Shown piece by piece: positions 1-64,000 of a stretch of DNA of 64,000 bases. A model generated the notes under the pieces. The model ran no database searches, had not been told where the DNA came from, and was given only the letters and a program-made list of their open reading frames with translations. The DNA lies in the NCBI GenBank assembly GCA_025526915.1, contig JAHLKH010000073.1, forward strand, positions 1 through 64,000, given 5' to 3'. Position numbers and translations under genes: made by a program. Positions within the stretch are counted from its first letter, which is position 1. Every line of letters starts with the position of its first letter. The DNA comes from Entophlyctis helioformis. Taxonomy: Eukaryota > Chytridiomycota > Chytridiomycetes > Chytridiales > Chytriomycetaceae.

Positions 1-1855
1 CGTCGGTGTAGGGGAGGGGCACAAAGTCGTCGTTATTGACGAAGTTGGAGATCGAGACCAAGTCCTTGTGCTCGTACACGTTGGCACCACCACCGCCGGT
101 GGAAGAGTCCTCGCCAAAGATGATGCCAATGTCGGTGTTCTGGATGTTGGCCGACAGGAGCTCACAAGCAGAGAAACAGTCACCGTCCGTGAGGAGACCG
201 ATGGGTCTGACGTACGCGTGGCCGATCTGGTTGGCCTCGGCCATCGTGCTATAGTAGCCGAGCTCGGTGTACTTGGAGCCGGGCTTGGTCTTTTCATACG
301 CCTGGCGGAACGAGTCGTTCGGACCGTATGGGTCGACGAAAATACGCTTCATGATCTCCTTGTACAGGTAGCGAGCACCCATGGGGTCGTGGTCGGCCTG
401 GAAGAGCTGCGGGATGCCGTCGGCGTACGAGATGAGACCGCCGCCGTTGCCGCGCATGTCAAAGAGGACGGCGTTGGTGTCCTTGAGCTCCTTGGAGAGG
501 AGACCGTGCATGATCGTGAGCGCGAGCTGGTCGTTGAGGGCACCGCTGGGGTCCTTGGGCTCAAAGTCGTCCATGCGGATGATGCCGAGGTTCTTGCCCT
601 GGGGGTCGTAGATGCCCCAGGAGAGGCCAGAGATGTCCGTCTCGGTGGTGGTGACGGGGCCGATCTTGCCGCCCTTGGGCTTCTCGAGGAGAGCCTTGAG
701 CGGGTTGCTGTGCACGGCCATCGGGGTCTTGAGGTAGTTGATCTTGGGCTTGGCAGATGCAGAGACGGTGGCGCCAGTCTCGACAGCGCGGCCAGACTCA
801 ACCTGAGCGGGAGCGAGCTTGGGGCCAGACGGCATGAGCGCAGAGGTCTTGGCCCAGCAGTCGTCGTTGCGGAGCGACACAAAGGGCATGGTGACGGTGT
901 ACTGCTGGCCGGTGGTGGCGGACTTGAGCACGAACGTGTTCTCGTCGCGGCTGGGCAGCTCGTTGTACGCGCCAGAGATACCGGTCATCGAGTAGAGAGC
1001 GCTGCGGCGACCGCCAGCCTCACCAGCACCGCCAGTGAGCCACTGGTTGTCGCGGTAGTAGTCCTCAAACGACTGGCCGTTGAACGACACGAGCTCGTCG
1101 CCGACCGAGATCTTGGACAGACCGTCCTTGTTGATGTCGAGGACGGGCTTGCGGGAAGTGAAGCGGCTGACGATAGGGGTGCGCTTGCCGTCGACCTCGG
1201 CAAAGGTGAACACGACACCGGTGGCAGCAGTGAAGCAGCGGTAGGGGCCCGAGTTGACGTAGTTGGTGCTGGAGGCGCAAGGAGCGCGGCGGAACGGTGG
1301 TCAGATACGGAGAATTTGCGTGAGGAGCAGAAGAGTCCACGCGGCACAAACGGCCACGCGGCACACGCGGCACGGGCAAATGGCGGTGCATACCAACGAC
1401 ACAGCGGATGGCGAAGCAGCGACTTACTGGCCATCACGGAGGTTGGCAAAGGCGTTGGCGTAGGTCAAGTGGAGCTCGGCCTCGGTGACGTTGGCAAGCT
1501 TGGCACGGACAGCGGCGAGCTTGGGGAAGGGGTCGACGGGCGAGCCGGCGGGGTAGTAGGTCTGCTTGGACTCGAAGTTGACCCACGTCTGGTGTGTGCA
1601 CCGCGACAGGTGGGCAGGCAGGCAGGTGGGCAGGTGGGCAGCGGCGTAAGGCGCAGGACAAACACATGGGGGTGACGGCGACGTTGGACGTACCGACAGG
1701 AGACGCTCGACCTGCGTGGCCGTGGTTTCCTTCTGCTCAGGAGTGAGCGGCAGGAAGACGTGCGAGGCACGGTCGTCCTTGATGGGCTTGCCCGAGAACT
1801 GAGCAGAGGCGCCCGCAGCGAGAACGGCAACAGAGAGGAGCGAGAAGGCGACCAT
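1..1855 (-). CDS. Secreted S41-like (tail-specific type) serine protease, 3' end outside window
   Basis: Three exons are visible (1855-1694, 1588-1428, 1268 to the window edge) and the phases fit. The start at 1855 opens a signal peptide (MVAFSLLSVAVLAAGASAQ). The large third exon contains a DMRGNGGG stretch and, about 70 codons from the window edge, TDGDCFSACELLSAN. This resembles the S41/ClpP-like nucleophile motif, in which Ser of FSA would be catalytic. Family members cleave peptides with a Ser/Lys dyad; secreted fungal members are thought to degrade extracellular protein. The stop codon lies beyond position 1. The upstream frame is open to 2233, but a signal peptide directly after Met 1855 decides the start. 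Subfamily assignment rests on motif and fold pattern only. Confidence 0.75.
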
Positions 1856-2310
1856 CTTGAATGTATCAGAGGGGGGATCGCTCACTTTGCGGTAAACCCC
1901 GTCTGTTGTGATGGCGCGTTGAAGTGAGTTGTCTTTCGCTGCCAAGATCACGTGACTGGGATCACTCTTTTTGGAATATCGCGTCGAGTGGCTGGAACTA
2001 CCGAACTCGCCGATATCCTGCTTCGCAGCCTCACACTGGACCAGGCACAGGCGCTGCTTGCCGAAGCAAAACAAGGATATAGTATCAAGACTACCACCGT
2101 CAACCGACTCGTGTCGACCATCACGAAACTGCAAGCGTCGGCAAGCGATGAATGGATCGCCAAGAGTCGCCGCTGGAATGAAGACGTGATTGCCGCACTT
2201 GTCCGCCCATGCCGCCACCAGAATCAAGGGCATTTGACAAAGCTCACAGAGACACGATCGGTTTATTCAATCCCGTGCACTCAAAGGACAGATGGCAACC
2301 ACAAGCCTTC
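1856..2310. other. Intergenic region between S41-like protease and G-domain gene
   Basis: This stretch holds the 5' flank of the protease (minus strand) and the 3' flank of the next minus-strand gene. Short open frames on the plus strand show no recognisable protein. No repeat, RNA gene or clear promoter element was seen. Confidence 0.5.
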
Positions 2311-4299
2311 TCACTTGGCAGAAACAGCCGCAGCACGGAGTCTCACAGCCTCGCTGCGCTTGGAAGTCGCGCCGCCGTCGTCAGGGAGATGAGACTGCAG
2401 GATGGTGCGGCGGTCAGTCAGGATCCTGGGGCACGAGTCAGGAAGCTCCTTGTAGTACGCCTCGGCTTTGCTCTTGTCGCGGAACGCTGTGATGGACACG
2501 CCGTTGTTGTAGTCGGACTGGCCCATGTCATCATGGACGTGCTCGTCGGCATGCTTGATCACAAAGAAGCCCTGGTCGCAGGCCAGGTAGATGTCGACGA
2601 GATCCTCCACGGGCTTCGGCAGGGAGCGGTCCTTGGCAATCTCCTCGTACTTGCCAATGACGCGCTCGAGGATGTCGAGATGGATCTTGGTGTCGGAGAT
2701 GAGCTTCTTGGCGTGCAGGATGGCCTCGTTCTCCTTTGCGAGACGATCAACGGTCGGGATGCCAGTTGCGTTGCCCCTGATGAGACTCTCCTTGAGCATG
2801 TTGGCAAGCACGAGCTCGCGGTTCCAGCTGTCAATGTTTGTCTTGAGAGCCGCGATCTCGTCCTTGTGGACTGTCTTGGAGTACGAGTACGCCTTGGCAG
2901 ACGAATGGAAGCCTAGGAGAAAGTATGCTCCCACTTTCAAGCTGTACGAGTACTTTGTGCGGCATTCACCTTCGGTCCAGTTGTGCTCGTAAATGTCCTT
3001 CCTGATCTCGTCAATCTGGTGGTCCGAGTGGATGGTCTTGGTGCTGGCGGCGGGTGCTTGTGTCCAACCTTCATCCCAGCGAATCTCGCCAACCTCGATC
3101 AGCTCGTTCGTGTCGAGACGAGCAAGCTCGGCCATGCCATTCTTGATCTTGTTGTTGAGGTCTGCGATGCGATCAATGGTCTCCTGAAGTTCGCCTTTGT
3201 CGATGTTGAACTCTGAAGCAGCCGCGCCAACGTGAAGATCGAGCGAGGCGACCTTTGACTCGAGCTTGGCCTTGACAGTCTCGTCCACATCCGTCACGAC
3301 CTTTGGCTTGATGATGGTGGTCAGGTTGACAGTCCTGCCGTAGTCGCCAAACGCAGTGATCTGCTCGAGCAGCGAGTTGACGGCATCAAATGCCACGGCG
3401 TGGACAAGAGGACTGTCGATGTCCACTGGGATGCGCACCTTGGTACTGTCGATGCCGATATGCGTCGCGTTGATCTTGCGGTTGCCACGCTGCAGCAGCT
3501 CTCTGTTGACAGCAGCAATGCGACCCGAAAGTGCTTCGCTGGCCCTGAACGAGACGGGGCGCTTTGCTTTATAGCACGCCTTGATGTGCTTGGCAGCATC
3601 AAAGCATGTGTGCATGACAATGACATTGTCAGTGATGCCAGCAAAGTTGTCGAGGAAGCCGCCGATCGAAGCCTGCATGCCAGCGGTCAGCACGCCTGTC
3701 GACTTCATGACGAACACGACCGCATGGATGGTGACAGCGTTGTTCAGAGCGCGCGCAATGCCGGCGAGATGCTTGGCGTCAATGACGGGCTTGTCCTTTC
3801 CTTCGCTGTCATTGCAGCCAGGCGTGTCGATGCTGTGCATGGTTGCATGGATGTGGGATTGCATGGTAGCATGGGAATGTCAGCAAGATGCCCCACAGTG
3901 TGCTATCACGGCATGGCAGGATGTCACTTGCATGTTGAGGGTGAACGGCTCCTTGCGAAACGTGCCAAAGAGGTTGAAGGGGAGATCTTCAATGTCCTTC
4001 TTGACATGCTTGTTAACCTTCAAGTTGAAGGCTTCGGTCTTTCTCTCGGCGTCCTTCAGGAGCTTGGCAAGCAGTGAGTCAACGTCCAGCCGTTTGCCGA
4101 CCTTGCCGAGGAGAGCAGTCTTTGGGTGGATGAGGATCGAGTACCTGGTGCACGTCTGGGTGGTCGATGAGTTGCCATCGCCGATCCAGAACGATGTTGG
4201 GACTTCGACGCCGGCAAAGTTGTGCAATGCTTTGATGAGGGTGGTCTTGCCAGCACCAGTTTCGCCGACAAGGAGGACGTTGAACACTTTGATGGTCAT
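2311..4299 (-). CDS. P-loop G-domain protein (AIG1/septin-like GTPase), junction unresolved
   Basis: Met at 4299 starts MTIKVFNVLLVGETGAGKTTL, a classic Walker A/G1. The second part (ORF 3864-2311) carries the G3 motif as SIDTPGCND and a G4-like VIVMHTCFD, followed by a long alpha-helical C-terminal region of about 350 residues with no known domain. The family binds and hydrolyses GTP; the cellular role is unknown. Both halves lie in the same frame, separated by an in-frame TGA at 3880-3882. A GTGACA donor at 3927 and a CTGAC branch point suggest an intron, but the only AG before DTPG (at 3832-3833) does not match the donor's phase. So either a non-canonical splice is used or the copy is broken. 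Family assignment is good; intactness is uncertain. Confidence 0.65.
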
Positions 4300-4519
4300 G
4301 ATTGAGCTGCTTGGATGGATGCTTGATGATAGGATGGAAGATGGGCAGCTGCGGCGGCCTTTATACACTTGGGGATGGTCATATGACGGATTGTCATACC
4401 ACACGGTTGTGCACAGCATCAGGTCATATCACATCCAAGTGGCACAAGACACTTTGTGGTATGAAACTGCCACTTGTCCGACATGGAACGGTTTTCATTG
4501 CAGGACAGCCTGCCAACAA

Positions 4520-7500
4520 CTAAAGCTTGGCTTCCGTGGCAGCAGCGGCAGCCTTGGCCTTGTCAGCCGCAGCCGCAGCCACTGCTTCCTTGACGGCCTC
4601 TTCCCGTGCCTCACGCACACGCTCCGCCTCTTCGAGTTTCTTGAGTTTTGCTTCAAGCGTCTCCACGAGCGCATACACCTCCTTGGCCTTCTCGCCGCCA
4701 ATGCCAGGTCCAACGCCGCCCGCCTCGCGCAGCCGGCGCACCAGACGACGGACAGACGTCGCGTCGCGCTCGTCAAGAATGTTGGCCAGGCTGGTCAGAG
4801 CGCCTGCGGATGCCTTGGACTCGAGCGCCACGAGCGAGCGGGCACACGCAAACTGGACAGCAAGGTCCGAGTCACGCAGGCCGTCTTCAAAGAGCTCAAT
4901 GGCAGAGCGCAGGGACTGGGGGGTCTGCCACGGCGCGCTGGCAGCAATGGCGGTAAAGACGACTGGACGGGCGTATTGGGGCTCGACGCCAGCTGCCGTG
5001 CGTGTAAGGAGATAGGCGTAGGCAGCAGGGTCGCGGGACGCGCCGAGGCCGCGGAGTGCGCCGGAGCGGGTCATGGCGTGGATACCAATCTGCTTGGCGT
5101 CCTGGGCGACGGCAAGGAGGTAGGCCACGTCGTCATGGTTGCGCTGTGCACCAAGGTTGTCAAGTGCATCGGCCCGTGCGCTGTTCATCAAGAAACATAT
5201 GGTGTGAGCCCTCGCGGACGCCATCGCAGAGTGGTGAGGGACAGAGGGCGAGGATACCTGGTGGGGGCATCGGCACGCTCGACAAACTGGCGAAGAGCAG
5301 CGCGCAGCTTGGCATCACGGCCAGAGCACTGGACGCGTCATGAACATGAGGGCTTTGGGGTCCTTCTCGTTGGTGAGAATCTCAGCCAGCAGCTCGTAGC
5401 CCGGCGCGGTCTTGGCTCTCGCAAGGGCAGCGACGACCTGGATGCGCACGCCGTAGAACGGCTCCTTGGCCACAGCCTCGCGCACCTTGCGGAGAGATGA
5501 CAGCGAGCCAATCTTGACCAGCTCACGGTAGGCCCAGATGCGGTTGGCGACATCAGCGGCATCCGCGCTGTGCCAGCCAAGATGTCTTCACCAGGGTTGC
5601 AGTCGATGGAGAACAGGATGCGGCCGGTGGGATCGAAGCGGAGCACCTTGGGCTTGGCAGATCCAATCGGGATCATGGCAAATGCCTTGGTCTGCGTCGG
5701 GTTGGAGAACACCACCTGGCCAGCGAAGGTCTTGCCGTCCGCGTCAACGACCTCGACGTCGATGGTAATGGTGAAGAAGGGAACGGCAGCCTTGGCATCG
5801 ATCTGGGTCTGCTCGAGCGTGACGACGACATAGGGCTGCGATGGCTTGTACTCGAACGTGCCCTTGAGCTTGGGGAAGCCCTTGGAGTAGAGCCACTGGT
5901 CAAAGAAGGGCACGAGGTTGATGCCGCTCTCGGCCTCGATGCACTTGCGGAAGTCTTCCGTCTCGACCGTCTTGCCAGCAAACGTCTTGACGTAACCTGC
6001 GCACGTTGTCCAGGTCAGCCACGAATCAAGCCACTGCACGCATTCATGGTATGCAGGAGCACGCCAAACTCACGCTGGACACCGCGGAAGAAGGCCTGGT
6101 CGCCGACATGGCGGCGGATCATGTGAATGCGGCAGGCACCGCCGGGGTACGTGTGCCAGTCAAACATTCTCCAGGACGAGTCGTACTGGCGCGTGACAAT
6201 GGGACGCATGTACGAGGCCGTCTCGCCAATGTAGCGGTCGGCGTTCCACCACATCTCGTAGCGGAACTCGTCCTGCGAGACATTGTCCTCAGCCAGAGCG
6301 ACTCTGCAACGAGTCAATGGCATGGTCAGCCGGGATGAAGGCGCATGTGACACAAGGAAAAGCGGCCGTACCAGTGTAGGTGGCCCAGCTCTCCTTGAGC
6401 CAGACGTGCTCAAAGTGGCGGATGACAAGCAGATCGCCAAAGTACGTGTGGGCCTGTGACCATTGTGAGTGTCTTGCATTCAGAACACACCCGCAGCAAG
6501 CCAGGGCAGGCGTACCATCTCGTGGATGTTGGTGCCGTCCACATGGATGCCCATCTCCTGGGCAAGCTTGGGGTCGAGGATGTAGCGATCGCGCCACGTA
6601 ACCAGCGAGATGTTCTCCATGGCGCCACCAATAAACTTTGAGCAGATCTGCATCAAGGGCAAGGCATACGACACGTGTCAGACCAGTGTGTGTCTGCATG
6701 GTCTGGCGGCAGGCAGACTGGCATGGATGCCAGAACAGCAGGCTTGCCTGGAAGTACTTGGGCCAAGGGAAGGGATAGTCGAGCTTCTTCTCGAGCCAGC
6801 GAATCATGGCAGGCGTTCTGCCAAACGTGCTCTTGAGGTCATCGGCATTGTATCCCTTTGGGGCAATGTACTTGATCGGAATGTCGCGAACAGCCTCGTC
6901 GTCGATCGTGACAAAGTCGCCGACAGCCACGCAGATGAGGTACGACGGGCACAGGTGGTCGAGCCTGTACTTTGTAGTTTTGGTGCCGTTGGCGTTGAGG
7001 GTCTCGCTCACGAGAGCGCCGTTTGCAATGGCCATGTACGCGGCGGGGGCAGTGATGGCAAAGGCAAGCGAGGTGCGCACGGCGGGCAGGTCGAGCACGG
7101 GCAGCCAGTAGCGCGCGCGCTCGGGCTCGTGGTCGGTGATGGCGTGCATGACCTTGTCGGGGAACGACGGGTAGGCAGCGTCGGGCACGTCAAAGTACAG
7201 GCCGGCCGTCTGGCATCGGGGAGCGATCGGGCGATCGGGCGAGCGAGCAAGCAGCAGAGCACGCAAGCACGCAAGCAAGCGAGGTGCACACGACATGGTC
7301 AGCCAGCAGCGGCCGGTCACACGGCCAGATCACAAGGCCGCCCAGCGCGACGAATGCACGAAGCAGCCAGCCAGACAGCACGACAGACAGCAAGACAGCA
7401 GGACAAGCAACGCACCGGGCGGCTGACGGTGTAGGCAAACGACACTTTGCGCTGCTCCATGGGCTTGAACGGCGCGGCCCACACCAGCGAGATGGTCTGG

Positions 7501-8023
7501 CCATCGTAGCGCCAGTCGAGCGCAAGCGGGGCGGCGTTGGGGTCCGACGAGGGCACGGCGGCGACGTGCAGGTTGAGGAAGCGACGGCGTTGAGCTGGAT
7601 GGAGCGGAGGAGCGAGAGGTCGCCGGGGAGGTCGTTTGCGACGTGCGGGTTGGAGAAGGTCTGCACGACGGTGGCGTGCACGGCCGAGTCGTGCAGGGCA
7701 AAGTCGAGGGCGATGTCTGGGCATTCGAGCGGGCGTGGAGCGTCAGCCGGGCATCGGAGGGCCACGGCCGCATTCACGCCACGGCCGTGGCAATGGCAAG
7801 GCACAGGCAGGCAGGCATAAGGACAGACGCACAGGCAGGCAGGCATAAGGACAGACGCACCAAGATGCACAGGCTCAATGACCAGGTCGGGGCCGTACTT
7901 GGCGGTCGTGTTTGCAGGCACAAAGTCGGCGGTGCCGGCAGCGGCCGCCAGCGCACTCGAGGCCGCGAAGCCCAGGCTGCCGTGCGCATGCTCGCAGCAC
8001 GCCGAGTCGTTTTCAAGCACCAT
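4520..8023 (-). CDS. M1 family zinc aminopeptidase (gluzincin), with apparent frameshifts
   Basis: Eight exons: 8023-7861, 7716-7416, 7209-6748, 6647-6516, 6453-6372, 6301-6074, 5996-5258, 5180-4520; about 922 residues. Motifs in order are GGAMEN (substrate binding), HEMAH plus Glu in WLKES with exactly 18 residues between (zinc ligands), and YPGGACRIHMI. HEMAH spans an exon junction. A HEAT-like helical C-terminal domain ends in an Ala/Lys-rich coil. The enzyme removes N-terminal residues from peptides; the layout resembles the TAF2-like/cold-active aminopeptidase group. Intron 3 has a GC donor (CAG/GCAAGC). Frame breaks: one base seems missing near 7584, one missing near 5572, and one extra near 5331. 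The last two compensate each other, so the frame is right again at the exon 7 donor. It may be a functional gene with consensus errors. Confidence 0.85.
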
Positions 8024-8116
8024 CAGAGCGATTGGTTGGTTGGATTGGGGAAAGGTTGGACTGACAGACTGATAGGCAGACCTGATACACACACACAGAT
8101 ACACCAGAGTCCGCGC

Positions 8117-8897
8117 TCAGTAGTTGTCGTCTTCATTCATATCCACAGAAAAGCCGATCGAGGCCAGGGTCTTGTTGCGCTGGTCGCGCAGCTTCTTGGC
8201 GGCGTCCTGCTGCGCCTTGACGTCGCGCAGCGCGTCTGCGGGCGGCACCTCGGTCAGGCTCTGCATGAGCGTGCTCTCCTTGTCGTCGTCCTGTCGTGAC
8301 GTGACGCATGGCGTGAGTGCGTGTGAGCGGGTGTGCCACAGCCAGCCGTCCTGATCGACAGACAGCCAGACAGCCAGACAGCCAGCCAGACACCAACGCA
8401 CAATCTCGCCCAGCAGCACCACATTCTCGCCGCGCACAAGAAAGATGCCGCGGAAGACGTCGCCGTAGGTGCCATTGACAAACGTGCGCTCGACCGTGTC
8501 GTGCAGCACCAGGTTGGCTGCCATGTTGGACAGACGGTGACGGTTGGACGTTGACGGTTGGACGGACGCACAGTGGTCGGTCGGATATCGGGTGCGTGCA
8601 AGCGTCAGTCGCAGGCCGATGCCAGCCCGATGCTTGCACCAGCACGGTGCCGGCCTAATGCCCGACGCCAGCCAGACACGCACCAAACTGGTCGTATGTG
8701 CGCAGCCAGCCAAACAGGTGCCTGCCGTCGCGCAGCGTCACCAGCAGCCGCTCTGTCCGTGCGTGCGTGTGTGCGTCAGTTGTGCGTCAGTTGTGCTGCC
8801 AGCCACCACCACCACCACCACCACGACTACGACGGCCGCCGCACTCACTGTCGACGCAGTCCACCAGCGACGCCGAGCCGGGCAAGAAAGAATCCAT
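8117..8897 (-). CDS. LSM1: U6 snRNA-associated Sm-like protein LSm1
   Basis: Four exons (8897-8849, 8752-8684, 8517-8402, 8290-8117) join in phase to 135 residues, the family's usual size. The product starts MDSFLPGSASLVDCVDK, then LLVTLRDGR (Sm1) and GIFLVRGENVVLLGEI (Sm2), and matches human LSm1 almost position by position. LSm1 is the subunit that defines the cytoplasmic LSm1-7 ring, which binds oligoadenylated mRNA 3' ends and promotes decapping in P-bodies. The ATG is fixed by the conserved N-terminus. The gene ends 94 bases from the start of the aminopeptidase on the same strand. Its first exon lies within about 200 bases of the oppositely oriented OCA6-like gene, so the two probably share a promoter region. 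Confidence 0.93.
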
Positions 8898-8940
8898 CCC
8901 GCCTTTGTTGCGCTGTTCTGGCAGATCTTGGCAAAGGACC

Positions 8941-9089
8941 TTCAACAACAACAGCAACAACAACAACCACAACAACAACAACAACAACAGCAGCAGATCC
9001 ACCTACAGCAACAACCACGACAGCAACAACCACAACAACAGCAGCAGATCCACCTACAGATCCAGCAACAACAGCAACAGCAGCGACCA
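8941..9089 (+). repeat. CAACAG/CAGATC low-complexity repeat (poly-Gln if translated)
   Basis: Imperfect CAA/CAG triplets are interrupted by CAGATCCACCTACAG units. Read in the frame of the downstream OCA6-like gene it encodes a Gln-rich stretch that joins it without a stop. It could be an N-terminal extension or a 5' leader. Similar CAGATCCAGCAA units stand before the F-box/LRR gene at 21.17 kb. Confidence 0.8.
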
Positions 9090-10829
9090 ATGACCCGCCC
9101 GGCCCAGCTGCCGCCCCTGTACCCGCCGTACCGCTTCGCCGCCGTCGAAGACGACCTCTACCGCGGCGGCTTCCCCAAAGACCGCAACCTGCGCTTCCTC
9201 GCCCGCCTGCGTCTGCGCACCATCCTCTCGCTCACCCCGGACCCGCCGTCAGACCCGGCGCTTCTGGCCTTTGCCGCCGCACACGCCATCACCCTCATCC
9301 ACATCCGCGTCGACAAGCCCAAAGAGGCCGTCATCCCGCTGTCGTTCCCGCGCGTCGTCCAGATCCTGCAGGTGCTGCTCGACGTCGCCAACACCGCGCC
9401 GCTGTACATGCACTGCCTCGACGGCTCCCTCGTGACGTCTGTCGTCGTGTGCTGTCTGCGCAAGCTGCAGTGCTGGTCCGCTGCCTCGTACCTGGCCGAG
9501 TGTGCCCGCTTCTCAAAGGATGACATTGTGTCCAACGAAGAGGCCGAGTTTGTCGAAAAGTTTACCGGCGACTTTGAGATTGGTGCCGGGTCGGCGACCG
9601 CCTCTGCCTCTGCGACTGCCTCTGCATCGGCTTCTTCTTCTGCTGCTGTGGTGCTGGCTGCGACTGCTTCGGTCTCGGGCAGTGGATCTGGACCTGGATC
9701 TGGATCTGGATCTGGCGCGTCGGCATTGGCGGCCGGGTTGGTGCAAGCATCTGTCAGCGCGTCGGCCACACCAGGCCAGCCGGCAACAGCATCAGCCACC
9801 ACGCCTGCTCTCAAGCTGCCCAAGTGGCTATGGGGCGGCACGGTGCCGTTCAAAAAGCACCCGTCGCTCAAAGTCCGCTGGCAGCAGCTCGCCGCGCCAT
9901 CCTTGGCCGCGCAGGCACCGACCAGCCAGTCTCAGCAGCCGCAGCAGAGTCCCGCAGGCACCGCCGCATCAGCAGCCGCATCCCTGCCACCATCGCAGAC
10001 CCAGACGTCGTCCGCGGCATTTCCTTCGCCGTCCAACCCACCGATCGCGTCGTATCCCACCACATACGCCCTCATGCCTTCATTGGCCAGCACCATCTCG
10101 GCTGATGCGTCGTCGGCGTCATCGTCATTGTCTTCATCGTCATATGTCTACACGGCGTCGGCATTGTTTGCCCAGCCGACCCCTCAGCGGCACACGTCTG
10201 CAACACCATCCGCACTCTTTGGCACATCGCCGCCGGCCGATCCCACTGACGCGCGTCCACCCTTACAACCACAGCAACAGCAACAACAGCAGCAACAACA
10301 GCCACAGCAGCAGCAGCAACAGCACCATGGACAGCCCATATCAGCCATCCCCGCACACGTCTCGTCGCTTCTGGATCGCGTGAACCATTCGCCCAGCTCG
10401 TCCGTCTCGGGCATGGGCTCGTACACGCTGTCGCCGCCGTCCGTCGTCCTCGCCATGCACTCGCCGCTCGCGACCAAACCCCAAGACGAGTCCACCGCGT
10501 CGGTCCCGCCCCACCATCACACGCACACGCATCCACCGGTCGGCGAGATCCGCAAAGACGGTGCAGACCGCTCAAGCACCACGAGTATGGGATCAACAGG
10601 CAGCATCGGCGGCAATGGCAACGGTGGCAACGGTGGCAACGGTGGCAGTGGTGGCAGTGGCAGCGGAAGTGCAAAAGGCAGCGCAGGCAGTAGCAGAGAC
10701 CGCGCATCCCCGCCACAGCAAGTGTCCGTGCAGCAAGAGTCGCAGGGCTCGCCGACGGACGAGGCCGGCACCGTGTCCCGCACGATCCAGGCCCTCGATC
10801 TGGAAATGGGGTCCTCGCAGCGCCAATAA
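9090..10829 (+). CDS. OCA/SIW14-like dual-specificity phosphatase fold, probably catalytically dead
   Basis: A single exon of 579 residues from Met 9090. Residues about 1-165 form a PFA-DSP/OCA-type phosphatase domain: YPPYRFAAVEDDLYRGGFP, then RTILSLTPD, and a P-loop region MHCLDGSLVTS near residue 109. Active members have HC-x5-R; here the Arg position is Val, as in the fungal OCA4/OCA6 group (HCLDG..VTG), so catalysis is unlikely and a scaffold role is more probable. The remaining 400 residues are low-complexity: Ala/Ser, Gly-Ser, poly-Gln (codons 10270-10325) and Gly-Asn runs. The frame is open upstream to 8544 through a Gln-rich stretch, but that part overlaps LSm1 on the other strand, so Met 9090 is preferred. 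The stop codon lies inside an AATAAA polyadenylation signal (10825-10830). Confidence 0.75.
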   Translation: MTRPAQLPPLYPPYRFAAVEDDLYRGGFPKDRNLRFLARLRLRTILSLTPDPPSDPALLAFAAAHAITLIHIRVDKPKEAVIPLSFPRVVQILQVLLDVANTAPLYMHCLDGSLVTSVVVCCLRKLQCWSAASYLAECARFSKDDIVSNEEAEFVEKFTGDFEIGAGSATASASATASASASSSAAVVLAATASVSGSGSGPGSGSGSGASALAAGLVQASVSASATPGQPATASATTPALKLPKWLWGGTVPFKKHPSLKVRWQQLAAPSLAAQAPTSQSQQPQQSPAGTAASAAASLPPSQTQTSSAAFPSPSNPPIASYPTTYALMPSLASTISADASSASSSLSSSSYVYTASALFAQPTPQRHTSATPSALFGTSPPADPTDARPPLQPQQQQQQQQQQPQQQQQQHHGQPISAIPAHVSSLLDRVNHSPSSSVSGMGSYTLSPPSVVLAMHSPLATKPQDESTASVPPHHHTHTHPPVGEIRKDGADRSSTTSMGSTGSIGGNGNGGNGGNGGSGGSGSGSAKGSAGSSRDRASPPQQVSVQQESQGSPTDEAGTVSRTIQALDLEMGSSQRQ

Positions 10830-11025
10830 ATAGCATCACATCCTCTTCCTCCTCCCTTCAACGTCCATCGACTGCAGGTGGAGAGGGAATAGTCGTGCAG
10901 TGTCTGGTACGCGATGGTATTTATTCCCATCCAGTAAAACTGCCCACCAGATGCACGGCCGTATCCAAGAGCACCAACGCACGAGAGAACCAACGCACGA
11001 GAGCACGAGAGCATCAACGCACGCA

Positions 11026-11450
11026 TTACGAGAGGAGCTTGTCAATCTCATCGTCGTCGAGCGGCCCGTCGCCACCGCCAGCGACGGACGCGCCGCCGGA
11101 CATGCCGTCACCGCCAAACGAGGCGAGGTCGTCGAAATCAATGTCGCCGCGGAGGGAGCCCGTGCCCGTCGTGTTCACCTCGAGGGAGAGGTGGGACATG
11201 TTGTCCGAGATGAGGTCTGGGCGGTCGTCGTCGAGGAGCGACTGCGACACATTCTTGTCGATCGGCGCAGGGGGTGCGAGCTGGGTAATGGGGATGCTGG
11301 CTGCGGCTGCGGAGGAGGCCGAGATGACCGAAGAGGGTGCCGTCGACGTGGGGAGGAGGTCGAGCGGCGTGTGCGCCGAGGCCGACGAGGTGGCCGAGGC
11401 AGGGGCAGATCCGTTGGCGGGGAACTTGACGGCCTTTTGCTGTGCCGCTG

Positions 11451-11482
<32 letters not shown>

Positions 11483-14400
11483 GCGAGAGGCGGCTGTGGG
11501 GGCATGTGGTGTGCAGGCGACGGTGTAGGCGACGGTGAGCGTGCGCGTGCAGACAACGGTGCAGCCGAGGCGGGCGAGATGGACGCGCTGTCGCTGGCGG
11601 ACGGCGTCGCGTGCTGCCGTGCGCTGTGGCCATTGGCGGCCGACGGCGGCGCAGAAGACATGGGCGACGTCTGCTGCTGGTGGAGGGCATCGGCCGGAAT
11701 GCCGTTGGGGAAGCGCTCCTTGATCTCTGCAGGATGTGCCAGAGTGTCAGCGGGCAGCTGCAGCAATCGGCTAATGAACACAAACCCCCAAGTCAGTGGC
11801 ATGCCTACTCACGGCCAACAATGTCCCAGTCGAGCGAGTCCTTGAGATCCGTGTAGTTGGCCGCAGGAGGGAGGCCGCGCTCAACAAGGCGACGCTTGAA
11901 CCCAGCCTCGGCAAAGAGGCCATACTCCATGTCCGGGAACAGGTTGGCGTACTTGGACGGATCGGCCAACGCTTCGGCCGCCTTCTTCTTGCCCAGCTTC
12001 TCTAGAGACGCCTTCCATGCTGCCAGCACGCGCGGGATCTGGCTGGGCACGTACGTGCGCGCAAAGAGTGCCGCTTCAGGGATGCGCGCCGTCTGGATGA
12101 GCAGCTCGACGCACTGCTCGGTGCGGCCAAGGAGGAAGTGGCACACAAACGCAATGTTGTTGGATCCCGCCTCGGCGGCCATCTTGCTGAGCTCTTCCAG
12201 GCCGGCGGCGTTGCCAGAAGTCTGGTAGATGAGCAACAGACCCTCGAGATCGCGTGCACGGCGGAGACACTCTTCGGCGAGGCCGTACTGCCACGACGTG
12301 AGAGCAACATCGCCAATGGTCTTCCACTTGTGCTCGTGGTTGGACGTCTTGGCGATCTCGTATGCAAGATCGAGACGGCTCAGCTGCACGGCGAGCTCGA
12401 AGCGGTGCTCGAGGTCGGTGGACACGGCGAGCGCTTCTTCCTTGAGACCGCGGCCCTCGAGGAAGCGAGCGACCTTGTTGCGCTGCTCGGCCGGGACAGT
12501 CGGCAAGATGCGCATGGCCGTCTCCATGTCGCCGCGGAGAATGGCCGTCTGGTACTCGATGAGCGACAGCGGCAGGGCGTAGCTCGTGACGGCCAGGTTC
12601 TTGTCGCAGATGTAGATGCGGTTGTCCTTGGCAAGGTAGCCCAGGAGGTACATGGTGGTGTCAAAGTGCGACACCGTGGACACCTGGCCGCCGACGAGGT
12701 AGTTGAGACGGTTGGCCGCGTTGGTGTAGATGAAGCAGTCGCCGACCCAGTATCCGGTCTTGACGCTCTCGGCAATCTCCGTGACAAACTCAAACGCAGC
12801 CTCGAAGCCCTCCTCGGTGGGCGTGGCGCCGCTCTCCACGTACGCCTGCCAGGCAGCGCGGTTGAAGCGCAGCACGTAGAAGCTGTCGTCGCTGGCAATG
12901 GCGACCAAGTCCGACTCGGACCAGAAGATGCTGCGCGTGACGACATCGACGCGGCGCACAGGCATGCCCGTTTCCCAGTCGTAGAAGATCAGGAACGTGC
13001 TAGAGCGAATGCCCAGAAGAGCACCGCCAAAGATACCCTCGGCGCTGTAGCTCAGACGGATGTTCACGTTGCTCTTCTCCTTGAAGGCCTTGAAGAGGCG
13101 GATGCGCGATGCCGACTCGCGGATGGCGTATTCGTTCGAGTCCATGGCCCAGACAAACTCTAGGGCCTGGCCGAAGCTCTTGTTGCGCCATGCCAGAGCC
13201 GTGTAGATGATGTACTCGCCATCGCCGCACACAACAACAAAGCTGTTGCATTGTCGTTGCGCAGGTCAGTCTGGTGGCCACGGAGCGGAGCGGAGTGGAA
13301 TGGGATGGGATGGGATGGGTAAGGATGCCAAGCAAAGCAGGACATACCGGCCATTGGGACTGTGCTGCAGCGTCTGTGGGTAAATCTCGCAGCTGCCGAG
13401 GTCCTTGGTGGGCAGCATGACACGCTCGCCGTCCTGCACAGCGGCATCGTCGCCGCTTGCCTTGACGTTGGACGTCTGGATTTCAGAATGGCGGGCCCAG
13501 ATGACCTTGCCCGAGTTGTCCATACTGATGGCAGGCTCGTCGCGGCCGAGCTTGATGCAGATCGTGCCCTCGTCGTAGCCGAATGCAAGGTCGTTGCTGC
13601 CCTTGATGAAGGCAAGCGCCCACACACGCTCCATGCCATAGTTGAGGGTGTTCTCGGGGCGATACGTGTTGGCGTGCCAGATGCGAATGGTTCCTGTCCA
13701 TGATGGGGCGGTAAGCCTGCATGCCAGCCGATCAACGCAGGTCACGGACGCAATATTTGAAAGACATGGCACATCAACGTACCGTCCTCACTACCACTGA
13801 CAATGATGGGCAGCTCTGGGTGGAAGCAGACCACCGTGACGTGGTGCGTGTGGCCCTCGAGAGTCTGCACACACGCCTTGTTCTGGTAGTCCCAGACCTT
13901 GATAAGCCTGCACCGAGCGGGGTTGGATTAAATGTCTGGCGCTGGTGGCATAGCAAGCGAGTGGCTCGCTTACTTGTCATCGCCACCGGACAGCAGGTAC
14001 GGCTTGTCGCCGCCGGTGTAGTAGTCGACGCAGTTGACGCCCTTCTGATGGCCCTCGAGCGTGTAGTTTGCGACACGCGAGCCAAGCGACCAGACCTTGA
14101 TGGTGCGATCCATGGAAGCACTGGCAAAGGTGTTGCCGTCCTTGGGGTTGAACGCCACGTGCATGACAAAGTAGGTGTGGCCCTCGAACGTCTGGATGGC
14201 GGCAGGGGCGGGTCGGCAGCAGGCCACACCGGGTCAGAGGTGCAACGCAACGCAACGCAACGCAGGGCAGGGCAGGGCAGATGGCGCGAGAGCGAGAGCG
14301 AGAGAGGGGCACGGGAAACACACCATGACGTTCTTCCAGCCCTTGTCCCAATCCCACAGCTTGATGAGGCAGTCGTCCGAAGCCGTCAGGATGTACGGCT

Positions 14401-15340
14401 GGGTGTTGTGCACGGCGATGGAGCGGATGTAGTCCGAGTGGGCATCGAACGTGATGACCTTTTCGTGCGTGTTGTAGTTGAAGACGCGGACCTGCATGTC
14501 GTCGGAGCCGGTCACGATCCACGACTTGCGGGCCACAAACTTTGCGGCGCGGACTGGGCACGGGCACCTGTTAGCAAGGCAGCCGGGACAGCATGGACAG
14601 CCTGCCACGCCGAGGCGTTTGGCCAGGCCGGCTTACCGGGCAGATCCGTTGCCTCGAAGGACTTGACGAGCGCCTGGCAAGAACAAAGATGAGGTTGTGG
14701 TGGTTGGAGGACGGGCTAGGTGTGAATGCGGTGGCGGGCAAGGCACCAAAGACACGGCACACACACACCTGCGTCTCGTGGTTCCAGATGTGCACATTGC
14801 CGTTGTACAGGGCCACCAGCAGCCACGGCTCGGTGGGGTGGTAGTCGACGGCCTTGACCCGGTCCGAGCGGTTCGCGAGCTTGCGCTGATGGGCAACGTT
14901 GCGTTGCGTTGCGTTGCGTTGCGTCGATGGTGGCGGTGGTCGTGGTCGTGGTGGTCGTGGTTCAAGCGTCAGACGGGCGGCCCCAACAAGACGCAGACAT
15001 GGAACAAGCAGACATGGAAGAAGCAGACATGGAACAAGCACTTGCCTTGATGTCCAGACGCAGCGGCTGTCGGCGCCAGCCCGCCAAGCACGGCAGAGCA
15101 CAGCCAGCCAGCCAGCCAGCCACGAGCAGGCGGCAGCGGCGGCGTTCATGCGGCCGTCGGGCGTCGTGTGCGAGTGCGGCGAGTGCAGCGAGAGCCGAGA
15201 GCAAGCGGGTGCAGCCACGGCCACGGAGAGCAGGCCAGAGCAGGCGAGTGCGTCAGTAAGCCACGCCACGTCACGCCAGCCAGCACGCCTGCTGAGCAGC
15301 CAGCACGCCGAGCAGCCTCGCACGCAACGCAGCGCACCAT
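11026..15340 (-). CDS. SEC27: Coatomer beta'-subunit (COPI coat, beta'-COP)
   Basis: Modelled exons: 15340-15338 (ATG only, inferred), 15066-15046, 14885-14769, 14673-14637, 14553-14324, 14191-13974, 13907-13783, 13693-13348, 13242-11813, 11726-11026; all phases agree, giving about 1075 residues. The N-terminus reads [20 protein letters not shown], followed by two WD40 propellers (e.g. [17 protein letters not shown]) and the alpha-solenoid with [14 protein letters not shown]. Beta'-COP recognises dilysine sorting signals and forms the COPI cage with alpha- and epsilon-COP on Golgi membranes. The C-terminal tail is unusual: disordered, with poly-Gln and an acidic end ([10 protein letters not shown]). 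A GC donor (AAG/GCAAGT) follows the 21-nt second exon. The ATG-only first exon is the weakest part of the model. Confidence 0.88.
11452..11482 (-). repeat. CAG trinucleotide run inside COPB2 (poly-Gln)
   Basis: About ten consecutive CTG triplets on the plus strand read as Gln codons in the beta'-COP tail, between PPLAQ and AAAQQKAV. It is a likely length-variable site. Confidence 0.85.
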
Positions 15341-15420
15341 CTTGTTCGTTGGCGAGCGTGATTCCAACCTGCCACGATCACTTGCTGCTGTTGCGCTTTG
15401 CTGTCCTCTGCCATCCCAGC

Positions 15421-16776
15421 ATGATTGCGTCTGCGTCTGCGTCTTCCACTGCATCTGCATCTGCGTCTGCGACTATGAGTGCGACTATGAGTGCGACTGC
15501 TGCTGCTGCTGCTGCTGTAAAAGCTGCTGCGACGCACGCGATCCCGGCCCCTCCACTGCCAGATCCGCTGCTGCGCTTCCACAGCTCGGCGTGCTCGGTC
15601 GGCGACCTGCTCGTCCTCCACCCGCATCTGCGCGTGGCGCCCTGGCCCTGCTCGGCACGCTCCACGTCGGCAGGCAGCGCCACCACTGCTGCTGCCACTG
15701 CTGCTGCCACTGCTGCTGCCACCGCGGCCGCACAGCACGCCCTCGTCTTCTCGCCGCCTTCACCCTCCGACTCCATTCCTGCTGGCACCCGCATTGCCTC
15801 GGCCCGCATCCACTTCCACAGCTCCATCGACACGTCCAATCTCGCCGACCCGAACGCCACGTACTCGTTCGATCGCGCCTGCTTGGACATTGCCGTCCGC
15901 GCGTCTCGCTCGCCGCTGGCGCCGTGTCCCATTCCTGGCTTCCCGCCTGCGTCTGCGCTGCCCATTTTCGCAACCGCAATCTCTGCTGCGTCGCCCACAG
16001 ACATCAGCGCCGGTCCCGCCACAAAGCCAAAGGCGAGTCGAACACAGCCCGGCGAGCAAGGCGGTGCCGACGACGAGACGCATGCCGCCGACTTGAATGC
16101 GCGTCTGTCGGGCTTCTTGGCCATGACGGCTGGCTTTCACGACTGGCGCTTCCTGACCAAGCCTGCCGTGCAGGCCACGCTGGAGCCATACCGCCAAGCC
16201 CGCTCGTTCATCTGGGAGGTCCCGCCTCTTCCATACCCAGCACAGCAATCCACCTCAGCAGCACCTCTCGCTCGTGTTCCGCGTCTGTGTCTGATCCCAC
16301 CGCCTCTGACGGCCATCAACCACGCCTGCACTCCCACCGCCATCGCCCAGTGGGAAGCAACTCAGGATGGCTGCGGTAGCATCACGATCCACGTCACGGC
16401 CATTACCGACATCACGGCAGACAGCGAGATCACAGTGTCGTACATCCATCCACGCAACTGCCAGCCTGACCGCCTGACTGAGCTGCGAGACAGATACGGC
16501 GGTCTCTATTGCTTGTGCGCATCATGCACGGCGCCACCCACCGCATCTCCGCTGCGACCTTCTGCATTGCCTCGCCTAGCTGCCGCATACACGTCAGCCT
16601 GCTGGTTCTGCGGGTCGCAGGCATCGCGACTCATGGCGTGTGCGTGGTGCAGGGGCGTGCGATACTGCGGCCGCGACTGCCAGCGTGCAGATTGGGTGCA
16701 TGGCCACAAGTCTGAATGTCCCAAAACTGTCCTGCTGGCTGCAAAGACGTCTGCCGATCCTGTACCGCAGCAGTAG
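15421..16776 (+). CDS. SET-domain protein with C-terminal MYND zinc finger
   Basis: A single exon of 451 residues. After an Ala/Ser/Thr-rich start there is a split SET-like region (LLRFHSSACSVGDLL ... INHACTPTAIAQWE ... DSEITVSYI) and a cysteine pair at CLCASC that fits a post-SET site. The protein ends with a complete MYND finger: CWFC-x8-CAWC-x4-YCGRDC-x7-H-x3-C. SMYD-type proteins methylate lysines; MYND binds proline-rich peptides. Here MYND follows SET, whereas in SMYD enzymes it is inserted in SET. Met 15421 starts 80 bases from the proposed COPB2 start on the other strand, so the frame upstream of it is probably promoter or leader. An AATAAA lies at 16800, shortly after the stop. Confidence 0.72.
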   Translation: MIASASASSTASASASATMSATMSATAAAAAAVKAAATHAIPAPPLPDPLLRFHSSACSVGDLLVLHPHLRVAPWPCSARSTSAGSATTAAATAAATAAATAAAQHALVFSPPSPSDSIPAGTRIASARIHFHSSIDTSNLADPNATYSFDRACLDIAVRASRSPLAPCPIPGFPPASALPIFATAISAASPTDISAGPATKPKASRTQPGEQGGADDETHAADLNARLSGFLAMTAGFHDWRFLTKPAVQATLEPYRQARSFIWEVPPLPYPAQQSTSAAPLARVPRLCLIPPPLTAINHACTPTAIAQWEATQDGCGSITIHVTAITDITADSEITVSYIHPRNCQPDRLTELRDRYGGLYCLCASCTAPPTASPLRPSALPRLAAAYTSACWFCGSQASRLMACAWCRGVRYCGRDCQRADWVHGHKSECPKTVLLAAKTSADPVPQQ

Positions 16777-17232
16777 GCCTTCATTGACGACTTGTGGCAA
16801 TAAAGAAACCAACCGGCCGATTGGAATGTCGACATTGACGCATTGGTGGACGCGGGCTGGTGCCAACAGTGATTGGCATATCGCCGGTCCAGCTTGGCCA
16901 GATTGGTGCACATGCAAACAGGTTGATGAGCAGCAAGCTTCAAGCCACTGCTGTTGTGTGTCTTGCTGGGAGAGCATCGTGCATAGCCATGTTGCCCCTG
17001 TTACCAAGCTTGGCCTGACATAACACACTCTAGTCTCGCCATGCGACTCGGCCTATCCATCAACCATTTGGCATGATACACACCCTCTAGAATGGCATGA
17101 ACCTCCCTTATCCCCCTGCATCCGCATGCATCGTCTTGGCAGTTCAGTGGCAATCACAAGCAAATCACTGATTGACAAACAGTTAGTGTAATCAAGAGTT
17201 ATAGTGTCACTTGCCCAAAAATCGACAAGGAA
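16777..17232. other. Intergenic region before tRNA-Phe
   Basis: The stretch contains the 3' end of the SET-MYND transcript (AATAAA near 16800) and AT-richer spacer. No gene, repeat or mobile element was recognised. Confidence 0.5.
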
Positions 17233-17305
17233 GCCTCCTTAGCTCAGCTGGGAGAGCGTTAGACTGAAGATCTAAATGTCCGGTGTTCAATCCACCGAGG
17301 GGGCA
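17233..17305 (+). tRNA. tRNA-Phe, anticodon GAA
   Basis: A 73-nt cloverleaf: acceptor stem GCCTCCT with AGGGGGC and discriminator A; D-arm GCTC-AGCTGGGA-GAGC; anticodon stem TTAGA/TCTAA around loop CTGAAGA (GAA at 17266-17268); T-arm CGGTG-TTCAATC-CACCG. No intron and no encoded CCA. A TTTT tract at 17311-17314 can end pol III transcription. The left end of the large inverted duplication lies about 125 bases downstream. Confidence 0.95.
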
Positions 17306-18011
17306 TCCTCTTTTGCTTTTGCCACTCAAGCAAACCCACTCTTCCTCTGACACTCTCTCTGGCGATGTGCTACTTTTTTGCGCTGCGCCGGTCTGCTCTG
17401 TGCGATCTCTGCCACGCCAGCGAAGCTGGGTGTTCCCAAGGTCAGGGGCAAGCCGCCTGTTGCTGCTCTGTCTCCAGATATCCGACCTGGCAGCTGCTGG
17501 GCCCTGGCAGGTACAGTCTGATCCCTCGCAACCTGCACTGATCTGCCTGCACTTGCCACTGACTGCGACGGGCCATCTGTGCACAGGATCCCGCGGCATG
17601 CTCGGGATCAACTTGGCTGCATCCATCATTCCGACGGACATCACGGTCGAGCATCTGCCCAAAGAGCTGTGGATCGGCCGGCAGAAGGAGAGTGCACCGC
17701 GGCACATTGAGCTGTGGGCGGTGCTGGATGCATCGCGGTTCAAGACGCAGCTTCTTGAGCGTCTTGACGAGCCTGCAGTGCGCCAGACGTCGACAACCAC
17801 CGAGGCAGCGACCACTGGCAAGCAGAGCGGCAAGCAGAGTGGCAAGCAGCCGGCCCAGACCGCACCGGCAGGTGTGCTGCTCGGCGAGTACGAGTTTGAT
17901 CCGCAACGCGAGTCGCTGCGCGTGTTCCCTGTGCAGCGGCTGATGGGCACCAAGGTGCACGCGGTGGCTGTGCGAGTGCGGTCCAACTGGGGCAATGCGG
18001 CGTGGACGTGT

Positions 18012-18455
18012 TGTCGTGGACCACGACAGAGGCATGGCTGCAGATGGGATGTCGGAGGTTCCCGATCATGTGGCGGATGTGCACGGGCGATGCATTCTGA
18101 GCCGAGCTAAGGGGTGGTGCACGTGGCAGAGAGGATGTGGATCGCGTGGCAGACAGCCGTGACGCATGAATGATGAGACGCGAGGAGGTGGTGTTGGCTT
18201 TCCCTCAGCCAACCCATCGTCAATCGTATCCGTCGTCGTACTGCTGGAGTAGCTCGAGGCTGACTCCACTGTAACCAAGGTGTGTGTGTGTGTCGTTTAT
18301 TGCCCAATGAAGCCAACCCATCGTCAATCGTATCCGTCGTCGTACTGCTGGAGTAGCTCGAGGCTGACTCCACTGTAACCAAGCTCCTTGTCCGCATCCT
18401 CTCGAAGTCCGAGTCTCCCTATCGTGGGCGGCCACCTTCGACCCCGTCCCACGAC
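18012..18455 (+). repeat. Left long terminal repeat
   Basis: 444 bases, near-identical to 20526-20969. It contains an internal tandem repeat with a 104-base period: the segment starting GCCAACCCATCGTCAATCG occurs at 18208 and 18312, separated by a TGTGTGTG tract. Confidence 0.92.
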
Positions 18456-18495
18456 TTCTGGTCCGACTTCTCGGAAACCGTTGCCCTTCTCTACT

Positions 18496-19977
18496 ATGCG
18501 CTACCCGGTGTACAAGCCTGGCGAAGACCCTGACGAGTACCTCAAGACCGTCCTGCGTAGAGCTGAGCTGGCGGTCCACGATCTCGGCAAGGAGACTCGC
18601 GGCCCTGACGGCTTGGTCCTCCCTGCTGTCAAGTTCCGTGCCACCCTCGCGGCCATCGAGGGCATCCGCGACCTGGACGAGTACCCTGAGCTGTGTGCCC
18701 TCGGCCTTGACCCGTACCCCGCTCATCCCTGCTGGGAGGAGATCAAGGAGTTCTTCTCCGCTACCTTCTCGCCCCTCCGTACCCGTGCCCCTCCCGTCCG
18801 CCGCCCCGCTGAACCCGCTGAGTCCACAGTGCACGTCCGCTGTGCCTCGTTCGACTCTTGCCCCGATTCCGCGCGTCCGTCTGTTTCCGCTGTTCCGCCG
18901 CCTGTTGCCCCGTGCGAGCCCCCGCCGGATGTCGTCCCCGAGGACGACCACTCGCCGCTCGTATCTGTCCTACCCCCGCCTCCAACCGCTGCTTCCGCCA
19001 AGCACCAGCCGCCGGCCAAGCAGAAACCGCCGCCGGACCCCGACGACGGTGTAGCCACCAAGTCGCCGTTCAGCTGGCGCGCGTCCGCTGTGACGCCAGC
19101 CCCGCCACTGACAGCTGACCCGCCCGACTGTGCCTGGGCTGACGAGCTGCTCAATGACCTGGATGCCTGCACGGGCACCATGCCGTCTCTCTCGGCCATG
19201 GAGACGGCGCCTTCCGACGACCGCCTTTGCCAGGACGCCGCTGCCGCTCCTCTTGCACCTGACCCGCCCAGGCTGCTCGTGACATGCCTTTCCACGCCTG
19301 GCGAGTCCTGCGTCCTTGTGGGCAACCGTGAGTGGAAGCCTGGCACTACAGCTCTTGACGAGACGCCCTCGCCGGTCGCCGGTAACGCTTTCCGCGATAC
19401 GAGCCGCCGTGGCATGCATGAGGCCCCGATAGGCGGCACGAACCGCGAGAACGGCCCGTCGGTATGCACGGCCCTGGTTGTTCCGGAGCAGCCTGCCCCG
19501 TCTGGATTCCACGCGCCGCCCGATCTGCCCCGCCCGATGCGACCGCCCACGGACAGTGCCGACGCCATGGAGTCGCCTCAGGGCTGCGTGGAGTGTGTTG
19601 CCCCGGCAGATGCGGCGCCAGGTCGCGCTCTAGCCCACCCTGCCGACGTCGGCACTCGCGGCACTATGCACTGGCTCGACGATCGTGACGGGCCGCCCCG
19701 AGATGCGGACATGGCCGAGAACCGGATGCCGCGCGTTGATCCTTGTCAGCTGCACGGCCCTTTGGCGCCAACCGCCCCCTGTCGTCCTTGTGTACGCGGT
19801 CTCAGGCCTCCTGCAGCCCCGCCGTTCGCGTCGCCACGTAAGCGCTCCCCGACCCACCGGGGGGAGGAGGAAACAGGCGGCCATGAATGCGATCAAGGCC
19901 GCCATGCAGCCGCCGCCACCGCTCGCTGTCGTCGGCTACAGCGACAGACCCCCTCCGCCCGTGCTAGCCACGGATGA
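18496..19977 (+). CDS. Open frame of the LTR element, possible Gag-like protein
   Basis: 493 codons from Met 18496 (MRYPVYKPGEDPDEYLK); the frame is open back into the LTR (18388). The first 90 residues look globular and helical; the rest is Pro/Ala/Asp-rich and probably disordered. No zinc knuckle, protease or polymerase motif was seen. A second open stretch (20047-20676) contains KHKLGPSAHSLRAG, loosely like the region after Ty3-type integrases, but this is too weak to call. A Gag-like role is inferred only from the position after the 5' LTR. Confidence 0.45.
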   Translation: MRYPVYKPGEDPDEYLKTVLRRAELAVHDLGKETRGPDGLVLPAVKFRATLAAIEGIRDLDEYPELCALGLDPYPAHPCWEEIKEFFSATFSPLRTRAPPVRRPAEPAESTVHVRCASFDSCPDSARPSVSAVPPPVAPCEPPPDVVPEDDHSPLVSVLPPPPTAASAKHQPPAKQKPPPDPDDGVATKSPFSWRASAVTPAPPLTADPPDCAWADELLNDLDACTGTMPSLSAMETAPSDDRLCQDAAAAPLAPDPPRLLVTCLSTPGESCVLVGNREWKPGTTALDETPSPVAGNAFRDTSRRGMHEAPIGGTNRENGPSVCTALVVPEQPAPSGFHAPPDLPRPMRPPTDSADAMESPQGCVECVAPADAAPGRALAHPADVGTRGTMHWLDDRDGPPRDADMAENRMPRVDPCQLHGPLAPTAPCRPCVRGLRPPAAPPFASPRKRSPTHRGEEETGGHECDQGRHAAAATARCRRLQRQTPSARASHG

Positions 19978-20525
19978 CGAGTCTGTGGGCGATGGTGGGA
20001 CAGCCAACCCGGCCTGGCCAGGCAGACACCGCGACCCGGTCGGCCCATGTCGCCCGCGTCCGACACTCGCAAGTATCATGCCGAGCAGATCAAGCACAAG
20101 CTCGGGCCCTCGGCACACTCATTGCGCGCCGGCCGACACGACGTCTCCAGGGCCAACCCAGTCGTCAAGAAGGGCTGGCACGTCGCTGGGACCCAGCGTA
20201 TCATTGACAGGCAGGACACGACGAAGATCGTGCCCAGGCGACCCAAGGGCATTCACCGCCATGATCGATCGCGCCTGAACTACAGGAGAGGCAGGTACAA
20301 GGCCCCGTTACGCGTCGAAGGGTGCGTACCGCGACTCGCCAGCCAAGCCACGAACGGTCACCAGCAGGGAGTGGACTCGCGCCGGATTTCGCCTCCCGGG
20401 ACCCGCGGGGCGCCAAGCAATGGCGCCGTCAAGACCGCTAGGTCGACTGGTTTGGTACACAAGGTCCCAATCATCGGCGGTGAGCAAATGCGCGTCAAGT
20501 CGGCCGGGGGAGGGCCCGGGGTGGA

Positions 20526-20969
20526 TGTCGTGGACCACGACAGAGGCATGGCTGCAGATGGGATGTCGGAGGTTCCCGATCATGTGGCGGATGTGCACGG
20601 GCGATGCATTCTGAGCCGAGCTAAGGGGTGGTGCACGTGGCAGAGAGGATGTGGATCGCGTGGCAGACAGCCGTGACGCATGAATGATGAGACGCGAAGG
20701 GGTGGTGTTGGCTTTCCCTCAGCCAACCCATCGTCAATCGTATCCGTCGTCGTACTGCTGGAGTAGCTCGAGGCTGACTCCACTGTAACCAAGGTGTGTG
20801 TGTGTGTCGTTTATTGCCCAATGAAGCCAACCCATCGTCAATCGTATCCGTCGTCGTACTGCTGGAGTAGCTCGAGGCTGACTCCACTGTAACCAAGCTC
20901 CTTGTCCGCATCCTCTCGAAGTCCGAGTCTCCCTATCGTGGGCGGCCACCTTCGACCCCGTCCCACGAC
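20526..20969 (+). repeat. Right long terminal repeat
   Basis: It matches the left LTR over 444 bases, including the 104-base internal tandem repeat. It is followed by ACGTGT and then the continuation of the SUN reading frame. Confidence 0.92.
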
Positions 20970-21230
20970 ACGTGTCTGTACAGAATCCGCATCCACGGCC
21001 GCGAGTGAGTCTGCGCGATGTCTTGCAGCGTGTGTGCGAGTGGGGCTGGCTGCTGCTGCTGCTGCTGCTGCTGCTGCACACAATAAACACCGTCACGAGC
21101 GTCCAAGCACCAGCCAGCCAGCCAGCCAAGCAGATGCGTCGTTTCATGCTTTCCAGCCAACTCAGAACCAGCAGCAGATCCAGCAACAAATCCAGCAACA
21201 GATCCAGCAACAGATCCAGCAGCAGCACGA

Positions 21231-21661
21231 ATGGCATCGCAGAACGACACCACGGCCGGCCTCGGTGTGCCAGAGCCCGTCGCACGCACCATCCTGGCCT
21301 TCTGCGCATCCTCGCAGAGCACGCTCTCGCTGCTGTCGCAGGCCAGCCGCTCGTGGCACGCCCTCGCCCTGCCCGCCTTGTTCGCCGCTCCCCGCTTCGG
21401 CGTCCGCTCAGACAACGCTGTGCGCTCGCTCAACGCTCTCACGGCAACCTTCGGATCGCCTCGCACAGCACACACCGCCGCTCTGGTGCGCTCGCTCGAC
21501 CTGTCTGGCGTCGGCGAGTCCATGTACTCCGAGGTCGACGAGGCGTGGCTGGCAACGGTGCTGGCTGCGTGCACCAGCCTGCACAGCCTGGATCTGCGCG
21601 GCGTCGGCTTCCTCACAGACGCGTGCGTGCAACTGGCTGCGTCTCGCCTCGGCCTGTCTGC

Positions 21662-21703
<42 letters not shown>

Positions 21704-22931
21704 ATCGCCTCAACCGCCGCCTGCTCGCTGGCAGGATCCGCCTGGCCATGTCCCCACGCTGCCGCCATACTCGCCGTTCGACGATCGCAAGAACGCTGCT
21801 GTGCTGCTTCCCGTGCCGCTGATCCCTTGGCCAACGCCGTCACGCGAGCCGCTGCTGCCGGTCTGTCCATCGCCGCGTCTGTCCCGCCTGTCCATCGCCG
21901 CCACGCCAAACATCTCGCCCGCAGGCGTCGACACGCTGCTGCGGCTTGTCGGCCGCCACCTGGCCGTGCTCGACATGAGCGATCGGCCCACCATGGCCGT
22001 CGACTCGTGCCTCGTGTCGCTCGTGTCGCTGACGCCAGCTCTCAAGGACCTGCGTCTGGGCGGCACTCCCACGCACGACACCACGCTGCTGCAGGTGCTC
22101 CAACTGCGGTGCCTCGAGACGCTCGATCTGTCTGGCTGCCTCCGCATCACCGACACGTTCGCCATGGCGTTCTCCAACCCGCTCTTCTCGTCGCCGCTGC
22201 GATCGCTCGTGCTGCGTGGCTGCCAGACACTCACTGACCAGGTGGTCCCGCTGCTCGCCAAGTCGATGCTGGTCAAGACGCTGCGGCAGCTGGATGTGCG
22301 AGGCTGCACGCGGCTCAAGCTCGCGACCATCGATGCTTGGGATCTGTTCACCACGTATCTGTGCTGCCATCTGGACACTCTGGCCATGTCGTATGCACCA
22401 TTCGACCGTCTTGCGCAGCTGTCGCTCCTGCCGCTATCGTCCGCGTCCTCGCCAAGGCCATCACACTCTCGCTCGCACTCGCACTCGCACTCGCGATCCA
22501 TGTCGCAATCGGTCTCGTCAGCATCGCCATCGCCATCGCCAGCAGAAGCAGCATTGCTATCGGCAGCAGCAGCATCACGGCCGGTTTCTCCACCGCCGTA
22601 CTCGGACATTGACCATGTCGTCCACCAGTGCATCCAGCACATGCGCAATCTCCGACACCTCACACTCTCCGACATCACCGAGACGTCGCGCAACGAGACC
22701 ATCGAGAAGCTGTCTGCCCAGCTGCCGCTGCTCGAGACTGTGCGGCTGGAGCGGCTCACTGGCACGCGCGACTTTATCGTCACGGACATGTATGCGGACG
22801 TGGTGCCGTCGGCGGTCGACGATGGGTTTGTGCGGCGGTTCAACACGAGCAGGGGCGACTGGGTGCCGCGAGTCCAGATGACGCTGGTTGTGCAGGATGC
22901 CGCCGAGGACGGGTCGTGGTCCAAATGGTGA
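21231..22931 (+). CDS. F-box/LRR-like protein, left copy
   Basis: A single exon of 566 residues. Residues about 10-50 (VPEPVARTILAF ... SRSWHALALPALFA) resemble an F-box. Further on are leucine-rich repeats of the AMN1/cysteine-containing type: LHSLDLRGVGFLTDACVQL, LETLDLSGCLRITDTF, LRSLVLRGCQTLTD, LRQLDVRGCTRLK. Such proteins are substrate adaptors of SCF ubiquitin ligases. A Ser-Pro-Ser repeat (near 21660-21715) and a Ser/His/Arg repeat vary in length against the right copy (556 residues). Both copies are intact. CAGATCCAGCAA tandem units lie directly upstream (21171-21225). The F-box call is moderate, the LRR call good. Confidence 0.75.
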
Positions 22932-23300
22932 CGGCGATCTTCACGGCGACGCTTGTCTGGCATGTGAATGAACGGACGTATCTGCACTGTATCTGTGCTG
23001 CATCTGCACTGTATCTCCGCGGGTGAGCCACGGCGTCGCCATCCAGCAGCCATTCAGCAGCCATCCGGCAGCGTGTCTGCGATGCATGTGCGACTGATAA
23101 GCAGCATCAAAGGTTCAGCCGCGTCAAGATTGCAAGGCCGTGCCGACTGCGCGGGTCTGTCCCGCCAATGCCGCGTCGTGCACCGCTCTGTCTGTCATTG
23201 CCGCAGCCGCATCTCCATAAAGAGCGGATGCTGCCTGCGCTCCATCTGCTGCACGCACTGCGACACACCACCACCACCACCTTCTTATCACAGTTCTGCC
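22932..23300. other. Spacer between F-box/LRR and membrane-protein genes
   Basis: Contains repeated CTGCACTGTATCT and CAGCAGCCAT motifs and a (CAC)n stretch just before the next start. The same spacer occurs inverted at 60633-60988. No RNA gene or ORF of note. Confidence 0.5.
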
Positions 23301-23918
23301 ATGTCCGTCCAACAGCCACAGCAGCCGTCGCCAGCACCATCGCAGCCCATCGCACAGACTGACAGCACAGAGATCTCTCGCATCCAAGACATCAACCGCC
23401 AAGGCGACAGCTTCTTCTGGATCTGGATGGTGGGTGCATTGCCGCTCTCTCACGCCCATCGCTGCTCTGCTCTTGTGCATGCCGCCGACTCCATCCACTC
23501 ACGCAGCATGCCGCATTCACAGGGAGTCGCCATTGGCATCGTGGTGCTCAACATCCTCATCTCCACCGCCGTCTTCCTGGTCGTCCGCCATCGCCGGATC
23601 CGGCGTCTGCGGCTGGACATCAAGGCAGACAGAGACCGTCGTCGCCACCGTCGTCGGCTGCGTCAGCTACGTCGCAAGCGTCGATCCGACACGGCAACAG
23701 CGCCATTGACAGCGGCATCCTCGGACAGCAGCAGCAACAGCAGCAGCAGCAGCTCGTCGCAGAGTGATCGAGACTCGAGCGTTGTTGATATCAAAGACGG
23801 ATCGCTGGATGCAGAATGCGAGGCGACTGTGCGGATATCAGCAGGCACGCCATTGAGACAGCCCGACCGACAGAAGAGCGACGATGTCGCCGTGCTTGTC
23901 GAGCACGACGCTGGATAG
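23301..23918 (+). CDS. Small single-pass membrane protein, left copy
   Basis: Two exons (23301-23429, 23523-23918), 174 residues. A Gln/Pro/Ser-rich N-terminus is followed by one hydrophobic segment (GVAIGIVVLNILISTAVFLVV, encoded at 23523-23585) and a strongly basic stretch (RHRRIRRLRLDIKADRDRRRH), then a Ser-rich tail. By the positive-inside rule the C-terminus faces the cytosol. The intron cuts just before the membrane segment. No family recognised. The right copy has the same structure. Confidence 0.7.
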   Translation: MSVQQPQQPSPAPSQPIAQTDSTEISRIQDINRQGDSFFWIWMVGALPLSHAHRCSALVHAADSIHSRSMPHSQGVAIGIVVLNILISTAVFLVVRHRRIRRLRLDIKADRDRRRHRRRLRQLRRKRRSDTATAPLTAASSDSSSNSSSSSSSQSDRDSSVVDIKDGSLDAECEATVRISAGTPLRQPDRQKSDDVAVLVEHDAG

Positions 23919-23996
23919 CACGATCCCGCTCTGTCCCGACGAATGAATCTGCGTGGATTTCGCATCTTTCCGCCTCAACTGTCAACTGCCAACCAG

Positions 23997-26900
23997 ATGT
24001 CGGACGAAGGACAAGCTGGCGGCAGTCGGAGAGAAGGCCTACGGCCTCGGAGAGGCCAGCCGCAAACAGCACCAGCAGCAAGCTCTGCCCACGACACCGC
24101 AGGTGGCAGTGCGTCTGCTGGATCCTCTCAGCTCCCCGCCAGTGGCAGTTCGGCTGCTGGACCCGCGGGAAAGCGCCGACGGCTTGGTGCCCAAGAAGCA
24201 ACACAGGCTGCACAAGCAACCGCAGCCGCTTCTGCTGCTGCTGCATCGGCTCAGCCCAAGACACCGACGCCCGCCGAGCAGCCTCCGCCTGCGGCATGGT
24301 ACATATACGAAGGCAAAGCTGATATTACGGCCCTCACCGAACCAACAGTCCGAGCTCTGAAAGCAAAAGTCATCCAATTGCAAAAGCTCGACAATGACAC
24401 CCGCCTGGCCGTCCACCTGGATGGAGTGCTGCTGGCCGACGACGTCATTGTCCAGTCCGACTACAACCGCAAGTACGCAGTTGGGCTCTCAGTCGAACTT
24501 TCCGACGGTATGTGTGCTTCTGCTGTGCTGGCTCTGGGTCTGCTTGCTTGCTGACTCTTTGTTGTTGACTTGACCAGATATCGCGCACCTGCTGCTTAAA
24601 GGTAGCTTGATCATCAAAGCCAAGGAGCAGGCGATGATAGTGTTTGCACGACAGCGAGCAAAGCGCGAGGCGGCTACCAGCAGCGACGTCGATCGTCTCT
24701 TGGCCGCCATTCGCTCGGAGACTGTTGCCCGGCGGATGTTCTCTCTGTCGCGGTTCGGCATCATCTATGTCGCGGCATTCAAGCAGTTTGGGCGGCTTGA
24801 TCCATCCAGCCGCATGTTTGACAACCCGGTCATGCTCGTCTCGATTGGGCAGCCACCGTCACGCACTGCGGTTCGCAGGGCAAACGACATTGCTGCGGAC
24901 GAGTCGCAGAATGCTCTGGAGCGGCTCATCGGAGACCTTGCAGTTGGAGCCCCTCTCCCGGTCAGCATCACCAGCCGCCTGGACGTGCATGCGCGTAGGC
25001 ATCAAGCAGCAGCATGGCGAAGGGCTATGCTCACCCTCAACTCGTTTTGGCACAAGATGGAGGCGGCTCCAGAGGCTTGCTACCACATTATGTACCACAC
25101 GATCTTCAAGGCGGCCCTCGAGAGCCTCGATCCGTTGGTTGGCGTCAGTGCCGAGGACCAATTGAGCAACTACAACAAGCAGTTCGACAGGCGGCGTCCC
25201 GACATTGCGGCGTGTATCAAGAACCCGCCTCGCAGGACGAATGACGATCGCACGGCAACTCAGTTGGCATCCCTTCGCTGTCCGTTCTTTCTCGCCGAGG
25301 TGTCTGGATTCCGCGTTACTGGAACCGACGACCACAAGGATTTCCAGAAGATTGCATGCGACATGATGATGTGCATGCTTGTCTGGCTTGGTAAGTGGCT
25401 GAATGTGCCGCATTGCTTGCGCCGCATTGCTTGTGTTGCATACCAGACACACACAATACTCACCATCCATGTCTGTGCAATGGACCATCTCCAGGGTTGT
25501 TCCGTGGTGCTTCAGTAGACATGAAAAAGGAGCTGCGTGTCTATGGTGCACTGATTGGAGCGTCGACCATCGAGTTTATCTGTATGCGGCCAGTCTTTCA
25601 GACAGGTGGCCAAGTCGTACTGCTGCTCCATACGAACAAGAGCGACTGGACCATCTCGTTTGACACCCAGGCTCAAGGTCCAGCAGCAGCAGCAGCAGCA
25701 TCGGCAGCACCGCCTTCAGAAGAGTCAAGTGCCTCAGCCACAGATCCTTCAGAAATCGACGAGCAGGCACTTGCTGCTAGTGCAGCTGTGGACGAGCGGC
25801 TTCTGGAAGACATTGCAGGCCAGGACGATCAAGGACAGGCTCCCACCGACAAACGCCTCATGGGTTTCGTGCGCGCTGATCTCAGCACTGACGAGGGCCA
25901 CACGCATGTTGCTGGCCATGTGGGGAAGATTTTCGACTTTGCCAATCATCTTCGAGGATATTCACGACAACTGTTCAACTGGCTCAGCACCACAACGAAC
26001 CTCGACGAGCCTTACAACTATCCAAAAGGTGCACCGTCGCCTGTGCCCTCACGCAATACTAACAAACAGCAAACCGACAAACAGCACTGCGTTTCACCTT
26101 CAAAGGGACGCAAATCACCACGCACGCCAAGCAAGACCAGTGGTGGCGATGCAGGCGGGGCGGGCGGCGTATTGGGCATCATGGGCGAGCTTCTGCGTTC
26201 CTGGAAGCTGTCCAAGGTCGAGCAGTTCTCAGCACCACATGGCATCACCGTCGTGTTTGCCAAGGAACGCGATGGCACGACGTTGTGCGTCAAGCACAAG
26301 CCGCGCGGCTGGAGCAAGGAGATCGAGATGACGCGCATGGTGCAGGGCCACCCGAACATTGTCAAGTTTGTTGCAGCCAAGAGCCTGGCCACGGACGGCC
26401 CTGGCATTGTGCTGGCTGAGGAGCGACTGTTCCATGATCAGGCCATGCTGTGCACTGGCAGCCCAGCGACCTGTCTGCAGCATGTCGTGACGTACGTCAT
26501 GCACGGTCTGGCTGCACTCGAACACCTCGCGTCTCTCCATATTGTGCACTGCGACATCAGCCCGAGCAACATCATGTACTCGCGCCGTCGCCAGGTCTGG
26601 TGCCTCTTCGACTTTGGTTCAGCAACCGAGGTCTCTGCCAGTCGCTCTTCTGTGTGTCGCAGGGAAATCCATGGCACCGACTCGTTCATTGCACCCGAGG
26701 CACTCTCTGGCCGCACATACTCGATCGCGTCTGATCTGTGGAGCTTTGGTGCGACGGCCGCCAGTGTCTCCAAGGATGCCATCAGCGCATCATTTGGCTG
26801 GGGCACGCCTGACGCTGGTGCACGTGTCGTGATTGTTGGCAAGATTCGCACAGAGATCCGTCGCCTGATGCGAGACCAGCCAGGCGATCGTGCAGCAGCA

Positions 26901-27023
26901 TCGGATGTGCGCCAGGCGTTTGTCAAGATCCAGCGCGACGTGGACAGACTCGTCAACCCTGAACTTGCTGCGCAGGTCGAGCCGATGGACGAGAGCCAGG
27001 CATCTGCGGTTGCGGCTGTGTGA
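23997..27023 (+). CDS. Crinkler-type (CR) effector-like protein with C-terminal kinase, copy A (intact)
   Basis: Three exons (23997-24507, 24578-25390, 25495-27023), about 950 residues; an in-frame Met also lies at 23943. Parts in order: a disordered Ala/Ser/Gln region with a basic GKRRRLG; a ubiquitin-like module (about residues 105-170: WYIYEGKADI, TVRALKAKVIQLQK, HLDGVLLADDV); a middle domain (DVDRLLAAIR ... CPFFLAEVSGFRV ... DDHKDFQKIA) that may be REase-like; and a kinase with CVKHKP (beta-3 Lys), HCDISPSNIMY (catalytic loop, as in FunK1-type kinases), DFGSA and APEAL. CR proteins of oomycetes and chytrids combine a ubiquitin-like header with nuclease or kinase domains and often act in host nuclei. 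No signal peptide is visible. The CR assignment rests on architecture; function is inferred. Confidence 0.7.
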
Positions 27024-27200
27024 GTGGCGAGGCTGAACAACAGCAGCATTGCACAGAATGAATGAACATGTTTGCACTTGATGATGAATGCGAGGCATGT
27101 CTGGCTGTTATTGCTGCAATCAAGACACGAAGGGCGACTGTGGCTGCAATGGTCTGACGGCGGTCTTGGATGCATGTTCATTCTGGCTTGACCAGGCGAC

Positions 27201-29793
27201 TCACTCCTTGGCTGCACGAGCAGTCGTGGTCAGGAACGTGTCCAGGAAGTGCACCATGGCGATGGCGTGCTGCTCCTGCACAGACGTCTGCTTGAACACG
27301 TGGCCCTCCTTCTCGCCAATGAACAGCCAGCACGGAACGCCGTTGGCATCCAGCTTGTTGGCCATCTGGATCGCCTCGTTGAGCGGCACGCGCACATCGT
27401 TCTCGCCCTGGCCCATGAACAGCGGCACCGTGATCCTGTCCGTGTGCGTCAGCGGCGAGATGTCGTGCAGGAACGCGCGCATCTCTGGGATCCGCTCGTC
27501 GCCGTACTCTGGACGACGGAGATCGCGTCTGAACGGCTGTTGTTGTTGTTGGATGTGTGCCAGTCGGCGTCAGTCGGCGTCAGTTGGTGCAGTCGGTGCC
27601 AGTCGCGTCAGTCGGCAGATGTGCAAGCACAGTGATGGCTGGCTTACTGCTGTCGATTCAAGGAACGTCACAAAGTCACTGATGCCGCACGTGGCGACGC
27701 CGCAAGCAAGGCGTGGCGAGTAGTGCACCAGACTGGCAAGCACCATGTAGCCACCGTCTGTCCATCACGTCGTTCATCAGCAAGCAGGCACAGAACACTG
27801 CCAGCTGGCTGCTGGTCAGCCAAGCCAAACACGCACAGACACGTACACGAGCGGCCCATTACACAGACACGCTTGCTGTCGAGACTCGGGTGTGCAGCAA
27901 TCCAGTCGAGAATGGCGCCAATATCGCTGCCAGTCCATTCCAATCGAGCCGCCAATCGAGTCGTCAGTCCATCAGCCATGCACGCAATGCGGGTCAGCAA
28001 CCACTCCCAAGCGGCAACCGCACTCACCGCACAGAGTCTTCGCGCTTCATCTGGTCGTCTGCCTTCATGTATCGAGTGCCATATCCACGCGATCCGCGCA
28101 CATTCGGCGCGATCACAGCAACACCCATCTCGTTGAGCAGGAACTGGAACGACAGCGTGTGGTTGGCCGGCACAAAGTTGGGCACAAACTGCGACTCGGG
28201 TCCGCCGTGGATGTAAATGACAACAGGGACAGACGCATCCGTCTTGTCGAGCATGTCCTGGCGCGCATACACAAACGCCGGCACGAGCTCGCCGTCAAAC
28301 GACGCGCATCGGATGATCGAGGGGATGGTGACGGGGTATGCAGGCGTGGCTGGCGACGCGACGAGCGTGGTCCATTCGCGAGTGGCGAGATCGACCGTCA
28401 TGAGCGAGCCGGGCGATGCAGGCGAGTTGATGGCCACGCAGGCAAGGCTCGACTTGCCCTTGAGAGGAGCCGCGCGCTTCTTGAGCATGCACTCGCCAAA
28501 GATGCCGGGCACGGGGGTTGGAACCGACTCGACTGTCGATGTGGCCATGTTGAGGTCAAAGATCGTGGTCCAGCCGTCCTCGTTGGCGAAATAGTACACG
28601 TGGTCGTCGACAACGTCAAAGCTCTCGACGTCCCACTCGAGCCGGACAAGGCCGTTGCCAGACGACGAGACCATCTCGCTGGTGGCCGATGTGGTCAGAT
28701 CAAACTCGCACAGAGCAGCAAAGTCGGTGAATGCGTTCGTGATGAACAGGATCTTGGACGCGGCAGACGGGTCCAGCCAGCGCGCGCCAGCAAGCACGAC
28801 AGGACGGTCGGCCACGGACAGCGGCGTCATGTCGGCAGCCGTGTACGGCGCAGTGTCGGTGCTGGCAGGACGCTTGGTGCTGACGACAAAGAGGGACATG
28901 TCGCTGGCAGACTTGTACTTGGCGAGCAGAGCGCGGTCGGCATCGGCGGCATAGTCGGCCACAGCCCACATGCCGTCGGTCTCGACCAGCATGAACTCGG
29001 ATCCGTCGTCGGCGGACGGGTTGATGGCCGAGCGCACATAGATGTCGCTGTCGCGGTTGTTGCGCTTGGAGCTCGAGTACGCAATGCGGTCGTCGCCGAG
29101 CGGCCGCACCGCCATCACGCGGCCGTCGGTGTCGATGGGACGCACGGCGCCGCGCGATCCCAGAGCGGCCGGGTACTCGAGGTAGTGCAGCTGCCACACC
29201 TCGTTGCCGGCCGTGTCCATGAGGAAGAAGGCGCCGTCACGCAGCGGCGTCAGGCCGCCGATGTTGCTGCCCTCGCTCGTCTCGGAGATGAACGTGACCC
29301 GGACGTGGTCGGCCGAGCCCGGCACGACAAAGAACACCTCGAGCGACGGGTTGGGCACGGCGGCCGTGGCGTCTGGCCGCTTGAGGAAGAAGACGCCGGC
29401 CTCGTACAGCGAGCCGGGTGCACCCCAGCCGAGATGGTGCAGCGGCTCAGCGCCGGCCATGTAGTCGGGCAGAGCACGCAGGAGGCGGGCGGGCATGGTG
29501 GAGCGGTCGGGCAGGCCAAACGTGGTGACGAGCGGCGCCGGGTGGGCCTCGGGCACGAGGTTGACGGCCAGGATGGCCGATGTCGTGGAGGCTGCGGCGG
29601 CAGCAGCGAGCGTCTTGGCTGCCACGGGGGCCGTTGTTGCAGTGCTGATCGTCATGGGCTGCCTGGTTGGTGTTTGGGGCGGGCGGGACAAGGCGGGCGG
29701 CGCGGCGAGTGGAAGCAGGCTGGTGCACGTGGCTGTGCATGTGCACCACAAAAGCACTGTAAAAGCAGCAGCGAGCGTGCTGGTGACGCTCAT
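27201..29793 (-). CDS. Secreted S9 (prolyl oligopeptidase family) peptidase, copy 1
   Basis: Four exons (29793-28028, 27926-27847, 27757-27648, 27536-27201), 763 residues. The N-terminus MSVTSTLAAAFTVLLWCTCT looks like a signal peptide. A long beta-propeller-type region precedes the alpha/beta-hydrolase domain: YIHGGPESQ (oxyanion side), NVRGSRGYGTRY, GRSYGGYM with the nucleophile Ser split from its neighbour by intron 2, GENDVRVP (Asp) and EGHVFKQ (His). The triad is complete. Such enzymes are dipeptidyl- or acylaminoacyl-peptidases. The gene stands tail-to-tail with CR copy A (177 bases between stops). Start chosen for the signal peptide. Confidence 0.88.
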
Positions 29794-30123
29794 TGCTGGC
29801 GATGCTGGCGATGCTGCGACGAGCAAACGCACCAGCACCACTCTTGGCCCGACACGATCGCAGGTCAGCGACTTGTGGATCACTTGCTGCCAGTGCGTGA
29901 GCTGTGTCTGCCTCGGCTGCTGTCCAACGGCTTCTTTGAAGGCGGCGATGGCAATGGCACCAAGACTGGCTGCTGTCTGCAGCTGGTGATCAACAGACAG
30001 CGGCTGCTTGTGTCTTCATCAACAAAGTGAACACACTGCGCGAGTCTGGCTGGCTGTCGTGTTCAATGGCAGTGGTGGCTGTTGCACAGGGATGTATTGA
30101 TGACAGACAGATAGACAGACAGA

Positions 30124-33100
30124 TCACACCTGCGAGGCGTTGAAGTGGCCGCTGGCAATCTCGCGAATGACGGCAGCGTTGGCAGCACCAGTCGCATCTA
30201 CAAGCTCGCCAAACACAGAGCCAGACCGGCCGAGCAGCACATGCGGCGCAGCAAACTCGGCAATCTCGCCCTGGTCAGCACAATCACGCGGTCAAACGCC
30301 GCAATCGTGTTGAGACGGTGCGCAATGCTCAGCACCGTCGTGTGTGCAAACTGCGACCGGATCGACTCTTGGATGCGCTTGTCGGCCTCGGCATCCACCG
30401 ACGCCGTCGCCTCGTCCATGATGAGCACCTTGGGCCGCGCGAGAATGGCCTTGGCAAGACACAGCAGCTGGCGCTGGCCCATCGACAGGTTGGATCCGTT
30501 CTCCTCGATCGCCGCATCCAGCTTGTCCGTCTGCGCAGCCACGTAGTCCTTGAGACCCACGAGCGACAGCGACTCCCACAGCTGGTCGTCGGTGTATCCC
30601 GTCTGCAGCATGTCGAGGTTGGACCGCACACTTCCCTTGAACAGCACGGGCTCCTGCGGGATGATCTGCAGGCGAGAGCGCAGCGTCTTGAGACCGAGCG
30701 TCGCAATGTCGCGGCCATCGATGGTGATGGATCCCTTGGATGCCTCCATGATGCGGAACAGGGCCGTCATGAGCGTGCTCTTGCCCGAGCCGGTGCGGCC
30801 GACAATGCCGACCTTTTCGCCAGGACGGATGTCGAGCGACAGGTTCTTGATGACGGCGTGGTCGGGACGCGAGTCGTAGCAGATCTGCAGGTCGCGGATG
30901 GCAAGTGCACCGGCAGTCGGCCACTCGTCCTTGGTCGCAGGGTCGTTGGGCATCACGCGCGGTGCCTCGGACGGCAGCTCGTTGGCGTAGTGGTTGAGAC
31001 GCTCGACGGCGTTGAATGATGCCTCCGCATTGCCTGAATACCACGCCAGTCGACTGTTAGTGTCTGGACGTGCAGTGTCCGTAGGGCGACTGCCTTACCA
31101 ATCAGAAAGAGGAACATGTTGAGCGATGCGCCAATCGAAATCGACGACGACAGCGACAGACCGACAGAAGCGCCAGTGAGGATGCCAGCTGCAGCAAGAG
31201 AAAGGATGACAAGCGTCACTGTCGAGGCAAGGATCTCAAGGCGGAACGACAGCCAGAACTGCGTGCTCATTAGCATGAACATTGCGAGGTTGGACTTGTC
31301 CATCTTGGCATTCTGGCCATGGATGAATCGAGGTGCAGCTCCGTATGCCAGGATGGTGGGAATGCCGCTGAGTGTCTCAGAGATGTGCGCACTCAGAGGC
31401 GATCGCATGATGGACGACAAACGCTTGAGCTCGCGGTACGACGACTGGAAGAACACAAAGGCGGAGCCAGAGATGACCAAAAGAACACCGAATTGGACTG
31501 CGTGCCAGAAACATGTTAGCCTGCATGTCAGTCAGCGGGCCATCTCGAAGACGCAAACTCACTGAGCAGGAACGCGTTCGAGTAGACGACAACGATGATG
31601 GACGCGATGAGACCGACGAGGCCAAAGGCAACGCCAACAAACATATCGCCCATGCTAAGATCGAGCGATTGCACGTCGGTGGTCATGCGGTTGAGAATGC
31701 GGCCAATGGGCTGGCTGTCAAAGAAGGACATGGGTGTACGGATAAGGCCGTCAAGAGCGCGGTTGTGGAGCACAATAGCCGACTTGTATGTGCCAAGCAG
31801 CACGACCGAGGTAAGGAGCACTAGTATGTGCAACGGTCGCGTTGGTCAGTCGTCCGTCTGAACCGCTGCCAGAACCGCTGCATGAGCAATGACAAGATCG
31901 ATGAGATGAGAGCTAACTTACCGACGATGAGTGTGTCGAGTGCGCCAAGACCGGCGTACAAGTTAAAGTAGTTGGAGAACGACAGCCTCCACTTGTCTTC
32001 GATCCAGATGACGAGCATGATGCGCACAAACGACGTCGCGCCGACATTGAGCAGCACCAGCAGGATGATCAGTCCAAAGAAAATGTATCCAGCCGCCAGG
32101 AAGTACGAGCGGATCGTGTCCATGCTGACAGCACCCTGGAAACAGATGTCTCAAGTCAGATCGGGCTGGTGCAAGAAAAGCATGAGAATCAGCCCAACTC
32201 ACCTCGCGGCGGTCCTCGGCGACGGCCTTTTCGTCCTCAAACTTGGCGACAGCCTTGGCAGTATCCTCGGGCTTCTTGTCATCGATCTTCTTGCCGCCCT
32301 CGGCTTCCTCGTCGTCAAAGTGGTAGTCCTTCATGATGCCAGAGAGAGCGCTCTCGGGGACAGCCATGAGATCCTTGAACGTGCCCGTCTCGGCAACACG
32401 ACCATTGTCAAGCACGACAACAAAGTCGACCTTGGGAAGCAGGTGCAGCTGGTGCGTGACAAGCACGACCGTCTTGCTCTTGAGCGTGCCGCAGATGGCC
32501 TCGTCAAACACCTTCTTGCCGACATGCGCATCGAGTGCGGCAATGGGATCGTCGAGCAGGTAGATGTCGGCATCGCGAGCAATGGCACGAGCGAGTGCAA
32601 CACGAGCCTTCTGGCCGCCAGACAGGTTGATGCCCTTCTCGCCAATCTGCGTGCCGAGACCGTTGGGGAGGATCTCGAGATCGTGCTCGAGACACGAGGC
32701 AGACACGGCCTTGGCGATGTTGGGACGCACCGAGTCGTCGCTGAACACAATGTTCTCCTCGATGGTGCCGGTCAGGATCCACGGCTCCTGAGCGCAGTAG
32801 GCGACGGATCCGTAGACGGACGACGAGCCGGCCGTCTTGCGCATGCCGCCAATGAGAGCAGACAGGAACGACGACTTGCCAGATCCGACAGAGCCGACAA
32901 CAGCAACGAGCGAGCCACGCGGGATGGACAGGTTGATGTCCTCGAGCTTGAACGGCTCTTCCTTGGTCTCTTCAGCTGCAGAGTCTGTCTCAACGACAGT
33001 CTCGGCAGACGCGTCCTTGGCGTCCTTCTTGGCATCAGCAGCAGCCTTCTTGTCCTTCTTGTCCTTCTTGTCGGCATTCTTGACAGTCTCCCAGGTGAAC

Positions 33101-34532
33101 GAAGCCTTGTCCATCTTGAGCGCAGACCCGTCCTTGGATGCATCGGCAGGCAGGAGGTCGGTCAGCTCGTTCGGGCCAGTTTCCTCGGCAAGGAGGAACT
33201 CGCTGATGCGCTTGTACGAGATGCGGAGCTGGAGAATGCCAATGGTCGAGTCGGCGATGGACGAAGCAGGGCCAGACAGCGCGCTCACGAGGGCAAGGAC
33301 GGTGAACACCTTGTCGGCCGACAGGATGGTGCCGGTGAAGGACGAGTAAGCGATGAACGCGACGATCGGAACGCCGTTTTGCTGGAGAGCCGTGCAAACT
33401 ATTCATGTGGTATGCCAGTCAGTGAACAGGTTGCGGCAGGTGCACTCCCGCTGCCAGCGCTGAACGAAACGAAAACTCACCAAAGATGAGGATCATGGGG
33501 TACAAAAAGTACGTCAGGTACCCAACCTGTCTGCCACGCGCCTCGCTAATCGGCTTGTGGAACGACTCCTCGGCGGCCTGGTACTTGATGATCTTGATGC
33601 CGTACAGGAACTCGCGCAGACGCTTGGTGCGGTCGTCGAGCGCCTTGAAGTACTCTGAGAATCCCTTGCTGACCATGGGCAGGAAGCATGCCTGGATCAG
33701 CATGAGGCCGAGGAACGATCCGGCCGCGACGAGGGTGGACGGGCCGCCGAGGAAGCGAGCAATGTTGAAGACGCAGAGAACGATCTGGACAATGGACGAA
33801 ATGACGCCGGGGAAGACATAAGTGGAAACCAAGACGTTGTAGACGTCAGACGTGATCAAGCTGTTGATCTTGCCGGCCTCGAAGGACTGTCGGGACTTGT
33901 GCGAGAGACGGAGAGCTTTGCCGTAGAGAGCCGGTATGGTAGACGAGCGCATCTTGATGAACGTGTCGATGTTGATGGACTTTTCGGTCCATGCGCAGAC
34001 GGTGCTCAGCACCTTTGAAGCAGCAATGCAGGCAGGCAAGGAGAGTGAGCACAGAGGTCATGTGATCAGCCATGTGATCAGCGATATGTGTGATGGGCAG
34101 TACCTGGAGTCCAAAGAACAAGGCGCTGAGCCAGATAAGCTGAGTGCGGTCCTCGAGAAACAGAGCCTGGATGACCTGCGAGATGAGAAGGGGCAGACCG
34201 ACGTTGGCGCCAGTGACGACAGCGATGAGCAGCATAATCGCAACAAAGCGCGGCCAGTAGGCGGCCATGAGCGTCAAGAACAGCGACGGGGGTCTGACGG
34301 TCTTGGGGCTGGCCGTGTGCGCAGCGAACTGTGCCCAGAAGCCGTCAAACACATCCGCGGAAGCAGCGGCCATGTTGGCCTCGCTGAGCAGCGGCAGGTC
34401 GGACTCGACGAGCGGGCGCTTGTATCCGATGCGCAGCGTGGGCGTCAACCACGACAGGGTGATGAACGAGAAGAAGTTGCGACGCATGGGCGTCTTGGTG
34501 GTAGCCTGCCCATGCTCGGGCGTGGCTGTCAT
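30124..34532 (-). CDS. ABCC (MRP)-type ABC transporter 1, frameshifted near its end
   Basis: Seven exons (34532-34104, 34012-33481, 33398-32203, 32135-31922, 31820-31563, 31497-31099, 31033-30124). Order TMD1-NBD1-TMD2-NBD2 without TMD0. NBD1: GSVGSGKSS, LSGGQKARVALARA, IYLLDDPIAALD (Asp where most ABC proteins have the catalytic Glu, usual in ABCC). NBD2: GRTGSGKSTL, IPQEPVLF, LSMGQRQLLCLAKA, VLIMDEATASVD, IAHRLNT. ABCC pumps export conjugates and drugs from cytosol. A Lys/Asp-rich linker precedes NBD1. Near 30276 one base is missing against the two other copies of this sequence (VLDQGEI), which shifts the frame after the H-loop and replaces the last 60 or so residues. Error or real mutation cannot be told apart here. 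Confidence 0.88.
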
Positions 34533-34699
34533 GTTGAATGGTGCACTATCTGGGAAAAGCGCTCGGCGCCGAATGCCGGCATTCTGAATCGTCGCATTTG
34601 AAAATTTTCATGTCGTCACGGACAGTGTGGCTGTGGCGCTCTTTTATGACGACGCTGACGACGCTGACGACGCTGACGATGCTCACGATACTGACGACG

Positions 34700-35270
34700 A
34701 GCACAACGCCAAAGCACCACTCTTGGCCCGACACGATCGCAGGTCAGCGACTTTGTGGATCGCTTGCTGCCAGTGCGTGAGCTGTGTCTGCCTCGGCTGC
34801 TGTCCAACGGCTTCTTTGAAGGCGACCATGGCAATGGCACCAAGACTGGCTGCTGTCTGCAGCTGGTGATCAACAAACAGCGGCAGCTTGTATCGTCATC
34901 AACAAAGTGAACACACTGCGCGAGTCTGGCTGGCTGTCGTGCTCAAGGGCAGTGGTGGCTGTTGCACAGGATGTATTGATGACAGACAGATAGACAGACA
35001 GATCACACCTGCGAGGCGTTGAAGTGGCCAGACGCAATCTCGCGAATGACGGCAGCGTTGGCAGCACCAGTCGCATCTACAAGCTCGCCAAACACAGAGC
35101 CAGCCCGGCCGAGCAGCACATGCGGCGCAGCAAACTCGGCAATCTCGCCCTGGTCAAGCACAAGCACGCGGTCAAACGCCGCAATCGTGTTGAGACGGTG
35201 CGCAATGCTCAGCACCGTCGTGTTGGCAAACTGCGACCGGATCGACTCTTGGATGCGCTTGTCAGTGGCG
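34700..35270 (-). pseudogene. Fragment: ABC transporter 3' end plus its downstream spacer
   Basis: 35270-35003 encodes DKRIQESIRSQFANTTVLSI to the ABC C-terminus GHFNASQV, in frame and without the deletion seen in ABC-1. 35002-34700 repeats the spacer that separates the ABC 3' end from the S9 gene (compare 30123-29830). The match stops inside NBD2 after ATGCGCTTGTC. It looks like a second, truncated copy of the ABC/S9 junction placed just upstream of ABC-1. Confidence 0.85.
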
Positions 35271-35537
35271 GCAATCATGGTTGAGGAGAATCACTGGAGA
35301 ATCGTTGGCGAAAATAGTTTGTGTCTGTGCGTTGTGTGGCGGCTGAAGTGGCTGTTTGACAGCCTTGAAAAGACAGGCAGATGGACTCGCGCAGGTTCTC
35401 AGACTTATTGCTTCGCGGCCATGCTTTCTGATCATGCGAATCTGAGCCGGTCTGATTCAGATCCTGCATCCATGCTGGTGCCATAAAAGACTCTGCGTCT
35501 GTCCACTTTGGCAGCATCTTGCATCCTTTCAACCAAC

Positions 35538-36779
35538 ATGGCCATCTCAAGTGTGCTATTTCTGCTGCTTTCTCTGCGGGCCATTGATCGCGGCGTTGCG
35601 GCGACAGAAGGAGGCGGCGACAAGCCGTTCAAGCTGCGCACCAACCCATGCCAGACCACCGTGATGCTCAAGCTCACCAACACGTTCGAGACGAGCCACC
35701 AGGAGTAAGTGCCGCAGCATGTTTTGCGGCCATGCGCACCCAGTTCACTGCATTGATAGTAGCACACAGGTTTCAGTATGACGTGTGCGTGCAGCTTGAC
35801 GACGGCCACGGCTTCTCTGCAGGCATCATCCAGTTCACTACCGCGACGGGCTCAGCCGGCCAGGTGATTGGACGATACAGCGCCAAGCAGTATCCGAACG
35901 AGTTTACGCCCATGAACGCCACGCTCACGGCGATTGCCAAGCAGCGTCAGACGGATGCAGGGCTCGTGAGCTCCGTGGCTGGTTTGGAAGGGTATTGCGC
36001 AGCGTGGATTGCCGCTTCTGCAAAGCCAGCATTCCGAGACGCGCAGCTTGCTGGCCTTGTAGACTTGTATCTCGTGCCGAGCCAGCGTGCTGCGGACAGA
36101 GTGGGACTCAAGCTTGCTGGTGAGTGGGTCTGCTCCATGCAGCGACTGAATATGGCTTGGTTCATGTGCAAGATGGACAGCTGACCATGCGTGCAGTCTC
36201 GTTTGGCCAAGTGTACGACTCGACCATCCAGATGGGGTCGATGGGCACACAGGAGCTGCTTGACCAGGTGACTGCACGCCGCGGCGATCCAACACCGGAC
36301 ACCGAGGTTGAATGGATGTCCGAGTTTCTTGATGCGCGTGAACGCAAGCTGATTGCCATGGGCGGCGCGTGTGAGTGATTGACACGGCACTGGAAAGCAA
36401 GCGCAAGCATCCGTGGTCTTGGACGAGGCTAACTCCCAAGCGCCAACCCAAACGCTTGCAATGTGGGACGGCATGGCCAGTTGCGCCGACCGTCACGCGC
36501 GTCCACAGCTTACGCCACGTTCTCAAGAACAACGAACCCAACTTTGACAAGCCGCCAGTGCGGGCACTCAACAACGACGGCAAGGGCATGGATCTCGACT
36601 GCAGCAACGTCATTGCTCTTCCCGAGATGCAAGCGGGAACGAGCGATGGCGGCGACACCGTCCCGCAAAAGGGAAAGGGCGATGGGCAGCTCGTGTCGCG
36701 TGGCCAGACGGCGGGCATTCTCGACTGGCGGGCAGCTGGACTGGGTGCACTGGGACTGTGCATGTCTGTCCTTGCGTGA
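35538..36779 (+). CDS. GPI-anchored GH46 chitosanase
   Basis: Four exons (35538-35704, 35770-36119, 36197-36370, 36481-36779), 329 residues. Signal peptide MAISSVLFLLLSLRAIDRGVAA. The GH46 signature is recognisable: Glu in TNTFETSHQE, then YDVCVQLDDGHGFSAGIIQF, with Glu as the expected proton donor and Asp of the DDG segment as the second acid. GH46 hydrolyses beta-1,4 bonds of chitosan. The C-terminus (AAGLGALGLCMSVLA) after a hydrophilic Gly/Asp region looks like a GPI-attachment signal, so the enzyme probably stays on the cell surface or wall. The exon 4 acceptor at 36480 was chosen because it keeps VHSLRHVLKNNEPNFDKPP in frame. Single copy, between two duplicated blocks. Confidence 0.78.
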
Positions 36780-36840
36780 TGAAGGGTGCTGGATGGAGCA
36801 TTAATGAATGGGGGATTGCATTGAAGGACAGGTTGGCAGA

Positions 36841-37657
36841 TCATGCCTGTGCAGACGCAGCAGCGGATGCAGCTCTTGCAGCCGGCTTTGAGGACGTGCG
36901 GGTGGATGGCTTGCTGGAGGTCGAGTTGGATGTGGAGGTGGAGGTGGTGGCGAGCTGCTTCCGTGCCTGCAGCTGTTGGTTGTGCAGCTGCTGCAGAAGC
37001 TGCTGCTGCTCGAGCAGGTGCTGGGCACGGCGTCTGGGCGAGCGCAGCCGGCCAAGGGTCTCTTCGGCCGAGACTTTGCAGGCGTCTGCCAGCTCGGGGC
37101 TGAAGGACGCCGGCAGGTTCTCCTGCGCAAAGTAGTCGACCAGCGAGTGGCTCTTGCGGAAGCCGTCGTCGGCCTTGGGCGACACGTACGGCTTGAGCTG
37201 TTGGTCCACGGCGACCTTGTCAGCACGAGCGAGGATCAACGGGAGCGGGGCAGGGCAGGCATGCGACAGACAGAGGGACAGACAGACAGACATGCGACAT
37301 GCGACATGCGACAGACAGACAGACCTCGAAGCCAGTCAGGTCGGGCACAATGTACTGGCGCATGCGCCATTCCTCGACAACGTACTGGCCTGGAGGGGCC
37401 GGTTGGTTGCGAGCCGTGAGCAGTCAGCGTGCACGCCGAATCACAGGCAGAAAGCAGCCAGCAAGTGGCAGGCAGCAAGTGGCAGCCAGCAAGTGGCAGC
37501 AGACACCAAGCACAAGACGCACGCACGCACCGTGCTTGGTCCAGTGGCCCATGCGGCCCGAGCCCGTGCCCTTGTAGTAGTTCTTGTTGCCGTGCTTGGG
37601 CGTCAGCGGGCCGCGGGTCGCACCGCGCACAAGGCCTCTGAGCGCACCCTCGAGCAT
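36841..37657 (-). CDS. MRPL27: Mitochondrial ribosomal protein mL41 (MRPL27/MRPL41 family)
   Basis: Three exons (37657-37531, 37389-37325, 37197-36841), 182 residues. The sequence LTPKHGNKNYYKGTGSGR, HTK-like HWTKHG, YVVEEWRMRQYIVPDLTGFE and LKPYVSP follows yeast MRPL27 closely. It is a large-subunit protein of the mitoribosome; the Arg/Leu-rich N-terminus (MLEGALRGLVRGATR) suits a mitochondrial presequence. The C-terminal half carries a Gln/Leu coiled stretch and a Ser/Thr/Ala-rich tail not present in yeast. Intron 2 contains (ACAGACAG)n and (ATGCGAC)n repeats. It is divergent to the MAPKKK gene, 343 bases between starts. Confidence 0.9.
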
Positions 37658-37825
37658 CTGCCGTCTGCTGCTTTGGGTCTTTTGGCCTGAGTTGACTCTG
37701 CCGATCTTTGCTGCTCGTGGTCCCAGCCAGCAAGCGCCAGCCAGCCCGTGCCAGCCAGCCAGTGCCTGCAGCAAGCGACAGCAAGCAACGAACGGCGCCT
37801 ACACAAGACACACAGCCCGGTGGGT

Positions 37826-37925
37826 GTGCACACACACACAGATACAGACACGCACAGACACGCACAGATACAGATACACAGATACAGATACAGACAGACA
37901 GACAGACACAGACACACAGATACGC
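37826..37925 (+). repeat. CACAGATACAGA microsatellite in the mL41/MAPKKK intergenic region
   Basis: Imperfect runs of ACACAC, CACAGATACAGA and CAGACAGA fill about 100 bases between the two divergent starts (37657 and 38001). No other feature is seen in this interval. Confidence 0.85.
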
Positions 37926-38000
37926 CGCTGCTGGGTGGCAGTTGCCCGTGGCGACACCCGCCCGCCCGCTCGCCCGCCACTCTGCTGCGCCTCGGCTGCC

Positions 38001-41000
38001 ATGCTGACCATCCCGTCTGTGCCGCCTGCCTGTGCCGCCTGCCTGCGCCTCTGCCAACAGACCGCCCGCCAGGCCTTCCAGAAGACCGCACGCCAGACCG
38101 CGCACGCCAGACCGCACGACGGCACCCGCCCCTTCTCAGACGCCACACCGCGTTTCGCAGCGCTGCCATCACACGACCCTTCCTCGCCAACAGCTACAAC
38201 AGCTGCAACAACTGTATCAACTGCAACAGCTCGTGCCATGCCTGTTGCTCCGCAGCAGACGTCGCCCAGCAGAGTGCCCGCCTACCTTCCAAGCGCCTCG
38301 GCCTCGTCTGCTTCGCCCATGCTCCCGTCCAGGAACCCGTCCGAGGCCTCCTTCAACTCGGTGCTGACCTTTGGGTCCTCGTCCGCAACATCCGCCACCG
38401 CCGCGACGCCCCTGTCGTCCGGCCCAAACACCCCGTACTCGCCCAGCGAAGTTGCCCAGTGGGACGAGCGCCGCGTGGCCGCGTGGCTCGCCGAGATCGG
38501 CTTCGAGTCGTACCAGGCCGCCTTCATCGAGAACAAGATCACCGGCGAGGTCCTGCGCGAGCTCAACTACACCTATCTGCGCGACATTGGCGTCAAGATC
38601 GTCGGCGACCGTGCTCGCATCCTGCAGGCCATCAAGCGCCAGCTCTCGTCGCGCACCCCTATCCCGTCGCCGTCGCCTGTTCCTGCATATGCCAACCTGC
38701 CAACGCCTAGCTCGGGCCTCCCGTCGTCCTCCTCATCTGCATCATCATCCACTTCTGGAGGCTACAATGCGCAGATGCAGCAGGGCAGCCATGGCTTCTA
38801 TGCCGGCTCAAGCGGCTACGTCAACAGCCCCATTTCTCAATTGTCCCAGCAGCAACAGCAGCAGCAGCAGCAACAATATGGCGGATCGCCGTCCATGAAC
38901 AGCGGCAGTCGGAATGCTGGAATATCAGGCTTGTCCGGCCCATCATCATCGCTGTCACAGATGTTACAGCCTGTCCAACAGCAACAGCAACAGCAACAGC
39001 AACAGTATCAGCAGCAGCAACCATATCCGTCTGTGCCCGTGTCCGTGTCTATGGCTGCAGCTCGCGTGCCTTCCATTCCGCGTCCGAAGCGATCCGGATC
39101 TCTCAGCCATCAAGACTCGACTGGCTCGCTGCGCCGTGGCGAGTTTGCTGCCGCCGTTGCCGCTAATGCAGCGGCCAATGCAGCGGCCAATGCAGCGCCG
39201 TCCATGAACGCCTCTGGCTACACGTCAGACGACTCGTTGCGCTACGACTCTGAGCCCACCCCAAGCCGCTTCGTAAACAGCGCGCCGGGAAAGGCATCGC
39301 CTCTCATGAACGCTTCTGGGAACTCGCCAGAGCTCCTGAATGAGTATCCACCAATGTACCGCAACAACGGCCAGCGATATGACCAACCACCACAACAGCA
39401 GCAGCAGCAGCAGCAGTACTATCCGCCTCCGCTGCCTGCCACAACAGCTTCGCGAGACCAGTACAACAGCTCTGGCGTTGTGCGTATCGAAGGCAACCAA
39501 AAGCTGGACCGATCCAACTCGATCAGCTCGTCCTCGGGCGGATCACGGTCTCGAAGCGATTCATCGACTCAACAGCAGCAGCAGCAAGGATCCTATGTCG
39601 CGGCTGGTAGCAGCCGGCTTGGTGGCAGCAACAACAGCTTGAACAGCCGAGACCCAACCTCTGATCCTTCTGGACGTGGGCAAAAGCAGTTGCCGTTTCC
39701 GACTGGCACAATGTCAAAGTCTGCTATGCTGAGTGGGTACGTCATCACGCCGCGCTCGTCATCGATGAAGCAGGATGGAGACGAGTCTGTTGTCTACGAT
39801 GACGACCACAGTCGCGACGGCGGCCACCCGACAGACCAGAGCGACTACGAAGATGGCAACAGAAGCTTCGAATATGGCCAACAGCAGCAGTCGGCTCGCG
39901 GCCGCGGCTACGCTGGCAGCAATACGTCTCGCGCTCTCAGCCAAGAACGCCTCGATGCAGATCGGTCTGTTGCCTATTCACCGCCTCGCTCCCCGTCCCA
40001 ACAGCAGCACCACTCGCATCACCAGCAGCACTATCATCAAACCCAGTCGTCGAGTGCGAACAGCGCATCTGGGCTGTCTCGCCCTGCCACTCCGCAGCAG
40101 ATCACGCCTCCAACGCCAGCGCCTCCCTCTGTCGTCGAGCAGAAGCTGCGCGAACACGAAAAGGACATTATGAACCTGCGCGGCGTTCGAGAGGTACGCC
40201 TGTGCAGTCTGCCCGTCCAGTGTCTCGGCAAATGTGCTTTGCTGACTGTTGGCTGCTGACTATTGACTGCTGACTGCGGATGGATGGATGGAATCAACAG
40301 AACTGCATTCGTGTGCACGGCATGCGCAACCAGAGCCACATCATCAAGGTGGCAGGAATCAATGACCCGCGTGCCATTCGCGACAAGGTGCTCACCAAGT
40401 TCAACGTCCTTGAGCAGCGCGACCGCATGACATATGCGCTCTATGTTGCTGATCCGACATTTCCGCACCAGGAGAAGTGTGAGTCTGGCTGGTTATGACT
40501 CTTGCCGCTGCTCACGGCCGGATGACTTACATGCCATGCCTTGATGGACCATCTCTCCAAGTGATTATGCTGGATGATGACGAGCTGCTGCTTATCTGCC
40601 AGTCCGACAACGATCATCGCGGCCATATCCTTCTTCGCAAGAGCGTCGAAGTGCCGTCCATGGACCTTCCTGACCTTGATGGAGACGGTGCGCAACTTTC
40701 TGTCTCGCTCGTTGCCTGTCCTTGACTCTCACACGCGTGCATTGGATGAAAACAGCACGGCCGAGTAACAACAAGCTTGCCAAGTTCTTTGGAGAGCCCA
40801 CACCAGACTTGAAGGGCAAGTCAGGCCGCAAGTTATCTGTCCGGACAAACAACGGCCAGCAGGAGCTTGGGTTCAGCGTCGTGTCTGGGCCGACACGCAC
40901 CACCTCTCTCAATGCACGCACCAAGGTCGAGACGCGGCTGGCTCAAAAGAAACTGCAGCAACAGAAGCAGCTCGAGTCGCCGGAAGACCAGTGGGCCGCC

Positions 41001-43769
41001 GGAGCAGCGGCTGCTCGCGCTGCTGCTGCCTTTGCGGCTGGATCGCCGTCTGTCGCACTCGACCCCACACAGCCTCGCCGTCGCACTAGCGGCGGAAATG
41101 GCGGCAGGCGGCGCAGCGGTGCGTCTTCCAGCAAGCAGGGCTCGAGCAACCGCGATAGCACGGCAGGGTCCAAGCGCAAAGGGCAGCGCATGGTGTCTGT
41201 CTTTGGTGACCGTCCCTCTGACGAGATGATCGTCGATCGTCTGGAGCAGTTCTTCCCGGGGCTGCGCAACTCGACCATGTCGATCGCCAGTGCCCCTGGC
41301 GGAGTCAACCGCTCTCGTGCCCACCTGCCTCTCGAGCCGTCAAGCGGACCCATGACAGCTGATGCATCTGGCGAAGGATACAATGCCATCCCCGTCATCC
41401 GCAACATCGCGCAGGCGGCCATCATCAACAAGCGCATGTCGCAGCGCGGATCGATGCTCAATATGCGGCGGCAAAGTCGGCAGCCTGGCAGTGCCACCGG
41501 CCCTGGCGGGTCCATCTACTCGTCGCCGTACGGCCAGCCTGTCGTCCCGACGCTGTCGTCGGCAACAAACATCTCGCCCGTGTCAGTCGGATCCGCCTCT
41601 GGCTCTCCCGGCGGCAGCGGTGTTGGCCAATCCCGCGTGTCGGCTATGCAGAGCGGCAGCAGATCAGCCCGTGCTCGTGTCAACATGTCGCCCGCCGACT
41701 CGGTTCCAGAGGAAGCGTCACCGCAAGAAGACGATGAGCAAGACACCTCGTCATGGTCGCGGCCTGATGCACCGACACTCCAGCAGCGGCAGGATGTCTA
41801 TGCTGGATTGGACCAAACACCCAAGCAAGAGCGCCGTCAGCAGGAACATCCGGCCACGCGGCTGCGACAGCAGCGTGACAGCTACGTCGAGATTATTCCA
41901 TTGACGGATGAGGAGGCCAAGTGGATCGAAGACGCCAAGAACATGCGCGAGGATGAGCTCAACAGCCAGGACAATCTTGACGCGTCGCTGTCGACGCTTG
42001 GCAGCGATACCCCTGCGGTCAGGTCGATGTCGAACCTGGAGAATGCTGCCGGCACGTCGGCTGAAGGGCTTGATCGCGACGGTGACGGCGCTGGTGGAGT
42101 CGCCAGTCCACGGTCATCCGAGATGCAGCGGCAGTACGGGGACAGCGAGCCACCCAGCGGTCGTTCCAGTGTTGGCCAGACTGGTCCTGGCGTCCGCACA
42201 CCGCCGTCGTCGTCGACCACGGTGCTCCTGCGCGATGCGGACTCTGCCACGTCTGGATCGTCACCTGTGCGGCCGACTGTTCGCCAGTCGATCATGTTCA
42301 CCAAGGCCGGACAACCGACTGCCGCAGCTCTTGCGGCGCTCGCAGCTGCTGACAAAAAGGATGCGGCTGCTGCGGCTGCTGCCATTGAGCCTGCGGTCGT
42401 GCCAACGGCTGAATCTGTTCCTGCGTCTGATACGTCCAATATGGTGCATGGCGAGCACCCGATGCCCGTGCGATGGGAGAAGGGAGCGCTGATTGGGCAA
42501 GGCGCCTTTGGCCGCGTATTCCATGCACTCAACCTCGACACGGGTGTCATCATGGCGTGCAAGCAGGTCATCCTCGGCGGTGACAGCCATCCGCTCAAGA
42601 CCAAGCAGGAAAACTCGCTGCGCCTCGAGATTGAGCTGCTCAAGGATCTGGACCACGTCAACATTGTGCAGTACCTTGGTGCGTGACTTGCGCTTGGCTG
42701 TAGACTCTGGCTGTGCGCGTCGATGGTTGCCGACTGTGGCTCACCCCGTGTGCATGCCTCGGACAGGGTTTGAGATCACGGACGAGGCGTTCAACGTCTT
42801 TCTCGAGTATGTGTCGGGCGGCTCGATCTCTGGGTGTCTGGCCAAGTGCGGGCATTTCGACGACATCATTGCGCAGAACTTTACGGCGCAGATTCTGTGT
42901 GGCATGGAATACCTCCACTCGAAGAAGATTATCCACCGCGACATCAAGGGTGCCAATGGTGAGTGTGGGCAGCGTTGACTTGGATTGGTCGCGGGGGTGC
43001 TGAGTGCTGACCCAATGGATGGACAGTGCTCGTCAACAACGAGGGTATTGCCAAGATATCTGATTTTGGCATTTCCAAAAAGAATGGTATGTTGAGCAGG
43101 ATGCATATGTGTATGTGATGTGCATGTCGATGGCCCACACATGCCTAACACGTGTGCGAACATGCAGACTACATGGCATACCAGCGCATGACGCGCATGT
43201 CGATGCAGGGCTCGATCTACTGGATGGCACCAGAAGTCGCGCGCGGCAAGGGCTACTCGGCCAAAGTCGATGTCTGGTCGCTCGGCTGCCTCACACTCGA
43301 GATGATCAGCGGACACCACCCGTGGTACAAGGTGCGCGGCAACGTCATCTATCTGCTGGGCACGGGCAACCAGCCGCCGCTGCCAGACAACCTCTCGCCG
43401 GCGTCCAAGGAGTTTCTCAAGGCGGCGCTCACGGTGGACCCCGAGAAGCGGCCAACGGCACGGATGCTCCTGGACCATCCGTTCATGGACGTGGGCATGG
43501 AGGATGTCGACTTTAACGCGTGGTTCAAGGCGGCCATGATCATGAAGGCGGCCAATGGCGGGACGATGGTGTCGGTTGAAGAGGACTCGGATGACGACGA
43601 CGATGATGATGATGATGACGACGAGGACGACGAGGACGACGAGGACGATGAGGACGAGGACGATGCGGAGGACGACGAGGACTACGACGACGAAGGCGAG
43701 GTGGATGATCGGGCTGGCGCCGATCTTGACGATTCAGCTGCCGGAGATGGGGATGCACAGCGGCAATGA
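38001..43769 (+). CDS. MAPKKK of the STE11/BCK1 type (SAM, RA-like and kinase domains)
   Basis: Seven exons (38001-40193, 40301-40478, 40562-40687, 40756-42678, 42767-42958, 43027-43086, 43168-43769) join in phase to about 1757 residues. SAM domain at about 150-215 ([19 protein letters not shown]), RA/ubiquitin-like Ras-binding domain at about 732-835 ([18 protein letters not shown]), kinase at about 1400-1680 with [30 protein letters not shown] and WMAPEV. It should phosphorylate a MAPKK in a mating, osmotic or cell-wall pathway. Poly-Gln and Ser-rich linkers separate the domains. The protein ends in an Asp/Glu run (43580-43690), unusual for the family. Met 38238 is an alternative start. SAM plus RA point to Ste11; the activation-loop sequence is closer to Bck1. 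Confidence 0.9.
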
Positions 43770-43947
43770 ACATGGCATTTTATACTTGCGTGCCGGTGGT
43801 GAGACGGTTGCGGACCACCGATGGAAAACGGATCTGCGCGTGGTTGAGATGAAGGATCTGGCGCTGCCTGTTGTGCTGGACTGACGCGAATGAAGATGCG
43901 CCGTCCGAGGTTGCCGCGACAGTGCGAAACACGTCCGAGCGAGAGCG

Positions 43948-45251
43948 ATGCTCGCGGCTGGCTGTGCAACGGCTGCGTGTGTGGAGCCGGACGGCGTGGA
44001 CGGCGTGGACGGCCTGCGTGCGGTGCTGGAGCAGCTGGCCTGCCCGCGGCCGCTGGTCGACAGTCTCTGCGACAGCGTGTCGGCCGCCACGAGTGCAGAG
44101 CTGGAGCCTGTGACGGAGCCAGTGGTGCAGCATGCAGCAGCGCTTGCCTGCTGGCTGGCCGAGCGGTGCGTTGCGTTGCGTTGAGTTGGTGGCGGCGATG
44201 TGGCCGCATGGCGCATGGCAGCCGCATGGCTTATGGCTGACACTGCGCCGTGCCGTGCTGTGCCGTGTGCAGGTTCGACGGCGTGCTGCTGGCCCGCATC
44301 CACGCAGCAGCGACCAACAGCAGCAGCAGCACGGCAGCCGCCGCAGCCAGACAGCGCGGCTCTTGTGCACGCCGTTCTGTGCGTCTTTGGCCTGCAGGCG
44401 GCATCCGATCAGCGTCCGTGGCTCTCCAGCGTACGTCTGCGCTGCCTGCACCTTGCACACGGCCGTCCTGCAGCCACCTGCGACTCACGCTCGCACAGAC
44501 CAGCGCGCTGGTTGACGTGCTGACAGACCTCGCCGACATGGTCGCCCTCTCGGTCGCGTCCGATCCGTCGGCTGCCTCCGCATCGGTCGCAAAGCCACTC
44601 GACGCTCTCATCGCATCGCAACTGCCTGCCCTCTGCTCATCCGCAGTCGACCTGCCCTTCTCGCCTGCCTTTGCATCCCGCCTCGCATCGGCACCGTCGC
44701 CGCAGTATGACATTGCAGCCAGACACGACGAGTTGAATGCCCAGATGGACAGCCTGGCAGCCGACATTGAGCGTCTGCAGCCAACTCACGTCGAGACTGG
44801 ACCGTCGTCGCCAAATGCAGTCGGACGCTCTGACCCTGCAAGCATCGATCGTGTTGTCAGGAAGCTCGGCCGGTCCATGTCGCAGTTCAACGACTGGTAC
44901 GACACAGACATGGCTGCAAAGGCTGTTTCGTGCCTGCCAGCAGTTGATGCAGGTAAAGCAACGAACGCTTGTCGGCTGTCCAGCATGGCGATCCTTGACA
45001 CATGGACGATGGCAGGCTTGGCAACGGCAATGGTAGGGTTCGCTGCATCGCTATCCAACACATCCAGGGCACTCCAGCTGGCAACCGATCTGCACGAGCA
45101 GCAATCCGGCATTGTGGCTGCAGTCACGCCAGTCTGCAATGGCACGAGTGCTGGCATGCGGATACAGGGACAGCCGCTGTCGGTTGCGCTGGAACAGACA
45201 CAGCTGATTGCAGCCGCCATCCACAAATACAGTCCCGCCTTGCCATCATAG
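43948..45251 (+). CDS. Unknown alpha-helical protein
   Basis: Exon 1 (43948-44165) encodes LRAVLEQLACPRPLVDSLCDS; a GTGCGT intron follows and exon 2 resumes at 44273 (RFDGVLLARIH) in the correct phase. Later parts are helical, with heptad-like stretches (HDELNAQMDSLAADIERLQ). Internal structure is unresolved: around 44340-44500 a different frame gives a better-looking helix (ALVHAVLCVFGLQAASDQRPW), so an indel or further introns are likely, and GTAAAG at 44953 may be another donor. The same frame continues after the stop as LPFIQTRTSLISDVNKLPE (45252-45308), so the true 3' end may run up to the duplicated block at 45440. No family recognised. Confidence 0.45.
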
Positions 45252-45439
45252 CTGCCGTTCATCCAGACTCGCACATCTCTCATCTCTGATGTCAACAAGC
45301 TGCCAGAAACAGCAGATGCAGGCACTTGCACGACACACAACGCGCGTGTCGCGTGTGCTGGTCGCCTTCGCAGTGCGGACGAGACAGAGACGGTCTGTAT
45401 CTCGATGGAGTGCATGCCATGCGGAATGCTCCACCAGGT

Positions 45440-45620
45440 ACTCGAGGCGATCCAGATAGCCAACATGCTGGATGCCAACGGCGTTCCGTGCTGGCTGTTC
45501 ATTGGCGAGAAGGAGGGCCACGTGTTCAAGCAGACGTCTGTGCAGGAGCAGCATGCCATCGCCATGGTGCACTTCCTGGACACGTTCCTGACCACGACTG
45601 CTCGTGCAGCCAAGGAGTGA
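45440..45620 (+). pseudogene. S9 peptidase 3'-end fragment
   Basis: It encodes EAIQIANMLDANGVPCW to the C-terminus ARAAKE, nearly the same as the ends of the two full S9 genes, including EGHVFKQ. Everything upstream of the fragment is unrelated. It marks the left end of the third duplicated unit. Confidence 0.9.
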
Positions 45621-45799
45621 GTCGTCTGGCCAAGCCAGAATGAACATGCATCCAACACCGCCGTCCGACCATTGCAGCCACAGTCGTCCTTCGTGTCTTG
45701 ATTGCAGCAATAACAGCCAGCATGCCTCGCATTCATCATCAAGTGCAAACATGTTCATTCATTCTGTGCAATTCTGCTGCTCCTGTTCAGCCTCGCCAC

Positions 45800-48700
45800 T
45801 CACACAGCCGCAACCGCAGATGCCTGGCTCTCGTCCATCGGCTCGACCTGCGCAGCAAGTTCAGGGTTGACGAGTCTGTCCACGTCGCGCTGGATCTTGA
45901 CAAACGCCTGGCGCACATCCGATGCCGCTGCACGATGCCTGGCTGGTCTCGCATCAGGCGACGGATCTCTGTGCGAATCTTGCCAACAATCACGACACGT
46001 GCACCAGCGTCAGGCGTGCCCCAGCCAAATGATGCGCCGATGGCATCCTTGGTGACACTGGCGGCCGTCGCACCAAAGCTCCACAGATCAGACGCGATCG
46101 AGTAGGTGCGGCCAGAGAGTGCCTCGGGTGCAATGAACGAGTCGGTGCCATGGATTTCCCTGCGACACACAGAAGAGCGACTGGCAGAGACCTCGGTTGC
46201 TGAACCAAAGTCGAAGAGGCACCAGACCTGGCGACGGCGCGAGTACATGATGTTGCTCGGGCTGATGTCGCAGTGCACAACATGGAGAGACGCGAGGTGT
46301 TCAAGTGCAGCCAGACCGTGCATGACGTACGTCACGACATGCTGCAGACAGGTCGCTGGGCTGCCAGTGCACAGCATGGCCTGATCATGGAACAGTCGCT
46401 CCTCCGCAAGCACAATGCCAGGGCCGTCCGTGGCCAGGCTCTTGGCTGCAACAAACTTGACAATGTTCGGGTGGCCCTGCACCATGCGCGTCATCTCGAT
46501 CTCCTTGCTCCAGCCGCGCGGCTTGTGCTTGACGCACAGCGTCGTGCCATCGCGTTCCTTGGCAAACACGACGGTGATGCCATGTGGTGCTGAGAACTGC
46601 TCGACCTTGGACAGCTTCCAGGAACGCAGAAGCTCGCCCATGATGCCCAATGCGCTGCCTGACCCGCCCGCCCCGCCTGCATCGCCACCACTGGTCTTGC
46701 TTGGCGTGCGTGCCGATCCGAGTTCTCGTGGCGCTTTAGGCTGATTCTTTTTGGCTGTCGGCTGTTCGTGATATCGCGTGAGGGCACAGGCGACGGTGCA
46801 CCTTTTGGATAGTTGTATGGCTCGTCGAGGTTCGTTGTGGTGCTGAGCCAGTTGAACAGTTGTCGTGAATATCCTCGAAGATGATTGGCAAAGTCGAAAA
46901 TCTTCCCCACATGGCCAGCAACATGCGTGTGACCCTCGTCAGTGCTGAGATCAGCGCGCACGAAACCCATGAGGCGTTTGTCGGTGGGAGCCTGTCCTTG
47001 ATCGTCCTGGCCTGCAATGTCTTCCAGAATCTGCTCGTCCACAGCTGCGCTAGCAGCAAGTGCCTGCTCATCGATATCTGAAGGATCTGTGGCTGAGGCA
47101 CCTGACTCTGCTGATGCTGATGCTGATGCTGCTGCTGCTGATGCTGATTCTGATGCCGATGCTGCTGCTGGACCTTGAGCCTGGCGTGTCAAACGAGATG
47201 GTCCAGTCGCTCTTGTTCGTATGGAGCAGCAGTACGACTTCACCACTTGTCTGAAAGACTGGCCGCATACAGATAAACTCGATGGTCGACGCTCCAATCA
47301 GTGCGCCATAGACACGCAGCTCGTTTTTCATGTCTACTGAAGCACCACGGAACAACCCTGAAGATGGTCCATTGCACAGACATGGATGGTGAGTGTTGTG
47401 TGTGTCTGGTATGCAACAAGCAATGCGGCGCAAGCAATGCAGCACATTCAGCCACTTACCAAGCCAGACAAGCATGCACATCATCATGTCGCATGCAATC
47501 TTCTGGAAATCCTTGTGGTCGTCGGTTCCAGTAACGCGGAATCCAGACACCTCGGCAAGAAAGAACGGACAGCGAAGGGATGCCAACTGAGTTGCCGTGC
47601 GATCGTCATTCGTCCTGCGAGGCGGGTTCTTGATACACGCCGCAATGTCGGGACGCCGTCTGTCGAACTGCTTGTTGTAGTTGCTCAATTGGTCCTCGGC
47701 ACTGACGCCAACCAACGGATCGAGGCTCTCGAGGGCCGCCTTGAAGATCGTGTGGTACATAATGTTGTAGCCGGCTTCTGGAGCCGCCTCCATCTTGTGC
47801 CAAAACGAGTTGAGGGCGAGCATAGCCCTTCGCCATGCTGCTGCTTGATGCCGACGCGCATGCACGTCCAGGCGGCTCGTGATGCTGACCGGGAGAGGGG
47901 CTCCAACTGCAAGGCCGCCGATGAGCCGCTCCAGAGCATTCTGCGACTCGTCCGCAGCAATGTCGTTTGCCCTGCGAACCGCAGTGCGTGATGGTGGCTG
48001 CCCAATCGAGACGAGCATGACCGGGTTGTCAAACATGCGGCTGGATGGATCAAGCCGCCCAAACTGCTTGAATGCCGCGACATAGATGATGCCGAACCGC
48101 GACAGAGAGAACATCCGCCGGGCAACAGTCTCCGAGCGAATGGCGGCCAAGAGACGATCGACGTCGCTGCTGGTAGCCGCCTCGCGCTTTGCTCGCTGTC
48201 GTGCAAACACTGTCATCGCCTGCTTCTTGGCTTCGATGATCCAGCTACCTTTAAGCAGCAGGTGCGCGATATCTGGTCAAGTCAACAACAAAGAGTCAGC
48301 AAGCAAGCAGACCCAGAGCCAGCACAGCAGCAGCACACATACCAGCAGGAATGGTGGCTGGCTGCGGCCCAGATTGGAAATACTCGATGACATAGGTATC
48401 ATCAAAGTTGACAGAAGCGTCATCGTCCAGCACTTGGTCGTTTAGGCGAACGATGAAACCGTCGCTGTCTTTGCTGACCATATCAGCGATGTCTTGTTTG
48501 AGACAAAGAACAGTCTGCTCCTGAAGCCTAATGCTGCCCTTCATGTCACCGAATGTGAACATGGTTTTTTTACGACGCTGGCGGGCGGGCGGCGGTGTCT
48601 TGGGCTGAGCCGATGCAGCAGCAGGAGCGGCTGCGGTTGCTTGGCAGCGGTTTCGTCCGAGACAAAGAAGGGATTGGCTGGATCGAAGAATGCCGGCTCA

Positions 48701-48878
48701 GGGTTTTGTTGGCGGTCTGCAGACGCACTGCCACCGGCGGGGTCCTGCGCGGGTCGAGCAGACGAACTGCCAGCTGCGGTGTCTTGGGCAGAGCCGCTGC
48801 TGGTGCTGCTTGCGGCTGGCCTCTCCGAGGCCGTAGGACCCTTTGCGAACGGCCGCCAGCTTGTCCTTCGTCCGACAT
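45800..48878 (-). pseudogene. CR effector-like/kinase gene, copy B (multiple frame breaks)
   Basis: Same exon layout as copy A. The header module is of a second type: MFTFGDMKGSI, TVLCLKQDIADM, RLNDQVLDDDA, YVIEYFQ (48562-48360), preceded by a basic RQRRKK. Middle domain and kinase (CVKHKP, HCDISPSNIMY, DFGSA, APEAL) are close to copy A. Frame breaks against copies A and C: about 48793 and 48640 in exon 1, an extra base near 47182, a change near 46773 and a missing base near 45945 in the kinase tail. Translation from Met 48562 could still yield the header plus middle domain. Flanking fragments show it arose as part of a larger duplicated piece. Confidence 0.82.
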
Positions 48879-48956
48879 CTGGTTGACAGTTGGCAGTTGA
48901 GGCGGAAAGATGCGAAATCCACGCAGATTCATTCGTCGTGACAGAGCGGGATCGTG

Positions 48957-49066
48957 CTATCCAGCGTCGTGCTCGACAAGCACGGCGACATCGTCGCTCT
49001 TCTGTCGGTCGGGCTGCCCCAATGGCGTGCCTGCTGATATCCGCACGATCGCCTCGCACTCTGCAT
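48957..49066 (-). pseudogene. 3' tail fragment of the small membrane-protein gene
   Basis: It encodes ECEAIVRISAGTPLGQPDRQ to the C-terminus VLVEHDAG, matching the ends of the genes at 23918 and 60015. Homology stops near 49066; upstream sequence is unrelated. Confidence 0.88.
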
Positions 49067-49474
49067 GACTGATATGCACACCGAGCTTGAATGAGCGGCT
49101 GCTGCTGTCGCAAAGCGACGGTTGGTTTATTGGAACGACAGCACCTGGACTGTGGGAGCCGGACACGACGGCGTCTGGCGCAGGCTGAGCACCACCACGC
49201 GCGTGAGACCAAACCCGAGCCAGACGGGCACGGGCGGGCACATGCCGCCATCGCTGTCAATGTCGATGTCGATGTCGATGTCGCCGTCACTGCCGCTGGT
49301 GGCGATCGTGACCATGGGAGCGTCGGGAATGGCCAGCAGAGTGGCGCGGCTGGCAGCCAGCGACATGTACAGATGCGAGGCAACAGACGCCATGACTGCG
49401 TCGTGCGGAGACGCTGCCGCGCCAGGATGATCGGCCGGTGGTTCAGGCGCATCGGCTTTGCCTGCAAGTCCAAA
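49067..49474. other. Unassigned region between CR unit B and ABC transporter 2
   Basis: On the minus strand an open frame (49522-49127) reads VMASVASHLYMSLAASRATLLA and then an (Asp-Ile)n run from GATGTC repeats at 49258-49282. It might be the end of a truncated gene, but no splice context or homologue is evident. The ABC-2 promoter should lie here. Confidence 0.4.
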
Positions 49475-52400
49475 ATGGCGTTGGAGAAAGCCGAGGCAGT
49501 GCACAAGACAGCCGTTGGGCAAGAGGCAGCCGGCCAGCGGTACGACCCTGGAGCCATCGAGTACAACTGGTTCTCGTATGTGACGCTGGGGTTTGTGTGG
49601 CCGCTGCTCAAGCGAGGCTACCAGACACCCATCCAGGAGCAGGTGCGTTGCCTCGGCTCGGCTTCGACTGCCTACTGGCGCTCTTGATTGCTGATCCTAG
49701 ACCATCCAGGACCTGCCTGCTCTCCATGTGGGCGACCGGTCCAAGACAAATGCGCACATCGTCGACGCTTTCTGGCGCAAGGTCGCTGCACATACAGCCA
49801 GACCCGACGCTGTCCCGGCGCCGAGCTTCCTGCTGACCGTCGCCTCGCACTTTATCTGGCTCTTGTGAGTACCATCCACTGGCATCATGTGCCGCGTGTG
49901 GCCGTGCACTCTGGATTGACAGATCGATCCTCGCCGACCGCCAGCCTTGCCGATCTGCTTTTCTCCGCACTCGGTGTCGCCGCTGCCATTGCCATGCCGC
50001 TCATGATCGGCCAAATCATGGCGTCTCTGGACAACCCGCAGCCCGCTCTGCTCTCCAGCCCATACTTTCTCGCTGTCGCCTTCTTTGTGCTGCAGGTCCT
50101 CAGCGCGCTGTCGTCATCAACAGCCAAAAGCATCGCCAACACCATGACCAACCGCACACGCTCCGTCGTCATGTCGGCCATCTACCGCAAATCCCTGCTG
50201 CTCTCGCCCGCCGCCCGCGTGTCGTTCCCTCCTGGCACGATCCAGACCATGCTGACCAGCGATGCAAGCAGTCTGTACAGCATTGGGTCGCAGGCGATAG
50301 GCCTCGTGTTCAGCTTGCTCCAGATCTTTCTTGCTGTGTACTACCTGTCGCTGCGTGTCGGCTGGGTGGCGTGGATCGTCGCCATTGCATTTATCCTCGC
50401 GGTGCAGCTTGGCGTTACACCCTCGGTGGGGTCGGCATACTCTGGGTTTTCAGAGCAGATGAGCACACGCACGCGTCGGCTGCGCGAGTTTCTCTATGGC
50501 GTGCGGATCATCAAGCTGCAAGCCACCGAAGAGACGCTCGTGCGCCTGATTGGTGAGGCGCGCGCTGACCAGGTTGACGCGCTTCGAAAGTACCTTGTCC
50601 CTGTGTTCTGGCTGTATGTAGTGTCCATCATAGAGCAGAACCTGGTGCCAGTCGGCGTGGTGGTCCTATACGGTGCTTTCAGCAAGAACGTTGGATCAGA
50701 ATCGGTGTTCACGATCCTGGCTCTTCTCGGTGCTGCCATGGGCCCATCGGCAACGCTCTCGACTTCCGTCGCGTGAGTGTTTCTGTGGTTTGTACGTTGA
50801 GTGTGCTTGGCTGAGGCTGACACTGGTGTAAATGGGTTTAGGACTGTGATGAAGTTCAAAGTGTCGTATGCCCGCGTCACAGCGCTCCTGCTTGCTCCAG
50901 AAGTCCAACCAGAGGAAGTCACCGCTTTTGTTGACGAGGGCCAGTCAGATGATGGATCAGTCATCAGCTTGAGCAGCGCGTCGTTCACTTGGGAGCAGGT
51001 CAAGGCAGATGATGAGGACCAGTCCAAGGAGGAGCCGTTCAAGCTCGAGGACCTCAACTTGTCCATCCCACGCGGCTCGCTCGTTGCTGTCGTCGGCTCT
51101 GTCGGATCTGGCAAGTCGTCGTTCCTGTCTGCTCTCATTGGCGGCATGCGCAAGACGGCCGGCTCGTCGTCCGTCTTTGGATCCATCGCCTACTGCGCTC
51201 AGGAGCCGTGGATCCTGACTGGCACCGTTGAGGAGAACATTGTGTTCAGCGACGAGTCTGTGCGTCCCAACATCGCCAAGGCCGTGTCTGCCTCGTGCCT
51301 CGAGCACGATCTCGAGCTCCTCCCCAACGGTCTCGGCACGCAGATTGGCGAGAAGGGCATCAACCTGTCTGGCGGCCAGAAGGCTCGTGTTGCACTCGCT
51401 CGTGCCATTGCCCGCGATGCCGACATCTACCTGCTCGACGATCCCATTGCCGCCCTTGATGCACACGTCGGCAAGAAGGTGTTTGACGAGGCCATCTGCG
51501 GCACGCTCAAGAGCAAGACGGTCGTGCTTGTCACGCACCAGCTGCACCTGCTTCCCAAGGTCGACTTTGTCGTCGTGCTTGACAATGGTCGTGTTGCCGA
51601 GACGGGCACGTTCAAGGATCTCATGGCTGTCCCCGAGAGCGCTCTCTCTGGCATCATGAAGGACTACCACTTTGACGACGAGGAAGCCGAGGACAGCGAA
51701 GAGGACAAAGAGGAAGCCAAGGAGGACGACGAGATCATCAAGGCCATTAAGGCATATGAGGATGAGGCGGCTATTGCCGAGGATCGTCGCGAGGTACTTC
51801 TTCTATATGCACGTCTGTCTCATACTCATCGTAGTCGCACTGACAAGTGTATCCACAGGGTGTGGTGACGTTCGAGACATTTAGATCATACTTCCTTGCA
51901 GCCGGCAAAGCCTTTTTTGGTATCCTCATCACGCTCTTTCTGATCAGCATGGGTGTCAATGCCCTCGTGCGCATCTCTCTCGTCGTCATCGCAGATAACC
52001 GATGGGGCTGGACCATTGGCAACTACCTCATCTACTACGGCAGCATCGGTCTTTTTGACACGATCCTCACTCGTACGTGCACTACCTGCTGTCTTTGGAA
52101 TTGTGACCTGTAACTGATCCTCGTGCACAAAGTTGGCCTGCAGGGACTGTTGTTCATTGCTGCGTTCAAGGCTGCTTGCGTCCTTCATGATCGGGCTCTC
52201 GACGGGCTCGTCCGCGCGCCAATGTCGTTCTTTGACAGCCAGCCTATCGGCCGCATCCTGAACCGCATGACGGCCGATGTGTCGTCGCTGGACATGAGCA
52301 TTGGAGAAGTCATCGCCACCTTCTCGGACAGCGCCGTCAGCCTCGGATCGTCGCTTATCGTCGTCATCTACACATCGCCATGGCTGATTGGTCTGTGTCC

Positions 52401-53768
52401 AAGCATGCTTTGTGTTCTGCACTTTCAACCCGCATGGACTGACGTTTTGCAACAGCCCAACTCGTTGTCATCACTCTGCCTGCCTGGTACTTTTTGCGTT
52501 ACTACCTGGCATCTTACCGCGAGATGAGACGTCTCTCGTCCATCATGCGATCGCCCTTCTTTTCACACGTCTCCGAAACGCTCAATGGCATCCCCACCAT
52601 CAAGGCATTCAAGGCAGACGAAAGGTTTATCGGCATACAGGAACGCAAGTCGGACATATCGTGCACGTCGGGCACGATTCTGTCTAGCATCCACTACTGG
52701 CTCGGTCTGCGACTTCAGCTGCTTTCGTCGACTATCACGCTCGTGGCGCTCCTTCTGGCTGCGACAAACTTGCTCAAGGGATCGTTCAATGCGGGTCTCT
52801 TTCTGACAACCATGATCACGCTTAGCAGCTCGCTTAACTCATCCATCATGTACATGGGAGTTGTGGAAGCATCATTCACGTCCGTCGAGCGTCTCAACTA
52901 CTACGCCAACGAGCTGCCGTCCGAGGCACCGCGCGTGATGCCCAACGACCCTGCGACCAAGGACGAGTGGCCGACTGCCGGTGCACTTGCCATCCGCGAC
53001 CTGCAGATCTGCTACGACTCGCGTCCCGACCACGCCGTCATCAAGAACCTGTCGCTCGACATCCGTCCTGGCGAAAAGGTCGGCATTGTCGGCCGCACCG
53101 GCTCGGGCAAGAGCACGCTCATGACGGCCCTGTTCCGTATCATGGAGGCATCCAAGGGATCCATCACCATCGACGGCCGCGACATTGCGACGCTCGGTCT
53201 CAAGACGCTGCGCTCTCGCCTGCAGATCATCCCGCAGGAGCCCGTGCTGTTCAAGGGAAGTGTGCGGTCCAACCTCGACATGCTGCAGACGGGATACACC
53301 GACGACCAGCTGTGGGAGTCGCTGTCGCTCGTGGGTCTCAAGGACTACGTGGCTGCGCAGACGGACAAGCTGGACGCGGCGATCGAGGAGAACGGATCCA
53401 ACCTGTCGATGGGCCAGCGCCAGCTGCTGTGTCTTGCCAAGGCCATTCTCGCGCGGCCCAAGGTGCTCATCATGGACGAGGCGACGGCATCGGTGGATGC
53501 CGAGGCCGACAAGCGCATCCAAGAGTCGATCCGGTCGCAGTTTGCACACACGACGGTGCTGAGCATTGCGCACCGTCTCAACACGATTGCGGCGTTTGAC
53601 CGCGTGATTGTGCTCGACCAGGGCGAGATTGCCGAGTTTGCTGCGCCGCATGTGCTGCTCGGCCGGTCTGGCTCTGTGTTTGGCGAGCTTGTAGATGCGA
53701 CTGGTGCTGCCAACGCTGCCGTCATTCGCGAGATTGCGTCTGGCCACTTCAACGCCTCGCAGGTGTGA
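49475..53768 (+). CDS. ABCC (MRP)-type ABC transporter 2
   Basis: Seven exons (49475-49642, 49701-49864, 49945-50772, 50842-51793, 51859-52072, 52133-52390, 52456-53768) give 1298 residues with all phases matching. TMD1-NBD1-TMD2-NBD2. NBD1 has GSVGSGKSS, LSGGQKARVALARA and LLDDPIAALD; NBD2 has GRTGSGKSTL, LSMGQRQLLCLAKA, LIMDEATASVD and the intact tail VLDQGEIAEF to NASQV. Exons 5 and 6 have the same lengths (214, 258) as in ABC-1. The N-terminus and both membrane domains are clearly diverged from ABC-1, while both nucleotide-binding domains are nearly identical even at silent sites. A poly-Glu/Lys stretch follows NBD1. The substrate cannot be told. Confidence 0.92.
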
Positions 53769-54060
53769 TCTGTCTGTCTATCTGTCTGTCATCAATACAT
53801 CCATGTGCAACAGCCACCACTGCCATTGAACACGACAGCCAGCCAGACTCGCGCAGAGTGTTCACTTTGTTGATGACGACACAAGCAGCCGCTGTCTGTT
53901 GATCACCAGCTGCAGACAGCAGCCAGTCTTGGTGCCATTGTCATCGTCGCCTTCAAAGAAGCCGTTGGACAGCAGCCGAGGCAGACACAGCTCACGCACT
54001 GGCAGCAAGCGATCCACAAGTCGCTGACCTGCGATCGTGCCGGGCCAAGAGTGGTGCTTT

Positions 54061-56671
54061 ATGCTCGTCGTCAGCATCGTCAGCAATGAGCGTCACAGCC
54101 ACGCCACGCTCGCTGCTGCTTTTACAGTGCTTTTGTGGTGCACATGCACAGCCACGTGCACCAGCCTGCTTCCACTCGCCGCGCCGCCCGCCTTGTCCCG
54201 CCCGCCCCAAACACCAACCAGGCAGCCCATGACGATCAGCACTGCAACAACGGCCCCCGTGGCAGCCAAGACGCTCGCTGCTGCCGCCGCAGCCTCCACG
54301 ACATCGGCCATCCTGGCCGTCAACCTCGTGCCCGAGGCCCACCCGGCGCCGCTCGTCACCACGTTTGGCCTGCCCGACCGCTCCACCATGCCCGCCCGCC
54401 TCCTGCGTGCTCTGCCCGACTACATGGCCGGCGCTGAGCCGCTGCACCATCTCGGCTGGGGTGCACCCGGCTCGCTGTACGAGGCCGGCGTCTTCTTCCT
54501 CAAGCGGCCAGACGCCACGGCCGCCGTGCCCAACCCGTCGCTCGAGGTGTTCTTTGTCGTGCCGGGCTCGGCCGACCACGTCCGGGTCACGTTCATCTCC
54601 GAGACGAGCGAGGGCAGCAACATCGGCGGCCTGACGCCGCTGCGTGACGGCGCCTTCTTCCTCATGGATACGGCCGGCAACGAGGTGTGGCAGCTGCACT
54701 ACCTCGAGTACCCGGCCGCTCTGGGATCGCGCGGCGCCGTGCGTCCCATCGACACCGACGGCCGCGTGATGGCGGTGCGGCCGCTTGGCGACGACCGCAT
54801 TGCGTACTCGAGCTCCAAGCGCAACAACCGCGACAGCGACATCTATGTGCGCTCGGCCATCAACCCGTCCGCCGACGACGGATCCGAGTTCATGCTGGTC
54901 GAGACCGACGGCATGTGGGCTGTGGCCGACTATGCCGCCGATGCCGACCGCGCTCTGCTCGCCAAGTACAAGTCTGCCAGCGACATGTCCCTCTTTGTCG
55001 TCAGCACCAAGCGTCCTGCCGGCACCGACGCTGCGCCGTACACGGCTGCCGACATGACGCCGCTGTCCGTGGCCGACCGCCCTGTCGTGCTTGCCGGCGC
55101 GCGCTGGCTGGACCCGTCTGCCGCGTCCAAGATCCTGTTCATCACGAACGCATTCACCGACTTTGATGCTCTGTGCGAGTTTGATCTGGCCACATCGACC
55201 ACCAGCGAGATGGTCTCGTCGTCTGGCAACGGCCTTGTCCGGCTCGAGTGGGACGTCGAGAGCTTTGACGTTGTCGACGACCACGTGTACTATTTCGCCA
55301 ATGAGGACGGCTGGACCACGATCTTTGACCTCAACATGGCCACATCGACAGTCGAGTCGGTTCCAACCCCCGTGCCCGGCATCTTTGGCGAGTGCATGCT
55401 CAAGAAGCGCGCGGCTCCTCTCAATGGCAAGTCGAGCCTTGCCTGCGTGGCCATCAACTCGCCTGCATCGCCCGGCTCGCTCATGACGGTCGATCTCGCC
55501 ACCCGCGAATGGACCACGCTCGTCGCGTCGCCAGCCACGCCTGCATACCCCGTCACCATCCCCTCGATCATCCGATGCGCGTCGTTTGACGGCGAGCTCG
55601 TGCCGGCGTTTGTGTATGCGCGCCAGGACATGCTCGACAAGACGGATGCGTCTGTCCCTGTTGTCATTTACATCCACGGCGGACCCGAGTCGCAGTTTGT
55701 GCCCAACTTTGTGCCGGCCAACCACACGCTGTCGTTCCAGTTCCTGCTCAACGAGATGGGGGTTGCCGTGATCGCGCCGAATGTGCGCGGATCGCGTGGA
55801 TACGGCACTCGATACATGAAGGCAGACGACCAGATGAAACGCGAAGACTCTGTGCGGTGAGTGCAGTTGCCGCTTGGGAGTGGTTGCTGACCCGCATTGC
55901 GTGCATGGCTGACGGACTGATGACTCGATTGGCGGCTCGATTGGATTGGACTGGCAGTGATATTGGCGCCATTCTCGACTGGATTGCTGCACACCCGAGT
56001 CTCGACAGCAAGCGTGTCTGTGTGATGGGCCGCTCGTGTACGTGTTTGTGCGTGTTTGGCTTGGCTGACCAGCAGCCAGCTGGCAATTGTTCTGTGCCTG
56101 CTTGCTGATGAACGACGCGATGGACAGACGGTGGCTACATGGTGCTTGCCAGTCTGGTGCACTACTCGCCACGCCTTGCTTGCGGCGTCGCCACGTGCGG
56201 CATCAGTGACTTTGTGACGTTCCTTGAATCGACAGCAGTAAGCCAGCCATCACCGAGCTTGCACATCTGCCAAGTGCACTCGCACCAACTGACGCCGACT
56301 GACGCCGACTGGCACACATCCCAAAACAACAACAGCCGTTCAGACGCGATCTCCGTCGTCCAGAGTATGGCGACGAGCGGATCCCAGAGATGCGCGCGTT
56401 CCTGCACGACATCTCGCCGCTGACGCACACGGACAAGATCACGGTGCCGCTGTTCATGGGCCAGGGCGAGAACGATGTGCGCGTGCCGCTCAACGAGGCG
56501 ATCCAGATGGCCAACAAGCTGGATGCCAACGGCGTTCCGTGCTGGCTGTTCATTGGCGAGAAGGAGGGCCACGTGTTCAAGCAGACGTCTGTGCAGGAGC
56601 AGCATGCCATCGCCATGGTGCACTTCCTGGACACGTTCCTGACCACGACTGCTCGTGCAGCCAAGGAGTGA
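54061..56671 (+). CDS. Secreted S9 (prolyl oligopeptidase family) peptidase, copy 2
   Basis: Four exons (54061-55856, 55958-56037, 56128-56237, 56336-56671), 773 residues, phases as in copy 1. The catalytic set YIHGGPESQ, GRSYGGYM, GENDVRVP and EGHVFKQ is conserved. The N-terminus differs: an indel puts the ATG equivalent to copy 1 (54086) out of frame, and Met 54061 supplies MLVVSIVSNERHSHATLAAAF, leaving the hydrophobic segment TLAAAFTVLLW further inside. Secretion may thus be altered. Substitutions against copy 1 are few (e.g. A/D in TDFDALCEF). The 292-base spacer to ABC-2 repeats 29794-30123. Confidence 0.87.
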
Positions 56672-56861
56672 GTCGCCTGGTCAAGCCAGAATGAACATGC
56701 ATCCAAGACCGCCGTCCGACCATTGCAGCCACAGTCGCCCTTCGTGTCTTGATTGCAGCAATAACAGCCAGACATGCCTCGCATTCATCATCAAGTGCAA
56801 ACATGTTCATTCAATCTGTGCAATTCTGTGCAATGCTGCTGTTTCTGTTCAGCCTCGCCAC

Positions 56862-59800
56862 TCACACAGCCGCAACCGCAGATGCCTGGCTCTCGTCCAT
56901 CGGCTCGACCTGCGCAGCAAGTTCGGGGTTGACGAGTCTGTCCACGTCGCGCTGGATCTTGACAAACGCCTGGCGCACATCCGATGCTGCTGCACGATTG
57001 CCTGGCTGGTCTCGCATCAGGCGACGGATCTCTGTGCGAATCTTGCCAACAATCACAACACGTGCACCAGCGTCAGGCGTGCCCCAGCCAAATGATGCGC
57101 TGATGGCATCCTTGGTGACACTGGCGGCCGTCGCACCAAAGCTCCACAGATCAGACGCGATCGAGTAGGTGCGGCCAGAGAGTGCTCGGGTGCAATGAAC
57201 GAGTCGGTGCCATGGATTTCCCTGCGACACACAGAAGAGCGACTGGCAGAGACCTCGGTTGCTGAACCAAAGTCGAAGAGGCACCAGACCTGGCGACGGC
57301 GCGAGTACATGATGTTGCTCGGGCTGATGTCGCAGTGCACAACATGGAGAGACGCGAGGTGTTCAAGTGCAGCCAGACCGTGCATGACGTACGTCACGAC
57401 ATGCTGCAGACAGGTCGCTGGGCTGCCAGTGCACAGCATGGCCTGATCATGGAACAGTCGCTCCTCGCAAGCACAATGCCAGGGCCGTCCGTGGCCAGGC
57501 TCTTGGCTGCAACAAACTTGACAATGTTCGGGTGGCCCTGCACCATGCGCGTCATCTCGATCTCCTTGCTCCAGCCGCGCGGCTTGTGCTTGACGCACAG
57601 CGTCGTGCCATCGCGTTCCTTGGCAAACACGACGGTGATGCCATGTGGTGCTGAGAACTGCTCGACCTTGGACAGCTTCCAGGAACGCAGAAGCTCGCCC
57701 ATGATGCCCAATGCGCTGCCTGACCCGCCCGCCCCGCCTGCATCGCCACCACTGGTCTTGCTTGGCGTGCGTGCCGATCCGAGTTCTCGTGGCGCTTTAG
57801 GCTGATTCTTTTTGGCTGTCGGCTGTTTGTTAGTATCGCGTGAGGGCACAGGCGACGGTGCACCTTTTGGATAGTTGTATGGCTCGTCGAGGTTCGTTGT
57901 GGTGCTGAGCCAGTTGAACAGTTGTCGTGAATATCCTCGAAGATGATTGGCAAAGTCGAAAATCTTCCCCACATGGCCAGCAACATGCGTGTGACCCTCG
58001 TCAGTGCTGAGATCAGCGCGCACGAAACCCATGAGGCGTTTGTCGGTGGGAGCCTGTCCTTGATCGTCCTGGCCTGCAATGTCTTCCAGAATCTGCTCGT
58101 CCACAGCTGCGCTAGCAGCAAGTGCCTGCTCATCGATATCTGAAGGATCTGTGGCTGAGGCACCTGACTCTGCTGATGCTGATGCTGATGCTGCTGCTGC
58201 TGATGCTGATTCTGATGCCGATGCTGCTGCTGGACCTTGAGCCTGCGTGTCAAACGAGATGGTCCAGTCGCTCTTGTTCGTATGGAGCAGCAGTACGACT
58301 TCACCACTTGTCTGAAAGACTGGCCGCATACAGATAAACTCGATGGTCGACGCTCCAATCAGTGCGCCATAGACACGCAGCTCGTTTTTCATGTCTACTG
58401 AAGCACCACGGAACAACCCTGGAGATGGTCCATTGCACAGACATGGATGGTGAGTATTGTGTGTGTCTGGTATGCAACAAGCAATGCGGCGCAAGCAATG
58501 CAGCACATTCAGCCACTTACCAAGCCAGACAAGCATGCACATCATCATGTCGCATGCAATCTTCTGGAAATCCTTGTGGTCGTCGGTTCCAGTAACGCGG
58601 AATCCAGACACCTCGGCAAGAAAGAACGGACAGCGAAGGGATGCCAACTGAGTTGCCGTGCGATCGTCATTCGTCCTGCGAGGCGGGTTCTTGATACACG
58701 CCGCAATGTCGGGACGCCGCCTGTCGAACTGCTTGTTGTAGTTGCTCAATTGGTCCTCGGCACTGACGCCAACCAACGGATCGAGGCTCTCGAGGGCCGC
58801 CTTGAAGATCGTGTGGTACATAATGTTGTAGCCGGCTTCTGGAGCCGCCTCCATCTTGTGCCAAAACGAGTTGAGGGCGAGCATAGCCCTTCGCCATGCT
58901 GCTGCTTGATGCCTACGCGCATGCACGTCCAGGCGGCTGGTGATGCTGACCGGGAGAGGGGCTCCAACTGCAAGGCCGCGATGAGCCGCTCCAGAGCATT
59001 CTGCGACTCGTCCGCAGCAATGTCGTTTGCCCTGCGAACCGCAGTGCGTGATGGTGGCTGCCCAATCGAGACGAGCATGACCGGGTTGTCAAACATGCGG
59101 CTGGATGGATCAAGCCGCCCAAACTGCTTGAATGCCGCGACATAGATGATGCCGAACCGCGACAGAGAGAACATCCGCCGGGCAACAGTCTCCGAGCGAA
59201 TGGCGGCCAAGAGACGATCGACGTCGCTGCTGGTAGCCGCCTCGCGCTTTGCTCGCTGTCGTGCAAACACTGTCATCGCCTGCTTCTTGGCTTCGATGAT
59301 CCAGCTACCTTTAAGCAGCAGGTGCGCGATATCTGGTCAAGTCAACAACAAAGAGTCAGCAAGCAAGCAGACCCAGAGCCAGCACAGCAGCAGCACACAT
59401 ACCAGCAGGAATGGTGGCTGGCTGCGGCCCAGATTGGAAATACTCGATGACATAGGTATCATCAAAGTTGACAGAAGCGTCATCGTCCAGCACTTGGTCG
59501 TTTAGGCGAACGATGAAACCGTCGCTGTCTTTGCTGACCATATCAGCGATGTCTTGTTTGAGACAAAGAACAGTCTGCTCCTGAAGCTAATGCTGCCCTT
59601 CATGTCACCGAATGTGAACATGGTTTTTTTACGACGCTGGCGGGCGGGCGGCGGTGTCTTGGGCTGAGCCGATGCAGCAGCAGGAGCGGCAGCAGTAGCG
59701 GCTGCGGTTTCGTCCGAGACAAAGAAGGGATTGGCTGGATCGAAGAATGCCGGCTCAGGGTTTTGTTGGTGGTCTGCAGACGCACTGCCACTGGCGGGGA

Positions 59801-59936
59801 GCTGAGAGGGTCCAGCAGACGCACTGCCACCTGCGGTGTCTTGGGCAGAGCTTGCTGCTGGTGCTGTTTGCGGCTGGCCTCTGCGAGGCCGTAGGCCTTC
59901 TCTCCGACTGCCGCCAGCTTGTCCTTCGTCCGACAT
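56862..59936 (-). pseudogene. CR effector-like/kinase gene, copy C (four single-base deletions)
   Basis: Layout and second-type header are as in copy B; an intact disordered N-terminus (MSDEGQAGGSRREG, later NPEPAFFDPANPFF) and RQRRKK precede the header. Compared with A and B, single C/G bases are missing near 59587 (in the header), 58979 (middle domain), 57466 and 57185 (kinase, before and after the catalytic loop). The frame in between is otherwise open and the sequence strongly conserved. All four losses are in short C or G runs, so sequencing error is a serious alternative to decay. Confidence 0.8.
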
Positions 59937-60014
59937 CTGGTTGACAGTTGGCAGTTGAGGCGGAAAGATGCGAAATCCACGCAGATTCATTCGTCGTGAC
60001 AGAGCGGGATCGTG

Positions 60015-60632
60015 CTATCCAGCGTCGTGCTCGACAAGCACGGCGACATCGTCGCTCTTCTGTCGGTCGTGCTGCCCCAATGGCGTGCCTGCTGATATCC
60101 GCACAGTCGCCTCGCATTCTGCATCCAGTGATCCGTCTTTGATATCAACAACGCTCGAGTCTCGATCACTCTGCGACGAGCTGCTGCTGCTGCTGTTGCT
60201 GCTGCTGTCCGAGGATGCCGCTGTCAATGGCGCTGTTGCCGTGTCTGACCGCCGCTTGCGACGCAGCTGACGCAGCCGACGACGGTGGCGACGACGGTCT
60301 CTGTCTGCCTTGATGTCCAGCCGCATTTGCCGGATCCGGCGATGGCGGACGACCAGGAAGACGGCGGTGGAGATGAGGATGTTGAGCACCACGATGCCAA
60401 TGGCGACTCCCTGTGAATGCGGCATGCTGCGTGAGTGGATGGAGTCGGCGGCATGCACAAGAGCAGAGCAGCGATGGGCGTGAGAGAGCGGCAATGCACC
60501 CACCATCCAGATCCAGAAGAAGCTGTCGCCTTGGCGGTTGATGTCTTGGATGCGAGAGATCTCTGTGCTGTCAGTCTGTGCGATGGGCTGCGATGGTGCT
60601 GGCGACGGCTGCTGTGGCTGTTGGACGGACAT
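60015..60632 (-). CDS. Small single-pass membrane protein, right copy
   Basis: Same two-exon structure as the left copy: MSVQQPQQPSPAPSQ, intron just before the membrane segment GVAIGIVVLNILIS, basic RRIRQMRLDIKADRDRRR, Ser-rich tail. Changes are minor (IRRLR to IRQMR, LRQP to LGQH). The frame is intact. Function unknown. Confidence 0.7.
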   Translation of the reverse strand: MSVQQPQQPSPAPSQPIAQTDSTEISRIQDINRQGDSFFWIWMVGALPLSHAHRCSALVHAADSIHSRSMPHSQGVAIGIVVLNILISTAVFLVVRHRRIRQMRLDIKADRDRRRHRRRLRQLRRKRRSDTATAPLTAASSDSSSNSSSSSSSQSDRDSSVVDIKDGSLDAECEATVRISAGTPLGQHDRQKSDDVAVLVEHDAG

Positions 60633-60988
60633 GGCAGGGCAATGGCAAGTAGAGCGTGGTGGTGGTGGTGGTGGTGTGTCGCAGTGCGTGCAGCAGATGG
60701 AGCGCTGGCAGCATCCGCTCTTTATGGAGATGCGGCTGCGGCAATGACAGACAGAGCGGTGCACGACGCGGCATTGGCGGGACAGACCCGCGCAGTCGGC
60801 ACGGCCTTGCAATCTTGACGCGGCTGAACCTTTGATGCTGCTTATCAGTCGCACATGCATCGCAGACACGCTGCTGAATGGCTGCTGAATGGCTGCCGGA
60901 TGGCGACGCCGTGGCTCACACGCGGAGATACAGTGCAGATACGTCCGTTCATTCACATGCCAGACAAGCGTCGCCGTGAAGATCGCCG
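60633..60988. other. Spacer between membrane-protein and F-box/LRR genes, right copy
   Basis: Inverted counterpart of 22932-23300, with a longer GGT/ACC repeat next to the membrane-protein start. No gene seen. Confidence 0.5.
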
Positions 60989-62659
60989 TCACCATTTGGA
61001 CCACGAGCCGTCCTCGGCAGCATCCTGCACGACCAGCGTCATCTGGACTCGCGGCACCCAGTCGCCTCTGCTTGTGTTGAACCGCCGCACAAACCCATCG
61101 TCGACCGCCGACGGCACCACATCCGCATACATGTCCGTGACGATAAAGTCGCGCGTGCCAGTGAGCCGCTCCAGCCGCACAGTCTCGAGCAGCGGCAGCT
61201 GGGCGGACAGCTTCTCGATGGTCTCGTTGCGCGACGTCTCGGTGATGTCGGAGAGTGTGAGGTGTCGGAGATTGCGCATGTGCTGGATGCACTGGTGGAC
61301 GACATGGTCAATGTCCGAGTACGGCGGTGGAGAAACCGGCCGTGATGCTGCTGCTGCCGATAGTGATGCTGCTGGCGCTGGCGATGGCGATGCTGACGAG
61401 GCCGATTGCGACATGGATCGCGAGTGCGAGTGCGAGCGCGAGTGTGATGGCCCTGGCGAGGACGCGGACGATGGCGGCAGGAGTGACAGCTGCGCAAGAC
61501 GGTCGAATGGTGCATACGACATGGCCAGAGTGTCCAGATGGCAGCACAGATACGTGGTGAACAGATCCCAAGCATCGATGGTCGCGAGCTTGAGCCGCGT
61601 GCAGCCTCGCACGTCCAGCTGCCGCAGCGTCTTGACCAGCATCGACTTGGCGAGCAGCGGGACCACCTGGTCAGTGAGTGTCTGGCAGCCACGCAGCACG
61701 AGCGATCGCAGCGGCGACGAGAAGAGCGGGTTGGAGAACGCCATGGCGAACGTGTCGGTGATGCGGAGGCAGCCAGACAGATCGAGCGTCTCGAGGCACC
61801 GCAGTTGGAGCACCTGCAGCAGCGTGGTGTCGTGCGTGGGAGTGCCGCCCAGACGCAGGTCCTTGAGGGCAGGCGTCAGCGACACGAGCGACACGAGGCA
61901 CGAGTCGACGGCCATGGTGGGCCGATCGCTCATGTCGAGCACGGCCAGGTGGCGGCCGACAAGCCGCAGCAGCGTGTCGACGCCTGCGGGCGAGATGTTT
62001 GGCGTGGCGGCAATGGACAGGCGGGACAGACGCGGCGATGGACAGACCGGCAGCGGCGGCTCGCGTGACGGCGTTGGCCAAGGGATCAGCGGCACGGGAA
62101 GCAGCACAGCAGCGTTCTTGCGGTCGTCGAACGGCGAGTATGGCGGCAGCGTGGGGACATGGCCAGGCGGATCCTGCCAGCGAGCAGGCGGCGGTCGAGG
62201 CGATGGCGACGATGGCGACGATGGCGACGCAGACAGACCGAGGCGAGACGCAGCCAGTTGCACGCACGCGTCTGTGAGGAAGCCGACGCCGCGCAGATCC
62301 AGGCTGTGCAGGCTGGTGCACGCAGCCAGCACCGTTGCCAGCCACGTCTCGTCGACCTCGGAGTACATGGACTCGCCGACGCCAGACAGGTCGAGCGAGC
62401 GCACCAGGGCGGCGGTGTGCGCTGTGCGAGGCGATCCGAGGGTTGCCGTGAGAGCGTTGAGCGAGCGCACAGCGTTGTCTGAGCGGACGCCGAAGCGGGG
62501 AGCGGCGAACAAGGCGGGCAGGGCGAGGGCGTGCCACGAGCGGCTGGCCTGCGACAGCAGCGAGAGCGTGCTCTGCGAGGATGCGCAGAAGGCCAGGATG
62601 GTGCGTGCGACGGGCTCTGGCACACCGAGGCCGGCCGTGGTGTCGTGCTGCGATGCCAT
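60989..62659 (-). CDS. F-box/LRR-like protein, right copy
   Basis: A single exon of 556 residues, start MASQHDTTAGLG. It has the same F-box-like start and leucine-rich repeats as the left copy, with fewer Ser-Pro-Ser units and a shorter Ser/His segment. No frame break. It is followed downstream by the small membrane-protein gene on the same strand. Confidence 0.75.
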   Translation of the reverse strand: MASQHDTTAGLGVPEPVARTILAFCASSQSTLSLLSQASRSWHALALPALFAAPRFGVRSDNAVRSLNALTATLGSPRTAHTAALVRSLDLSGVGESMYSEVDETWLATVLAACTSLHSLDLRGVGFLTDACVQLAASRLGLSASPSSPSSPSPRPPPARWQDPPGHVPTLPPYSPFDDRKNAAVLLPVPLIPWPTPSREPPLPVCPSPRLSRLSIAATPNISPAGVDTLLRLVGRHLAVLDMSDRPTMAVDSCLVSLVSLTPALKDLRLGGTPTHDTTLLQVLQLRCLETLDLSGCLRITDTFAMAFSNPLFSSPLRSLVLRGCQTLTDQVVPLLAKSMLVKTLRQLDVRGCTRLKLATIDAWDLFTTYLCCHLDTLAMSYAPFDRLAQLSLLPPSSASSPGPSHSRSHSHSRSMSQSASSASPSPAPAASLSAAAASRPVSPPPYSDIDHVVHQCIQHMRNLRHLTLSDITETSRNETIEKLSAQLPLLETVRLERLTGTRDFIVTDMYADVVPSAVDDGFVRRFNTSRGDWVPRVQMTLVVQDAAEDGSWSKW

Positions 62660-62882
62660 TCGTGCTGCTGCTGGATCTGCTGCTGGATCTGCTGCTGGAT
62701 CTGTTGCTGGATCTGTTGCTGGAAAGCATGAAACGACGCATCTGCTTGGCTGGCTTGCTGGCTGGCTGGCTGGTGCTTGGACGCTCGTGACGGTGTTTAT
62801 TGTGTGCAGCAGCAGCAGCAGCAACAACCAGCCGCACTCGCACTCGCACACACACGCACTCGCTGCAAGACATCGCGCAGAC

Positions 62883-64000
62883 TCACTCGCGGCCGTGGAT
62901 GCGGATTCTGTACAGACACGTCCACGCCGCATTGCCCCAGTTGGACCGCACTCGCACAGCCACCGCGTGCACCTTGGTGCCCATCAGCCGCTGCACAGGG
63001 AACACGCGCAGCGACTCGCGCTGCGGATCAAACTCGTACTCGCCGAGCAGCACGCCTGCCGGTGCGGTCTGGGCCGGCTGCTTGCCACTCTGCTTGCCGC
63101 TCTGCTTGCCGCTCTGCTTGCCACTCTGCTTGCCAGTGGTCGCTGCCTCGGTGGTTGTCGACGCCTGGCGCACAGCAGGCTCGTCAAGACGCTCAAGAAG
63201 CTGCGTCTTGAACCGCGATGCATCCAGCACCGCCCACAGCTCAATGTGCCGCGGTGCACTCTCCTTCTGCCGGCCGATCCACAGCTCTTTGGGCAGATGC
63301 TCGACCGTGATGTCCGTCGGAATGATGGATGCAGCCAAGTTGATCCCGAGCATGCCGCGGGATCCTGTGCACAGATGGCCCGTCGCAGTCAGTGGCAAGT
63401 GCAGACAGATCAGTGCAGGTTGTGAGGGATCAGACTGTACCTGCCATGGCCCAGCAGCTGCCAGGTCGGATATCTGGAGACAGAGCAGCAACAGGCGGCT
63501 TGCCCCTGACCTTGGGAACACCAAGCCACGCTCCAAACACACCAGGCGTGAATGGCACCGAGTACGTTTCCGTGGTCAGCTCGGCATTGACTTGAGCGCC
63601 GCCAGCCGCCAGCGCATAGTCAGGAATCGCCAGAACATCCGCTCGGTACTTGGCGAGTGCACTTGAGACAATATCCCGCACCATCTTCTCCACGGCGTCT
63701 GTCGATGGCGGCAATGGCTGTGCTGGCGCAACAGGCGTGGGAGCCGCTGCTTTGGACTGCTCCACTGTGTCAAGACGGCTGGAGAGAGCGCCAACATCGT
63801 CGCGAAAGTGGACAAGGGCAGCACGCAGCTTGCTTTCGATGAGATCGAGCGTCTGCTCTTGTGTGAGCACGATGTTAGAGGACAACCGCGCGTCCAATTC
63901 GGCCGATGCAATCGCCTCCAGCCCAGCACGGTTCTTGTCCATGAACGCTGTCCACTCGGCAACGCTGTCAACAGCAACCTTGGTGCGCATCTGCTCAATC
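62883..64000 (-). CDS. SUN-domain nuclear envelope protein, 5' end outside window
   Basis: Two exons are visible: from the window edge to 63441, and 63364-62883. The upstream part is a coiled coil (IESKLRAALVHFRDDVGALSSR). The SUN domain follows: ALAAGGAQVNAELTTETYSV, KPPVAALSPDIRPGSCWAMAG, LGINLAASIIPTDITVEHLPKE, SAPRHIELWAV, and the closing SNWGN and CLYRIRIHG. SUN proteins sit in the inner nuclear membrane and bind KASH peptides to form LINC bridges. A (Gly-Lys-Gln-Ser)n insert is encoded near 63070-63125. The membrane segment and N-terminus should lie beyond 64000. It is the intact counterpart of the remnant at 17.4-21.0 kb. Confidence 0.9.

Follow-up and report, generated by a model that had tools for sequence, protein, structure and literature searches.

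Three copies of one gene in the analysed window (bases 1-64000 of contig C73 of the Entophlyctis helioformis assembly), here termed A, B and C, are 96-99% identical by region from their start and leader through intron 1 to the body, apart from a header of ~240 bp that differs. As judged by comparison of these sequences with the 29.6 Mb assembly (482 contigs), old header modules have been exchanged within recently shared gene frames and have reassorted with linkers and bodies. The copies probably belong to a family of Crinkler-like (CR) effector kinases in which ectopic recombination, most likely gene conversion, exchanges old coding modules. The original prediction had read the difference as recombination of an N-terminal module. 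This reading is upheld in part, with the modules being old, but the headers proved not to be unrelated, and the role in targeting that was proposed for them is speculative.

Gene structure and family members

The start ATGTCGGACGAAGG is identical at 23997 (+), 48878 (-) and 59936 (-), so the shared start predicted for copies A, B and C was confirmed at all three positions (Table 1). The product of copy A would consist of a leader, a ubiquitin-like header, a middle domain and a kinase. The kinase in exon 3 matched PF00069 (E 2.4e-21). The middle domain (exon 2) had no match in Pfam or NCBIfam; going by the published CR-kinase architecture (PMC5289972), it would be expected to be REase-like.

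Every residue of the public protein P0001 agrees with copy B, over three segments (1-73, 74-345 and 346-440). It thus matches spliced copy B, indicating that the public gene model has the same introns 1 and 2. P0001 begins at a methionine within the header, and the leader is omitted from the public model. The start codon of A was aligned with an ATG in 5/6 copies of a sister subfamily, which favors a translated leader. Note that the leader has a pN/pS of 0.7-1.2, a level of constraint that does not prove it to be coding.

Table 1. Features of copies A, B and C and of the duplication arms in the window.
Feature	Position	Strand	Remarks
Copy A exon 1	23997-24507	+	leader, linker, header
Copy A conserved leader (exon 1 start)	23997..24149	+	high-identity segment versus C ends at 24149
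Copy A linker block, type L1 (GKRRRLG)	24150..24265	+	type L2 (PEPAFFDPANPFF) in B and C
Copy A exchanged header cassette, type H1	24266..24507	+	ubiquitin-like core 24297-24506
Copy A intron 1	24508-24577	+	70 bp, GT-AG, phase 1; near-identical in 8 close copies
Copy A exon 2, body type I, middle domain	24578-25390	+	without Pfam match
Copy A intron 2	25391-25494	+	conserved between body types I and II
Copy A exon 3	25495-27023	+	protein kinase domain ~26304-26768
Copy B header cassette, type H2	48343..48575	-	sequence comparison, profile match, model/fold comparison
Copy B intron 1	48273..48342	-	match to A intron 1, read 48342-48273
Copy B gene unit	45443..49066	-	3.6 kb; 98.2% to C unit, header too
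Copy C header cassette, type H2	59403..59634	-	the one place in the unit where C449 differs strongly
Copy C intron 1	59333..59402	-	match to A intron 1, read 59402-59333
Copy C gene unit	56494..60124	-	98.2% to B unit
Left arm, ~10 kb inverted segmental duplication, contains A	20970..31029	+	
Right arm, ~10 kb inverted segmental duplication, contains C	52862..62921	-	

Exon 2 DNA of A matched at least 16 places in the genome. Header protein queries found 14 and 11 places among the matches listed, together the same 16 loci, and a header of this family is present at every exon 2 locus (A itself appeared only at E 0.34 in the search giving 14 places). The proposed search for donors and other headers yielded a third type, H3, on the same body I; at that sensitivity, no separate header donors were detected beyond the 16 loci among the matches listed. 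Intron 1 of A had 8 matches in the genome (88-100% identity). As all 8 lie at the homologous site of this one family, an introner (mobile intron) was rejected.

The 8 close copies are A, B, C, K449 (contig C449), K227a and K227b (C227), K77 (C77) and K196 (C196). The other eight loci lie on C54 (two), C114 (two), C214, C27, C115 and C25; six of them, on C54, C114, C214 and C27, form the close sister subfamily. K227a and K77 were compared over the 5' part only, because a contig end cuts K227a and homology of K77 is lost after A 25097. With regard to homologues outside E. helioformis, the exon 2 query returned two proteins, both from E. helioformis, residues 1-75 of P0001 matched P0001 alone, and exon 1 of A returned nothing at E up to 1.

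Pfam ubiquitin (PF00240) matched 6/9 family headers, and the family header profile matched ISG15 and FUBI. When the A and B headers were searched alone, no Pfam match and no useful PDB sequence match was obtained. The B header aligned with the profile of nine other family headers at an hhalign probability of 96.9% (E 1.6e-10, 23% identity), and its predicted model was Ubl-like with modest confidence. Thus, the A and B/C headers, originally described as unrelated, are sharply different (48-49% identity) but are diverged homologues. A ubiquitin-like header is found near the N-terminus, as in CR effectors. Four headers did not match the Pfam Crinkler N-terminal domain (PF20147) at E up to 10, a range in which the HMMER filters drop most matches >0.1. 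Nor did a genome-wide search give a match to this domain, although the controls of that search were not recovered either. We therefore name the family Crinkler-like by architecture, not CRN.

The header contrasts sharply with its surroundings

Identity between A and B/C was 97.9-98.5% in exon 2 and 95.9-98.9% in exon 3, in agreement with the predicted common middle domain and kinase, as against 48-49% in the header. Segmentation of A versus C gave 97.3% identity at 23815-24149, 52.0% at 24150-24506 and 97.4% at 24507-26070. For A versus B, a low header block was obtained at 24276-24506 (44.2%), with smaller low blocks upstream. Two sharp borders instead of gradual divergence across exon 1 had been predicted, and the edges indeed lay at the donor of intron 1 and inside the leader, which is 97% identical to A in C and K449 and 83-88% in the remaining five copies. 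The second variable block that had been noted, GKRRRLG versus PEPAFFDPANPFF, is real as well.

In the comparison of A and C, 124/238 sites differed in the header and 87/3208 in the other parts of the unit (Fisher p 2e-101; hot segment 24149-24508). The scan statistic was 861, compared to a maximum of 22 in 100 shuffles. A contrast was also observed between C and K449, with 120/237 differing sites in the header and 22/3230 in the rest of the unit (Fisher p 1.6e-130); here an unguided scan returned 24266-24507 as the hot segment. Beside the header, C and C449 were 98.5% identical over 3.9 kb on one side and 98.9% over 6.8 kb on the other, their small indels being mostly single bases that may reflect decay or residual assembly error. 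The contrast was also seen on the other body type (II), where K227a and K196 differed at 88/230 header sites and at 8/792 elsewhere (hot segment 24148-24509). Note that the linker (24150-24265) was excluded from the site counts and included in the scans.

The header is the module that differs in most pairs of copies, and the nearest genome-wide relative of the A linker-plus-header is 77% identical. Exon 3 of A contains further variable blocks at 26071-26118 (versus C and K449) and 26758-26850 (versus K227b). The latter is 93 bp long and lies in the K227b kinase, where it shares ~41% identity with A, B, C and K449 within surroundings of >95%; K196 and K227b are alike from 26717 onward.

Headers reassort with linkers and bodies

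Three header types were distinguished: H1 in A, K449 and K227a, H2 in B and C, and H3 in K77, K227b and K196. Identity within types was 86-94% for H3 and 69-74% for H1, which is a loose type. The K449 header in particular is loosely typed, being 74% identical to A, yet 73% to K77. It looks mosaic (24225-24304 near K77, 96%; 24340-24426 near A, 92%), and the header tree places it with A and K227a (support 100/98). Linker L1 occurs in A, K227b and K196, and L2 in B, C, K449 and K77; the linker of K227a is L2 with an insertion and changes (PEPAYYDPANP). A KRRR cluster is present in L1 (24150-24215) and missing in L2, and the sister copies begin with MPSKRRK; we take both to be possible nuclear signals. 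Body I is found in A, B, C, K449, K227b and K77, and body II in K227a and K196.

L1/L2 and H1/H3 occur together in every one of the four possible ways, and so do H1/H3 and body I/II, independent of K449. Four combinations in both pairings require recombination or repeated independent origin. In AU tests, the header data rejected the groups {C,K449} (p 1.9e-85), {K196,K227a} (p 6e-4) and {A,B,C,K449} (p 0.0014), and the exon 2 data rejected the H1 group (p 1.3e-32) and the H3 group (p 3.9e-62), p-values that are descriptive because the groups were chosen once the pattern had been seen. The six sister copies have two versions of a 42-bp header start in otherwise near-identical genes. K114a and K114b differ at 14/42 sites in this stretch, at 5/172 in the other header sites, and at 16/351 upstream and 25/715 downstream.

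A combinatorial cassette system, in which constant leader and introns would frame exchanged, domain-sized exon modules, possibly with RNA or cDNA as template, and which would generate new header-kinase combinations faster than mutation, is conceivable but unlikely.

Arrangement and coding state of the copies

Copies A and C lie in the arms of the inverted segmental duplication. The arms match at 95.1% between 20970-24157 and 62921-59776 and at 96.9% between 24507-31029 and 59403-52862; only linker and header interrupt the match. Immediately outside the B unit, the flanks match K227b (43906-48357 at 94%, 48574-49452 at 90%). With a unit 98.2% like C between K227b-like flanks, B is as whole-unit conversion would leave it. 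C449 matches the left flank of A (16378-18014) and the right flank of C (52590-59402), which suggests a third copy or an inversion-haplotype junction, the inversion being between the inverted repeats A and C. With its left flank A-like and its right flank C-like, K449 as a plain allele of C was rejected.

Several other elements are present in the window. An LTR-like element (18012-20969), with direct repeats of 444 bp that are 99.55% identical (18012-18455 and 20526-20969), sits in the left flank of A and is absent from the corresponding place in C and C449. A repeat of ~590 bp occurs in the duplication arms (29795-30383 and 53508-54085), at 34672-35263, and near the CR loci of C54, C77, C114, C27 and C449. 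An ABC-transporter-like ORF at 31963-33309 (-) (PF00005, E 4e-20) overlaps a 680-bp repeat shared with 51021-51702.

The GT and AG of intron 1 are intact in 8/8 close copies. Exon 1 is open and in phase up to the donor in 3/8 (A, K77 and K227a); exon 2 of K77 is broken, and K227a is open as far as its sequence extends. Six close copies contain all three exons, and A is the only one in which every exon is open. Apart from A, 6/7 close copies have frame breaks, B and C included, and some of the exchange may therefore be among pseudogenes.

Near-identical leaders and bodies might have led the assembler to join the wrong header to a locus. The repeats exceed short-read length, polishing seems imperfect in view of single-base indels and frame breaks, C449 is a contig of 12 kb, and K227a lies at a contig end. 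However, the headers of A, K449 and K227a do not exceed 74% identity to any other header of the eight copies, and the A linker-plus-header has its nearest genome-wide relative at 77%; these three are thus not copies of another assembled locus. Header contrasts were moreover seen in two body types, and the public B gene model agrees with the assembly, though it was built on the same assembly. We thus regard an assembly chimaera as improbable, although a reciprocal mis-join is conceivable.

Introns and flanks are conserved across divergent exons

The predicted near-identity of intron 1 was borne out, with 1 difference in 70 between A and each of B and C. Overall, intron 1 differed at 0-5 positions in 69-70 in the pairs counted, and intron 2 at 1-3 in 102-104 in nine pairs among A, B, C, K449, K227b and K196; in K77, homology is lost at intron 2. 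Conservation of the introns extended across body types. A (body I) and K196 (body II) have a dS of 0.88 in exon 2 and 0.76 in exon 3, compared to non-coding differences of 1/70 in intron 1, 2/104 in intron 2, 8/188 in a 5' stretch and 11/356 in a 3' stretch. For body I versus II pairs in general, introns and flanks were 90.5-100% identical at an exon dS of 0.6-0.9. The K196 kinase is closer to the sister subfamily (84% to K114) than to A (72%), while the introns and 3' flank of K196 are A-like.

Edges were determined by two-state segmentation of all 28 pairs, which are related by descent and thus not independent. Between header and high identity, the edge fell within 24499-24508 (donor 24508) in 20/24 header-contrast pairs. 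The remaining 4/24 edges were at 24526, all in pairs with K227a, which carries a small insertion in the intron. The contrasted exon 2 edge was at 24579 in 8/12 pairs (exon 2 starts at 24578) and within 24570-24598 in 12/12.

Divergence that stops at splice sites would result if conversion were limited to exons by a template of reverse-transcribed mRNA (cDNA), since such donors cannot replace introns. The positions of these header and body edges are as expected for cDNA donors, K196 keeps both introns though most of exons 2 and 3 differs, and an LTR-like element adjoins A. However, all 8 close copies keep the intron 1 splice sites, with no intron-less copy among them. K196 and B/C have the last 8 header bases in common together with intron 1, and K227b and body II share ~20 bases past the acceptor, indicating that some tracts cross splice sites at the DNA level. 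Similarly, the shared island at intron 2 runs from 25273 to 25522-25577 and extends well into both exons, with edges inside exons at 25273 and 25523-25578. Splice-site edges are thus not a rule, and the pairs are not independent. A cDNA template therefore appears doubtful, with a low probability.

Strong functional constraint on introns and flanks, with the conserved islands due to selection only, would fit the coincidence of edges with splice sites at intron 1. In the sister subfamily (C54, C114, C214, C27), however, intron 1 is detectable in only 2/6 copies at ~75% identity, with an exon 2 dS to A of 0.93-1.14, similar to the 0.94 between K196 and A. The introns are therefore not simply frozen, making this explanation very unlikely.

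Header dS was 0.29 for A-K449, 0.70 for K227a-K196, 0.95 for B-K449 and ~2.0 for A-B. The range between header types and within H1 was 0.29-2.1, compared to 0.04-0.15 within H3 (K77-K227b 0.04; H3-K196 0.12-0.15) and 0.02-0.06 in exons 2 and 3 for A-C and A-B. Contrasted headers with a dS of 0.29-2.1 require exchange of old modules. Several header comparisons gave a dN/dS near or above 1, a value that fits relaxed constraint and diversifying selection equally well. A course of events without exchange, in which headers and exons were altered through point mutation under strong diversifying selection and the introns drifted little, is barely credible despite these ratios and the conserved introns: synonymous sites are far diverged both in headers and in the exons of body I/II (0.6-0.9), compared to differences of 0-7% in introns and flanks of the pairs counted, C versus K449 would demand change at half of the header sites with <1% elsewhere, and the four-combination reassortment would have to be explained in addition. 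Point mutation is thus insufficient, as had been argued from the outset.

Probable gene conversion and comparison with known systems

Ectopic gene conversion among dispersed copies would hold flanks, leader and introns near-identical, while diverged coding modules (linker, header, exon 2 and parts of exon 3) would be swapped between copies. The exchange tracts would end in shared stretches, in intron 1 on one side and in the leader on the other. We infer gene conversion rather than crossover as the process. Homogenisation would affect introns and flanks, whereas selection or heterology presumably keeps the coding modules distinct. Against this account, 70 bp of intron is little length for homologous recombination, and plain DNA conversion would not naturally produce edges exactly at splice sites. 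Speculatively, new headers might alter localisation, partners or delivery, with consequences for targeting or trafficking.

Exchange of this general kind is known. In Phytophthora sojae, CRN (Crinkler) sequences are described as split at HVLVVVP into N- and C-termini, with short conserved fragments of 40-303 bp; near-identical C-termini with different N-termini account for 35%, and the reverse for 32% (Shen et al. 2013, PMC3726527). As there, where it goes in both directions, exchange in the chytrid is ectopic, between loci. In contrast to P. sojae, the chytrid cassette has two borders within exon 1, below a shared leader, and the introns are constant. CR effectors are described as combining a protein kinase domain with an N-terminal header that is ubiquitin-like (Zhang et al. 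2016, via PMC5289972), with REase plus kinase given as about one sixth of CR C-termini (PMC5289972). The chytrid genes differ in the ~100-residue leader that would precede the header if translated and in having no Pfam Crinkler match.

In snake venom toxin genes, ASSET is described as leaving introns highly similar while exon segments of 4-53 bp are switched and the fold is kept; its origin and mechanism are called unknown in the ASSET papers. The chytrid family likewise has introns more conserved than exons and switched exon segments. Unlike in ASSET, the cassettes reach the size of a domain, most of their versions are also present in other copies, and they demonstrably reassort. The mechanism left open for venom genes thus becomes testable. 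With at least 16 loci, 8 of them close copies, the family is small and countable enough for dissecting exon-module switching under constant introns, with module versions in one genome and exchanges datable from the flanks (C versus C449 ~0.7% outside the header).

In MHC-type evolution, introns are made uniform by gene conversion, whereas exons under selection remain divergent. The chytrid genes differ in being fungal and effector-like, with modules at the level of domains. The literature searched gave no account of header cassettes being exchanged among CR genes of chytrids. Thus, what is new is a two-sided, reassorting cassette beside constant introns, which extends the N-terminal exchange of Crinklers to a chytrid.
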